A DNA stretch of 64,000 bases from Castanea sativa (Eukaryota; Streptophyta; Magnoliopsida; Fagales; Fagaceae), in NCBI RefSeq assembly GCF_040712315.1, contig NC_134016.1:50612986-50676985 (forward strand). The letters are read 5' to 3'. The position numbers and the translations under genes were made by a program. Positions 1 to 64,000 of this stretch are shown here, piece after piece. Numbering within the stretch: the first letter of the stretch is position 1; every line of letters starts with the position of its first letter. The notes under the pieces are model-generated. The model ran no database searches. It worked only from the letters and a program-made list of their open reading frames with translations, and was not told the DNA's origin.

Positions 1-600
1 AAAATCATCCCAAGCGCGGCTATATATCCGACTAAGATATGGTCAGTCCAAGAGATTTCCATTCTATTTGATGGTGGCCAAACTTGTGGTATATATTTGA
101 TCATGAATGCATGCTTAATTAAAACTTGGAGAAGGTAAGACTTCTCAAAGTCGATAAAAAGAAACCACCAACAGGATTATGAAACCAAAAGATTTAGTTA
201 CACAATCCAAATCTAGTTTATTTGTCAATTTCAGAAAACAAAACTAGTTTGTTTTGTTCTAAACTATACACTCAGTCCATCAAAACCAAACCATATATGG
301 CTGCATACATGCATTAGTAAAAAAATCTATCGTCTATATTTCGATGGTGTTCGATAATGTAAATTGAGAAGTAGAAAATTGCAACACACATCTAAGGTGG
401 TCGTTTCTTTGTATTTTCATAACATCCCTTATTTTCTTCCTTTCCTTGTCCTCTACTCTATCAACTAAAATCATCTAAAATCCAATTGAAGAAAGCATAC
501 CTTTAGCTTGGACACCAAATTTGACCTATTAATGTTAATTAATTTTGTTGAACCTAATTGATCATGATTGATGTTGATTGACACGCATTGATGCTATTAC
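1..600 (-). other. Far-upstream module of a peptide-gene unit
   Basis: No coding sequence is seen. The block (for example the stretch containing ATCAAAACCAAACCAT and later TTGACCTATTAATGTTAATT) recurs in degenerate form at about 3460-3740, 8000-8200, 19080-19480, 31380-31780 and 47150-47570, in each case beyond the promoter side of a peptide-gene copy. It is therefore read as the distal 5' flank of another unit whose gene would lie left of the window. This is inference from paralogy. Confidence 0.45.
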
Positions 601-2200
601 ACTTAGAGAGGGGTGGCTCTACATTGAGTCCATGACCACTATAACGTGGAAAAAAAATTATTATATATAAATTTTAAAAATTTATGGTTTTTTTTAATTT
701 TTATTTTTAAAAAAGCTTTGTGACCACCCTTAATTTTTTTTAGACCCAACATAATTAAACTTTGAACAAAATTTGGTAACAAGCTTGGTTGTAGGCTAAG
801 GCTATAACTCTATTTAATATTTTTTTATTGGATAAGAATTTTAACAAATCCACCATTTGTTGGGAATTAACAAGAAATTCCCAAACCTGTGAGAAAAAAA
901 AAAAAAAACACATGCCAAAGAAAATAATCATACACACAAGATAGTATTTACGTCGTTCGGCAATTTGTCTACATCCACAAAGTTATAGGGTTTTCACTAT
1001 TATTAGAGAAAAATACAAAGTGTGGCCGTATAGTTTTTCACTTTCTCAAAAACAACAACAATAAGAAACCCTAATCACCAAAACAACGGTTTCTATATCC
1101 TCCACTCTATGGACTAAGCCTCAGAAAAGCTCCCATTAAAAACCATGCAACATTATTCTAGTCATCAACCGGATCAAACACAACTAGGCTCCACAAAACT
1201 CAATACCATTTAATTGCCTAGTTAATCAAATATTTAAATTTTGAATTTTTGTAGTCTAAAATTATACATAAAAAAATAAGTTTATGGATCAAATAGTAAA
1301 CAACATCTGATTGTCATGAACTTTTGAAATACTTTAAGAACATAAAGAACATGCAATTCATCAGTTTGATTTTCAAAATATGTAGCAATGTTAATATGTT
1401 TAGTGAGAGTTGTAGCCTTAGGCTATAACTAAGTTTGTAACCAAATTTTGTTCATAAACTTTAGTCTCCTTAACAATATATTAATTAGGTCCATGCAAAT
1501 AAAAAAGAAAAAGTCTAATAAAATTTTTATTTAACTAAACTTTTGAAGAGATGTAGCTTGCATATAATAAGACTATCATGTAACGATTTGAAAATAAGAA
1601 AATTTGTAGAAGGAAATTGTAAGATTTTATGTGTTTGTGTGTGTGTGTGCGCGTGTGTGTGTGTTTTGTCAATAAATGAAATTATCTTTTTATTAGATTT
1701 TGTATAATTTAAGTTTCTTAATGATCACCTTCAAAAAAGTTCTTGGAGCCGCCACTAAGAGAGATTTAATTTCCATTTGAATTCTATTTCAAAATATAAT
1801 ATAATCTCATTATAAGTTTATTTTCTTTACATGATATAATTTGAGGACTCTATTTAAAAGGAACCAGAGTTCAATTGATCATGATTTAGTTGGAACTTCT
1901 AGTGCTTCTTCCACACTCCCATAGTCACTTTACGGCTCCAAAGAGTTCAAAGCCTCACTGCCAACCATAGAATCAGTAATGGTATGAAGGGGCCAATCCA
2001 ATATTCCTACACATCTGATCTCATATACGAAAATTTTTTTATATATAAAATTTTATGGAATAAGTAAACAAATAAAATCAACCTAGATGTGTAACCATTT
2101 TGTCGCCAAAAGAACAAATTAAAGAGAATTAGCATGTTTGTTCCTCCTTGGTGATACCAATAACGGAAACATTTTTAAACATACATTTAGATCTAGTATG
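601..2200. other. AT-rich spacer with LTR-like debris
   Basis: I see no gene. A stretch around 880-1180 contains TTTACGTCGTTCGGCAATTTG, which resembles the inverted form of a plant LTR, but no paired end or target duplication was found. A GT-rich microsatellite lies near 1632-1663. From about 1740 to 1900 the sequence matches the downstream part of the flank module also seen near 19440-19580. Confidence 0.35.
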
Positions 2201-3425
2201 GGCCAAAATAGAAAATTAACATTAATTTGCAAACAATATAATTAGTAGGCACTGTTCAAAAAATATATTTTTTTACTAACATCTCGAGTCTAAGAAACTT
2301 GATTTTGGACCTAAAAATTGAGTCTTTGAGGGTCGATTTTCATGGTCTGATCCCGTTTGATGTAACATTTTTTCCACTTGACGTCCACCTGGAAATTGAG
2401 TCTCTAAGACTCGATTTATAAGTAAAACACACTGAATAGATTTTCGCAAATGTTGAAGTACAAAACACACACAGATCAGCCACCATCTACAAGCACAGTC
2501 CAACCACTATTAAATACAACCCATAAATCTGAGCATTAATCCAACAACTCAAGATAAATCCAATTAAATCCACCCCCAACAACCACCTATAATCTAGATT
2601 TAAAAAAAAAAAACCCCAAAACCCATCATTCAACAGATCAGGTACGGCGGTGCTCTTGGTCTCAGTAGATCATACGACGGCGCATGGTCCTGGGTTTGCT
2701 TGTAGGTGACGCGCTTGATGACCCAGTCCGAGTTGAGCTTGTACTAGCCTGAGGGCTCCCACTGCGGGTTTCGGAGGTCCGATTCGTAGACGGTGAGGAT
2801 TATGCGACAAATACGTGGGACGGGGTTGAACTCGTCGAAAAACCCAGCCACATCTGCCGGAAACCATCAACACCCACCAGAAACCACCGAAAACTCTAAT
2901 TAAAAACCCACTGAAATCCATTGCGAGACCCACGAGCTGAGCCACCCAAGAACCATGAAGTTGACCCACAAAAAAAAAAAAAAAAAAAAAAAAGAGAAGA
3001 AAGGGAGAAGATAGAGTGACAGAAATGGTGAAGATTAAAGTCATTGGACATAAAAAAGAAAAAGAAAAAGGAGTGATAGAGATGGGTCAGCGTGGGTCGG
3101 CGGTGCAGATGGAGAGGTAGTGAAGAGAGAGACGGAGAACAGATGTAGTGGTGATTTTTGATTTGGGTTTGAAAGCTAGGGTTTGGGTATGGTTATCTAT
3201 GGCTTATAAATCGAGTCTTAGAGACTCGATTTCTAGGTAGACGCCCTGTGGAAAAAATGTCACATCAGACGGAATCAGATCATGAAAATCGACCCTTAAA
3301 AACTCATTTTTTTATGCCCAAAATCGAGTTTTTTAGACTCGAGATGTTAGTAAAAAAATATAGTTTTGCAACCGTAACTACTAATTATATTGTTTGGAAA
3401 TTAATGTTAATTTCCTATTTTGGCC
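2201..3425. mobile_element. Pack-MULE (Mutator-like element with captured gene fragment)
   Basis: The element is bounded by long terminal inverted repeats of about 220 bp (roughly 2201-2420 and 3203-3425), both starting GGCCAAAATAG. The flanks are 9-bp direct repeats, TCTAGTATG at 2192-2200 and TCCAGTATG at 3426-3434, with one mismatch. Nine-bp duplications and long TIRs are typical of Mutator-like elements. No transposase is present. The GC-richer interior (about 2640-2860) is a fragment of a cellular gene, so this is a non-autonomous Pack-MULE. The two TIRs have diverged visibly, so the insertion is not recent. Confidence 0.8.
2640..2860 (-). pseudogene. Captured class-3 lipase gene fragment inside the MULE
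   Basis: The minus strand encodes, over roughly 65 codons, a stretch reading FNPVPRICRIILTVYESDL, then NPQWEPSG, then a stop, then YKLNSDWVIKRVTYKQTQ and HAPSYDL. This resembles the region just before the alpha/beta-hydrolase core of plant class-3 lipases of the 'calmodulin-binding heat-shock protein' type, as I remember that family. The catalytic GXSXG region is absent. The internal stop (TAG between the PSG and YKLN blocks) and lack of a start show it is a dead fragment. The family call rests on recollection and needs a translated search. Confidence 0.55.
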
Positions 3426-4247
3426 TCCAGTATGTTATGCTAGATATAAAATTGAAAAATATGCAATCAAACAATACATATTTCATAACATCTCTCATTT
3501 TCTTCCCTTGCCTTGTCCCTTTCTCTCGCTATCAAGTAAAATCATCTAAATTCAATTGCAGAAAACATACTTAGCCTGGACACCAAATTTGACCAATTAA
3601 TGTTAATTAACTTATTTTATTGAACCTGCTTATTGGTTGTGATTGATGTTGATTGACATTGATTGATGCTATTAGACTTTGAGAGACTTTGATTGCTCTT
3701 CGAATTCTATTTCAAAATATAATATAATCCCATTATGAGTTTATTTTGGCAATTATTTCTTCACAATCCCAATTTATTGGCTTAGGCTATAAAGGTCTAT
3801 CATACACAAAATTCTTATATTTATATTTTTGGTCTCAATAACATTTTACTAGATTCATAAATTATATTTTTCTCAAAAACAGATTAAAAAATTATATAAT
3901 CTTAACCTAATTTAAATTGGCTAATAAAATGGAACTTAGTCCAATTATTGATGAGGTATCTTAAACTATCTTAGCAAAAAACTGCTAAGAGAAATCACTT
4001 TGTATTATTATTACAAGGGTACTTCAATCTATTTGTATTATTAATTCTATCCTAATCGCATGCAGGTTTTTCTTTTTCTTTATTTTGGTTTAATATAAAA
4101 AATTTTCATTCATCCCTTGAAGTTTACATATTTGTCTACGTTATACATTTGCGAATAGTAATATAACCAAAATAATGATGAGACTAGGATAAAAAAATGA
4201 ACATCAAAACTATTATTTACGTGTTGATGTTTTCATTTTTTTTGTCC

Positions 4248-4361
<114 letters not shown>

Positions 4362-5266
4362 TACCACTATTTACTTTTCAAATTAAAAAGAAAAACCAAA
4401 GTTCCTTTTCAGATTTTTCATTCCCAAAAGTATTATGTTTTTAATAAATTACACATAAAACTAGAGTTGCATGTTGCATGCATAGATACATTTATTTTGA
4501 ATCCCATCATTCATAAAAAAACAATCTACTTTGGATACCCCTTTCATGTGATCAAAACATATAAAATATTGACTTGTAGCTCAACCAGCATAATTTATGA
4601 TTCAAATCTCTCCACCCTCAATTATTGGATAATAAGAATATTATAATATATATATATATATATATTTATTGGAGGAAATGTTAGCAAAATTACTAATTTT
4701 TTTTTTTTTGTTAATCCACTAAATCTTTTTGGTGGCATGCATAGTTGATCTTACTTAGTATATATTCAATTTTATTTTTTAATGTTGTAGACACAACTAT
4801 AACAAATATTGTTAGTAATATTTTGTAAATGATATATGCATGTGGAAAAGAATGTAGCCTTTTATATAATTTAATATGTAAATCGAATTATTTTCCTCTA
4901 TTTGTAAAAGTTTTAGTTCTAAAAATAAATCTAAATCATCAATATTAGAATAAATATAATGTTTAAAACACTCCATGTCTCTCTAGGCAAGGTTAAATTT
5001 TCAGTAATGAATATTGAATTTCAATAATAAATTTGCCTAGAAAAGCATTAAATTTGATTGAGAGAAAGGAAAAACCTATTCACTTTCTATTTGTTCGAGA
5101 GATTCAAAATTTTTACATTCTTAGACTGCTGCAAATAAAGAGAAACTTATGAACAAGGTACACAACATTCGAAGAAATAGAATTCTTTGTAAAATAAAAT
5201 TTAATCATTAAAAAAATTATAAATTATAAGTCAAATAGAAAATGCATTGTATTGGTGAATAGAGGT

Positions 5267-5269
5267 GTC

Positions 5270-5337
<68 letters not shown>
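5267..5337. repeat. (ATT)n microsatellite
   Basis: More than 20 uninterrupted ATT units. The poly-isoleucine frame through it is not a gene. Confidence 0.95.
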
Positions 5338-5339
<2 letters not shown>

Positions 5340-5637
5340 TTTTAGGTGAGGAACCTTTCATTTTTATTATTATTTTTTGGCCACACTATAAGACAAATCA
5401 ATATGATATATTTTATTGTATAGAGAATCGTTCTTCCACTTGGGATCTTATGCAATTGTCTAAGTGGCCTAAGAATTGAGCCAACCGTGATCTTTATTCT
5501 CATATTGTGCTACACAAATAAGAAGTCAAACGTGATAATATCTTGCATTTTCTACAGATGGTTGCAATATTCCAAGTGATTGAACCAAAATACCATTGTG
5601 CATGCATTCGCTTTTCACATTGGTATTAGCATACTAG

Positions 5638-6209
5638 CTAAGGTTTTTGGCCTGGATTCCCTGGACGACGTGGTGGTGGTGGTTGAGGAGCTCTCTTCGC
5701 GACTGCCGCTCTTAGCCCTCGTTCATGTGGGTCTTTCACCCACCGTAAAGGCCGACTATTGCTTTGTTTTCTAATGACAGCATCAGATAATTTTTCCCCA
5801 TCTCTAACATAAGTTAATTTCTTCATATTTTCATCTGATTGTTACATCAAAGAACGAATCACATCATATTCAGAAAATGGAAAAAAATTGATACAAAACT
5901 TAAAAGATCATACATACAATTAGTTGGGGAGTAAAAAAGACATCAATCTTATTGTACTTCATAATATTCCACTACAATTGGTGGTTATAAGGTTGTTCTC
6001 TAACTAGCTAGTTGATCAGTTGAGATTTAGGAATTCCATGGTATATACATCGAACGTAACAAATTATGGAGGTTAAATTGATATATAAAAAGGAATAGAA
6101 ATCTTTTGTGCCATTTTAGGTATTTCATTTTACACTCTATCAATTACATGTGATAAGTTGGCTTTTTTTTTCCCCCTCTATTTTAAACACTAATTATTTT
6201 ATAAGGAAA

Positions 6210-6272
<63 letters not shown>

Positions 6273-6731
6273 GCAAGCTATGTTGGATGAAGTATAAAAT
6301 TTGGAAAATCCAAAATGGGAACAAAGAGTTTTATTCGTCAAGAAGAAATGTTCTTAATGAATATTGAAGTAGTGCAGTTTATAAATATTTATTCATTATA
6401 CACTATTCGTTGATCTCAATCTAATTGCCTATCTAGAGACTTCAAAGTTAGTTTGAAGACATTTAATTGATTGCAATAATTATATCATGCATCTAATATT
6501 TATCATTTCTTTTCCGATATATAAACCTCAGTGTATGAGACTCATACGTTGTAAGTGAAATAATACATATATCTTATGCATGCATGTAATATTTTCTCCA
6601 TCATTGTATAGTGCGTGAATATACATTTGCACATAACAGAAAAGTATAGTAGCTCTAGTACTTTTTGGAGACATTTAATATATATTTGGCATTTGCATCT
6701 AAATATGGAGGTCTACATCTTCTCAAAAGAA

Positions 6732-6767
<36 letters not shown>

Positions 6768-7033
6768 GGAGGTCTGCACATAACAGGGGAGTGAAATTAG
6801 AAAAGGCTCTCCATCTCTCTCTTTATCGTTCACACACACACTCACAGAAATAAACAACACAAACTTTTTGAACTTTGAAGCCATAGCTATACATGCGTGC
6901 CAAACAATATAAATTTAACAAAATCGGTGAAGCATTAATTAGTCGTACCGCTGAAAAACAAGCTCCATGAAAGAAATAGGGCAATAAGTACAAGAAAACC
7001 TAGGAGGAGGCCTCTCTTCTGCTCAAGCCTCAT
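5638..7033 (-). CDS. P1: small secreted proline-tailed peptide precursor (two exons)
   Basis: Exons are 7033-6949 and 5834-5638; intron 1114 bp. Exon 1 encodes a 28-residue signal peptide (MRLEQKRG, hydrophobic GLLLGFLVLIALF, then WSLFFS) and ends in phase 1. Exon 2 begins after CAATCAG and reads DENMKKLTYVRDGEKL, a charged spacer, and the tail APQPPPPRRPGNPGQKP before TAG. The joined frame is open for 93 aa. The closest paralog is P8, identical in exon lengths (85 and 197 nt). The donor is GTACGA instead of the GTAAGA of its siblings, so splicing may be less efficient. A basic KRAP junction before the proline tail would suit proteolytic release of a C-terminal peptide. Secretion is inferred. 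Family unknown; no match to CLE, CEP, IDA or PSY consensus is convincing. Confidence 0.7.
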
Positions 7034-7070
7034 GTTGCCTTGTGGAAGAAACCTGGTTAAAAGAATATCA

Positions 7071-7132
7071 TTATATATACCCAGCCATGTTTTGTTTGTA
7101 TGTTTCTTTGCAATTTCTTTAGCCCTTTTCCT
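7071..7132 (-). promoter_or_regulatory. P1 core promoter (TATA block)
   Basis: On the minus strand CTGGGTATATATAA lies about 40-50 bp upstream of the P1 ATG. It is preceded by an AAACATACAAAACATGG block and a pyrimidine/purine stretch that are conserved at P3, P4, P8 and P10. If transcription starts about 30 bp after the TATA box, the 5' leader would be only 10-20 nt. Confidence 0.6.
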
Positions 7133-7139
7133 TTTTTAT

Positions 7140-8320
7140 ATTATTTTCAAAAGGCCACAAGTACACGCCACACCATACCCAGGAATAGCAATTTCTTCAA
7201 GCATCAACATTAGTAGTGCCAAAAATTTAGTAATTTGACACTATAAAAAACTATTTTATATATTTTTCTACCTTATTTTTTAAAACACCTAATATCAGTG
7301 GTTTTATTTTAGCATTCAACACAATAAAATAATATATCTACTGTAATAAATTAACAACAACCATCACCACCAACAACACAATAAAATAATATATTTTTTA
7401 ATAAAAAATTGTTTTTTTACCATCTCAACAGCAAAAAATATGCCTCTTGCTCTATTGATGCAGTCCACTTTTGCTATACTTCGGTAAAAATTTTAGCATT
7501 TTAACAAAATGCCTCCGTCAATACTAATGCTCACAACTTTGCCTTTTTAGCAAGTCACGGTTGAAAAACTTTCATTCAAACTCTAATAATATTCTACACG
7601 TATTTACTTTTGGCACAAAAATGTCGGGGACAGCATGCATTAATGCTATAGATTGAGACAGAAGTTCAATAATATAATCAAGAATTTTCTTCTGTACATC
7701 CTTTTCTTTAGTTTTCTTCTTGCGAGCTAGGTTGATACAAATTGTATTCAAAGATCTAATATTATATCTAAGTATAGACTTTTGACACAAAAAATGTCGG
7801 ATAACATATTCCAAGAAACTTTAGTTCGATTTTGAAAGGATCTAATCTTGTGGTACACGGGTAATTGACCTGTGGTAAGCACGTATATCAGTGTGAACGT
7901 GTTCAAGGATTAGAGAAGACAAGCTTCTCAAGGCCAGTAAAATAAGACTGGCGATAAGACTACGCAACTAAATCCTGGAAAATCAGACTTTTCCTTCAAC
8001 TTCTAGGACTATGGCCTACTGCATACCAAGTACACAGAGGTGGCAAAGTAAGAAACGATTGTGTATTTGTCCATTTCAGAAAACAATAACTACTATCTTT
8101 TGTCTTAGATTGCACATATATTGACTCTATCAAACCCAAGCCATTAGCCATAGCTACAAAGAACAAAATGTTCCTCCAATTTTGGAGCAAAGTTTCTCTA
8201 ATCGACTAGTAACTCAAATAAGCATCCACTTGTAATTTAAGTCACAATTTATTGAAAACTCTTATGACATATTTAGATTCTTCCATCCTCATTAGGGAAA
8301 AATGTTGTTCGATTATATAT

Positions 8321-8371
<51 letters not shown>

Positions 8372-8860
8372 TAAGCTAATATGTTGTCTATGTTTTGGTA
8401 GAAATTAAAGTCGTAAACAAATCTTCCCAAATGAAGAATTTCTCTTACTATAAGGTTTAAGCATTAGCAACCATGCTGACTGGCTCTGTGGCTTAGCAAA
8501 TCCACAATCAATGAGAAAGATTTAGAATAAACATCCTTTCTTTCTTTTTCGTGAAAGTACGGTTAGTGACAAAAATCTATTATCACTTTGGGGAGTGTAC
8601 GCATTACTTTGTAGATTGAGAAAGAACTTGATTAGTTTATGTTACTGGTGGTGTCGAATTGTTGCTTCAAAGTTAATTGGAAGTGTCAACTGGGAAGAAT
8701 ACATACTATCTTAATGTAAAAGAAGCTTTATATATGTCTTTTGCTAAAATGACATTCAGTGTGAATAGTAAATAGTACATTTTTTATTTCAGTATTTGCC
8801 TAATGCTGATATTAATTCACATCAAGAGATGTCTAGTACATGAAATACAGGTCATGCCTA
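7140..8860. other. Intergenic sequence between P1 and P2
   Basis: No gene is supported. The stretch near 7840-8200 is a degenerate copy of the flank module. A pure (TA)n tract lies at about 8321-8368. Short open frames here have no recognisable content. Confidence 0.4.
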
Positions 8861-9680
8861 TTAGGGGTGTGGCCCTGTGGGTACTATAGGAGATGGTGGC
8901 GGTGGTTCAGGTGGTCGTCGCTCCTGCACTAGTTTTGCCGAATTGATTGGTGGGCCTTTCCCTTGTTTTATAGTTACAGCTCCAAGCAACTCCTCCCCAT
9001 GATCTCTTGCATGGTCATGATGAGGTAACTTCTCCATCTTTTCACCTGATTGTTGCATCAAAGAAATTACCATAACATATTCAAAGCAAAATAAATAAAT
9101 AAATAAATATTAGGTGTATAAGCTCATAAATGTCTGCTTGGATGCAGCTCTTTACCAAAAAGCTTTTTTTTTTTTTTTAATTGTTGAAAGCATTGTCGGA
9201 GTCAGGATTTCAGTTTCGTGGGGCAAGATAAAAATATTCTAAATATGTTAATCAACAACAAATTAACAACAACAAAATAAATAAACACTTGTAAACAAAT
9301 GTAATAACAAGTATATGTTTTTGTATGATTTAAATAAACAAACAAAAATAACCAATTCATAATTATTAACAATTAAAAGAAGAGAGTAATGTAAATACAT
9401 AAAGTTTAGAAATTTAATTGATTTGTTAAAATAAACTTAGAAAATAGATTCATCTGAAAGTATTAAGGGTATAGTAAATACCTCTAAAATTATATATATT
9501 TTTCACCATCTTGATTGATTCATAAAATATGTAGAACTCAACATTTATTTATCTATCCTTTTAGGTATTTAAAATTTGAGTTTATAACAAAATTTTCATA
9601 TTTTGAAACCATTAAAAGTCAAGTTAAGAAGTCAAGAGATAGAGGAGAAGAAAAATATAATAAAGGGTTGGAGGCTCTAA

Positions 9681-9739
<59 letters not shown>

Positions 9740-10966
9740 CCCACTAATTGAATTGTATGATAAAAAAGATTATCTTGAATTGTTCTTCATTGTTAGGTAA
9801 TTTAGCTTCATCCTAGGTATCTGATTCTATAAATAAATAAAAAAAGTAAAAAGTTTCATCCTATTCCTATCCAAAAGACTAAACAATTTTAATTGCATTT
9901 CACTATTCATTTAACTACTATTATGAATCTATGATATATATTTAAGAGACAAGCAAGAAATTCAAATGCTTGAATAGTGAAATGGGTAAAAAAAAAACAT
10001 TACAAGTGGGATAGGATAAAAAATCAAGAAAAAATAATACGTTGGTTACGTGGGTTAGGGAAGTTTGTTTCCCTTAATTTTTTATGTTTGTTTCTTTATC
10101 ATCTACTTCTTCTTCTTCTTATTTTTTTTTCTATGTCAGCGGGGTCAATTGCTTAAGAATATTTGAATATATATCATGATAATAGTACTTTGGGACTCTT
10201 TTTACAGAGTCAAAGGGGACAATTGCCCCCCTCACCCCCTCCTGGCTCCACCCCTGGTTGAAGGTTGATTAAAATATAACTCTTTAAGAAAATAAAAATT
10301 AAAAATATTGTTTTAAAAATTGTACATAAACAAATAAGTTAATAAGCTAAAAAAAAAGGCAAAGACAAAGTTACTCATATCAAATGAATAGTTGAATGTC
10401 AAGTTTTTCGCTGTTCAATTGAAAAGTAAGATGAACATCTGTAATAGCCTAGTTTTATATTATACTTCATAATTTCCACTATAATTTATGGCCTTAGGCT
10501 ATGCATCCTAGCAATCAACCTAGTGTGTGTATATATATATATTGAGGCTTGAGGTTTCAGGGTTCATCTGAAGCCATCTTATTAAGTACTCACATAAGAA
10601 AATTGGGAGAAGATGCTTGATAGTTGATATTGTCTTCCAAGTAGGTTTCAAGGTTTATATGAAGCCATCTCATTTAAATAGTAGAATCCATAATTATGTG
10701 AGAATGATACTTCAAGAAAACAAAATTCAAAGACATGTTTTCCATCTAATATGGAGTTGTAGACAGTAGTTGAAAGAAATTAGACTCACTCTCTTTCTAT
10801 CCTTAGCATATACATGCATGAATACACAGACGAATACAAACTTTGAAGCTAATGCGTACATAGATATATATACATATCAAAAAATATACTAAAAGTAATA
10901 CAAAAATAAATAAAAATTGCAAATCTTACCTACGAGGAGACATCTCTTGACTTCAAACCTGATCAT
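8861..10966 (-). CDS. P2: peptide-family paralog that has lost its signal-peptide core
   Basis: Exons are 10966-10930 (37 nt) and 9045-8861; intron 1884 bp. Exon 1 reads MIRFEVKRCLLV and then meets a GTAAGA donor, so 48 nt of exon 1 (16 codons, the hydrophobic core through WSLFFT) are missing relative to siblings. The phase is still 1, and the joined frame is open for 73 aa. Exon 2 follows ATCAG and reads GEKMEKLPHHDHARDHGEEL, then a spacer and the tail PPEPPPPSPIVPTGPHP before TAA. The tail ends TGPHP rather than GNPGPHP. Without a signal peptide the product would probably stay in the cytosol or the gene may be dying. A TATA-like GTATATATTG lies upstream near 11020. The in-frame deletion is what keeps it from being an obvious pseudogene. 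Confidence 0.5.
9687..9734. repeat. (TA)n tract in the P2 intron
   Basis: Uninterrupted TA dinucleotides inside the long P2 intron. The rest of that intron (9046-10929) is AT-rich, and I recognise nothing else in it. Confidence 0.85.
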
Positions 10967-11494
10967 GTTTCCTTTTGGAAGAGGATTGAACTAGCTAGAC
11001 ACATGAATGCCACAATATATACGCAGCCGATTTTTTTTTTTGGATAGAATATTCCTTTTCTTTTATTGGGTCAGAGCTGGGTTTTATTGTCTAGGTTTTA
11101 TTGTCTTCCATATTGTACACTTGGACCATTAAAACTTAAAAGCCACGGCAGTGTTTATAATATATATGCTCGAGTCATGAATTGACCATGTATTAGTCAA
11201 AAGGTTCAAAGTAAGATAGATTTCATGGTCTTTTCCTTTTAACAAGTCAAGTTGACAAATTATCATTGAAAATCCAATAATATATTTGTAAGTATTTATT
11301 TTTTTTTTTTTTGAGAATATATATTTGTAAGTATATGACGTTTCAGTTTTCACACAGATTTCATATGATCCATCCTGCATGCACACAGGTGGACCAGATG
11401 GTCCAAGAGATTTCAGATCAATTTTGAAGGCTTCTAACATTGTATATACAGCCTGAAAATTACTTGTGAATATGAGTGTATATGCTATCAAAAC

Positions 11495-11830
11495 CATTGG
11501 GAGGACCACAATACTCTAAAAATAGGCCTATGTGGTGTGATGTGAAATACCATAAAAGATTTGAGTTTACCTTTCTTATCACCAATTAGTTTTAAGGTGG
11601 AATAGCACAGCTCATGATCCAACAAATGGTATCAGAGCCAAAGTCATGAGTTCGAGTCATAGGAGTGTCATTGTGAGAGAAAGATTGTTGGGAGACCACA
11701 ATTTAACTCCCTATAACTACTCTAAAAACAGGTCTGCATGGTGTGATGTCGAATGCCATAAAAGATTTGAGTGTGCCTTGCTCGTCACCAATTGGTTTTG
11801 AGGTAGAATGATACGGTTCACGGTCCGACA
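11495..11830 (+). mobile_element. TRIM (terminal-repeat retrotransposon in miniature)
   Basis: Two short LTRs (11495-11624 and 11686-11830) share GGGAG(G)ACCACAA and the long CATAAAAGATTTGAG block. Only about 60 bp lie between them. The internal region opens with TGGTATCAGAGCC at 11627-11639, the standard primer-binding site for initiator-Met tRNA, and ends with a purine-rich GAGAGAAAGA. The element is flanked by AAAAC at 11490-11494 and 11831-11835, a 5-bp target duplication. There is no coding capacity. Total length 336 bp fits the TRIM class. The first LTR begins CA where the second begins TG, and the LTRs differ at many sites, so it is old. Confidence 0.85.
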
Positions 11831-11835
11831 AAAAC

Positions 11836-12685
11836 TAAAATAAAACTTAAAAGGAAGGCAAGGATTTTAATATGGTTTGACCCTCAACGCTTAAATCCAT
11901 GGAGCCTTTTTATTCGTCCATGTTGATTGTTCTCTGTGTTATATAACTTTGTTTACAACTTTATATGCACAATTCTTAGGGACAGAATTCCCACACATAT
12001 TCAATATGAATTAATGGGTGTAGCCGTATAGCTGTTGTTTCTTGTCCGTTTGATTAAATTAAATATTTAGAGGTATTTTGAAGGTTGTTGGAGTATTTTG
12101 ATCATTTTAAAGATTGAGGATATTTTAATCATGTTATACATACGTAGTAGAAGCATTTTGGGTGTTTTGGTTATAATAAATAAATAAATTTAGTTACAGA
12201 TATTATGATAAGGGGTTTGAATTTAGATAATAACAAAAACATAAGGGAAATTTTGAAATTATAGGTTATTGGATAATTTCGAAACTTAATTAACATAAAA
12301 TCTAATATTAGCATGAATAATCACATTCTTCTCTAATTTTTCACATTTCCTATCATATATTGCACAGATAACGTACCAAACATCATAATATGTCACATTT
12401 CTCATAGATGGTTGTAATCTTCCAAGTGAACTAATACCAAATGGTCATACTACTTGACATTGGTATTTGCTTGCTAGGAAAATGATCATCTCTATTTAAA
12501 ATAGTTTCATTTCTTTTTAGATTAAATTTTACAAATATAAATTAAGATGTACAAACAATCACATTATTTAAAATTTTAAATGACATGAAAATCTCTATAC
12601 ATTATTAAATTCAAAAAATAAAATCTTGATAGTGAAATAGACAAAATTGAGAGGACTTGAAATGAAAAGTTCATGTTCTTACCTA
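11836..12685. other. Non-coding 3' flank of P3
   Basis: AT-rich with no gene. The block at about 12385-12475 (TGGTTGTAATCTTCCAAGTG) is the conserved sequence that normally sits just downstream of exon 2. Here it is pushed about 210 bp away from P3 by AT-rich sequence. Confidence 0.45.
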
Positions 12686-13218
12686 CTATGGGCGTGGCCC
12701 AGGGTTTGCTCCTGGACGTGGTGGTGGTGGTAGAGATGCTCGCCTTTTAGGTGGTCTAATAATATAATGTTTTATAATGACAGCTCTAGATAATTCTTCC
12801 TCATCTTTGGCATAAGTTAGCTTCTCCATATTCTCACCTAATTATTGTGTCAAAATACACAACATATTTAAAAAAAATACATATATAATCAAATTTTTAA
12901 AAGCTCATAAATACAGTTAGTTGGGAAGAAAAATGGAAATTAATCTACAACTAATAGCCTTGTAAATATACTTTATAATTTCTACTACAATTTTTTTGTT
13001 GTAACTTGTTAGGTTATTGTACAATAATTAAAGTTGAATGTAGAATCTACATGTGAGAGGAAGGAGACCAATCTCCGATTTATGAGATACATTCTTGTCA
13101 CTATAGGGTGCATGAGTATTTAGCTAAAAAATAATAATACATGTAACTCTTGGATTTTTTGGAGACATTTCTAATTATTAATTGCACCTAATATTAGGGA
13201 GGTGTGGATCTCAAAAAA

Positions 13219-13284
<66 letters not shown>

Positions 13285-13572
13285 CTATATATACATACAT
13301 ACGGAGGTCTACACACAACAGGGGAGTGAAAAAAAGAAAAGGCCCTCCATCTCTCTCTCTTTATCGTTCACAAACACACTCACAGAAATAAACAACACAA
13401 ACTTTTTGAACTTTGAAGCCATAGCTACACATACATGCCAAACAATATAAATTTTAACGAAAAAGGTGATGCATTAATTAGTCTTACCGGTGAAAAACAA
13501 ACTCCATGAAAGAAATAGGGCAGTAAGTACAAGAAAACCTAGGAGGAGGCCTCTCTTCAGCTCAAGCGTCAT
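12686..13572 (-). CDS. P3: small secreted proline-tailed peptide precursor (two exons)
   Basis: Exons are 13572-13488 (85 nt) and 12837-12686; intron 650 bp, the shortest of the family. Exon 1 encodes MTLELKRGLLLGFLVLTALF and ends WSLFFT, followed by the consensus donor GTAAGA. Exon 2 follows AATTAG, joins in phase 1 as GENMEKLTYAKDEEELS, and ends SLPPPPRPGANPGPRP before TAG. The joined frame is open for 78 aa. A PKRR cluster immediately precedes the proline tail, a plausible processing site. The spacer is shorter than in P1 and P8. All elements (TATA, start, donor, acceptor, stop) are intact, so this is the cleanest member. Function unknown; role as an apoplastic signal or defence peptide is inference from architecture only. 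Confidence 0.78.
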
Positions 13573-13610
13573 GTTGCCTTGTGGAAGAGAACTGGTCACA
13601 AGAATATCGT

Positions 13611-13690
13611 TATATATACCCAGCCATATTTCAAGTTTGTATGTTTCTCTGCAGTTTCTTTAGTCCGTTTCCTTTATTTGAGCATCAAAG
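13611..13690 (-). promoter_or_regulatory. P3 core promoter (TATA block)
   Basis: GGGTATATATAACG on the minus strand lies about 40 bp upstream of the P3 ATG. The AAACATACAAACTT and GAAACTGCAGAGAAAC blocks further up are shared with P1, P8 and P10. Confidence 0.6.
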
Positions 13691-13754
13691 TTCGGAAGGC
13701 CACAAGCACACGCCACACTATACCCAGGAATAAAAATTTCTATATCCACCACTC

Positions 13755-13914
13755 ATTCTTAGTGCGGTGGTCACTCCACAAGTATAAATGCTTGTAAGAT
13801 GTGGGGACAAGGGTCGGGTTCAAGTCTTCAGAAGAAAGCTCCACACACATATACACTTAGATTAGATTAGAGTATAAATTTTAGCTTGTAAAAAAAAAAA
13901 AAAAAAAAAAAAAA
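13755..13914 (+). mobile_element. tRNA-derived SINE
   Basis: An A-box-like GGTGGTCACTCC is followed about 50 bp later by a B-box GGGTTCAAGTC, then a short unique body and a run of about 24 A at 13891-13914. This layout is that of a Pol III SINE. The 5' boundary and target duplication are not certain. Confidence 0.65.
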
Positions 13915-13988
13915 TTCTTCTATCAATCATGAATTTTGCTTTTTGTGTCTCACATCTCTGAAAGTTTCGTGTATATCACCTTCAAATG

Positions 13989-13991
<3 letters not shown>

Positions 13992-14065
<74 letters not shown>
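13992..14065. repeat. (TA)n tract that received the copia insertion
   Basis: A long TA run ends exactly at the copia LTR. The sequence beyond the element at 18623 resumes with TATATATA and the promoter block, so the copia split one (TA)n plus promoter region. The TATAT on each side is compatible with a 5-bp target duplication. Confidence 0.85.
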
Positions 14066-14069
<4 letters not shown>

Positions 14070-14248
14070 AGAAATACTGAATTCAATAGTATTTGTATTT
14101 CACCCTGAAATAATATACATGAGTGCTTTTTATATAAGAAGCATATGAGTGTTGTACAAGTAAATATGAGTACAGTACAAGTAGTACAATGTATGCTATA
14201 CAAGTAAGTAATCTAGTTGGGCTAAGCCCACAATATTATACGTTAACA
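14066..14248 (-). repeat. Copia 3' LTR
   Basis: Begins TGTTAGAAAT and ends CGTTAACA on the plus strand, so it has the TG...CA ends. It differs from the other LTR at about ten sites by eye. Confidence 0.93.
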
Positions 14249-14261
14249 GCCCCCCTCAAAC

Positions 14262-15571
14262 TCAAGGTAGATGTGAGACCAGCTTGAGGTTGTCAACCAA
14301 ATCACGAAGGCGTCCCTTAGAATAGGACTTGGTGAAGATGTCTGCAAGTTGATCTTTGGAGGAAACATAGAGGAGCTTGAGAGCACCATGAACAAGATGA
14401 TAACGGATAAAATGACAATCAATCTCAATACAGTCTTGCTGTCAGTGAGTCTAGCACGAGACAAAAGATCAGAAGCATACTTGGCTTGAGTAATATAAAG
14501 ACCATCTGAGGAACGAGTGATTTCAAGACCCAAGAAATAGCTAAGGTGGCCAAGATCTTTCATCTCAAATTGCTGACTGAGAAAATCCTTGAGTTCTTGT
14601 ATGCTACTAAGGTCATCACCAGTTATGATCATATCATCCACATAGAGGAGAAGTAGAATGGTGCCTTTATCAGTACGACGAAGAAATAAGGCAGTATCAT
14701 AAGGACTGGCAGTGTAACCCAAGCGAAAGATAGTAGAGCTAAATTTTGCAAACCAGGTTCGAGGAGCTTGTTTAAGACCATACAATGCTCGTCGAAGGTG
14801 GCAAACGTTGTTGGAGTCAATGGAGAGACCTAGAGGAGGTTGCATGTAAACTTCTTCACTCAAGTCCCCATTAAGGAATGCATTTTTAACATCCATTTGA
14901 AAAAGATCCCATTTTCTAGCAGCAGCAACGGCCAGGAAGGCACGAACAGATGAGATGCGAGCAACTGGAGCAAAGGTCTCTTCATAATCAATCTCATACT
15001 CCTGTGTAAAACCTTTTGCAACAAGACGAGTCTTATAGCGCTCAATGGACCCATCTGAGCGAGTTTTAATCTTGTAGATCCACTTGCAACCAACCACAAA
15101 CTGTCTAGGAGGGAGAGTAACTAAGTCCCAAGTATGGTTTTTGGTTAATGCATCAAGTTCCTCTTTCATTGCAATTTTCCATAAAGGGTCAGTGGATGCC
15201 TCACAATATGTTTGAGGCTCGTGGAGTGTAGCAAGTGCAGTGTAACAATGATAATCAAGTAAATGTGTAGGAATGGATCTTACCCGGGTTGAGTGACGAG
15301 GTGGAATGTATTGTGGAGGTGGAAGGTCTTGTGGAGGATCTTCAGGCGGAGCAAAAGCGGGGGACCCGGGTTCGAGTTGGGGTAGCTCGTCATCAATCTG
15401 CTCATCTTCGACCTGTCTAGAAGAGACATTAAAAGGATCTGGTGTTTGAATAGAGAAGTCCAAAGGAGGATCAAGTGGATTTGGAGAAGGAACATGAGAC
15501 TCCTCTAGAAAGACTTCAAGTACAGATGAGGTAGTGAGGGAAGAACGAAAATGAGAGAGTTCAACAAACAA
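14262..15571 (-). pseudogene. Copia reverse transcriptase joined to the extreme end of RNase H
   Basis: The RVT_2 domain is well kept: RLVAKGFTQ, the MDVKNAFLNGDL and ALYGLKQAPR motifs, and the catalytic YVDDMIITG. After LLSRARLTDSKT the frame jumps, at about 14430-14436, to the last 55 or so residues of the RNase H region (IEIDCHFIRYHLVHGALKL, then DQLADIFTK). These are in the next frame and end at TGA 14262-14264. Roughly 200 residues of RNase H are absent, so this copy is replication-dead. Residue counts are estimates from family knowledge. Confidence 0.88.
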
Positions 15572-15685
15572 GCGATGTTCCCAGAAGACAACATTACGAG
15601 AAACACAAAGGCGATAAGAGATAGGATCATAACATCGATACCCCTTTTGTGTTTCGCCATAATCAAGGAAACAGCAAAGTCTAGA

Positions 15686-16857
15686 TCAAGGCTCAAGTTT
15701 GTTGTGCTCATGAGGCTGAAGAAGAACGAAACAAGCAGATCCAAAAGAGCGAAGGTGATGATAGTCAGGGGGTGACCCAAAGAGGCGCTTATACGGAGTT
15801 TGATTATGGATGACAGTGCTTGGAATGCGGTTGATGGTGTGAACAGCATGAAGAGCAGCTTCACCCCAGAATGGAGGAGGAACCTTGGCAGAAAGAAGAA
15901 GAGTACGAACAATGTCAAGAATATGACGAAGTTTTCGTTCAGCTCTACCATTTTGCTGAAAAGTACCTGGACAAGTTAGATGATGTACAGTGTCATAGGA
16001 GTGTAACAAAGCTTGAAAAGCATATTGAGTGTATTCAAGAGCATTATCAGAACGAAAAATTTTGATTCTTTTGGAGAATTGGGTTTCAACCATTTTTGCA
16101 AAGTTACTGTATATTGGTAAAATTTCAGAACGAGATTTCATAGGGAATATCCAACTGTAACGAGAATAATCATCGATAAAAACAACAAAATATCGAGATC
16201 CACCAATACTAGCAACAGGAGAAGGTCCCCAAACATAGAATCATTATTATTAAAAGGTAAAGCTGGCTGTTTTCCTAACTGGCATGAAGTACAATCAAAA
16301 TTGTCTTTGGACACAGAACCTAACAAACCCTTAGAAGCTAACTATTGTACCCGAGAAAAGGGTGCATGACCAAGACGAGAGTGCCAAAGCGAGAGAGAGG
16401 GTAAGGAAGACACCGCAGCGGCAGCAGCAGCAACAGACATCGAAGCAACATGTGGAAGATGAAGATTGTCCACTGGAAACATACGCCTAACTCTAGGGCC
16501 GGTCCCAAGCTCTTGCCCCGTCCTCGGACCCTGCACAATACACCCAGAATAGTACAAAATAAGGCGATAACCTAGTTCAGCTAATTGTCCCACAGAACAC
16601 AAATTATAAGATAGGTCAGGAACATGGTAGACCCCAGGAACAGAGAGGTTGAAGGTTGAAACAAAACCAAGACTATTCACATGCATGGTGGAACCATCAG
16701 CTATGTAAATATTTAGGGGATGTGGAACAGGGTCAAGTTTGGAGAATAAGGACGAGTGAAGTGTCATGTGATTGCAACAGGCAGAATAAAAAAGCCAAGT
16801 TTGAGACTTACCGGGTAAAACTAAGAGAGCAGTGGAAAGAGATGCATTATCAGCCAT
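15686..16857 (-). pseudogene. Copia protease remnant and integrase
   Basis: The protease active-site region reads WLFYSACCNHMT where copia elements normally have an aspartate, so the catalytic D is gone. The GAG-pre-integrase HHCC zinc-binding part is visible as LWHSRLGH and DCTSCQLGKQ, with a stop at 16342. A frameshift near 16240 leads into the catalytic core. There FIDDYSRYSW, FRSDNALEY and QQNGRAERK carry the D, D and E residues. An expected segment between the zinc finger and VWGPSP is also missing. Confidence 0.85.
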
Positions 16858-16923
16858 ACAAACAGCTTGAGCTATGATCTCCTGTAGTGTAGTGGGCGAG
16901 AGGTTGATAGTGGATCTAGAAGA

Positions 16924-17815
16924 CTAGGACTCAACTGAAATGGGAGGCATTGGCGGAGTAGACTCAGTGTTAGCAACTGCAACAGTAGATTTGTTACGAC
17001 GGTAACAAGTCTCAATAGTGTGGCCAGGGCGCTTGCAATAGTTGCAGAACTTTTTATTGATCTGTTTGTAACGATTGCTAGAGCCAGAAGGATCACCTGA
17101 GTGCTGAGGCTGCTCTATGGATGGAGCAGAAGGAGTAAGGGCCAGAACATTAAACTTATCCTGGGCTCGAAGAGTTGCAAGGAGAGCTTCTTCTCTTACT
17201 AACTCGTTCACAGCAGTATCAAGATAGGGAGAATGACAACGATTAAGAAGCTGACCTCGAATGGGCTCATAGTCCTTGTGGAGTGACATCAGGAACTCAT
17301 AGAGACGAAATTCATCTCTAATAGTAGCATATTGTTGAGCATCTTTTAAGCATGCCCAAGTTGGATCAAAAAGGTCAATTTGGTCCCAAATGAAGCGAAG
17401 CTGATCATAGTAGTCATTGATGGACTACCCCGGTTCTTGCCTAAGTTGATGCAATTCAACCACTAACTGATATTTCATGGATCCGTGAGTGGTAGAGTCT
17501 TTTGGCCAACATATCCTATGCTGATTTCGCATCATCAAAGCTGCCCAGCAAATTGGAGATGGAGGGAATGGAAGTGTTTCGAATCCATGTGAGGATCATG
17601 TGATTGTGACTATCCCATTCAATCATGCGACTGAGAAAGGCAGCATCTTCTTCACTTGCCCCCTTCATAGGAATAATAATTGCACCAATGTAATAATGCC
17701 AGAACATGCGACCCTTAAGAAAACTGCACATAGCTTGAGACCAAGATAAGTAATTCCTAGTCCCCTCCAATACAGTATTGATGAGGCGAGGAAGAAAAAC
17801 ATCCTTTTTATCCAT
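16924..17815 (-). pseudogene. Copia gag remnant with zinc knuckle
   Basis: The minus-strand frame from 17815 starts MDKKDVFLPRLINTVLEGT, with a YLSWSQAM motif typical of copia gag N-termini. It is stopped at about 17516 where a tryptophan codon appears changed to TAG. A change of frame between about 17515 and 17290 leads to a second segment with FIWDQIDLFDP and YEPIRGQLL. It ends with a CCHC knuckle, CNYCKRPGHTIETC, near 17050-17000. A further stop lies at 16924. It is not translatable as one protein. Confidence 0.85.
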
Positions 17816-18428
17816 TTAGAGACACAATATGCGAAATCAGACTGTAAAAATGAAATCTACGCGAAAAACTGAGTAAGGAGAACCTAGACTGCAAAAAGTC
17901 AAATCCGAAAAAAGTCAACGGTCAACAGTGACGTGGCGGGTGACGTCGGCAGCGCTAGAGGATGACATCAGCAATGACGTGGCTAGGGCTGACGTCAGCA
18001 AGAGCAGTCTGGCGCGTGGCAGCGCGTTAGCAATCGGTTCGGCGCGTGGCGGCTCGGTTCGGCATGTGGCGGCGTGTGGGCGCGTGACCTTTAGTGCAGA
18101 AGCTTTGGGCGGCGCGTGAGGGCGCGTGGAGGCTCCGATTACTGTGAGGTTTTCACGAACAGGTAGATCGGAGCAAGACGATCTTCGTAGTACATTCAGA
18201 AAATTTATCGGAGCAATATTCACGGTAGTGCCGGAAAAGGCAGTGGTCTTTGCAGTATTCGAACTCCTCAACGGCTGCTGCTACAGGTCTGGAACCTGAG
18301 GACGATGTCTGGAAGACTCGAAAGTTCAACGGTGAAAGGCTGTGGCAGTTGTTGTGACAGCGGAAGCAATATTAAGAATGAAATTACACCAATAAAGACA
18401 AGACTGCTAAGAAAATGTCAGAGCAGTA

Positions 18429-18440
18429 GCTCTGATACCA
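18429..18440 (-). promoter_or_regulatory. Copia primer-binding site (initiator-Met tRNA)
   Basis: TGGTATCAGAGC on the minus strand directly inside the 5' LTR, the usual plant copia primer-binding sequence. Confidence 0.9.
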
Positions 18441-18622
18441 TATTAGAAATACTGAATTCAATAGTATTTGTATTTCACCCTGAAATAATATACATGAGTG
18501 CCTTTATATAGGAGGTATATGAGTGCTGTACAAGTAAATATGAGTACAGTACAAATAGTACAATGTGTGCTATACAAGTAAGTAATCTAGTTGGGCTAAG
18601 CCCACAATACTATACGTTAACA
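18441..18622 (-). repeat. Copia 5' LTR
   Basis: Matches the left LTR over its length. The terminal TG on the plus strand is mutated to TA, so the inner edge next to the primer-binding site no longer has the canonical CA. Confidence 0.93.
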
Positions 18623-18700
18623 TATATATACCCAGCCATGTTTGTTTTGTGTTTTTCTCTGCAATTTCTTTAGTACTTTCCTATATCAAGTCTTGGTCGT
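18623..18700 (-). promoter_or_regulatory. Orphan peptide-family promoter
   Basis: GGGTATATATA and the following AAACAAACATGG and AAACTGCAGAG-like blocks match the promoters of P1, P3 and P8. No exon 1 follows on the minus strand. The copia element and, beyond it, a SINE and LTR debris take its place. The paralogous copy at 30677-30760 also lacks exon 1. Confidence 0.55.
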
Positions 18701-20617
18701 CCACTATGATTACACTCTCTTGTCTCCTTTGGAAAAATGAAACAGCGACGAAAGCTCTAAAGCGGTCGAATCAGTCTCTCTCAGCTTTCTTCTACTTCCT
18801 GGAGAAGTAAGTTTAGTCAACACATTACGGCCCTTTTTGGTTCAGCGATTTTAGGCAACAAGTCATAGTAGAGTTTTCAAACCGGGGTTTCAGCTAAGGG
18901 GAAAAGTGCACCTTCCATTCATCATCCTCTGTTCTCAACTTCATGTTTGACTAAGTCAAACCCCCACACAGCCCTTCAAGGCCAAACATGCCATCCTTAT
19001 TACTCATAATTATCTTATTTATACTATAGAATATTGCGTGCATTGTGGACTATTTGACCACACAATCCAACATGTTCTGCACACTATACACTGACTCCCA
19101 TCAAAACCAAGCCATGGCTTCATATATGCCTAAGTTAAGAAATCGATCGTATAAGTTTTGGTAGAGTTCAAGGATGTAATAAATTGAAAAGTAAAAAGTA
19201 GCAAAACAAAACTTCCTGGTCTTGTCAACGAGTATTCAACATGGTTGCTTCTTTCTATTTTCCAACATCTCTCATTTTCTTACTTCCATTGTCCTTTACT
19301 CTATCAAGTAAAATCCTCTACATTCTAACCGTAGAAAACATATTTAGATTAGACACCAAATTTGACCTATTGATTGTAATTATCAACCTAATTGATTGTG
19401 ATTGATGTTGATTGACATTAATTGATTGATGCTATTAGACTTAGAGAGAGATTTGATTGCTATTTAAATTCTATTTCAAAATATAATATAATCTCATTAT
19501 GAGTTTATTTTCTGTACATGATGTGATTTGGGGAACTTTTTTAGAGGACTCTATTTAAGAGGAACCAAGGCTCAATTGATCATGTCCAAGTGCGGTTTCC
19601 TCATTCATATATCCCTTTCTTTCATTGTTCCTTAGTTTCCCAAACACAACGGCCCCCCCCCCCCACAACCCCCCCCCCCCCCCACCACTCTCTCAATAGA
19701 ATTTATTGTCTGACATTAGTTTTGGTATCAATGTTGATTGCTTAATGTAATACGAAATAATGATGTTGTGCATTTGTCTTTGTTAATGGTTTTTTAATAC
19801 TAAATAAATGCTTATTTAAAATTTTATGATTTTTTTTCTTATACTTCGGCTCCCCTAACTAGAAATATTGAGTCCGTCCCTAATTAAGAAGAACATTAAG
19901 ACTATCTTCTTCTTAATAAAGTTATGGTATTTTTATCCAAAAAAGAAAAAGAAAAAAAAAAAGGAAGAAGAACATTAATACAGACGGTTTGGTTAATTGG
20001 GAAGTAAATAGACTTCTACATAGCTCATTTAAAATTCTATTCTTTCAGCTCATTTGCTTATGTATAATTTTTTTTTTTAAATCCCACTTCTTTTTAAACA
20101 TAATAAATTTACCCAAATAAAAAAGCTGAAGCTTGTGTCAATTGCAACTTCATTATGGTCAATTTCAAAGTAAAAACAAAATGAGTAATGTTACAGCCAC
20201 AGTCTATTTTACAATAATTTTACAAAATGTTGATGTGGTCAACTTCTTATTAGTTTTCATCTACGCTCACTATTAATATTACTTTTTCATTTATCAATAA
20301 TTACTCACAACATCAACAGTTTGTAAAAAATTGTGTAAAATAATTTATATCTTTAGCATTATTCAAAACAAAATGAACCTCGATCTATAGTAGCCATGTA
20401 TTGTAGTTTGTAATATTAGTCAATCGTGTTAACCTCACTTTTAAGTTTCTATTTGATCAACAAAAAAAAAAAAATACCCGGCCGCAGTTTGTTTCTCTCA
20501 AACCTCAACAGCCACTACTCCTCCTCCTCCTCCTTCCCTCACAACCTCTCCAAGCTCCACCACACCGCCGCCAACATTATCTTCCTCACCGGCGAGTTCC
20601 CAAGAGTTGGAGAAGAT

Positions 20618-20658
<41 letters not shown>

Positions 20659-20715
20659 ATCCTACAAGATCTTGATATTACCATTATTATTCTTATCATT
20701 ATTACCTACTTTAGT
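18701..20715. other. Non-coding part of duplication copy A
   Basis: No gene is seen. It includes the flank module (about 19080-19480), a C-rich run at 19652-19683 and AT-rich sequence. The stretch 20490-20615 is rich in TCC/CCT and could be read as serine/proline-rich protein, but no start, domain or conserved frame supports a gene. Confidence 0.4.
20616..20655. repeat. (GA)n microsatellite, copy A
   Basis: About 19 GA units. The equivalent tract in copy B (about 32890-32918) is shorter, so it has changed since the duplication. Confidence 0.9.
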
Positions 20716-20900
20716 AACATTTCATTGTGTTTCTTTTTTACATGTCCGTAGGGTAGGTAATAATGTAGCTCACAATCTAGCTATATAAATATGCAAGACA
20801 TGTTAGAAGTTTATCAGTGTGGATGGAGAATGCTTCATCTCACCTTTAAGATATTTTTGTAGCGGATCATGGCTAATTTTCTTCATTAATAAAGTTTCAA
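20716..20900 (+). pseudogene. LINE 3'-end relic (RNase H-like tail)
   Basis: The plus strand reads FLHVRRVGNNVAHNLAI followed, after frame disruptions, by VWMENASSHL and VADHG. This matches the typical end of plant non-LTR retrotransposon RNase H domains (HVRREGNxVAHxLA, then VWMEExP). A 3' UTR-like AATAAAGTTTC follows. Only the last part of the protein is present. The same relic is in duplication copy B. Confidence 0.5.
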
Positions 20901-21087
20901 TGTCTTTCTTCTCGAAAATGTACCAAATGTGTACTTAATTATAATCTTACATTCCCATATTGTGTTTCTGTTGCATAAGTAACAAACCAAACAAGGTAAT
21001 ACCTCACATTCCCTAGGGTTGGTTGTAATCTTCGAAGTGAACCAAAATGACAATTACAAATACTATTTTGACGTTGTCATTTGCCCA

Positions 21088-22128
21088 CTAGGGGAACGGA
21101 CTGCGGCCTGGAGGTGGGCGAGGACGCGGTGGTGGTGATGCAGGTACTCTATACGAACCGGGAATGCGCTTGGATAAGCCTACTCCAGACAATTCTTTTC
21201 CATCTCTTGCTTCAGTTAACTTCATGTTCTCATCTGGAGAATATAGATACCAAGTTAAAAAGATCATAAATACAGTTATTTGGGAAGTAAAAAGACATAA
21301 TTTTATTATACTTCATAATATTCCACTACAATTTTTGGTTAAAAGATTATTCTACATAGTTGTTCAAGTTGGGGTTTTTTTTTTTTCTTTTCTTTTCTTT
21401 TATTAATTTATTCTTTCTTGCTTGAAGCCTAATTGTTCAAGGGAAGTTCTAAATGAATATTGGATTGTTGTGTTTTACAAGCGGCAAAATTATAGAATAC
21501 TCTAGGAGTAAAATAAATGTATACACCCCACTCTAACATGAATATTGGATGATTTATCATAAATTTAATTAACGTGATCCACTATCATGTGAAAAGATGA
21601 AGTATGCATTTATTGTACTTTTGAAATATTCTATAATTACCCTCATAAGTGTTTACTTCATTATACACTATTCATTTATCATAATCTAATTGTGTGCATG
21701 GAGGCTTCAGACTTAAGAGTTAGTTTTGTCTTTGTATTTATAGATGCGTTGGAAAATCCTAGTACTTTGTCAAAATTGGTGGTATTCATTAAATTGTATT
21801 AGGGCTAAGTTTAAATTGTATTAGGCAAGGTTCAAGTCATAAGGTGCTCAAAAATGACAAAGTTATGATATGCTTATAGTTGAGGAGTTGTCTTTCGTAC
21901 CCTAACGAATTTCCCAGTGAAATTTTCTTTATTGAAAAGTAGACATGGGGCATCAAAACAGACACAAATTTGAACAAATTTAAAATTGAAATGAGTGAGA
22001 GATAGGGGAGATTGCTCAAGGACTTGATATCCGAATCTTATTAGAAAAATGGTTTATGCTAGGTTTCAACCCTATTTTTTGCAACCATATAAAACACTTT
22101 CTTAAACAAAAAAATAACAATAATAATG

Positions 22129-22179
<51 letters not shown>

Positions 22180-23884
22180 GTAAACTCATTGAGATAATTA
22201 TGTGGTTTCAAGAAAGACGTAAAAACTCAAGGTGTATATATATATACCTTGAGTTTTTAAGTCTTTCTTGAAACCACATAATTATTTCAATGAGTTTATT
22301 GTAAAATAGATCTTCATGAAGGTACCTTCGAATATACTAGAAGTTCTGGTTCGTATGAAGAAAATCGCTATAGAAGAATTTCAGAGTAGGGATGGCAATG
22401 GGGCGGGGCGGGGCCGAAGGATGGGATCTTCGCCCCCGCCCCGTATAGATTTTTCTTGCCCCATCCCTGCATGACGGGAAAAATTTCTTGCCCCATCCCC
22501 GCCCCTTAAGGCCCCGCGAAGACCCGCGAAGCCCCGCCCTATACCATAAAACTTTATTTCTTGTTAATTTTCCCTATAACTATTACCATTTTTTCAAATA
22601 AAATGAAATGTTTCAATATTAAAAATATACTTGAAATTATAAATAAATTTATCCTATCAAATCAAACTAATTTTTAGCAAAAACTAAATAATATTATCTA
22701 AATGTTTAACAAGACAATGTCATAACAAAAATCTCATAGTATGACACAAAAATCTCATATTATGTTAATGATGAACAGTAAGTTGAGAAAGACATTTGAA
22801 TCATGAATGAAAAGACAAAAAAAAGAGTTAAAATCGGTACCTTATTTCCAACTTTGCTTGAGAAAAAAGAGAGGTAGAACCACGTTAGGTAGAATAAAAT
22901 AAGTTGATGATATTTTTGTTTAAATAGTAGGATTTTAGAGTATGAAAAAATTATAACTTAATCCTTATTAATGGGAGGTGGGGCGGGGATGGGGTGGGGT
23001 GGGTTTAAAAAGTGTAAACCCATCCCCGCCCCGCCCCATGATGCGGGTCTAAAATCTCGCCCCATCCCCGCCCCATCATATTTGCGGGGCGGGGAAAACC
23101 CGCACGGGGCGAAGCGGGAAGGGGCGGGTCAAGCGGGGCGGGGGAAAATTGCCATCCCTATTTCAGAGTTGTTGTGACTACTACTGTAGGAAGACAACTG
23201 AGTCGCTTTCAAAGGTTGCATAGAGAGTCTAGGCTACGAAGATTTAGTAAGTTCTAACTATTTGTAATTGTTTCTTCATAGTGGATTTTTAAGAGGATTG
23301 TTTTTGTCCCCATAGTACGTAGTTTTTCCTTTGAAGATTTACTTTATTGATTTTCCAATTCATCACCAAATCTTGTATTTTTACTTCTATATTATAGATC
23401 ATATAATTGAGATAAATTGATACTTAATTAATAATTATAGAGTACTTAATAATACTTCTAAACTATAATTTTCAATTTATATCAAAATATATTGGTTAGA
23501 ACACGGGTCAAAATAAAATTTTCAATTGGTTAGAACACATATGAGTAAAGATAAAATTTTCATTTTACAGCCATCTAATGCGCAATTTTCATTGGTTAGA
23601 ACACATGTTTAATATTCATTTGCATCTAATATGGTAATATACACAGAGCAGTTAAACGAAAGGCTCACCATACCGTACCTCTCTCTTTATCGTATTCCCA
23701 AATAAATAACACAAAATTTGAAGCAATAGCAATATATACATGCCAAAAAATATATAATTTAAAGAAAAAAGTGCTACTCTGAGTCTGAGATAGTCTTACC
23801 TGTGAAAAACAAGCTCCATGTAAGAGATAGGGCGGTAAGTAGAAGAAGACCAAGGAGTAGACCTCTATTGACCTTAGAACTCAT
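21088..23884 (-). CDS. P4: small secreted proline-tailed peptide precursor (two exons)
   Basis: Exons are 23884-23800 (85 nt) and 21233-21088 (146 nt); intron 2566 bp, enlarged by a hAT MITE. Exon 1 encodes MSSKVNRGLLLGLLLLTALS and ends TWSLFFT, with donor GTAAGA. Exon 2 follows TCTCCAG and joins in phase 1 as DENMKLTEARDGKELSGVG. It continues with a SKR dibasic site and ends ASPPPRPRPPPGRSPFP before TAG. The product is 76 aa. P5 is its duplicate. The two differ far more in the tail than in the signal peptide or intron, as expected if the tail is the active and selected part. The tail lacks the GNPG motif of P1, P3 and P8, so P4 and P5 form a distinct subtype. Confidence 0.75.
22134..22175. 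repeat. (TA)n tract in the P4 intron
   Basis: Pure TA run next to the inverted repeat. It is absent or much shorter at the equivalent place in copy B. Confidence 0.85.
22181..22298. repeat. Near-perfect 53-bp inverted repeat (hairpin)
   Basis: Arms 22181-22233 and 22246-22298 are reverse complements with two mismatches, separated by a 12-bp TA-rich spacer. Copy B (near 34400-34460) contains only the right arm. It sits inside the P4 intron. Confidence 0.9.
22387..23160. mobile_element. Non-autonomous hAT element (MITE) in the P4 intron
   Basis: Terminal inverted repeats TAGGGATGGCAAT and ATTGCCATCCCTA are flanked by an exact 8-bp duplication TTTCAGAG (22379-22386 and 23161-23168). Eight-bp duplications and a TAGGGATG terminus are hAT (Ac-type) hallmarks. 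Both subterminal regions are packed with GGGGCGGGG-type motifs in a very GC-rich context, while the middle is AT-rich. There is no transposase. The paralogous site in copy B has a single TTTCAGAG (34533-34540), the empty site. Confidence 0.9.
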
Positions 23885-23928
23885 GATACCTTGTGGGAGA
23901 GATGCGTGAGTGAATATCACAATATATG

Positions 23929-23990
23929 TTATATATATATACCCAGCCATGTTTGCTTTGTCTTTTTCTCTGCAGTTTCTTTAGTCCTTT
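23929..23990 (-). promoter_or_regulatory. P4 core promoter (TATA block)
   Basis: A GGGTATATATATAACATATATTG run lies about 45-60 bp upstream of the P4 ATG. It is followed upstream by the conserved AAACTGCAGAGAAA block. Confidence 0.55.
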
Positions 23991-24249
23991 TCCATTATTA
24001 ATAGTGCTACGTTACTGTTCAAAAGGCCACATCCACAAGCACCTTTGACTTTCAGGTGGTTTATTAATTAAGTTTGACTAACTTTCATCAACATCCAATA
24101 AGAAGATAGTCTATGAGATTTCTGTTCAACACTTCCACTGCCATAAGACGTGGTCTATTGTCATCCATATTATACCAAAGCATACTATTAATTCAATTAT
24201 CAATAATATGAATTTTCTTTCTTCTTTCTTAGAAAAAAGTTTCAACTTT

Positions 24250-24790
24250 TCTTCTGCTTTATTGGATCACAAATCTTACCCTGTCAATAATGGAGTTAAA
24301 ATGCATTTCAAATGATTTTGCAATTAAACAATGGATAATGATATGTTCAAGTGTTGCTTCCTCTGTCTCACAAAGCATAAACTCTTTTTTTTCTCAATAT
24401 TAATCCTTTTTCCAATTACCGACCTAGTTGGGATTATTTGCCAAGCTATAATCCACAACAGGTAGCGTTTTGAATCTATAATTAATTTTTAGTTTCCTAA
24501 GTTTTTTCCATTATTTGCCCTCCTGTGGTATATTCTCAAATCCTCTACCTAGTTGGGATACTTGATAATTTGACTCTGAGGAGAATTTACCTGATGAATT
24601 GGGTAACCAAATTAATGAGTTTTCTGGGTTGGTTTTGTGTAGTTGCAATCGGAGGATTTTTCTCTCCAATTCCCTCTCAAATGTTTTTTTCCAAAACAAA
24701 TTTGTCCATTTTGATTGGGTTTTGCAATAGAGGGATGTTTATTACGGACCACATGCATAAGGCATACAAAAAGAATTGAAGAAGTGTCAT
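24250..24790 (-). pseudogene. LINE reverse-transcriptase C-terminal relic (zf-RVT), copy A
   Basis: Minus-strand fragments read SLIWLPNSSGKFS and then, in pieces, the zinc-binding region. This is the usual order near the end of plant LINE reverse transcriptases (zf-RVT). Copy B keeps the finger more completely. Several stops and frame changes make it inactive. Inserted on the promoter side of P4. Confidence 0.6.
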
Positions 24791-25031
24791 TTTCCAAAAA
24801 CTCAAGAAAAGAGAATGTAATTACTCTTAAATAAATAAATAATAATAATAATAATAATATCTCACATTTTTTAGAGTTGTTGTATTATTTTAAATGAAAC
24901 AAAATACCAAAATACAGGGTATTGGGCAAACTCTGAACACTCTTGTTAACAAAGAGAAAATGATAAAAAGTGAGCAAATCATGCATATGTACCGATGCCC
25001 CTACTATTTTGACATCAATATTTTTTGACTA

Positions 25032-25211
25032 CTAGTGGTGTGGCACTGGGTTCCCTGTAGGAAATGGTGGCAGTGATTGAGGTATACGTAGTCGCTTGGT
25101 TGTCTTTTCTCGTAGGACTCTTGCATATGATAAAGGTGGGTTGTTGATTTGTTTTATAATGATAGCTACGGATAATTCTTCTCCATCTTTTGCAGGAATT
25201 AAATTCTCCAT
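25032..25211 (-). pseudogene. P6: broken exon 2 of the peptide family
   Basis: The exon-2 frame is open: MENLIPAKDGEELSVAIIIK, then a spacer with TTKRLRIPQS and the tail LPPFPTGNPVPHH before TAG. However, the splice acceptor and the CAAATCAG that precede exon 2 in P10 have been deleted. The upstream sequence runs straight from GATAATTTT into CTAAAATGG. No exon 1 with a signal peptide is found before the orphan promoter at 30.2 kb. It cannot produce the standard precursor. It occupies the same place relative to P4 that P7 has relative to P5. Confidence 0.7.
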
Positions 25212-25329
25212 TTTAGAAAATTATCACTACAGTTCAGACAATAAAAAAAAAGACATAGACGAAGTTTAAAATATCAAATATAGAGTTGGTTGGGAGATAA
25301 AACAGAAATCTATCTCTAGTTAGTAGCCT

Positions 25330-27050
25330 TGTATTGTACTTCATAATTTTCCACAGCAATTTTTGGTCGTGAGGCTATTTTTCCTAGTTGTGAACCTTTT
25401 ATATGTATATATACTAGTATCTAACTTGTGCAATGCACAGAAATAGTTACTGAATAAGTTCCAAGAAAAAAAAAATCATAATTTTTGAGTTGGAATAGTA
25501 AGCAAAAATTAATGCATGCAATTTAAAAAAAAAAATGATATTAAAGGTTTGTTTAAAATCCGTTTATTTTGCTGAAAGTATGGTAGATAAAGGAAAAAGT
25601 TAACTGAAATAATACAATAGGACCCATGAATAGTACCAAAAAGTGCAGCGGGACTATGAATAGTAGCAAAAATAAGCTAAATAGTAAAAGAAGCTGGCTT
25701 TTTAATTTTTTCCAAACCCACACTAAAAGAAATAACACAAAATTTTATTAGTTAGGCAAAAAAAAAAAATTGTTGTTTTATTTATTAATTTTTTGTGAGA
25801 AAGAATAAGAAACAGAATATTTCATTTCTAGTTTAGTTTGTGTTGTGTATATATGTATATAAAAGATAATCTGTAATACATATATATATACCAAAAGGTG
25901 TCTATTGAAAGGTTATAACCCTTCAAATTTGATATACCAAAAGGTGCTTATTAAAATGTCATAATTCTTCATATTAGATATACAAAAAAGTGTCTACTGA
26001 TCGAAAAGGTGCCTATTGAAAAAATGAAAAGATACAATTGTTTGGCGTTTTTAAATGTATATGTGGCACAAATTTATGTAATCACATGGCACAATAAAGA
26101 GTAATCAACAAAAAGTCAAACATTTTGCTTTTATATTATTATTATAGTCATTTTTTAAATTACTGAATGAGTTTGGAAGGAAAAAAAAACATTATATTTG
26201 AGTTTAAATGGCTACTATTAAGACATTAAAAAGAAAAATAGTTAGCAACGTATGCATGAAATGCTCGAGAGGAGAAGGGTAGATGGCTATATCTATCCAC
26301 AATAGCATTGGAATCATTTAAAAAAAAAATGTAATCATAAATAGGTAATAAATAACATTGTATAACTCAAAGAAAATAAAAGGACATAAGAAAATGACTT
26401 AATATTTTAAATATATATTCATAGTTAATTGGAAATTTTTTAAAGAAAGTAATTAATCAATATTAAGAACATAATAAATTTAGGCCTAAAAAACTAACTG
26501 AATAAGTAAATCTTTAAATTATCATTTATTCTTTTAAATTTCTTGTGATTAATATTGAATTAGCAATGTACAAAAATCTATTCAGTATACACGTCTAAGC
26601 ATTACTCTAGTCTTTGTAGTATATTATATGCCCATACAATTTAAAGGGAAACTGTGTAGATCTAACTGATAGAGTCACGTAACACAAATATTCTAATAAC
26701 ACTATTGGGAAATAGTTGTAAACCAAAGCCTAAGTGAAAGATGAAATAAATAAATGAAACAAATTTAGTATTTTTTTTCTTTTTGGTATAAAATACTTAA
26801 AGTAAGGATGGAGTGGTATTTTACGTGTACCTTCCAACAAGTTGCCTTTTTGCTTAAAAGTTGCTAAAGTAGCAAAACTCAACTCCCCCACCTGACTATC
26901 ATCTCCTCTTTTGCAATGCCACTTTTTCTTTTTCTTTTTAATTCTTTCCCTTTCTTAATTCTCTTCATTGTTATCTTTTCCATGACATTCCTTTGTCTCC
27001 TTTTTTCTTTTTTTTCTTTTTTTTAATCTTGTTTTCTCTCATAGTGCCTT
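25330..27050. repeat. Local tandem duplication, first copy
   Basis: Non-coding block starting near CATAATTTTCCAC and ending in a TC/T-rich run. It is repeated at 27680-30232, where a 1075-bp solo LTR interrupts it. The two copies share the ACCAAAAGGTG(C/T)CTATT repeats and the ACTATTGGGAAATAGTTG target site. Confidence 0.85.
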
Positions 27051-27679
27051 TGTAACTCCCTCCTATGTTTTCAATTTTTTATTTTATTTATGTTTTTTTT
27101 CCCTGCAATAAGATCATCCACTGCTTTCATTCTCATCTTCTTCTGTCAAATGCTGTAAAAGTTGAAAGACGGGAAACTGTTGGGTTTGGTGGAGTTTAGG
27201 CCTATAAAGTTGAAAAGTAGAGAGACACATCAGATGAAATTAAGATTTTATTATTTTGTCATTTCTTTTTTTTTTTCTTCTGTGTTTTCTATGTCTTTGT
27301 TTTACAACTGTATGGTACTTGTATCCAGTGAAACAATATGGTTTTTTAATGAGAACTCAAATTCTGTTAGTGTTAGACAATTTTGAGGTTATTAATAAAT
27401 ATAAATAGTGTGGTGTACCACCATCGCTACCGGCGGTAATTGTTCCATTTTCTTCAACAATGATTCAAGAGTACCCCTTGAAAAACAACATAATCAGTAG
27501 TCAAAATATAAAAAGAAATAGTAGAAAAACAAAGGTAGACCAGAATGACGTGATAAATAAGGATGAAAATGGCAGACCACAAAAATGCACATCCCGTTTA
27601 CTTAGTGGTAATGACTTGGAAGCGCCGCTGATTTTCACGAACATGTTGATCGTTTGCTGTAATGGCGTTGAGATTGTCA
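27051..27679. other. Unique spacer between local repeats
   Basis: A weakly less AT-rich segment with an open frame of 98 codons at 27460-27753 (plus). The frame shows no domain, no signal peptide and no paralog in the window, so I do not call it a gene. Confidence 0.35.
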
Positions 27680-30232
27680 GCGATTTTTTTCATAATTTTC
27701 CACTGCAATTTTTGGTCATAAGGCTATTTTTCCTAGTTGAACTTTATATATACTAGTTGCTACCTCATGCGATGCAAGAATAGCTACTGAATAAGTTTTT
27801 TAAAAAAATCATTATTTTTGAGTTGGAATAGTAAGCAAAAATGCATGATTTTAAAAAAAAATGATATTAAAAGAAACAACACAAAGTTTTATTAGTTAGG
27901 CAGAAAAAAATGTTGTTTTATTTATTAATTTTTTGTGAGAAAGAATAAGAGACATAATATTACATCTCTAGTTTAGTTTGTGTTGTATATATAGGTATAT
28001 ATAAGATAATCTGTAATATATATACCAAAATGTGCCTATTGAAAGGTTATAACCCTTCAAATTCGATATACCAAAAGGTACCTATTAAAATGTCATAATT
28101 CTTCATATTAGATATATCAAAAGGTGTCTACTAATCGAAAAGGTGCCTATTGAAAAATGAAAAGATACAACTGTTCGGCGTTTTTAAATGTGTACGTGGA
28201 ATAAATTTATGTAACCACGTGGCACAACAAGGAGTGGTCAACAAAAAACCAAACATATTGCTTTTATATTATTATTACTAGTCTTTTTTAAAACTATTGA
28301 ATGAGTTTGGAAGGGAAAAAAAAACATTATATTTGAGTTTAAATGGCTACTATTAAGACTTTAAAAAGAAAAATAGTTAGCAAGGTAGCATAGATGCATG
28401 AAAAGCTTGAGAGGAGATGGGTAGATGGCTATATATATCCACAACAGGCATTGGAATCATTTAAAAAAAAAATGTAATCATAAATAAGTAATAAATAACA
28501 CTGTATAACTAAAAGAAAATAAAAGGACATAAGAAAAGGACTTAATATATTAAATATATATTCATAGTTAATAGGAAATTTTTTATATAAGTAATTAATT
28601 GATATCAAGAACATAATAAATTTAGGCCTAAAAAATTAATTGAATAAGTAAATCTTTAAATTATCATTTATTCTTTTAAATTTTTTGTGATTAATACTGA
28701 ATTAGGAATGTACAAAAATCTGTATAGTATACACGTCTAAGCATTACTCCAGTCTTTGTAGTATATTATATGCATATACAATTTAAAGGGAAAGTGTGTA
28801 GATCTAACTGATAGAGTCATGTAACACAAATATTCTGATAACACTATTGGGAAATAGTTGGTGAAAGCTCGAATTTATGTTAAAAACACAAGAGTTGTTC
28901 AAATCCCAAATTAAAAGATTACGGCTTGGTTGATTTTACTATAACTTAAACTAAGTGCGGAATAGAGTAATTAAATGCGAGCGAACAAACAATAAAACTA
29001 CTCTAAGTCATATTCATCATATACCAATAGTAAAATAAAAGCTAAAAGAGTAGGGAAGAAAAATGCAAACACAAGATAACATGCCGATGTGTTATCGAAG
29101 AGGAAACCAAAGAACTCAGCGAAAAAATCTCTTTGTCATCCTCCAAGCGATAAATCAATCCACTAGACAATAAGTTGGGATACACGAATAACAAGAGACC
29201 CTCCAAGCCTAATCTACCCAATGCACCTAAACCCTTTAAGCTCCTACTCCAACAAGGCTTCTCGGAACCATGTCTTATCTAGCTTTCTAGATCCCGCAAT
29301 ACGCCCAATTGCATCCGCCAAAGCGTGGCTTCTTCCAATGCTTCCCAAGAACACCAAAACTTCACTTGACACTCAGATTGGGTGTGGTACGTGTTTAGAC
29401 TATCAACCTCTCAAGGATATGGATATGGAGAGATAGAAGTATAAGAAAAACCACTAAGGATTGTGTAAATGATTGTGGGTATAACATTCTCTAACTCTCA
29501 AGTGTGTATACTAGGGTTTTCTCTTTGAAAAGCACCCTTCACAATATGTGGGTAATGTGGGTATATATAGTATGGCTGAAGACATTGTGGAGTAGATAGG
29601 CCAAAATAGCAAAACATAATGTTTTGTGGGTATTTCGCAGGAAGGCCTTACCTGCTAGATACTCGCGAAAACCAACTGTCACCAGATTGCCATGACTCTT
29701 CGCATTCCAGTCATGTGCTCTTCACATGGCTTACTTCGCAGGAAGTTTACTCGCGAGATACCCGCGAAAGCAACTCTTTCAATACAAGCTTGAGTTTTCA
29801 CTCTCTCTCTTTCACACACCACCCATACAATGAAATCTCACATAAAATACAAAGTAAACATGATTGAACAAAATTACAATTAAATTTGACACGGAATTAA
29901 AGTCAATACAAAATAGTTGTAAATAACAACTTTACAGTTAGAAACCAAAGCCCAAGTGAAAGATGAAATAAATAAATGAAACAAATTTAATACCTTTTTT
30001 TTTTTGGTATAAAATAATAAAAGTAAGGATGGAGTGGTATTTTACGTGTACCTTCCAAGGAGTTGCATTTTTGCTTAAAAGTTGCTTAAGTAGCAAAACT
30101 CAACTCCCCCACCACTATCTCCTCTTTTGCAAGGCCACTTTTTCTTTTTCTTTTTAATTCTTTCCCTTTCTTAATTCTCTTCATTCTTATCTTTTCCATG
30201 ACATTCCTTCGTCTCCCTTTTTTTTTTTTTAA
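27680..30232. repeat. Local tandem duplication, second copy (LTR-interrupted)
   Basis: Collinear with 25330-27050 apart from the solo LTR at 28862-29936. It ends in the poly-T tract at 30215-30232 and is fused there directly to a peptide-family promoter, which looks like a recombination junction. Confidence 0.82.
28862..29936. mobile_element. Solo LTR, 1075 bp
   Basis: TG...CA ends (TGAAAGCTCG to CTTTACA) are flanked by GTTGG (28857-28861) and GTTAG (29937-29941), a 5-bp duplication with one change. The uninterrupted site is visible in the sister repeat near 26710 (AAATAGTTGTAAACC). No internal retrotransposon sequence remains. Open frames inside it are meaningless. Confidence 0.82.
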
Positions 30233-30235
30233 TCT

Positions 30236-30267
30236 CCTTGTGGAAGAGATGCGTGAGTGAATAATAT
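30236..30267 (-). promoter_or_regulatory. Orphan peptide-family leader fragment
   Basis: TCACTCACGCATCTCTTCCACAAG-like sequence equals the leader just upstream of the P4 and P5 start codons, but exon 1 itself is missing. The promoter's TATA part is displaced to 30677-30760 by a solo LTR. Confidence 0.6.
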
Positions 30268-30671
30268 TGGGCTCTGTGGAGCTTTATTGTGTTTGATTTG
30301 GATTATGATCCGATCCGAAATAATATTGTTATGGTTTTTAATGAGAGATTTTCTGAGTCTTAGTCTATGAAGCGGAGGTTGGGCCAATAGGCTTGTTTTG
30401 TAGTCCATTGTGAATCTTGTGCATGAGATATAAAAAATGTTGTTTTAGAGAGATTAGGGTTTTATGTTGTTTTGAGAGAAAAAAAAAAAAAAAACTGTAT
30501 TGCCACCTCTTGTATTTTTCCTTGAAAATAGTGAAATTTTTGCAACTCTGTGAATATAAGCAAATTGCCGAATCACGTAAGTATTGTTTTGTTTGATTTT
30601 TTTTTTTTTACACATATTTTTCTCTATTTTTGCATCTCACATATCTGAAAATTTTGTATTTGTTTCCTTCA
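30268..30671 (+). mobile_element. Solo LTR, 404 bp, splitting an orphan promoter
   Basis: Begins TGGGCTCTGTGG and ends TTTCCTTCA. Exact 5-bp duplications AATAT lie at 30263-30267 and 30672-30676. Features such as CCGAATCACGTAAG near 30570 are usual close to the 3' end of copia-type LTRs in the plus direction. It sits between the leader and the TATA part of a peptide-family promoter. Confidence 0.85.
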
Positions 30672-30676
30672 AATAT

Positions 30677-30760
30677 CACAATATATATATACACACACAC
30701 CCAGCCAGTTTGTTTTGTGTTTTTCTCTGTAGTTTCTTTAGTACTTTCCCATATTAAGTC
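30677..30760 (-). promoter_or_regulatory. Orphan peptide-family promoter, distal half
   Basis: The TGGGTGTGTGTGTATATATATATTG run and the AAACTACAGAGAAA block match the promoter of P4. It is paralogous to 18623-18700. No functional exon 1 follows. Confidence 0.55.
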
Positions 30761-32887
30761 TTGGTCGTCCACTATGATTACACATTCTCAAGTCTCCGTT
30801 GGAAAAATGAAACAGCGACGAAATCTCGAAAGCGGTTGAATCAGTCTCTCTCAGTTTTCTTCTACTTCCTTGAGGAGTAAGCTTCGTCAACACATTACGT
30901 CCCTCTTTGGTTTTGCGATTTTAGGCAAAAAGTCATAGTACAGTTTTCAAACCAGGGTTTTAGCTAGGGGAAAAGTGCACCTTCCCTTCATCAGCCTCTG
31001 TATCTCGATCACACAATACTTCTTGTCCTATTATTAGATTTTAATTGAGGTGGAACATTTTAAATCTTAGATTTATTTCAAATTGTTCCTGCCCATAAAA
31101 TGGACACCCTCCATTTGTGAAATAGAGAGGACATGAACGTTAAACAATTCCAAAGTTTATTATGCTCCTCCAAAGTTCACTGTACCATTCACAACTATAT
31201 ATCTCTGACATATCTCAACTGCATGCTTGACCAAGTCAAATCCCACCTAGCCAATCAAGGCCAAACATGCCATCCTTATTATTCATAATTATCTTATTTA
31301 TACTATTCAATATTGTGCAATGTTCTTTTTCATATAATCTTTAAACGTTGCGCGCATTGTGGACTATTTGGCCATACAATCCAACATGTTCTGCACTCTA
31401 TACTCTGACTCCCATCAAAACCAAGTCATGGCTTCATATACGCCTAAGTTAAGAAATCGATCATATAAATTTTGGTAGAGTTCAAGGATGTAATAAATTG
31501 AATAGTAAAAAGTAGCAAAACAAAACTACCTGGTTTTGTCAACAAGTATTCAACATGGTTGCTTCTTTCTATTTTCCAACATCTCTCATTTTCTTACTTT
31601 CATTGTCCTTTACTCTATCAAGTAAAATCGTCTAAATTCTAACCGTAGAAAACATATTTAGATTAGACACCAAATTTGACCTATTGATTGTAATTATCTT
31701 GTTGAACCTAATTGATTGTGATTGATGTTGATTGACATTAATTGATTGATGCTATTAGACTTAGAGAGAGATTTGATTGCTATTTGAATTCTATTTCAAA
31801 ATTTAATATAATCCCACTATGAGTTTATTTTCTTTACATGATGTGATTTGGGGACCTTTTTTAGAGGACTCTATTTAAGAGGAACCAAGGCTCAATTGAT
31901 CATGTCCAAGTGCGGTTTCCTCATTCATATATCCCTTTCTTTTATTCTTCCTTAGTTTCCCAAACACAACCACCCCCTAGAATTTATTGTCCGACATTAG
32001 TTTTGGTGTCAATGTTGATTGCTTAATGTAATACGAAATAATGATTTTGTGTATTTGTCTTTGTTAATGGTTTTTTAATACTAAATAAATGCTTATTTAA
32101 AATTTATGATTATTTTTCTTATACTTCGGCCCCCTAACTAGAAATATTGAGTCCTTCCTTAATTAAGAAGAACATTAAGACTATCTTCTTCTTAATAAAG
32201 TTATGGTATTTTTATCCAAAAAAGAAAAAGAAAAAAAGGAAGAAGAACATTAATACAAACGGTTTGGTTTATTGGGAAGTAAAAAGACTTCTATATAGCT
32301 CATTTAAAATTCTATTCTTTCAGCTCATTTGCATATGTATAAATTTTTTTTTTTAAATCCCACTTCTTTTTAAACTTAATAAATTTACCCAAATAAAAAA
32401 GCTGAAGCTTGTGTCAATTGCAACTTCATCACGGTCAATTTCAAAGTCAAAACAAAATGAGTAATGCTACAGCCACAATATATTTCACAACAATTTTACA
32501 AAATGTTGATGTGGTCAACTTTTTATTAGTTTTCATCTAGATTCACTATTAATATTATTTTTTCATTTACCAATAATTACTCACCACATCAACAGTTTGT
32601 AAAAAAATTTGTAAAATAATTTGTATCTCTAGCATTATTCAAAACAAAATAAACATTGATATGTGGTAGCCATGTATTGTAGTTTGTAATATTAGTCAAT
32701 GGTGTTAACCTCACTTTTAAGTTTCTATCTAATCAAAAAAAAAAAACCCCGGCTGCAATTTGTCTCTCTCAAATCTCAACAACCACTACTCCTCCTCCTC
32801 CTCCTTCCCTCACAACCTCTCTAGCTCCACTACACTGCTGCCAACATCATCTTCCTCACCGGCGAGTTCCCAAGAGTTGGAGAAGAT

Positions 32888-32919
<32 letters not shown>

Positions 32920-33348
32920 CATCCTACAAGATCTTGATATTACATTATTATTCTTATCATTATTACCTACTTTAGTAACATTTCATTGTGTTTCTTTTTT
33001 ACATGTTCGTAGGGTAGGTAATAATGTAGCTCATAATCCAACTATATAAATATGCAAGACATGTTAGAAGTTTATCAGTATGGATGGAGGATACTTCATC
33101 TCACCTTTAAGATATTCTTGTAGCCGATCATGGCTAATTTTCTTCATTAATAAAGTTTCAATGTCTTTCTTCTCAAAAATGTACCAAATGTTTACTTAAT
33201 TATAATCTTACATTCTCATATTGTGTTTGTGTTGCATAAGTAACAAACTGAACATGGTAATACCTCACATTCCCTAGAGTTGGTTGTACTCTTCGAAGTG
33301 AACCAAAATGACAATTACACATACTATTTTGACATTGTCATTTGCCCA
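30761..33348. other. Non-coding part of duplication copy B
   Basis: Same contents as 18701-21087: the flank module (31380-31780), a TCC-rich stretch, (GA)n at about 32890-32918 and the LINE tail relic near 32980-33170. About 190 bp present here near 31010-31200 are absent at the equivalent point of copy A. No gene is supported. Confidence 0.4.
32980..33170 (+). pseudogene. LINE 3'-end relic, copy B
   Basis: Same RNase H-like tail as at 20716-20900. The block equivalent to GNNVAHN is still readable, with the following part out of frame. Confidence 0.45.
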
Positions 33349-35256
33349 CTAGGAGAACGGTTTAGGGCCTGGTGGTGGGTGAGGACGCGGTGGTGGTGGT
33401 GCAGGTACTTTATACGGACCGAAACTACGCTTGGATGAGCCTACTCCAGACAATTCTTTTCCATCTCTTACTTTAGTTAACTTCATGTTCTCATCTGGAC
33501 AATATAGATTCCAAGTTAAAAATATCATAAATACAGTTATTTGGGAAGTGAAAAGACATAATTTTATTATACTTCAGAATATTCCACTACAATTTTTGGT
33601 TAAAAGATTATTCCACATAGTTGTTCAAGTTGGGGTCTTTTTTTTTTCTTCTTTTTATTCTTTCTTGCTTGAAGCTTCATTGTTCAAGGGAAGCTCTAAA
33701 TGAATATTGGATTGTTGTGTTTTATAAGCGGCAAAATTGTAGAATACTCTAGGAGTAAAATAAATGTATACGCCCTACTCTAACATGAATATTGGATGAT
33801 CTATTGTAAATTTAATTAGCATGATCCACTATCATTTGAAAAGATGAAGTATGCATTTATTGTACTTTTGAAATATTCTATAATTACCCTTATAAGTGTA
33901 CTTTATTATACACTATTCATTTATCGTAATCTAATTGTGTATGGAGGCTTCAAACTTAAGAGTTAGTTTTGTCTTAGTATTTATAGATGCGTTGGAAAAT
34001 CCTAGTACTGTGTCAAAATTGGTGGTATTCATTAAATTGTATTAGGGCTAAGTTTAAATTGTATTAGGCAAAGTTCAAGTCAAAAGGTGCTCAAAAATGA
34101 CAAAGTTATGATATGCTTATAGTTGAGGAGTTGTCTTTCGTACCCTAACGAATTTCCTAGTGAAATTTTCTATATTGAAAAGTAGACATGGGGCATCAAA
34201 ACAGACAAAAATTTGAACAAATTTAAAATTGAAATGAGTGAGAGATAGGGGAGATTGCTCAAGCAAAATTGCAGCGACTTGATTTCCAAATCTTATTAGA
34301 AAAATGGTTTATGCTAGGTTTCAACCCTATTTTTTGCAACCATATAAAACACTTTCTTAAACAAAAAAAAAATAACAATAATAATGAAATTATATATATA
34401 CCTTGAGTTTTTACGTCTTTCTTGAAACCCCATAATTATTTCAATGAGTTTATTGTAAAATAGATCTTCATGAAGGTACCTTCGAATACACTAGAAGTCC
34501 TGGTTCGTATGAAGAAAATCGCTATAGAAGAATTTCAGAGTTTTTGTGACTACTACTGTAGGAAGACAACTGAGTCGCTTCCAAAGGTTGCATAGAGAGT
34601 CTAGGCTACGAAGATTTAGTAAGTTCTAACTATTTGTAATTGTTTCTTCATAGTGGATTTTTTAGAGGATTGTTTTTGTCCCCATAGTATGTAGTTTTTC
34701 CTTTGAAGAGTTACTTTATTGATTTTCCAATTCATCACCAAATCTTGTATTTTTACTTCTATATTATAGATCATATAATTGAGATAAATTGATACTTAAT
34801 TAATAATTATAGTGTACTTAATAATACTTCTAAACTATAATTTTCAATTTATATCAAAATAAATTGGTTAGAACACGAGTCAAAATAAAATTTTCAATTG
34901 GTTAGAACACATATGAGTCAAAATAAAATTTTCATTTTACAGCCATCTAATGCGCAATTTTCATTGGTTAGAACACATGTTTAATATTCATTTGCATCTA
35001 ATATGGTGGTATACACAGAGCAGTTAAACGAAAGGCTCACCATACCGTACCTCTCTCTTTATCGTATTCCCAAATAAAGAACACAAAATTTGAAGCAATA
35101 GCAATATATACATGCCAAAAAATATAAAATTTAGAGAAAAAAGTGCTACTCTGAGTCTGAGATAGTCTTACCTGTGAAAAACAAGCTCCATGTAAGAGAT
35201 AGGGCCGTAAGTAGAAGAAGACCAAGGATTAGAACTCTATTGACCTTAGAACTCAT
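33349..35256 (-). CDS. P5: small secreted proline-tailed peptide precursor (two exons)
   Basis: Exons are 35256-35172 (85 nt) and 33494-33349 (146 nt); intron 1677 bp. Exon 1 encodes MSSKVNRVLILGLLLLTALS and ends TWSLFFT, donor GTAAGA. Exon 2 follows GTCCAG and reads DENMKLTKVRDGKELSGVG. A SKR dibasic site, SFGPYKVP and the tail APPPPRPHPPPGPKPFS follow, before TAG. The product is 76 aa. It is the duplicate of P4: 3 differences in 85 exon-1 sites against 17 in 146 exon-2 sites (12 amino-acid replacements, 2 silent codons), counted by hand. Both remain fully open, which argues against neutral decay. Confidence 0.75.
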
Positions 35257-35287
35257 GATACCTTGTGGAAGAGATGCGTGAGTGAAT

Positions 35288-35345
35288 ATCACAATATATA
35301 TTCAGCCACGCTTGTCTTTTTCTCTGCACTTTCTTTAGTCCTTTT
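35288..35345 (-). promoter_or_regulatory. P5 core promoter
   Basis: TGAATATATATTGTG lies about 35-45 bp upstream of the P5 ATG. The GGGT that precedes the TATA run in P1, P3 and P4 is mutated here, and the upstream GAAAGTGCAGAGAAA block is kept. Confidence 0.5.
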
Positions 35346-35589
35346 CCATTATTAATAGTGCGTGCGTTACAGTTTAAAAGGCCACAAGCACCTTTGCGAT
35401 AGTCTATGAGATTTCTGTTAAATTAATTAAGTTTGACAAACTTTCATTTAACATCCAATGATAAGATAGTCTATGAGATTTCTGTTCAACAGTTCCACTG
35501 CCTTAAGACCCGGTTTATTGTCATCCATATTATACCAAAAGCATACTATTAATAGTCCATAATATGAATTTTCTTTCTTCTCTCTTAGA

Positions 35590-36470
35590 AAAAGTTTCAT
35601 CTTTTCTTCTGCTTTATTGGATCACAATCACAAATCTTACCCTATCAATAATGGAGTTAAAATGCATTTCAAATCATGTAATGGGCCATGGGGAGTTGAT
35701 TCAAATGATTTTGCTATTAAACAATGCATAATGAGATATTCAAGGGTTGCTTCCTCTGCCTCACAAAGCGTACACTCTTCTTCATCAATATTATTACTTT
35801 TTCCAATTACCGACCTAGTTGGGATTATTTGCCAATTAGCTATACTCCACAATAGCATTTTGAATTTTTCCTTAATTTCTACTCCCTCCGTCCTATTTAG
35901 TTTGTCCTGTTTAAAAAGTCAAACTTTTTAAGAGAACATCATTTATTGTCTTGTTTAACTTTTAAAAATGTATTAATTTCCAAAACTACCCTTAAATAAA
36001 TTTGTTGATTTTCTTTTCAAATGGAGTAGTTTTGAAAATTAAATAGGGGTATAATAGGAACATTAGTAAATTAATGACGTTTATTATTAAAAACAAAACA
36101 ATATTTTGGGACATCCCAAAATGGAATAGAGGACAAACTAAGTGGGACGGAGGGAGTAGTATTCAAAGTTTTTTCCATTATTTGCTCTCCGGTGGTTTTT
36201 TCTCAAATCCTCTACCTAGTTGGGATACTTGGTAATTTGACTTTGTGGAGAATTTACCAGGAAATGGGCAACCAAATTAATGAGTCTTCTTGGTTGGCTT
36301 CGAGTAGTTACAATAGGAGGATCTTTCTCTCCAACTACCTCGCAAATGTTTTTTTTTTTTTTTTTTCCAAATTTAGTTTTTGTCCATTCTGATTGGGTTT
36401 TGCAATAGATTAGTGTTTATTACACACCACTAATCGCACATAAAAAGAATTCGAGAAGTGTCATTTCCCA
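35590..36470 (-). pseudogene. LINE zf-RVT relic, copy B, split by a MITE
   Basis: The minus-strand segment at 35637-35858 reads CTLCEAEEATLEYLIMHC, with the Cys/His pattern of the zf-RVT domain that ends plant LINE reverse transcriptases. The upstream part of the same relic continues beyond the Stowaway MITE at 35882-36156. Copy A holds the uninterrupted but more decayed version. Confidence 0.68.
35882..36156. mobile_element. Stowaway-type MITE
   Basis: Terminal inverted repeats CTCCCTCCGTCC and GGACGGAGGGAG (with a small variant) are flanked by TA on both sides (35880-35881 and 36157-36158). This is the classic Stowaway (Tc1/mariner) signature. It is absent from the matching place in copy A. 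Confidence 0.93.
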
Positions 36471-36763
36471 AAACCTTGATCAAGGAAAGGAAATGTAATT
36501 ACCTAAGAAAAAAATAAGTAATAATAATAATAATAATAACAATAACAACAACAACAACAACTAGCCTCATCACACATGCTTTGCCCGTGCGATAATGCTT
36601 CTTCTTTTTTTAATAGTGTCATAACTCTTCATTCATTACAATGGGCACTCAAGGATTAAGATGTAGTAATCTTCAAAGTGGCAGTCTATATTTATGACTT
36701 TGTATTACTACAAATATTTTAATGAAAGGGGTTGCATGTATAATAAAGTCTTGGGATATAATT

Positions 36764-37337
36764 TGTTAATAAGGCCTAAAGTGCAATTATATTCATATAG
36801 TGGTATTGAGTGTAATTAATAGTAACTTTGGACTTGTTAAGAGTTGACAAAAAAGTCCAAGGCCCATTGGAGCTAATGTCTTATACCCTTTTGGTCCCAC
36901 TCCAAGCCACACACAAGAGCCCAATTGGAATGGCCCAAAAGGTTAGCCCAATTAGATAATCAGTTATATATAAGGAGAGAAACATACAGAATTTAAAAGG
37001 GAGAGTTTTTCATAAGTCTTTTTTTATAAATGGATTCATGAAGAACATACGAGGATGAAATGGTTTGTATGTGAGTGTTGTGACACTCTCTAATTCTCCC
37101 TTAGAAACTAATTGAGAGACCACACTTCTTGGGCGTTAGTGGAATTAGAGTGAAGATTGAAAGTATTCCCAAGTACTTCTGATCTTCGGTTTTGAAATTC
37201 ACCACTCCAAGGTATGCTCTCTTGTTCTTAAATTCTAAAACTTACATAGTGCATGTTATCGATTGTGTATAAAGTAGATCTGTTAAATTTCCATTGCGTA
37301 TGTTTTGTATGCGATACAAACACATGATTATCCAACA
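36764..37337 (+). mobile_element. Probable solo LTR
   Basis: A 574-bp block starts TGTTAATAAGGCC and ends TATCCAACA, with a TATATAAGGAG promoter-like run near 36965. This is an LTR-like organisation in plus direction. Clear 5-bp target duplications were not found. The flanks carry two copies of a CCTCATCACAC(A/G)TGCTTTGC motif (about 36566 and 37364). Confidence 0.5.
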
Positions 37338-37627
37338 ATAGTAGTATAGATAATAGTAACCAGCCTCATCACACGTGCTTTGCATGTGCGATGAGGCTTT
37401 TTTTTTTTTTTTAAGTGGTCCTATTTTGTAGAAAAAAAAAACCTATATTTTTATTTTTTATATATACTTTTTTTTTTTGAAAATCTAATTTATAAGTGGA
37501 TAATGCAATATGAAAATCAGTAGAAGAGTGACCCTATTTTTTAGGTAATCTTTTAGTGGCAGTTAGAGTTGTAGTTTTATCGGATTGTCATTTAGTTTTG
37601 TCTCTATTTAAACATAGGGATGTAGGA

Positions 37628-38469
37628 TGTAAAGTTTGTTTAGACCCCTTAAACCACAATTGGATTAACCTAGTTAACAAGCCAAGTTATTACTTAGTCC
37701 AAATTCTAGATCTAGGTTAACACAATCATATAATCATATCAATGCAAAATGCAGAAAATAAAAATACAAATATATGATGACCCAGGAAAACCAAACCAGT
37801 AAAAAACCTGGGGAGGATTTAACTTAGCTATCCTCAAGGTAAACCTGAATCCACTATGAAAGAATCGAAGTTGTACAATAGTGACTTAGACCACTAACAT
37901 CCTATTGCTACCCACCAGTAGAACTTACTGACACGACCATGTGCAAGCTCCGAGACTACGGACTCCTTCTTTCTTGGATTCTCTAGCAAGTACAAGCACC
38001 CCCGCTTGTGTATCTTTAAGCTCTTATGGCAGCAACTAAACGATCATCAAGCTCTCGAAGAAATCTCCTTCTTGATAATCCCAAGCTTGTGTGAAGGCAA
38101 GCACCTCTCTAATCTCATAAGAGATTCACACAAACAGCAATATGAGCAACATCAAAAACGTGGCTAGGGTTTGCCTTTTATACCTAGGGCAAAATATAAA
38201 ACCCTACACGTTATATGGGCTCAAGGCTGAGTTGGAAAATCTGCAGAAAAACAATCTACACGACTTTCGATCGGTCGAGTCTAATTCTCGATCGATCGAG
38301 TCAAGCAGAAATGCACAGTAACTTCTGTAGTTAACTCGATTCCAACTTTACATAAATACATACTTTGAGCAAGTCTAAAACACAACTACACTCCTATTTT
38401 GATCATGGTTTGCCAATAATACATATTAGAGTTTTAATACATTAGTTCCTAAGTACTTAGAACCTAACA
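37628..38469 (-). repeat. 3' LTR of the non-autonomous element
   Basis: 842 bp, TG...CA ends. It holds a TATAAAAGGC promoter motif on the minus strand (near 38180) and CGATCGATCGAG motifs. About 22 bp longer than its partner because of one extra GTCTAATTCTCGATCGATCGA-type unit near 38270-38300. Confidence 0.93.
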
Positions 38470-38866
38470 AACTCCCCATTTGGCAATCCGTGACAAAACA
38501 CAACTAAAAGCTCAAAGTTTACAAAGAAAAGCCCTTTACAAAAAATATGCCCATCAAAAAAAATCCAATCCTAACTACTATCCATCAGTTGCAAGTGTAG
38601 ACAGCAGCTTAATTGAATCAACCTGTATATTTCCTGAAACACTAAACAAATCGCATAAACATATGTGTGGAAAATACAAGTAAATAAACATAACATTCTT
38701 GATTTCACAAAACACAAGATATAGACAAAGAGCAATGATATCAATGAATAACTTATAATCATAAGTAAGTCTATAAGCAGTGAAACAAGAAACAAAAATA
38801 ACTAAAATAACTCCCTATATCTAGAATACATCAAGAGCCAAAAACAACAAATACACAGTGATGCAC

Positions 38867-39619
38867 CTAGATACAATCTAATCTCCACAGGCTTTCAAAG
38901 AACAACAACAAAATCCTATGAATGAAAATAGGATGAAAAAAAAGAGCATGAGCAATAGATGAACTCCTATACATTTCGTTCAAAGAACGAAGAAACAGAT
39001 GAGAAAAACTAATAGGAGCATCCGTAACCAAAGCATACAAAAATACATATCGCTCCAAAGGAATGGTGTGCAGATGCAAAATAGGCCATAGGGAATGACA
39101 TTCTATCCTAAAGATAAGATAGTTAGACTCAGTGAGCTCAGTAGAAGTGATTCGAGGATCAGAACCCCACCGGATAGAAGTACCGGTGATGTAGGACATG
39201 ATGTCGTCTAGGGGAGGAGACACATTATAGGGGTAAACAGGATGCTGAACAAGAGGCACCCCAAGAGCATTAGCCCCTACCGAAGGAGTAATGGTATACT
39301 CATCACCACGAATCCAACTCCTCACAAGAGTGCCGGAATCATAAGGGTGAACAGAGAGGTTCGAGTAGAACTCTCTAATCAAGATGGTAGGAGGAGGAGC
39401 ATCAAAATCCAGGAGAGGCAACCAGCCTCGATGCTCAAAGTTTTCCCTAATGGCAGGATCAAGCTCATCTAACAAAACCCTACACTCAGCCCAAATTTTC
39501 CACTTAGTGTTAAGGGTCTCAAAAGTCTCTTAATGCTTCTCACTTAAGAACCTATCACTCTCAAAAGAAGGATTAGAAGTGGAGATGGATGACCTATTGG
39601 ATCTAGTCTTCCTAGGCAT
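38867..39619 (-). pseudogene. Second ORF of the LTR element (putative plant transposon protein domain)
   Basis: Starting at ATG 39619 the minus strand reads MPRKTRSNRSSISTSNPSFE. One in-frame TAA occurs at 39530-39532, where a CAA codon is likely mutated, and then about 220 open codons run to 38867. Motifs include FEHRGWLPLLDF, REFYSNLSVHPYD and VRGxxxxxTPS-like WIRGDEYTITPS. This pattern recalls the 'putative plant transposon protein' domain (PF20167) often seen in LTR-element debris; that name is from memory. It lies just before the polypurine tract, at the position of an extra 3' ORF. Function unknown. Confidence 0.65.
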
Positions 39620-41651
39620 GGTGCTAAAGAGATAAATAGAGACACAAGAGAAAAAAAAAACAAAAAAACAAAAAACACAAGGGCAAACTACAAGTTAGCA
39701 CAAAAAAAACTAAATGATGCATGAACAAATAAATGTCATGATGCATGCTCTAATGCAATTACAATAAGTTCTAATTTAAGTTTAGAATCACAAAATTGGC
39801 TTGAGCAAAGAGTTTTAAACAAACCAACTCTAAAATTTTCAAAAATTACTTGTAGAAATTTTACTCAATTGACCAATTGATCTTCACACAAGATAGAAAA
39901 CAGTTTATAATGATCAATTACATCAAATCAACAAGCTAATTTCATCAATCCAACCTAAATTGAACAAAATCCCCAAATCGGAACAAAACAAGTCCTAGAA
40001 ATTTCAATTCTCCATAAAACACCAAATTGACCAAATTAAACATTATGGATCATGATTATAGCATTAAAGGACAAAAACCCATCAATCAATGTCAGAAAAT
40101 AAGGCTTGAATCATCAAAAATCCCAAAATTTTCTTAGTCCAAAAATATCCCTCAAAATGCATGAATTTATGCATGAAACTTGAAATAAAATGCAAAAGGA
40201 AGGGTATAAAGGTCTTACCGGCCATTGGAGAGAAAAACCTTGCAAAAAGAATGGAGAAAAACAACAAAAAATTGAATGGTTGGCTTGACCGGTTCGTATG
40301 GATAGAGAAAAGTTGAAAACTTTTTGAAAAAGTGGATGAAGACGTGAAAAGAAAACTCCTTTTAAAAAAACTCCATACGATTTTCGATCGATCGAAAAAC
40401 AGATTCGATCGGTCGAAAATGCTTCGATTGATTGAAGACCAATCAAGCATCGATCGAAGCAGATAGTGGCTAACCAAAAAATGAATCACAATTTTGATCG
40501 ATCGAAAAACATGTTCGACCGGTCAAAATTCTGGAAAAACTCAGTTTTTGAAAAATAGAACAAAAATGTGCAGAAACTCCTCAAAGCATTGAATTTAAAG
40601 AATAGAATGCATGAGTATGAGATGAAATGCTTTTCAAAAAACATAAGTTTTGAACCCAGTTTCCCAAATATATAGATTTTCCAAAAATTTTCCTTGAAGT
40701 CTTAAACATCAAAATGAATTTGCAAAATTCTCAAGGCACTTTCAAATTTGGTTGGTCCGACCAAAAACACACACAATAACATGTACAAAGTTTAACAAAT
40801 AGTAACTTGTGTAGTGTGTGCAACTAGCAAAAGTTTGAGAAACATGTGAGGTGATATGTAAGTAAAACTCAACCACAAAGTCTTCAAAATTCATCACAAA
40901 GAATGTAAAAGAGACTATCACCTAAAGACTTACATCATATAACTCTCACATCTCCTAGATCATAAGCTTGCAATCAAGTAAGTTTCTTAAGTTTGCCTCA
41001 TAATATACACAGATTTTAAGATTTTCAGAAACTTATTAAACAAAAGCCGGGATAATGTACACACCAATTTTATATATATAATTTTTGCATTAAGTCCAAT
41101 AATGTACACTCCAATTTTAAAATTAACCCGAGGCTACACCTTATGTTTTTTTTGTGCATATGCTACACTTGCTCGAGCACAAAATCTTACGATATGCAAT
41201 AAGGTGTTCGTGATTGGCTAGTGAACAGTGATGAGATAGTTATTTATGCCTTTCTCAAAAGGATCAAGTCCATCAGTCAAAGACTTGTGACTTCAAGATC
41301 ACGACAAAGTAGTCAAAAATTACAAACATCTTCCCACACAACATGCACTACAAAGCTTTAACTAGTAAAGTACAAGAAATAAGCTCATCCAAGCTAAACA
41401 GTGTACATGTACTTGGTATATGAAAATAAATGGACCAACCTTGTTTTAAAAAACTGAGAAAATAAATGCAAAAACATATTTACTTGCCCTCTTTTTTTAT
41501 AAGAGAATAACAAAAACATCCTAGAATGAAATGCATGAATGTTATGCAATGCAAATCCTAGAAAACAAAGAGAACAAAAGCAAAAGACAACAGCAAATCA
41601 AATGGTCACAAAGAATGGAGCAATGAAGCACATGGACCATGTCAGAAAGAC
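39620..41651. other. Non-coding interior of the LTR element
   Basis: About 2 kb without recognisable pol sequence. It includes a cluster of CGATCGATCGAAAA-type inverted motifs at about 40375-40515, similar to those in the LTRs. The open frames at 40082-40489 match no family I know. Confidence 0.5.
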
Positions 41652-43511
41652 TCACTTAGATTGAGTCTTTTGCATCCACAGTCTTTTAGATGCACCTTGA
41701 GCATTAGAGTTCTTATTCATATTAGAATGATTTCTAACTCCAAAATTGGAATAAAGGTTTAGAGCCTTTACCAACTCACCAATAAGTACCATAGGATCAT
41801 GTGCTTGAGGCACAGGTACTTTTGGTTTATTTGCTCTCTTAGCAACTTGAAGCTTGTAACAATTTGGACGTATGTGTCCAAACTTTCCACAAAAATGACA
41901 CACCCAAGCAGGCTTCTCATGTGTCCTATTCCTAGAAAGGGTAGACTCCTTAGGTTTAGACTCTTTCAGATCAACCCTAATCTTCTTGGGAGGAGAAACT
42001 TCTATGGGTTTGACAACCTCACGCATAGGGGGTTCAGAAGAAGATGAAGGAACAAAGATTGTGGAATTTGGTGCAGACACATTGATGCTCTCAACGAAAC
42101 CTAACCCAGTTTTATCGGAAGGAGACTTTTGAACACTCAACATCTGATCAAGCTTGGAACTAGCAGACCTATTCATTTGTTCTTTAGCAACAGATAGTTC
42201 ATGTTCCAAAAATTTAACTTTATCAAGCAAAAGTATGTTCTCACAGTCTTCACATTATTCAAAAGTTTAGTAGCATCAAATAAATTCACAAGCAAATTTT
42301 TCTTTTCAAGCTCAAGAGATGCAATTTTCTTTAAGCCTAATTCAACATTCGTAGCATCTTTTGCAACAACTTTGCAAAGTTTATTATAGGCTTCTTGAAG
42401 ATCTACATCCTCAGAGAGTTCCCCATCAGAAGGGTTCTCTTCAACAGTCACACTTTCATTAACTACAGCAATAGCAGTGAAAGCAGTGAAGTTTTCATCC
42501 TCGTCACAGCCAGACTCATCATCAAAAACTTCAACATCACTAAGGGGTTACAGCCATAGCCTTACCCTTAGACCTCAAGAATGTTGGACATTCAGATTTC
42601 ACATAACCATACCCCTGACATCCAAAACATTGAGTACCCATAGAATTATTTGAAGATTGACCAACTTTTTCTCTAGGTTTTTCAATTTTGTTAACTTTAG
42701 TGGGATCATTCTTCCTAAAGTTTCTAGGTTCATCAGTGTTTTTACCTCTTGCCCTTCTGTTACTATTTCTAAGGAAATTCCTAAAGTTCTTGGCAAGGTA
42801 AACAATCTGTGTAGCAGAGAGATCATCATCAAATCCACCAACATCAACATCATCAACTGACTTAAGAGCCATTGATTTGGATTTGCTTGTTTTGGGTAGG
42901 TCCAACTCATAAGACTGAAGAGATCCTACAAGTTCATCTATAGGGATGGAGTCCACATCCTTGCTTTCAGTGATGGCAGTCATTTTGGGTCTAAAATCTT
43001 CAGTCAAAGATCTGAGAATTTTCCTAACAATTTTAGGTTGATCATAGATTTCACCCAAGTTGTAAGCAGAATTAACAATGTCATTTAACTTAGCATAGAA
43101 TTCATCAAAAGATTCATCATCAAACATCCTAATACTTTCAAATCTAGTTGTTAATTGTTGCAACTTATTGATCTTAACTGCCTTTGTGCCTTCATGCACA
43201 GTCTAGAGGATATTCCAAGCAATGTGAGCAACCTCAACATTAGATATTCTTTTAAATTCCTCTATAGAAACAGCATTAAATATAGCATTCATAGCTTTGC
43301 TATTGAAGGCTGCTGCTTCTTTCTAAGAAGTTTGCCACTCACTCACAGGAGTAGTGGGCTTCTCCCATCCGTATTCAACGGAGTTCCAAACTCTCTCATC
43401 AACGGATTTCAGGAAAGCTTTCATCCTTACTTTCCAGTAAGCATAATTATTCCCATCAAAGTGAGGAGGAATAATAAGAGAGTGTCCGTGTTCTATGACA
43501 ACAGGGGTCAA
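41652..43511 (-). pseudogene. Copia-type gag remnant with two zinc knuckles
   Basis: The frame from 43511 begins MTPVVIEHGHSLIIPPHFDG and NYAYWKVRM, typical of UBN2/DUF4219 gag proteins. In-frame stops occur at about 43323-43325 and 43200-43202. The following 219 codons contain FESIRMFDDESFDEFYAKL and a knuckle CFGCQGYGYVKSEC. Frame changes near 42545 and 42245 lead into a coiled-coil-like acidic region. A second knuckle, CHFCGKFGHIRPNC, lies near 41915-41870. Two knuckles this far apart in one gag is less usual. It is not translatable intact. Confidence 0.82.
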
Positions 43512-43554
43512 GGATCAGCTCAGAGATCAAAAATCTAAACATAAGAGCTACCCA

Positions 43555-43565
43555 CTCTGATACCA
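43555..43565 (-). promoter_or_regulatory. Primer-binding site of the non-autonomous element
   Basis: TGGTATCAGAG on the minus strand, two bases inside the 5' LTR; initiator-Met tRNA type. Confidence 0.88.
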
Positions 43566-43567
43566 CT

Positions 43568-44387
43568 TGTAAAGTTTGTTTAGACCCCTTAAACCACAAT
43601 TGGATTAACTTAGTTAACAAGCCAAGTTATTACTTAGTCCAAATTCCAGATCTAGGTTAACACAATCCTATAATCATATCAATGCAAAGTGCGGAAAATA
43701 AAAACACAAAGATATGATGACCCAGGAAACCAAATCGGTGAAAAACCTAGGGAGGATTTAACCTAACTATCCTCAAGGTAAACCTAAATCCACTATGAAA
43801 GAATCGAATTTGTACAATAGCAACTTAAACCACTAACATCCTATTGCTACCCACCAGTAGAACTTACTGACACGACCATGTGCAAGCTCCGAGACCACGG
43901 ACTCCTTCTTTCTTGGATTCTCCAGTAAGTACAAGCACCCTCACTTGTGTATCTTTAAGCTCTTATGGCAGCAACTGAACGATCATCAAGCTCTCGAAGA
44001 AATCTCCTTCTTAATAATCCTAAGCTTGTGTGAAGGCAAGCACCTTTCTAATCTCACAAGAGATTCACACAAACAGCAATATGAGCAACATCAAAAACGT
44101 GGCTAGGGTTTGCCTTTTATACCTAGGGCAAAACATAAAACCCTACGCGTTATATGGGCTTAGGGCTGAGTTGGAAAATCTGCAGAAAAACAATCTGCAC
44201 GACTTTCGATCGATCGAGTCAGGCAGAAATGCACAGTAACTTCTGTAGTTAACTCGATTCCAACTTTACATAAATACATACTTTGAGCAAGTCTAAAACA
44301 CAACTAGACACCTGTTTTGATCATGGTTTGCCAACAATACATATTAGAGTTCTAATACATTAGTTCCTAAGTACTTAGAACCTAACA
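43568..44387 (-). repeat. 5' LTR of the non-autonomous element
   Basis: 820 bp, collinear with the left LTR apart from the missing short unit and scattered substitutions. Confidence 0.93.
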
Positions 44388-44629
44388 TAGGAGCATTTTT
44401 TAACCAAAAAAAAAATGAGGATCCCAAATAGGGAAACCCCTGAAATAGTAATATAGATATCTCACTTTTTTTTTTTTTAGAGTTGTTGCATTATTTTAAA
44501 TGAACCAAAATACCATAATACATGTTATTTGGCAAACTCTAAACACTCATGTTAACAAAAAGAAAAAAAAGTAAAAAGTGAATGAACCATATACCATAGC
44601 CACTACTATTTTGACATAGTATATTTTGC

Positions 44630-44785
44630 CTACCAGTGGTGTGGCCCTAGGTTCCCTGTAGGAGGCGGGGGCGGTGATTGAGGTATGGGTATTGGGTAGT
44701 CACTTGGTTGTCTTTTCTCATGGGACTGCACATTGTAAATAGCTTCGGAATTCTTCTCCATCTCTTGCAAAAGTTTATTCTCCAT
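44630..44785 (-). pseudogene. P7: decayed exon 2 of the peptide family
   Basis: The proline tail is kept (PQSPPPPPTGNLGPHHW then TAG). The start MENKLLQEMEKNSEA shows a 1-nt and then a 2-nt loss relative to P10, which scrambles about ten residues before the frame is restored. A further internal deletion follows. The acceptor CAG is mutated to CAT. The promoter survives at 45719-45830, but exon 1 is deleted between the two. Confidence 0.7.
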
Positions 44786-44868
44786 TTTCAGACATGATTT
44801 GCATCAAAGAAATTATCACTACAATTCAGACAATAAAAAAGAGATATATACAAAGTTTAAAAGATCTC

Positions 44869-45365
44869 CCTTGAAGGTTTAGATCTCTAGCACCTTTGAT
44901 GACTAGTGATGACAACAACTTCTACAGCACTGAATCTTGAGTTTCTTCAAAACTTATTGCCGATAAAGATTTGAGAGAGCTTTGAGTACAGAAACACTAG
45001 ATCTACAATATGAAGCACAAAATGCACTCTTCTCTCTCCAACCAAAAAAAAAAAAGCCCTCCTACGGTTAGCTTATATATTTTTTAAATACTGCAAAAAA
45101 CAGATCACGAATTGGGCTTGAAACGTTGACATTATGGGCTTTTTATCTTTGCTAATTTTTACCTATCTACAACTTTTGATCAATTGAGAGCAATCGAACA
45201 TCAATCAAGCATCAATCGAGAACAATCAAGAGGACCAAATTGCATCTCTCCTTTTTTTATCCTAAACTTGAATTTTTGTCTTGGACTTGAAAGTACAAAA
45301 TTCTAACTCAACAATACTTACTATTTGTCATGGTTTGCCAATACTACAAATTCAAATCCTAACAA
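44869..45365 (-). mobile_element. Truncated LTR fragment in the P7 intron
   Basis: Contains TTGAAGGTTTAGATC and CACCTTTGATGACTAG, also found in the solo LTR at 46169-47111, and ends CAAATCCTAACA. The other LTR end is missing, so it is a fragment. Confidence 0.6.
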
Positions 45366-45718
45366 AATTTATATATATATACACACACACACCAAATCTA
45401 AAAGATCATAAGTACAATTGGGAAGTAAAATGGAAATTGATCTGTAAATAGCCTTGTAATATATACTTCATAATTTCTACTACAATTTTTGGTTGTAAGG
45501 TCATTCAACTTTAGTTATTGTACAATGTGGAATATACACATGAGAGGAAGGATACTAATCTCTGATGTATGAGATACATTCTTGTCACTATAGGTTACTA
45601 TAGGGTACATGAGTATTTAGCTAGAAAGACTTTAATATATATATATATAGCTCTAGTATTTTTTAGAGACGTTTCTAATTATCATTTGCACCTAATATTG
45701 TGGAGGTGGCTCTGCCTC

Positions 45719-45830
45719 GTGGAAGAGATGTGTGAGTGAATATCACAATATATATGCAGTGCAGCCATGCTTATCGCTTAATTTCTCTGCAGTTTCTTTA
45801 GTCCTTTTCTTTTATTAATTCGTCAAAGTT
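45719..45830 (-). promoter_or_regulatory. Orphan promoter of P7
   Basis: Leader CATCTCTTCCACGAGG, a TATATATTGTGATATTC run and the AAACTGCAGAGAAA block are kept. Directly downstream on the minus strand the sequence jumps to the intron block (GGAGGT), so exon 1 has been deleted. Confidence 0.6.
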
Positions 45831-46168
45831 CAAAAGGCCACAAACACATGCCACGAAACCCAGGCCATGAATATTATTAAGTGCTTATCTTTCTGTGCTA
45901 GGAGCATCATTAGTCCTAGACTTTTCCTTTTTGCTGATCAAATTGACAAAATTTCATTTAAAAACCAATAATATCTCTAAGTATTGACTTTTGGTACTAA
46001 AATGTCACATAACAAATAGCACTAAAGAAATTTATATTCAATTTGATGGGGGCCAATCTTGTGGACTTTGGCCTTAAAAGACTTCTTAAGTCCAATACAT
46101 TAATGAAGACCACCGACAAGATTATGTAGCTAAATTTAGTTACATAATCAAAAACTAGTTTATTTTTA

Positions 46169-47111
46169 TGTACGTTTTTAGACCCCTGTAAACTAGATTG
46201 TTTAACCTAATTAATAAACCAAGTGAATACTTAGGTTTACTATTTAGATCTAGGTTAAAATAATAAATTCATATCATGTAAAGCAGCGGAAAATAAATAA
46301 CACAATAACATGATGACCTAGGAAAAACAAACTGGTAAAAATCTTAAGGAGGATTTAACTTAGCTATCCTCAAGGTAAAAAGCAAATTCACTATGAAAGA
46401 ATTGAAATTTGTACGGTAGAACTTAGACCACTAACATTATATTGCTATTTCGAATAGAAAACTTACTACCACGACCCCATGATAGCTCCGAATACACAGA
46501 TTACTTCTTTCCTAGGCCTTTGCAATACAAGCACCCACACTTGTGATATAAAAATAAATATATATATATATATAAACAAACAAAAAAAAACAAAAACAAA
46601 AACCAAACTCTCCTCTTTGTGACTCCAAGACCACCTTTGAAGGTTTAGATCATCAACACCTTTGATGACTAGAGAAAGCAGCAACTTCCACCACACCAGA
46701 TTTTGAAATTCTTCAAGGAATAATACTGGTAGAAGATATGAGAGAGTTTTTTGGGTACAAAACCCTAGATACAAAGGAGGCACACTCTTCTCTCTCTGAA
46801 AAGCCTTGTAAAAAATGTGCTTAGGGTTTCTTTTGTATAATAGAGGTGTTTTACTTGAAACTCAATATGTTTAAGTAGAGTTTGGGCTGACATAAAGTTC
46901 TGTAGATATGTGTTTCGATCGATTGAGCTTGTTTCTCGATCAATCGAACCATGCAGTTTCCGAACTTTTCTTTCTGCAGCTTATATATTCTTAAATCTTG
47001 ACTTGTATCACCTTGAGTATTGTCTAATAATACCTATATACTTTAAGATCTATATCTAGACAAGTTTGTGTTCATGATTTGCCAATTATTCTAAACTTTT
47101 AGAACCTAACA
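46169..47111 (-). mobile_element. Solo LTR related to the 37.6-44.4 kb element family
   Basis: 943 bp beginning TGTACGTTTTTAGACCCC and ending TAGAACCTAACA. It shares long blocks with the LTRs at 37628 and 43568 (TTAGATCTAGGTTAA, GGAGGATTTAACTTAGCTATCC). Flanking TTTTTA occurs on both sides (46163-46168 and 47112-47117), allowing a target duplication. It split the flank module between AGTTTATTT and CATTTGTCAATTTCAG. Confidence 0.78.
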
Positions 47112-47149
47112 TTTTTAATTAGCTTCTAAAAAAACGGTTCATTTGTCAA

Positions 47150-49290
47150 TTTCAGAAAACAAAACTAGTTTGTTTTGTTTTACACTATACACTGACTGCA
47201 TCAAAACCAAGCTATGGATTCATATATATGCCTAAGTTGAGAAATCGATCGTCTAAGTTTCGGTAGATCTCAAGGATGTAAATTGAGAAGTAGAAAGTAG
47301 CAAAAACACATCTTCCTATTCCTCATACACACAAAGTTTGAATTTTGCAACGTGGTAGGTCACCCTTGTATAACACGGGAGGCCCTTTATCAATGGTTTT
47401 GTCAACAAGTAGTTAAGGTGGTTGTTTCTTTGTATGTTCGTAACATCTCTCGTTTTCTTCCTTTCTTTGTCCTTTACTCTATAAAGTAAAATCATTTAAA
47501 TTCCAACTGCAGAAAACATACTTAGCTTGGACACCAAATTTGACCTATTAATGTTAATTTATTTTGTTGAAAACATAGCCAATTCACTTAATTTTTTTCT
47601 GCAGAAGCAATTGTAATGTGTATTATAAATACAATTATGTTATTTTGAAAGGAATCTAACATTTTTATATGATTTAGTAATACATCAATTGGAGTATTTT
47701 CATCTATTTGTAAATCTTTTTGAAAACCATTCATTAAAAAAAACAAATCTAAACATCAATATCACAATGAATATCATGATTACTAAAACGTTTGATATTA
47801 TGATAATATTTTTTTCAAACTATAATTTCTTAGGCATTTTTTTTAACCTCGGGATCAAAAATTAATAAAATGTTTATAAGCAATCTAGGTTAGATTTTCA
47901 AGAAGAACGCAATTAAGAATCGTACAAAGGAACAAGTCCAAATTCATACACGTGAACTGCCATGGGAAAACGTATTTAATTTATTATTGATTAGTTAGAG
48001 TCCATAATCCATGTTAAAATAGAAAAAGCATGTGTAACGCAAGAATAATCTAAAATCATGGTTATGAATTCAAGTGATAAAAAAAGTTTTTATGGTATAA
48101 TAAATAAGTGATTCAAACTTCACCTCTCCTTCTCTCATTATTTACTCAGTAAAAAAAAAAAATCATGGTTCTTTTTTACCCTACATACCATACCATACCA
48201 TACCATACCATACCAATTAGTATTTACTATTCCGACCCAACCACTAAATCAATATGAAACCCTCATGAAATATATTGGATAAAATATGGAGTTGTACTTG
48301 ATGTACGATTATCCATGTTATTTGAACTAATGTGTTTGAACTTAAAAATGTATGGATTTTAACTTCTATATTCGTTTATAAACACAAGCATATATCGATA
48401 CTAGTCAACAGCAATGTACAAGTTCGGGGTTTGCCTATTGCAAACTTGGATTGCATGCAGCCTAATTTGTGTAGAAGAGGTGATCTATTCAACAATATCT
48501 ACCCATATAGATTCTCTTTCTCGTGAGCATGGAATTTTATGTAACTATTTTTTTTGTCTCTCCTTACAATAAGTGAAGAAGTGAGATTTGAACCTACCTT
48601 ACTGGATTAAGGTAGCTTGACTTTGGTTAATTAATTCAATTATCCAAGTTGATTAATCAGGTTAAATTGCATGCAAATCACGGAGCCACCAACAAATCAC
48701 TAAAAATACTAAATGCAATGGAAAATAAATTAGGCATGGTAATTTGTTGACAAATTGGAAAAACCTCTCGCAACAAATATTAGCTCTATCGAGGTATGCA
48801 ACAGATGGCTTTTTAAATGATGTCAGTCTGATTCTGTTAGAGAAGCTCTGTAGGTTTCGTGGTTTAGATTTTTGACAGTTATGTGGAAATACGATATCTT
48901 TATCTCTGCAAGGTTCCAGTAATGATCTTGATGCTTCTCTTGCCGTTGTTGCACTTGATGTGAGTAACCAATGTTTATCTTTGGAACCTTGATGAGTGTT
49001 GTTGCAGTGCTATGCTTCATCTCTGTATTTTGTATATGTATGAATTTATAGTATATTCATTATGCTTCATCTCTCCCTCAAGCATCTATTTTTCCTCCTC
49101 TGCTCTTTCTGGGAAAAGTGACTTACAGGTCTTCATTATTCCTTCCCAAATAATTCTTAAGTTGAATAGAACTGTCATTCTTGCTTACTTTTAATATTTT
49201 AATTAAGAATTCTTGTTTTTCATGTATTATAGGCCATATATTATGAGAAAGAGATTTTTCTTTCCTACTCTTTATAACCTTTTTTAAGAC
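47150..49290. other. Flank module followed by AT-rich sequence
   Basis: 47150-47570 is a copy of the peptide-unit flank module. After it comes AT-rich sequence with a five-base CCATA tandem repeat (about 48184-48213). Around 48660-48800 is LTR-like text (ATGCAATGGAAAATAAATT) similar to 63320-63360. No gene is recognised. Confidence 0.4.
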
Positions 49291-49310
49291 AATTTGAAGG
49301 AATTCTACCT

Positions 49311-51295
49311 ATGGCTAGAAGTGTTGGAAACAACGATGTTGTTGCAAGAGAAGAATCAGCTAGAAGTGCTAGAAACTACGGAGCTATTGCAAGAAAAGAG
49401 TCAGTTGGAAGTGCAAGAAACAATGGAGCTATTGCAAGAGAAGTGTTGGCTAGAAGTGCTAGAAACTATGGAGCTATGGCAAGAGAAGAGTCAGCTAGAA
49501 GTACTAAAAACTATGGAGCTATGGTAAGAGAAGAGTCAGAGTCAGCTAGAAGTACTAAAAACTATAGAGCTATGGTAAGAGAAGAGTCAGCTGGAAGTGT
49601 TAGAAATAATAAAGCTATTGAAAGAGAAGAGTCTGGAACAAGTGAAAGTGGTGGCTCACGAGTTGGTAACTAAACCACTACATTTTTTGAAATGTCTATC
49701 AAATTACCATTCTAATATTTGCAACCATCTATAGTTGACATGTGTCTATCAATTTTTTTGACTACACAAGAAATAAGAAAGGGCGAGAGGCTACACAAAA
49801 TCTAAAACTTGCAAAACTTTTACAAAGGAAAGGTTCCCAATCATATGGAAAAGGGGAAGACCAGTAGGGAAATACTCTATAGTATTCAAATCGGAGTGTA
49901 CTGCCCTTGTTAGACAGATTAGTATAGTACCTTTACAAGTCAAAGATTGGAGAGAGGTGCCTTATCAAAACAAAAGAAAGCTATTTGATTATATATTGGT
50001 GCGTTATATAAAAGTGTTTTGAAATAAAAGTTTCTTTATAATGCACAAATGTAATCCTTATTAGTTTTCATTTTTTAGGGATGCTTCATTGTTGAGGGTC
50101 AAGAGACTCTTGTTTGGTGGCAAATGAATAGGTCATACAAAAATTACTGAAGCTCCTTGAAGAAAAAATGATTAAAGCCATATGAGGAGGATCCTGAGGC
50201 ACTAGAAATTTTGCCACCTAACATGGTGGATGATGATTGGAACTATCTTGTGAATTTATGGAGCAATAAGGATTGAAAGGTACTACTACATATGGAAATT
50301 ATTATCTTGTATTATTTTATAGAGAATTAAAAATATTTTTTAATCCAATGTATGTTTTTGAATGTAGACAATGTGTGATAAAAACAAGTATAGTCGTTCC
50401 AAAGACTTTATCATTCACATTTCTGGATCAAAAAGCTTCCAACAATGAAGTGAAGAACAGGTTTGTATATATCATTTTCTCAATCTTTGAAACTTAATTT
50501 TTTCAAGATAAAATATTGTCGCATAGTTATTTATGGTGCTTGACATTTTATGGAATGTCTATACTTTGTGTTGTTTATATGATAGACATTTTATGGAATG
50601 TCTATGCTTTGTGTTGTTTAATGATAGAGGGAGAAAACTGGAAAAGATCCTAGCTGACTTCAATTATTTGAAATCACACATACGAGATCTAATGGGCAAG
50701 CTACAAATGAAACTACACAGGAAGCATTGGTATGGAAATTCCTAAAAATGCTTGTATAACTTGTTATTAAGATTTATTTTTATATGCTACTAGAAAATGT
50801 TTTTTTTATGTGCTATTAGCAAATGTAGTATAAAATTATAATGCTCTTTTAATGCAAATGAAATTTAAGAGACTTACTACTAAAGTGGCTGAAAGGTCTT
50901 TGCAAATGTCCGACGATGAAATGTTTGTAAAGGTATTTGGACCTGAACATCATGGTCATGTTTATGGTTATGGTGATGGTATTAGTCGTACAGGGTTATA
51001 GGGTTCCTCTTCATCTACTATTCGTGACCTCCAAATACAATTGAAAGAATCTAAGGAAAGACGTAAGGAGAATGATGCAAACCTTTTGAGGCAATTGAAA
51101 GAATCTGAGGAAAGAAGCAAGGAAAATGATGCTAACCTTCTAAGGAAATTGAAAGAATCTGAGGAACACCGCAAGGAGAGTGATGCTAATATACAACTCT
51201 TGAAGGCACAAGTTAATCGGGTCGAGAGTTTGCTAGCACAAGTACTAAAAAACATGGCCCTATTTGAGCTAGCTCAATTTGATTGTTCTTCCTAA
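49311..51295 (+). pseudogene. Ptta/En-Spm-type transposon gene remnant (CACTA-associated)
   Basis: The plus strand starts MARSVGNNDVVAREE, followed by about seven tandem 15-residue units like ARSARNYGAIAREES (49314-49625). Downstream pieces include GRPVGKYSIVF and VKDWREVP (about 49840-49960), GSKSF near 50420, GKDPS and THTRSNGQAT (about 50640-50700), and DDEMFVKVFGPEHHGHVYGYG (50915-50975). It ends with three 18-residue LKESxERxKENDANLL coiled-coil repeats. This order matches the C-terminal part of plant Ptta/En-Spm (Transposase_24) proteins. Stops and frame shifts, plus possible introns, break it. Confidence 0.7.
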
Positions 51296-52159
51296 CTTTA
51301 CCAATCAGGTTAGTTTGTTAATCATTTATCATTCATAAATTTATTCATTTGCTGTTGAATTTGATGATGATACTAGAATTATAAATAGATTTGTCCATGA
51401 ACGAATCATCCTTAAATTGTGTTGGACATCTCTATCAAAAAGCATGTATTATTGGTGTTTAGTCTGTCTATACTCTTAATTTCAATTTTTTACCTTTGGG
51501 CCTTGACTTTTTGATCCACACAGTTAATAAAATTTAGGTAGCTCCTCACTTAAGTCTCACCCAATTTTATGTGGTTTATAAGTTGTCCTTGATGCACCTA
51601 ATGGTGTAATATCTACAATGAAACCTAGAGCAAATTGGGTGGATATGCACTTGTTAAAGTGGATGTATGTGCTTTATGAGTAAGGAGAATATTGGAGAGA
51701 TGGGCGCGGTGTCCTCTACGGGGAAGTACATGAAGAAAGGATGCATCATCTTTTTTTCTATGATACTAGCCTTTTGTCATGGGTCTGGTCTTCTTGTTGG
51801 GAAGTGGCACTTCTCCATAAATCTGTTACTTGAGGATAATTGATGAAGCACAATGGTTTTTAATTTTTTCTTTTCTTTTAATTAGCCATTTTGAAAACTT
51901 GGAACTATTTGAATACTTAAAAATTATGGTGGTGCTTTAGTTTTTATATGAGAATGGAGTTTAATTTAGAATTGCACAATTGTGTTTATGTTTATATTTT
52001 GAATCAGGTTATTAAATTTGGATAAGTGAAGGACTGCATCAAAATTAGGCTTTTTTTTAAAAAAAATATTTATTTCAACAATTTCAAACTGTTGAAATTT
52101 ATCTCAAGCCAACATATACTTCAATAGTTTTCAATAATATTTTGACATTTATTAATTGT

Positions 52160-52328
52160 TGATAAAGGTGAATCACATTTTTCGACGGTCACATAGGGTG
52201 TAGAAAAAAAATTTCGACATAACTTTTAGTGGCAGTTCTCAACGGTCACTTAAACCGTCGAAAATACTTTTTTCGACGGTTTCTAATACTTTTTTCAACC
52301 GTTGAAAATATCAAACTTTCTTGTAGTG
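52160..52328 (+). mobile_element. Right terminus of a CACTA element
   Basis: The block ends ATATCAAACTTTCTTGTAGTG, whose complement begins CACTACAAGAAAG, the CACTA terminus. Just inside are several subterminal TCGACGGT / ACCGTCGA motifs in both orientations, as expected for CACTA transposase binding. The matching left end was not found in the window, so the element is truncated or its left end is diverged. Confidence 0.78.
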
Positions 52329-53035
52329 TATAAGGAATCTTACCACTACCCTGATCTATCCCGAAATACCAACCTACAGTTGAACCCTTGGTCCAATATC
52401 CAATTGGACTTGATCTTGTAGTATCCTTCTTTCCCTTGATGCACAAATCTCCAATCTATGACTAACCCTTTTGCATGGATCCCAGTACGTGACTAACTCT
52501 AACAACTTGAATGGATGTTAGCTACAAAGTTCTTCACTTCATCAACAATGAAGATCATAAAGCACTTGGTCACAAAACCCTATGACATACAAACACAGTA
52601 ATTTCTCACAGAGAAAAATAAACTCTTGGTTTCTATATCCATGTGTGACGGCTCTTAAAAATGCCTTATATATATATATATATATATATATATCTAGGGT
52701 TGTGAGAGAAGAAACCCTAGACAAATACATAAGCTTGAGCCAAATTTTAGATCTGAAAATCGTAATTCTCGATAGATCAAGCTTCTATTGAGCCATCTGT
52801 CGAGCTTCTCATTGACTCTCAACAGCAATATCTGTCGAGCTATGTGTCAAAAATTAATGAAGTAACTTTTTTTCACTTGTTTCTTAAATCAATCTCCATG
52901 TCTTTAATACGAACACTTGAGATGCTTGAACAATATATTTCTTGATGTATTAAACCTAACTTAGATCTACCCAATTACAAGTACAGTGTATTTTCTCAAA
53001 GGATTAGTCAATTACATTAAACATGACCCTAACAA
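52329..53035 (-). mobile_element. LTR fragment next to the CACTA end
   Basis: Contains (TA)n within an AGGCATTTTTAAG... / CTAGGGTTGTGAGAG context and GTCGAGC motifs, and ends CATGACCCTAACA. This is the same general build as the other minus-strand LTRs here. The CACTA end interrupts its left side. No partner LTR is seen. Confidence 0.5.
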
Positions 53036-54350
53036 ACTATAAGACAATGAACCACTCTAAGTCACTCGTTAGGTCATGAGAAAAGTATAACAACAATTAG
53101 GGTTAAAAGTATCTCCAAAAAAAAAATGAAGAAAAAACTGAATTACTCCATTATCAAAGGAAAGTCTATAAATTATCTTTGTTAGACCAACACGGTAGTG
53201 TTGGTCTAACAAGAAATGTGTGAAGGGCTCAAGGATCTGAGGATAGAAACATCTTGAGGTCATGAGTTCAACTTACAAAACCTTAAAGTTTTTAATGCAT
53301 AAGGATTCTTGAGTGGACAATACAAAGCCAGTTAGATTATAATTATATTAAGCTTTTCAAAGAAAAAATTAATAAGATTCCTTACTATACTAAAAAGGGA
53401 TTGATTTGAGTACATACATGTTCTGATAGCCGATGTTCATTGGTGATTTTGTTTGATATTTTGAATTCTTAGTGTTGAACGTACCGAGCGTTGAATACAA
53501 ACATCAAGCTTGAATTATAAAATTAAGACACCAAGCTTGAATTTCTTAGAGGTTTCACATTAGTTCGTGTATAAATTTCTGTTTATTTAGCATAAGAACT
53601 TACTTTTTTAAAAAAAATTATTAACTCAATTTTCAAAACATCACATATCAAATTATCTATTTTATACTATATTTCTTTAAAATATGATTTTTTTGTTAAT
53701 AGTTTCTCTTTTTTCACACACAACAACCATTATCTCCTATCTTCCTTCATTCAAGGATATGTATAGAAAGGATAAAAACTAAATGCAAAATGAAAAGTGA
53801 CAATGTAAATTTACACAATTACTGTAACAATCATGTATTTTTAGTTTTTCACACAACTTTGCATGATCTAATGCGAGTAAATTTTGGACTTGATTGACTA
53901 AAATTAGGTATTTTTTCTATTATACAAATACTTATCCACCCTTAACCTTTCAAAAGGTTTGGAGAGGGAAAGGCACAGAAAACAGAAGAATAAATTAAGT
54001 TCACGGAAGGAGAATTACTTGTCATATCATATAATTGATATAATTTTTTTTTGGATAATCTTGATGATAACGACCAAAAAAAAAATCATGATTTCTACCA
54101 GTTATAAAGTACAAACATCCCAATAGTCCTGATTGTTTTTTTTTTAATTATTATTATAAAACTTATAGTCTCATTAATTTGTATTGTTTGGTCTAGTAAA
54201 AATTGGTGAATATGCAGTTCTAAAAAAAGAAAAGAGTCAACTAGGGTGAAGGAATGCCCCAAATATCGATCAATAAAATCTATAAAAAAAAAATCCCAAG
54301 CTTTAGATAATAAAATATTTTTAAAAATCCCAAGTTTATTAACAATAACA
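53036..54350. other. AT-rich spacer
   Basis: No gene is seen. It holds a perfect 15-bp stem, 4-base loop hairpin at 53179-53212 (arm TTGTTAGACCAACAC). Confidence 0.45.
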
Positions 54351-54357
54351 TCTTTAA

Positions 54358-54570
54358 AAAGAAGTGGACCGAAGTGGACCAAAATGAACTACTGGACCAA
54401 CATGGACCCACAGACTGAATTGGACCAAAAATGAACCAATATTGAACCACATGGACCGATATGGAAAAAAGTGAACCAAAATAGACTGCATGGACCGCTA
54501 AACCAAGATGACACGAATGGACCAAAAGGGATTGAATATATTGAAATGGACTAAAGTGGACCGGACTAAA
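54358..54570. repeat. Degenerate GGACC minisatellite (first array)
   Basis: Roughly 10-bp units of the form TGGACCAAAA / TGGACCGAAG repeat with heavy divergence, ending in an A-rich tail at 54576-54600. Confidence 0.75.
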
Positions 54571-54839
54571 GAAGAAGAAGAAAAAAAAAAAAAAAAAAAA
54601 CTACCACAGACAAGTATACTACCACGTTATAGATCTAGAAACTCGAGAAATAGACCGAGGACAGACACTGTGTTCAGTGGCCAGAAAATTACTTCATGAA
54701 CACCCCACCCCAAAATCAATCTAAATTCTCACACTCATAATATCAACAACACAAGATCATCAAAATTTTGTCAAACCCAAATCCGAACACAAAAATGACC
54801 GGACCAAATAGCCTAGATTCTATTGAAAAATTGCTAACA

Positions 54840-55889
54840 TTTCCTTTTCAATTGGTAATGTAGCAAATCCCTTAATCTTTCTTGTCACATAGTCAACCTT
54901 ATATAGGATATATTCAATTTATTTTTGAAAAACTCCTTTATGCAGACACAACTGTGACAAGTATTGTTAATAGTATTATGTAAATGATATATGCATTTGG
55001 AAAATAATGTAGTCTTTTTATATAATTCAGTATGCTAATTAAAATATTTTTATCTATTTGTAAAAAAAAATTGATTTATAAATAAATCTAAATCATCAAT
55101 TTTAGAATAAATAACATGTTTGAAATGATCCTTGTCTCTCTTGGCAACGTTAGATTTTACTAGGTCATGAATACTGGATTTCAATAATAAATTTATTTGG
55201 AAAACTATTAATTCTTATATTAATTTTAATAGAGAGAAAGGAAATGTCTATTCACCTTCCTTGTGAGAAGATCCAAAAATATTTACAATCTTAAGCTACC
55301 GTAAAATAGAGTAAAACATATAAACAAGGTTCACAACATTTAGCCAAATGCCTTGTAGCTGAATTGGCACCTTCCCATATACAAAGTGCTTGGAGGTTTA
55401 AGGGGTATAGTGTTCGAGCTGCAGGATTAGCAGTATACTGTAATTATTTCTCAAAAAAAAAAATTCACAACATTCAAAAAGAGGGGGAATTATTTAAAAA
55501 TAATTTTTATCTATTAAAATTTTTACACTATAAGATAAATAAAAAGTACATTCTATTGGCCAATAGAGGGGATGCTTTTTTTTCCCCCACTAGGGGAGGG
55601 CCTTGCTTTTTATTTTAATTTTTTTTGCCACACTATTAGAAAGATAGAGAAAAATATAATTTCTTACATAGGGGGCCTTCTTCTATTTAGGATCTTAGGC
55701 CATTGACAAAGTGGCCTAGGGTTCAACCAGCCCTAATTTTCATTCTAATAATGTGTTATCTATTATACAAATAACAAGTCAAACATGATAATATATATCT
55801 CGCATTTTCTAGAGATGATTGTAATCTTCCAAGTGAACCAAAATACCAATGTGCAATAATCTCTTTTGACATTGGTATTTGCATTCTAG
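54840..55889. other. Non-coding 3' flank of P8
   Basis: Paralogous to 4670-5637 (3' flank of P1). Contains the SINE at 55341-55463. No gene. Confidence 0.5.
55341..55463 (+). mobile_element. tRNA-derived SINE with exact target duplication
   Basis: A-box-like TAGCTGAATTGGC, B-box-like GTGTTCGAGCTGC and an A-tail (55453-55463) are flanked by an 11-bp repeat TTCACAACATT (55330-55340 and 55464-55474). The paralogous site at about 5158-5175 (GGTACACAACATTCG) has a single copy and no SINE. Confidence 0.9.
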
Positions 55890-57249
55890 CTAGGGGTGTG
55901 GCCCTGGGTTCCCTGGACGACGTGGTGATGGTGGTTGAGGTTTTTTCCTCTTGAGTTCCACTTTTAGCCCTCGCTCATGTGGGTCTTTTGCCCATGGTAA
56001 AGGTGGGCTATTGATTTGTTTTACAATGACCGCTTCATATAATTTTTCCTCATCTCTTACGTAAGTTAACTTCTCTATATTTTCACCTGATTGTTACATC
56101 AAAGAACTTATCATAACATATTCAAAATAAAAAAGAAATTGATACCAAACTTAAAATATTCTACATATTTTGATCACATGAATGTTACATCAAAGAACTT
56201 TCACAACATATTCAGAAAATAAAAAAGAAATTGATACCAAACTTAAAAGATCGTTCATACAGTTAGTTAGGAAGTAAAAAAGACATCCATCTTATTTTAT
56301 TCATAATATTCCACTACATTTGTGGTTGTAAGGTTGTTCTCGACCTAGTTGGTTGATCAGTTAAGATTTATGAATCCCACGATATATCATCATACGTCAA
56401 TCATAACAAATTATAGAGGTTAAATTGATACATCCAAAAGAAATAGAAATTGTCTGTCCCATTTTAGTTATTTTATTCTATACTCCAAACAATTACAAGT
56501 TGTCATGTGTTTGTGGTTTTTTTTTTTTTTTCCTTCAATTTTAAACACCGGTTATTTTAAAAAAAGAAAGAAATATGTTGTGCCAAGTTATGTTGGATGA
56601 AGTATAAAATGGAAAATCCAAAATGGGAACACCGGAATTTTATTCATCAAGAAGAAATATTCTTAGTGAATATTGGAGTGGTGCAATTGATAAATGTTTG
56701 CTTCATTATACACTATTCATTGATCTCAATCTAATTGTCTATAGGGAGGCTGGAGACTTAAAAGTTAGTTTGAAGACATCTAATTGATTGCAATAATTAT
56801 CTCATGCATCTAATATGCATCATTCCTTTCACAATGTATAAAGCGCATAGGGTATGAATTCTATAGTTGTATGCATGTCATGTTTTCTCCGTCACTCTAT
56901 GATGCATGAATATTTAGCTAGCAAATTAAAGAAAAGGATTGTAGCTCTAGTACTTTTTGGAGACATATTTAATAGACATTTGCATCTAAATATGGAGGTC
57001 TACACACAACAGGGGAGAGAAAAATAGAAAAGCTCTCCATCCCTCTCTCTGTTTCGTTCACACACACACACACAAATAAACAACATAAGCTTTGATCTTT
57101 GATAGCTATACATACATGCCAAACAATATAAATTTAACGAAAAAGGTGCTGCTATTAGTCTTACCGGTGAAAAACAAGCTCCATGAAAGAAATAAGGTAA
57201 TAAGTACAAGAAAAGCTAGGAAGAGGCCTCTCTTCAGCTCAAGCCTCAT
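55890..57249 (-). CDS. P8: small secreted proline-tailed peptide precursor (two exons)
   Basis: Exons are 57249-57165 (85 nt) and 56086-55890 (197 nt); intron 1078 bp. Exon 1 encodes MRLELKRGLFLAFLVLITLF and ends WSLFFT, donor GTAAGA. Exon 2 follows CAATCAG and joins as GENIEKLTYVRDEEKLYEAV. It carries WAKDPHERG and the basic KRKK, and ends PQPPSPRRPGNPGPHP before TAG. The product is 93 aa, with the same exon sizes as P1. Exon 2 has no methionine codon near its start (ATA replaces ATG), so its 65 open codons can only be expressed by splicing to exon 1. That the frame stays open without a local start supports the spliced model. Role unknown, presumably an apoplastic peptide. Confidence 0.76.
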
Positions 57250-57286
57250 GTTGCGTTGTGGAAGAAAACTGGTTACAGAAATATCA

Positions 57287-57350
57287 TTATATATACCCAG
57301 CCATGTTTCATGTTTGTATGTTTCTCTACAGTTTCTTAAGTCCTTTTCCT
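57287..57350 (-). promoter_or_regulatory. P8 core promoter (TATA block)
   Basis: CTGGGTATATATAATGATATT lies about 40-50 bp upstream of the P8 ATG, nearly identical to P1 and P3, followed upstream by AAACATACAAACATG. Confidence 0.6.
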
Positions 57351-57399
57351 TTATTTGAGCGTCAAAGTTCAAAAGGCTACAAGCACATGCCCAGGAATA

Positions 57400-58270
57400 G
57401 CAATTTATTCCCGTTCTTGTGTTAGGACTTTGCCTTTTAGCACGCCAGGGTTGAAAAGGTACTTAATTTTGACACAAAAATCTCGGCTACAGGCCACTCT
57501 ATATTTAATACGTGGGATTCTTGAAAGAGGTGGGGTTGTGAATAATAAATTAGATAGCAAATTAGCAATCACGTACTGTGATTTGATTTCCAGTGTTCTC
57601 CACTGCCCTCTGCTTTCCTCCAAAGAGAAACTAGCTAGTTAAACAAAAATAATGTTTCGTTAATCAAAATGAAATTGTTATTTATATAATATAAGAGTGT
57701 GATGTGCTTTGTCACCTGTGCTAGTTGCATTGATCATAGAGGATTAAGTATCAACTGTGATAGAATTAAGTTTTTAACTTTCGTGGAAGGAATATTCAAC
57801 TTATTTGATATTACAAGCTATTAGAAGCATTAGATTTGTTAGGTAATATTTTCCAAGGAGATCTACCAAATTTAACTTGCACATAACCTACAAGCCCAAA
57901 ACTTTTATTGACTTTGTGGACGATAGCAAATTACATAGATCATAGATAGGGTATTGTGCAAACTGCCAAATACATTGTGTGAGGTTGGATGCTTACATCT
58001 CTTGAATGTGTTTAGATCCATAAACCTTAAATCTACATTAAATTCTTACCATTGATGTGGATTTGAGGTTTATGGATCTAAACACATTCAACAGATGTAA
58101 GCATCCAACCTCACACAATGTATTTGGCGTAAGTACTAGAAAACCCTAATTTTCTACAATTTATGATGTCTTCTGTTGGAGGATTTCTTTTTTCACTTCC
58201 AAATTGCCATAAGAACTAGAAAACCCTAGCATTAGCGCACACTAACCCATCCCTCATTAATTTTGTAAAT
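57400..58270. other. Spacer with a foldback element
   Basis: No gene. Includes the 164-bp foldback at 57965-58128. Confidence 0.4.
57965..58128. repeat. 164-bp foldback (MITE or hairpin RNA locus)
   Basis: Arms of about 68 bp pair nearly perfectly: GCCAAATACATTGTGTGAGG on the left and its complement ending GTATTTGGC on the right, with a loop of roughly 25 bp. No clear target duplication is seen. It could be a MITE or a precursor of small RNAs. Confidence 0.8.
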
Positions 58271-58334
58271 GTTAATTTTTCCTTAGGTCACTTTTATTTG
58301 TGTTTAGTAGTACATACAGAATGACTTCTTTCTC

Positions 58335-58385
58335 TCTCCTCACAAGAAAACCAAGGAGTTTGCCTCTCTTCAGCTCAAACCTCAT
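58335..58385 (-). pseudogene. Orphan exon 1 of the peptide family
   Basis: From ATG 58385 the minus strand reads MRFELKRGKLLGFLV and then leaves the family consensus (RREKEV), so the second half of the signal peptide and the GTAAGA donor are gone. A recognisable promoter (TATATATCATGATATT, about 58420-58436) precedes it. No exon 2 is available between it and P8. Confidence 0.65.
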
Positions 58386-58599
58386 GTTGCCTTGCGGAAG
58401 AGAATTGGTCATCACAAGAATATCATGATATATACACATATGTTTGTATGTTTCTCTGCAGTTTCTTCGGTCATTTTCCATTACTGTGGGGTCAAAGTTC
58501 AAAAGGCCACAAAGCCTTTAGTGGGTCGTTCGAAGGCCACAAACACATGCCACAAAAGGCCAGTTGAACAAATTTGACAAACTTTCATGTTAAGATCCA

Positions 58600-60035
58600 A
58601 TAATATTTTTACGTATCGACTACGCAAAACATATCCCACTAATACGCTCATCATTACTCTGGAGAGAGAGCGCATCATGCATGAATATAGATTGAGAGAT
58701 TGAGACAGAAATTCAATATTATGATAAAGAAATTTCCTTCTTTACCACTCTTGATTAGTTTACTATGGCACTCTTCCAGCATAGTGCACTGGCACTAGCT
58801 CCGTTGCAATTTTTTATGATGAGTGAGACAAATAGGTGGGGTTGTATATAATACATGATGAGAAGTGGTAGGTCACACTCACTTTATAACACTGAAGACC
58901 AGAGATGGTCTTTTTCGGTTTTTCCACTAGTGTCCAATTAAGGTGGTTGTTTCTTTGCATTTTCCGAATATCCCTCAATTTTCTTCCTTGTCTTTTTCCA
59001 ATCAACTTGAAAATCATCTGGGAAGCACTGGTGCAGCTCCAGGGCCGCTGCACCGGCACCTGGCTTGCGTCAGCGCACCAATTCGCCACTTCTTCTTTCT
59101 TTTTCTTTTTTTCAATTTGTGCCGATTCTGGCTGAAACCTGCCGAACTGGGCAAGAAACTAGCCAAAACACATGTTAAAAAAAATAAAAATAGACTTGAG
59201 TTGATTTCTTATTTAGTCATTAACTTATTATATATTTATCAAATTATTTGTAGATTAAATAACTTAAATTGAAATTACTAAATTATTTGTAGTTATTATT
59301 TCTCTTAAATTGGTATGTGTTTACCATTATATGAAAATATATTTAATAATTTGTAAATAAAAATATATTTAATAATTTAATAATAAACGTATCTCACTGC
59401 ACCCGCACCCTACTTTTTCAAAAATTGTCGAGTGGCTGAACTGCACCCAAACCCAAATCTGCACCTGTTCTTTCTATATTTTTTATGTAATTTTGGGACT
59501 CTTAAAAGGTTTTGTATGCTTCTTTTTTGACTAAACACTATTGTATCCAATTGATTAATAATAAATTTGGGCCTAAACCAGATTCTAGGTACTATCACTT
59601 ATGTGATGAAGGGAAATTCCCACAATTTAATAATATTAATTTACAATAAAGTTTGGCTCCAAACATGTTTAGAGTTTTGAGTTCCAACCACCAATAGAAA
59701 AACGACATGTGTTCTTATCATGTGCAATGCACACCACACATAACCCAACTAACTAAGTGAGTCATGTGTAATACACATGATGAGACACTTAGTACCTTTT
59801 TATTGGTAGTTGGACCATTAGGCTCCAAACATGTATGAAGCCAAAAAAAATTTCTTCATTAAATATATGTGAAACAAATTTGAAATTAAATTACTAAAAT
59901 TTAGTATAATTATAATGAATTTGAGATCTATATTTGTTACTAAATTCAAATTTAGAATAAGTACTTTCAAGTTTCAACCCAAACTTAGCTTTTTCCATTC
60001 TTAAGTAAGTGCACCAAAATTGACAAGTTGGACTG
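58600..60035. other. Spacer, partly palindromic
   Basis: No gene. About 59640-59830 holds GGCTCCAAACATGT as a direct repeat around an imperfect inverted structure (CCAACCACCAATA ... TATTGGTAGTTGG), possibly a decayed MITE. Confidence 0.35.
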
Positions 60036-60039
60036 ACGT

Positions 60040-60430
60040 GGACTACTTAATTGGACTGAAATGGGGACCAAATGGACAGAAATGGGTTGAAGTGGATCAA
60101 ACTGGCCCACATGCACAAAATGGGTCCAAGTGGACAGAATGGACTAAAATTGACCGATTGGACCAAACTGGACTGAGGTGGACCAAATGAACCAAATTGG
60201 ATTGAATGGACGGAAATGGGCTAAAGTGGATCGAACTAGCCCGAATGGACTGAATGGCCGGAAGTGGGCCAAATAGACTGATTGGATCAAACTAGACCAA
60301 AATGGACCATATTATACCTAATAGACCAAACTAAAAAGAAATGGACCACTGTGAATCGAACTGGCCTGAATGGACTGAACTGGACCTAAGTACACCAAAA
60401 TGGACCTAATAGGCTGAATTAGACCAAAAC
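60040..60430. repeat. Degenerate GGACC minisatellite (second array)
   Basis: About 390 bp of diverged units around 10 bp, such as TGGACCAAAC, TGGACTGAAA and AAATGGACC. Same type as the array at 54358-54570. Confidence 0.8.
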
Positions 60431-60919
60431 GCTACGCTAATGTGACTAAACAAAAGTGTAGCAACAACTAATGCTATTTTAAATATTATATTGATGATAG
60501 AGAGAATTGAATATAGTATGTAAGGAAACAATTTTGAGAATTAAGTTATTCATTGTCAATAAAGAAAAAAAATGTGGAAAATTGCTAAGAAAACATGCTG
60601 ATGATGATGTGATGCAACAAGAACTTTGCAAAACTAAATGGAGAGATTCCATATCATTATATATAGTATAGATTGTTCATGCCAAAATTAAATTTATAAT
60701 ATTTTGATATTGGTTTTTGTGTATATAACAGAAAAAGATGTCAATATTTGCATATTGGTGACATTTACATTACATTTAAGATCAAGAGCCTTGTAATTTA
60801 ACTATATAACAACTCTTGATGTTCTTAATGGAAACATTTAAAATTCAAATCATGTCTACTCCGACTATTGAATTATTAAGAGGGAGAGATGACTAAAACA
60901 TGAAGTACACGGAATACAT

Positions 60920-61860
60920 ATATAAGGGTGTAATCGGTTCGGTTCGGTCGATTTTTTTAGTTTTGGACAAACGAAACCGAAATTTTTGATTTCTGAAATT
61001 CTCAACCAAAACCAACCAAAATAATTAGAAATCAATCGGTTTCAGTGGTATTTCGGTTTCCGTCGGTTTTTGGTTAAGCACATGGGGCTATTGATTTTTC
61101 CAAAACTCTAAGTCAACATCACAGTCACAAAAAGAAAATAACAACTCAGCATCACATTGAGTTATCGATTTTTTAATAAGAAAATAACAATTCAACATCA
61201 CAGTCACGGATTCACAAAAAATAGCATTGATTCAATATCAAACAAAACCCAAAATACAAAAAAAAAAAAAAAAAAAGGTTATCAAGAAATTAAAAAGAGA
61301 GAGGGTCACCGTGAGAATGAAAAGATCAAGCTGTGTGGAGAGGACGGTGTGGGGGGGCGGCGTGTGGAGGCCAGTGGCAAATGTCGACTGATGGAGCGAG
61401 GCTGGTGTGTGTGAGAAGGAGTGATGGAGACTTTGTGTGAGAGAGTGATGGAGGCGTGAGGGAATGATAGAGGCATGTTAGTGAAAGTGGGGTAGGTAGG
61501 GTAATGGTAGGGTTTTTATTTTCTTTTTTTTTCAATTAGTTTCTTTTTAACTTAATTAATTTAAGTTAATTAGTTTAATTTTAGTTAGTTAATCTAACTT
61601 ATCTAAGGGGCAGTGGACTTGAGTAATTTTGGCAAGGCCAAGCCTAAACGCCAAACCCAAGTTGTTCAATATATTTGCAAGGCCCATGTATATATAAAAT
61701 ATAATATAAATTATATATTTATTTTGGTTCGGTTTCGGCCGGTTTAGTGCATGAATACCTGCCATCGAAACCGAAACCGAATTTTTCGGTTTCAAGAAAT
61801 GGGAAACTGAACCGAATCAAAACCAAACCGAAATTTTGAACACGGTTCGGTCGGTTGTTT
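60920..61860. mobile_element. Candidate foldback/hAT-like element with GGTTCGG ends
   Basis: Left side carries ATCGGTTCGGTTCGGTCG and AACGAAACCGAAATTTTTG. The right side carries the inverted CGAAACCGAAACCGAATTTT and AACACGGTTCGGTCGG. The inverted ends enclose AT-rich sequence and a GAG/GTG-rich stretch at 61300-61480. No exact target duplication was found, and its right edge lies against the decayed tail of P9. Confidence 0.5.
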
Positions 61861-61899
61861 CAATGTTCCGGTTTTTCACACACGACCCTCTGTTCCCCA

Positions 61900-62043
61900 T
61901 CGGGCATGGTGGTGGTTATTCAAAAATTAGTCCTCATTCTAGTTTTGCAAAGCGGATAGGTGGGTTGTTCCTTTGTTTTACAATGACAACTCGAGACAGT
62001 TTTTGGCTCTCTTTTGCGTAAGTTAATTTCTCCATCTTGTCAT
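61900..62043 (-). pseudogene. P9: exon 2 with premature stop, no exon 1
   Basis: After CAATCAG at 62044-62050 the frame reads DDKMEKLTYAKESQKLS and then VVIVKQRNNPPIRFAKLE, and stops at TGA 61934-61936. Siblings run on into the proline tail at this point. Beyond the stop a CCACCACCATG and GGGAAC remnant of the tail is visible out of frame. No exon 1 lies between it and P10, although the acceptor is intact. Confidence 0.65.
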
Positions 62044-62630
62044 CTGATTGTTGCATCAAATAAATTACCACAACACATTCAGAAAATAAACAAGAAATAG
62101 ATACAAAGTTTAAAATATAATAAACAGTTTGAAATTGGATATAAAATAACGGTGCCAAGTTCATCACAGTTGATTTGGAGGTAAAAAAAAAAAAAACAGA
62201 CGTCGATCCCTAGTACCCTTGTATTGTACTTACTAAAAGTGCTTGCTTGCTAAAAGTTTTGAATGCCTATTAAGATTACTAAAAATGCTTGCTTGCTAAA
62301 AGTTCTGATTGGGTTTTGCAATAGAGTGGTGCTTATTACACACCACTTAACACACATAAAAAGAATTGAAAGAGTGTCATTTTCCAAAATCTCAAAAGAA
62401 AAGAATGTAATTACTCAAAAAATAATAATATTTCACATTTTTAGAATGTAATTACTCAAAAAATAATAATATTTCACATTTTTTAGAGTAGTTGGATTCT
62501 TTTAAATGAACCAAAATACAGGGTATTTGGCAAACTCTAAACACTCATGTTAACAAAAAGAAAAAGAAAAAAAAGGGAGTGAACCATATACTGATGACCC
62601 TAATATTTTGACATTAGTACTTTATGCCTA

Positions 62631-63634
62631 CTACTGGTGTGGCCCTGGGTTCCCTGTACGAAGTGGTGGCGGTGATTGAGCAATACGTTGTCGCATGGTT
62701 GTCTTTACTCGTAGGACTCTTGCACGTGGTAAAGGTGGGCTGTTGCTTTGTTTTATAATGATAGCTTCGGATAATTCTTCTCCGTCTCTTGCAGAAGTTA
62801 AATTCTCCATTTTCACACCTGATTTGCATCAAAGAGATTATCACTACAATTCACGCAATAAAAAAGAGATATATACGAAGTTTAAAAGATCAAATATAGA
62901 GTTGGTTGGGAGATAAAACAGAGATCTATCGCTAGTTAGTAGCCTTGTATCGTACTTCATAATTTTCCACTGCAATTTTTGGTCCTAAGGCTATTCTAAT
63001 GCTATGAGAGGGAATATATATATATGTGTGTGTGTGTGTGTGATATACGAGATACCTTCGTCATTTGTTGCATGCTTGAGTTTAGCTAACAAAACTAAAG
63101 ATCATAAGCTATAGAATTTTTTGGAGACATGTATCATGGAGTTGTGCACAAAGAAGATGAATGAAAAGGCTCTTATCCCCTCTATTCGTCGTTCACACAT
63201 GAAAGGAAATTTAGACCTCGGTTGATTATTCTTAATCTACATTACCAATTTAATTAATTAAATTAGTTATGCAATGGATTTTAATTTAGTGCATAGTGGG
63301 CACTGTGAACAACTATATCGAAAAAATTGAATACAACGGAAAATAAATTTTGACATAGCAATAGGTTACAATTGGACAAACCTGACGAGAAAAACTCTTT
63401 GGGAGTTTATTGATCACCATCGAATGGAAGAATTTACTAATTAGAGTCGAAGTTTACAATATAAGAATATAACCCCAATCCTAGTGTTGCTAACTACACT
63501 ATATACATGCCAATTAATATAAATTTATATGGAAAAAGGTGCTACAATAATTACTCTTACCAGTGAAAAACAAGCTCCATGCAATAAAAAGTACAAGAAA
63601 ACCTAGGACTGCCTCTCTTCAGCTCAAACATCAT
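62631..63634 (-). pseudogene. P10: peptide-family gene with frameshifted signal-peptide exon
   Basis: Exons are 63634-63561 (74 nt) and 62818-62631 (188 nt); intron 742 bp. Exon 2 in its family frame is intact: VKMENLTSARDGEELSEAI, a spacer with RVLRVKTT and the tail SPPPLRTGNPGPHQ before TAG. Exon 1 starts MMFELKRG but has a 2-nt and a 9-nt loss, so the hydrophobic core is destroyed and the donor is in phase 2 instead of 1. Splicing at the intact GTAAGA donor would read exon 2 in another frame. That frame stays open past 62631, giving a basic, Thr/Arg-rich product without signal peptide. Promoter, donor and acceptor are otherwise good. Most likely a recent pseudogene. Confidence 0.68.
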
Positions 63635-63670
63635 GTTGCCTTGTGGAAGAGAACTGATGACAAGAATTTC

Positions 63671-63735
63671 ATGATATATACCCAGACATGTTTGTATGTT
63701 TCTCCGCAGTTTCTTCTTTTCTTTTCCTTCACATG
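63671..63735 (-). promoter_or_regulatory. P10 core promoter
   Basis: CTGGGTATATATCATG lies about 40 bp upstream of the P10 ATG, with the family AAACATACAAACATG and AAACTGCGGAGAAA blocks above it. Confidence 0.5.
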
Positions 63736-63885
63736 CAACTACAGGGTCAAAGTTCAGAAGGCCACAAAGCCTTTAGTGGGTAGTTCAAAGACCACAAACA
63801 CATGCCACCAAACTAAAGGCTAGCAAAATAGGTGAGGTTGTTGTGAATAATAAATTTGTTAGTATAAAAAGCTATAGAAAGTAGG

Positions 63886-64000
63886 TTCCAGTCAACTCAA
63901 TTGGTAAAATCTCTGATGGTTGTATAAGAGATCTGGGGTTCAATCTCCGCCTACACCAAAAACTTATTAGTGTCTTGATCTGATGATAAAAGAGGTATCA
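63886..64000 (+). mobile_element. tRNA-derived SINE, cut by the window end
   Basis: A-box-like CTCAATTGGTAAAATCTC and B-box GGGGTTCAATCTCCGCC followed by a CTACACCAAAAA body. The 3' end and tail lie beyond the window. Confidence 0.75.

Follow-up and report, generated by a model that had tools for sequence, protein, structure and literature searches.

A tandem array of two-exon genes in chestnut that putatively encode secreted peptide precursors with a loosely conserved proline-rich tail

Based on the DNA and on predicted proteins, we describe a two-exon gene family in chestnut that appears to be restricted to Fagaceae, and we lean modestly towards the view that it encodes secreted prepropeptides from which the loosely conserved proline-rich tail would be released as an apoplastic ligand. 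The observations behind this view are the gene structure, the array, the spread of database matches, and codon-level constraint together with fast-changing codons. It is very likely that the units encode a secreted precursor, while the chances are about even that the gene product is a processed signalling peptide.

Results

Gene copies and relics in the window

The window (the whole stretch of 64,000 nucleotides analysed) had been described in an initial annotation as containing seven two-exon copies, three lone exon-2 relics and one orphan exon 1. The exon-1 and exon-2 repeats do occupy the reported positions on the minus strand, and five of the seven copies are intact (P1, P3, P4, P5 and P8), whereas P2 and P10 have a broken exon 1. 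The features of the window, by position, are:

5638..5834, minus strand: P1 exon 2, 197 nt, tail PPPPRRPGNPGQKP followed by a stop
6949..7033, minus strand: P1 exon 1, signal-peptide-like, 85 nt, donor GTACGA
8861..9045, minus strand: P2 exon 2, open, tail PPPPSPIVPTGPHP
10928..10964, minus strand: P2 exon 1, truncated to 37 nt, without the hydrophobic core
12686..12837, minus strand: P3 exon 2, tail PPPPRPGANPGPRP
13488..13572, minus strand: P3 exon 1
21088..21233, minus strand: P4 exon 2, tail SPPPRPRPPPGRSPFP
23800..23884, minus strand: P4 exon 1, MSSKVNR subfamily
25026..25241, minus strand: exon-2 relic, probably P6 of the initial annotation, acceptor lost (nhmmer E 3.2e-52, copy included in the profile)
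30236..30263, minus strand: short promoter/leader relic upstream of the 25.2-kb relic (nhmmer E 0.0022, weak)
33349..33494, minus strand: P5 exon 2, tail PPPPRPHPPPGPKPFS
35172..35256, minus strand: P5 exon 1, MSSKVNR subfamily
44626..44833, minus strand: exon-2 relic, probably P7, acceptor lost and frame shifted (nhmmer E 1.5e-33, copy outside the profile)
45713..45776, minus strand: promoter/leader relic upstream of the 44.8-kb relic (nhmmer E 6.3e-10)
55890..56086, minus strand: P8 exon 2, tail PPSPRRPGNPGPHP
57165..57249, minus strand: P8 exon 1
58341..58385, minus strand: orphan exon 1, truncated
61882..62086, minus strand: exon-2 relic, probably P9, containing stop codons
62631..62818, minus strand: P10 exon 2, open, protein sequence equal to that part of Castanea mollissima P0016
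63561..63634, minus strand: P10 exon 1, broken by a frameshift and a 9-nt deletion, 74 nt

Exon 1 measures 85 nt in all five intact window copies, and phase-1 joins at the predicted junctions 6949/5834, 13488/12837 and 57165/56086 yield open proteins. The splice signals proposed for the family, donor GTAAGA and acceptor CAG, each hold in four of these copies, the deviations being GTACGA in P1 and TAG in P3. All eight aligned copies carry a TATA-like box 44-57 nt 5' of the ATG; W-box and poly-A signals, also scanned for, showed no consistent pattern. The lone exon-2 relics (25.2, 44.8 and 62.0 kb) and the orphan exon 1 (58.4 kb) are present and all damaged. Two promoter-only relics, at 45713-45776 and (weakly) at 30236-30263, were absent from the earlier description.

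For the searches, profiles were built with five copies of exon 1 and seven of exon 2, all from the window. Exon 1 of the five intact genes was recovered at E values between 1.2e-49 and 1.5e-55. Exon 2 gave 7.5e-49 to 3.1e-68 for P1, P3 and P8, and 4.8e-8 and 3.7e-10 for P4 and P5, whose exon 2 is outside the profile. Across the whole genome an exon-1 pattern occurs at eight places, compared with none in the reversed control. Several window copies have very close counterparts in other chestnuts: the P1 exon-2 protein is identical to the matching part of C. dentata P0002, joined P5 differs from C. dentata P0027 by two residues, and joined P8 shares 98% identity over 93 aa with C. mollissima CMV_024175. 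The P10-like protein P0016 is annotated as intact in C. mollissima, whereas exon 1 of the window P10 is broken.

Extent of the array

On contig C4 the genes form a head-to-tail array of 254 kb, of which the window covers roughly one quarter. Beyond the window, profile matches continue for about 179 kb on the left and 10 kb on the right, an extension that the initial annotation lacks, and all 81 matches in the C4 DNA examined are on the same strand, in line with the tandem growth that had been proposed. An intact gene model is headed by 19 of the 38 exon-1 sites in the array. Among these 19 models exon 1 is 85 nt in 17, and exon 2 ranges from 146 to 335 nt with the phase kept. A separate copy on contig C1 comprises exon 1, the donor and exon 2, with both exons open.

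Features of the predicted proteins

Exon 1 is probably a signal peptide, as judged by sequence features, with cleavage predicted after [A/S/T]-W-S. This triplet follows the hydrophobic core in 17 of the 19 array models; A, S or T occupies position -3 in 19 of 20 exon-1 proteins, and the 19-residue mean hydropathy of the hydrophobic stretch is mostly 2.0-2.6. In the AlphaFold model of Quercus suber P0009, a helix spans residues 3-26 at high confidence, and confidence is low beyond it. None of the array models has a cysteine after residue 24.

The other end of the protein is marked by proline. PP[P/S/T] occurs inside the last 18 residues of every array model (19/19) and a relaxed tail pattern in 17, whereas the strict form PPPPxPxGxxGPxP is found in only two, so we regard the tail motif as loose. 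In 16 of the 19 models the basic cluster reported to precede the tail takes the form of a pair lying 15-34 residues from the end, and three models have no such pair before the tail; among 45 listed sequences, the pair falls within this interval in 36 and elsewhere in nine.

For the MSSKVNR subfamily we also considered a start inside the intron (VFTSQITVFMIFLTWYLYSP reading into exon 2), since many contigs read that way. We rejected this as the principal model on the grounds that the upstream start present in those contigs is absent or out of frame in the own-genome copies inspected at the intron end.

Relatives in sequence databases

Protein searches returned 72 clusters, 64 of them at E values up to 1e-3. 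All 15 clusters that carry an organism name belong to Fagaceae, an assignment for which lineage was looked up for three named species, one per genus. Twelve of these 15 join the same two exons, with such gene models occurring also in Quercus and Lithocarpus, and the other 57 clusters, as read, show neither the join nor any spliced transcript. In P0006 and P0051 the sequence reads through the donor. On present evidence from these matches, the family would be confined to Fagaceae, to which oaks and chestnuts belong.

In keeping with the earlier statement that no known family has this tail, no named family was matched: Pfam gave no family match for the proteins, a PDB search returned nothing meaningful (FtsB and other low-complexity entries, best E 0.007), an Rfam search gave no meaningful match, and literature searches by motif strings, gene names and topic found no paper on the family in the collection searched. 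The claim that ORF finders miss these genes stands in part. NCBI hypothetical-protein models, which may be predictions, exist for several chestnut and oak copies, but fewer are returned per genome than our 19 intact models. The searches brought back three consecutive locus numbers from C. dentata and another three from a single C. mollissima assembly, suggesting that annotation may miss many copies.

Coding status and selection

We fitted codon site models, with a purpose-written codon script, to the 19 intact models only. Over 75 codon columns, M1a improved on an all-neutral model by 2dlnL 59.8 and M2a improved on M1a by 20.1; over the 55 gap-free columns the corresponding values were 32.9 and 18.5. 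Neutrality is rejected: some codons are constrained and others are fast, the latter mostly in the C-terminal half. This agrees with the earlier proposal that the units behave like protein-coding genes with a signal-peptide-like exon. Whole-gene omega is 0.91, no different from 1 (2dlnL 0.92), and three of eight pairwise tests lack a purifying signal at P 0.05. Positive selection between P4 and P5 (pairwise omega 1.4) was considered and dropped, because a permutation test gave 14 amino-acid changes against 14.1 expected; the 19-gene site models were used instead.

Comparison with known peptide systems

Motif tests covered 77 proteins (72 retrieved sequences and five window copies) as well as the 19 array models. 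SGPS or the GxGH end, the CEP end SPG[I/V]GH and the CLE H12 pattern GPNP[L/I]H were each absent from all 77 proteins and all 19 models, and by these motif tests the family does not fit IDA, PIP, CEP or CLE. Looser CLE-like ends (LH, or HN/HH at the end) occur in one of 21 own-genome and four of 64 retrieved sequences, one of which ends in GPHH. PPSPx is found in the last 40 residues of eight of the 21 own-genome and ten of the 64 retrieved sequences. The P-x-G-P-x-P core occurs in the same interval in five of each set, counts that chance could produce in proline- and glycine-rich tails.

SCOOP peptides carry a serine motif. According to PMC6382344, the PROSCOOP genes encode small secreted precursors in two or three exons and number 14 in Arabidopsis, in two tandem clusters with transposon remains, and homologs have been found in one plant family only, Brassicaceae. 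The chestnut genes resemble them in their two exons, head-to-tail array, signal peptide (recognised here by sequence features alone) and one-family distribution. However, the SCOOP motifs are described in that paper as not at the C-terminal extremity, whereas the chestnut proline motif is at the C-terminal end, and the family concerned is Brassicaceae rather than the Fagaceae of 15/15 named matches. HypSys peptides, in the account of PMC8591736, derive from a secreted precursor with PPSPx units in Solanaceae and Convolvulaceae. Here a tentative likeness, compared by motif alone, is the PPSP found among the last 18 residues of six of the 19 models; the chestnut precursor differs in having one C-terminal tail, in belonging to another plant order, and in that its proline hydroxylation is predicted.

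CLE peptides are hydroxyprolinated and share a motif core of P5, G7, P8 and P10, and poplar CLE genes are scattered, with introns in only 13 of 50 (portions of PMC4776436). A C-terminal peptide and the P-x-G-P-x-P core in five of 21 own-genome sequences recall this family, but the five core-bearing sequences lack R2 as read. IDA/IDL and PIP/PIPL share with the chestnut proteins a secreted precursor with a variable part and a conserved C-terminal motif, but PMC4526919 describes them as intronless and carrying SGPS, with GxGH in addition in PIP/PIPL, whereas all 19 intact chestnut models are built with an intron.

The poplar RISP and SPUFs of LRR-RLP clusters are likewise orphan, lineage-restricted, clustered small tree proteins, some of them secreted, and positive selection has been reported for RISP (both from PMC3975113). 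RISP differs in its four cysteines (PMC4756128), compared with none after residue 24 in the 19 chestnut models, and in adjoining an LRR receptor gene. A receptor beside the putative ligand was looked for in the C4 DNA and not found: one LRR pattern, scanned in six frames over 247,839 C4 bases, revealed no recognisable LRR receptor gene, and its two matches form a duplicated fragment without a surrounding gene. This search also covered a reading of the open frames by eye, with Pfam run on ten from the window plus one from the left edge.

Alternative explanations

A rather unlikely alternative, though one to be taken seriously, is that the genes encode wall-associated or antimicrobial secreted proline-rich proteins in which the polyproline tail attaches to wall polymers or to microbes, with no ligand involved. 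Polyproline tails, tandem growth and fast codons are compatible with defence or wall proteins, 14 of the 19 models have a cationic predicted mature part, and poplar RISP inhibits rust growth and alkalinises cell cultures (excerpt of PMC4756128). However, the net charge of that part ranges among the models between -6 and +9, and in 19/19 the proline motif lies near the end of the chain, as in ligand precursors. We consider it improbable that exon 1 is an uncleaved signal anchor of a type II membrane microprotein, with the tail tethered outside the cell: its hydropathy is high and the AlphaFold helix would suit an anchor, but in 17 of 19 models a small residue at -3 together with a serine at -1, following the hydrophobic core, resembles a signal-peptidase site.

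There is a similarly small chance that the family is a highly diverged branch of CLE, CEP, IDA/PIP, HypSys or SCOOP. The five own-genome sequences that match the CLE core, the PPSP start of the HypSys unit in six of 19 models and the P2 tail, and the two or three exons, tandem arrays and transposon remains of PROSCOOP (as excerpted from PMC6382344) speak for it; against it stand the absence of the SGPS, GxGH, SPG[I/V]GH and GPNP[L/I]H motifs from the 77 proteins and 19 models, the ease with which short proline/glycine motifs match by chance, and the lack of a Pfam match to any of these families. A non-coding repeat with accidental open frames was already disfavoured, and we give it hardly any weight. 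Half of the exon-1 sites lack an intact model and whole-gene omega is near 1, but the site models reject neutrality (with intact models only as input), exon lengths keep phase although exon 2 varies more than twofold, and the same exon join is modelled in Quercus and Lithocarpus.

Discussion

Under the secreted-ligand interpretation, exon 1 would be spliced to exon 2 and would supply a signal peptide, cut after [A/S/T]-W-S, that directs the precursor into the secretory pathway. Exon 2 would provide a pro-region and, at the C-terminus, a proline-rich tail that is about 14-16 residues long and loosely follows PP[PS]x..P..G..G[P/H]xP. The tail prolines may be hydroxylated and perhaps glycosylated, and a protease would free the tail, often after the basic pair 15-34 residues from the end. 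The freed tail could then act as an extracellular ligand of a surface receptor, in the manner of HypSys or SCOOP, and tandem duplication with fast change near or in the tail would generate many variants. More tentatively, the single 254-kb array may constitute an undescribed ligand system, in which variant hydroxyproline-rich ligands of about 14-16 residues are under diversifying selection and act through receptors not yet found, and might serve immunity or the recognition of cells, for instance between pollen and pistil.

Plant immunity and development are steered by secreted peptides, and lineage-restricted systems such as SCOOP, HypSys and RISP have been found case by case. The present analysis names exons and tails, together with relatives from other genera, as a candidate set. 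If the proposal is true, a fast-evolving array with a recognisable C-terminal motif would offer testable candidate ligands for forest-tree biology.

Two-exon gene copies in the window

The initial annotation had described a repeated two-exon unit on the minus strand, with a signal-like exon 1 and a proline-ended exon 2, and this unit proved to be real. Exon 1 (85 nt) contains a start codon, a basic N-terminus, and then a long hydrophobic stretch, and ends in phase 1 on the minus strand; in the window copies, 650-2566 nt of intron separate it from exon 2, which continues to a proline-rich end (the tail) and a stop codon. In five copies (P1, P3, P4, P5, and P8), joining the exons gives an open protein, 76-93 residues long. 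P2 and P10 had also been counted as two-exon genes, a status they lose since both have a broken exon 1. Relic status holds for the three exon-2 pieces (near 25.2, 44.8, and 62.0 kb) and for the orphan exon 1 (58.4 kb). A TATA-like box is located 44-57 nt 5' of the ATG in all eight aligned copies, and two further relics had been overlooked:

45713-45776, promoter-only relic
30236-30263, promoter-only relic, weak

P4 and P5 each lie within a duplicated segment (window ~19.0-24.5 kb and 31.3-36.0 kb, copies 11.4-12.3 kb apart), where aligned 100-column blocks are mostly 83-100% identical over the stretch compared and the P4 intron carries one long insertion. The intron end just 5' of exon 2 in these copies (window ~21234-21300 and 33495-33560) is open in frame and reads as a second hydrophobic stretch, like the end of exon 1; many database contigs without an organism name are translated through the intron end in the same way.

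Much of the remaining array DNA is transposon-like, as judged by eye for open frames outside the window, and within the window Pfam matches a plant transposon protein, a gag domain, and several Copia domains. Other features of the window are:

14246-16923, minus strand, degenerate Copia-type retrotransposon (reverse transcriptase, integrase, and Pol barrel domains over several open frames; Pfam)
38870-39529 and 42543-43202, minus strand, plant transposon-protein domain and Copia gag domain (Pfam)
49278-49670, plus strand, 131-codon open frame of 45-nt tandem repeats (ARSARNYGA-like), 0 Pfam matches

Direct repeats of 300 nt at 37788 and 43727, 94% identical, flank the plant transposon-protein and gag domains.

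Extent of the array in the chestnut genome

The window occupies 50612986-50676985 of contig C4 (NC_134016.1), and the family extends beyond it. A pattern scan of the C. sativa genome (716 Mb) gave eight matches to the exon-1 pattern, all within a 212-kb span of C4, and none in the reversed control. Protein searches of the genome gave 41 matches at E <=1 with a Quercus suber member (37 on C4, all on the minus strand) and 50 with an array member (45 on C4 at 50.434-50.687 Mb, all on the minus strand). In 247,839 bases of C4 DNA, examined with gaps, the exon profiles had at least 81 matches, all on the minus strand (38 for exon 1 and 43 for exon 2), and outside C4 three matches on contigs C5 and C9. 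The array counts are lower bounds because several protein-search matches sit in the uncovered gap at 50.458-50.466 Mb.

Half of the 38 exon-1 sites found on C4 (19) head an intact two-exon model, defined by a phase-1 exon 1, a GT donor, an AG acceptor, an exon 2 open for at least 38 codons, and no second exon 1 between the paired exons. Of the 43 exon-2 matches, 37 were examined after six shorter fragments had been removed or combined with others, and 9 of the 37 have no open model. Strongly expanded proline-rich repeats occur in two C4 exons 2 (L011:2688-3067 and L044:913-1086), with proteins of 139 and 127 residues. The last match on the left ends at 50433561 and that on the right begins at 50687376, which gives an array length of 254 kb; no more matches lie in the 9.5 kb examined to the left or in the 6 kb examined to the right of these positions. 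A transketolase C-terminal domain fragment is located at the left edge (L055:3427-3975, plus strand).

Elsewhere, a separate diverged copy on contig C1 (81590306-81591963, minus strand; L056:506-2163) has both exons open and the common tail design, with a GTAAGA donor after exon 1 and an exon 2 ending in EPPPSPGGPLGQNP. Partial copies are present on C5, C9, and C11.

Relatives in Fagaceae

A single-sequence search retrieved six protein clusters, the best being C. mollissima CMV_024175 with 98% identity across the full 93 residues. Two profile searches at E <=10 retrieved 54 clusters, with scoring confined to the 7981 candidates that had the most words in common, and then 72 (64 of them at E <=1e-3). 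All 15 clusters with organism names belong to Fagaceae (lineage checked for one species per genus): Castanea mollissima, C. dentata, Quercus suber, Q. robur, Q. lobata, and Lithocarpus litseifolius. The searches reach only proteins sharing short words with the query, and as far as they reach the family appears restricted to Fagaceae. Consecutive locus numbers in C. dentata (04G209900, 210000, 210100) and C. mollissima (04G169600, 169700, 169800) fit a common array on chromosome 4.

The exon join is at the identical place or one residue off in 12 of the 15 named clusters; the exceptions are P0030 and P0071, with exon 2 only, and P0054, that joins elsewhere. None of the 57 clusters without an organism name has the spliced join, and in P0006 and P0051 translation continues across the donor; the splice support thus comes from gene models, not reads.

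Coding evidence and selection

Sequence comparison provides good evidence that the family is protein-coding. Among eight pairs of window copies, permutation tests found fewer amino-acid changes than neutral placement in five (P <=0.05) and no deficit at P 0.05 in P1/P8, P4/P8, and P4/P5. Selection tests took intact models only and used a custom-written codon-model script. Whole-gene omega for the 19 array genes was 0.91, no different from 1 (2dlnL 0.92). Four regions were also tested singly; none was clearly off 1, the largest 2dlnL being 2.58 for the tail (omega 0.75).

Site models on 87 columns gave lnL -2912.3 for the all-neutral model vs -2872.4 for M1a, and -2853.0 for M2a (2dlnL 38.8 vs M1a), with branch lengths scaled from the one-omega fit, an uncertain alignment of the variable middle, and paralog gene conversion unaccounted for. 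Under M2a, about 35% of codons have omega 0.30 and 18% have omega 2.98; the fast codons lie mainly in the C-terminal half, both ahead of and within the tail. The 2dlnL values for M1a vs all-neutral and M2a vs M1a were 32.9 and 18.5 on 55 gap-free columns, 59.8 and 20.1 on 75 columns, and 19.5 and 18.1 for a 10-gene subset.

Protein anatomy and comparison with known peptide families

The best-supported reading of these proteins is a secreted prepropeptide, which would enter the secretory route via the exon-1 signal peptide and from which the tail would be freed, proline-modified, and act extracellularly. An [A/S/T]-W-S motif follows the hydrophobic core in 17 of 19 array models, and A, S, or T stands three residues ahead of the likely cut in 19 of 20 exon-1 proteins; this region looks like a signal-peptidase site, and the same hydrophobic stretch could conceivably be an uncleaved anchor. 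For the prepropeptide reading, residues 3-26 form a helix with high confidence in the AlphaFold model of a Q. suber member and confidence is low thereafter, as would be expected of a mostly disordered propeptide. The C-terminal end keeps a broadly regular form, with PP[P/S/T] in the last 18 residues of all 19 models, none of which has a cysteine beyond residue 24. Of the 19, 17 conform to a relaxed tail pattern and two to the strict PPPPxPxGxxGPxP; in 16 the last basic pair ahead of the tail is 15-34 residues away from the C-terminus, and in three it is absent. From this anatomy and the working of known plant peptide families, we infer tail cleavage, modification, and a ligand role.

The comparison with known families drew on published work that included a CEP paper (PMC11649690) and a further review (PMC11756074). 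IDA/IDL and PIP/PIPL genes are intronless and encode SGPS, with GxGH in addition in PIP/PIPL (PMC4526919); these motifs and the CEP end SPG[I/V]GH occur in none of 77 proteins (72 retrieved clusters and five window copies) or 19 models. CLE motifs keep R2, P5, G7, P8, P10, and H12 (PMC4776436); P-x-G-P-x-P is found in 5 of 21 C. sativa sequences, and GPNP[L/I]H in none of the 77 proteins. HypSys peptides contain PPSPx units (PMC8591736); 6 of the 19 models have PPSP within their final 18 residues. PROSCOOP genes (PMC6382344) resemble the chestnut genes in their two- or three-exon, tandem, family-restricted design and differ from them in where the motif lies. In poplar, RISP and related orphan proteins are accompanied by LRR receptors (PMC3975113 and PMC4756128), whereas one LRR pattern recognised no LRR receptor gene in the 247,839 C4 bases scanned, its two matches being copies of one fragment without a surrounding gene.

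Literature searches on motif strings, gene names, and topic, with most subscription journals and bioRxiv preprints outside their scope, returned nothing on the Fagaceae family. SCOOP, HypSys, and others are treated as lineage-specific peptide families in a 2026 review (PMC13157962). The chestnut array represents a real gene family of the secreted-peptide-precursor type in Fagaceae, unnamed as far as searches reach, for which a role as candidate phytocytokines is plausible.
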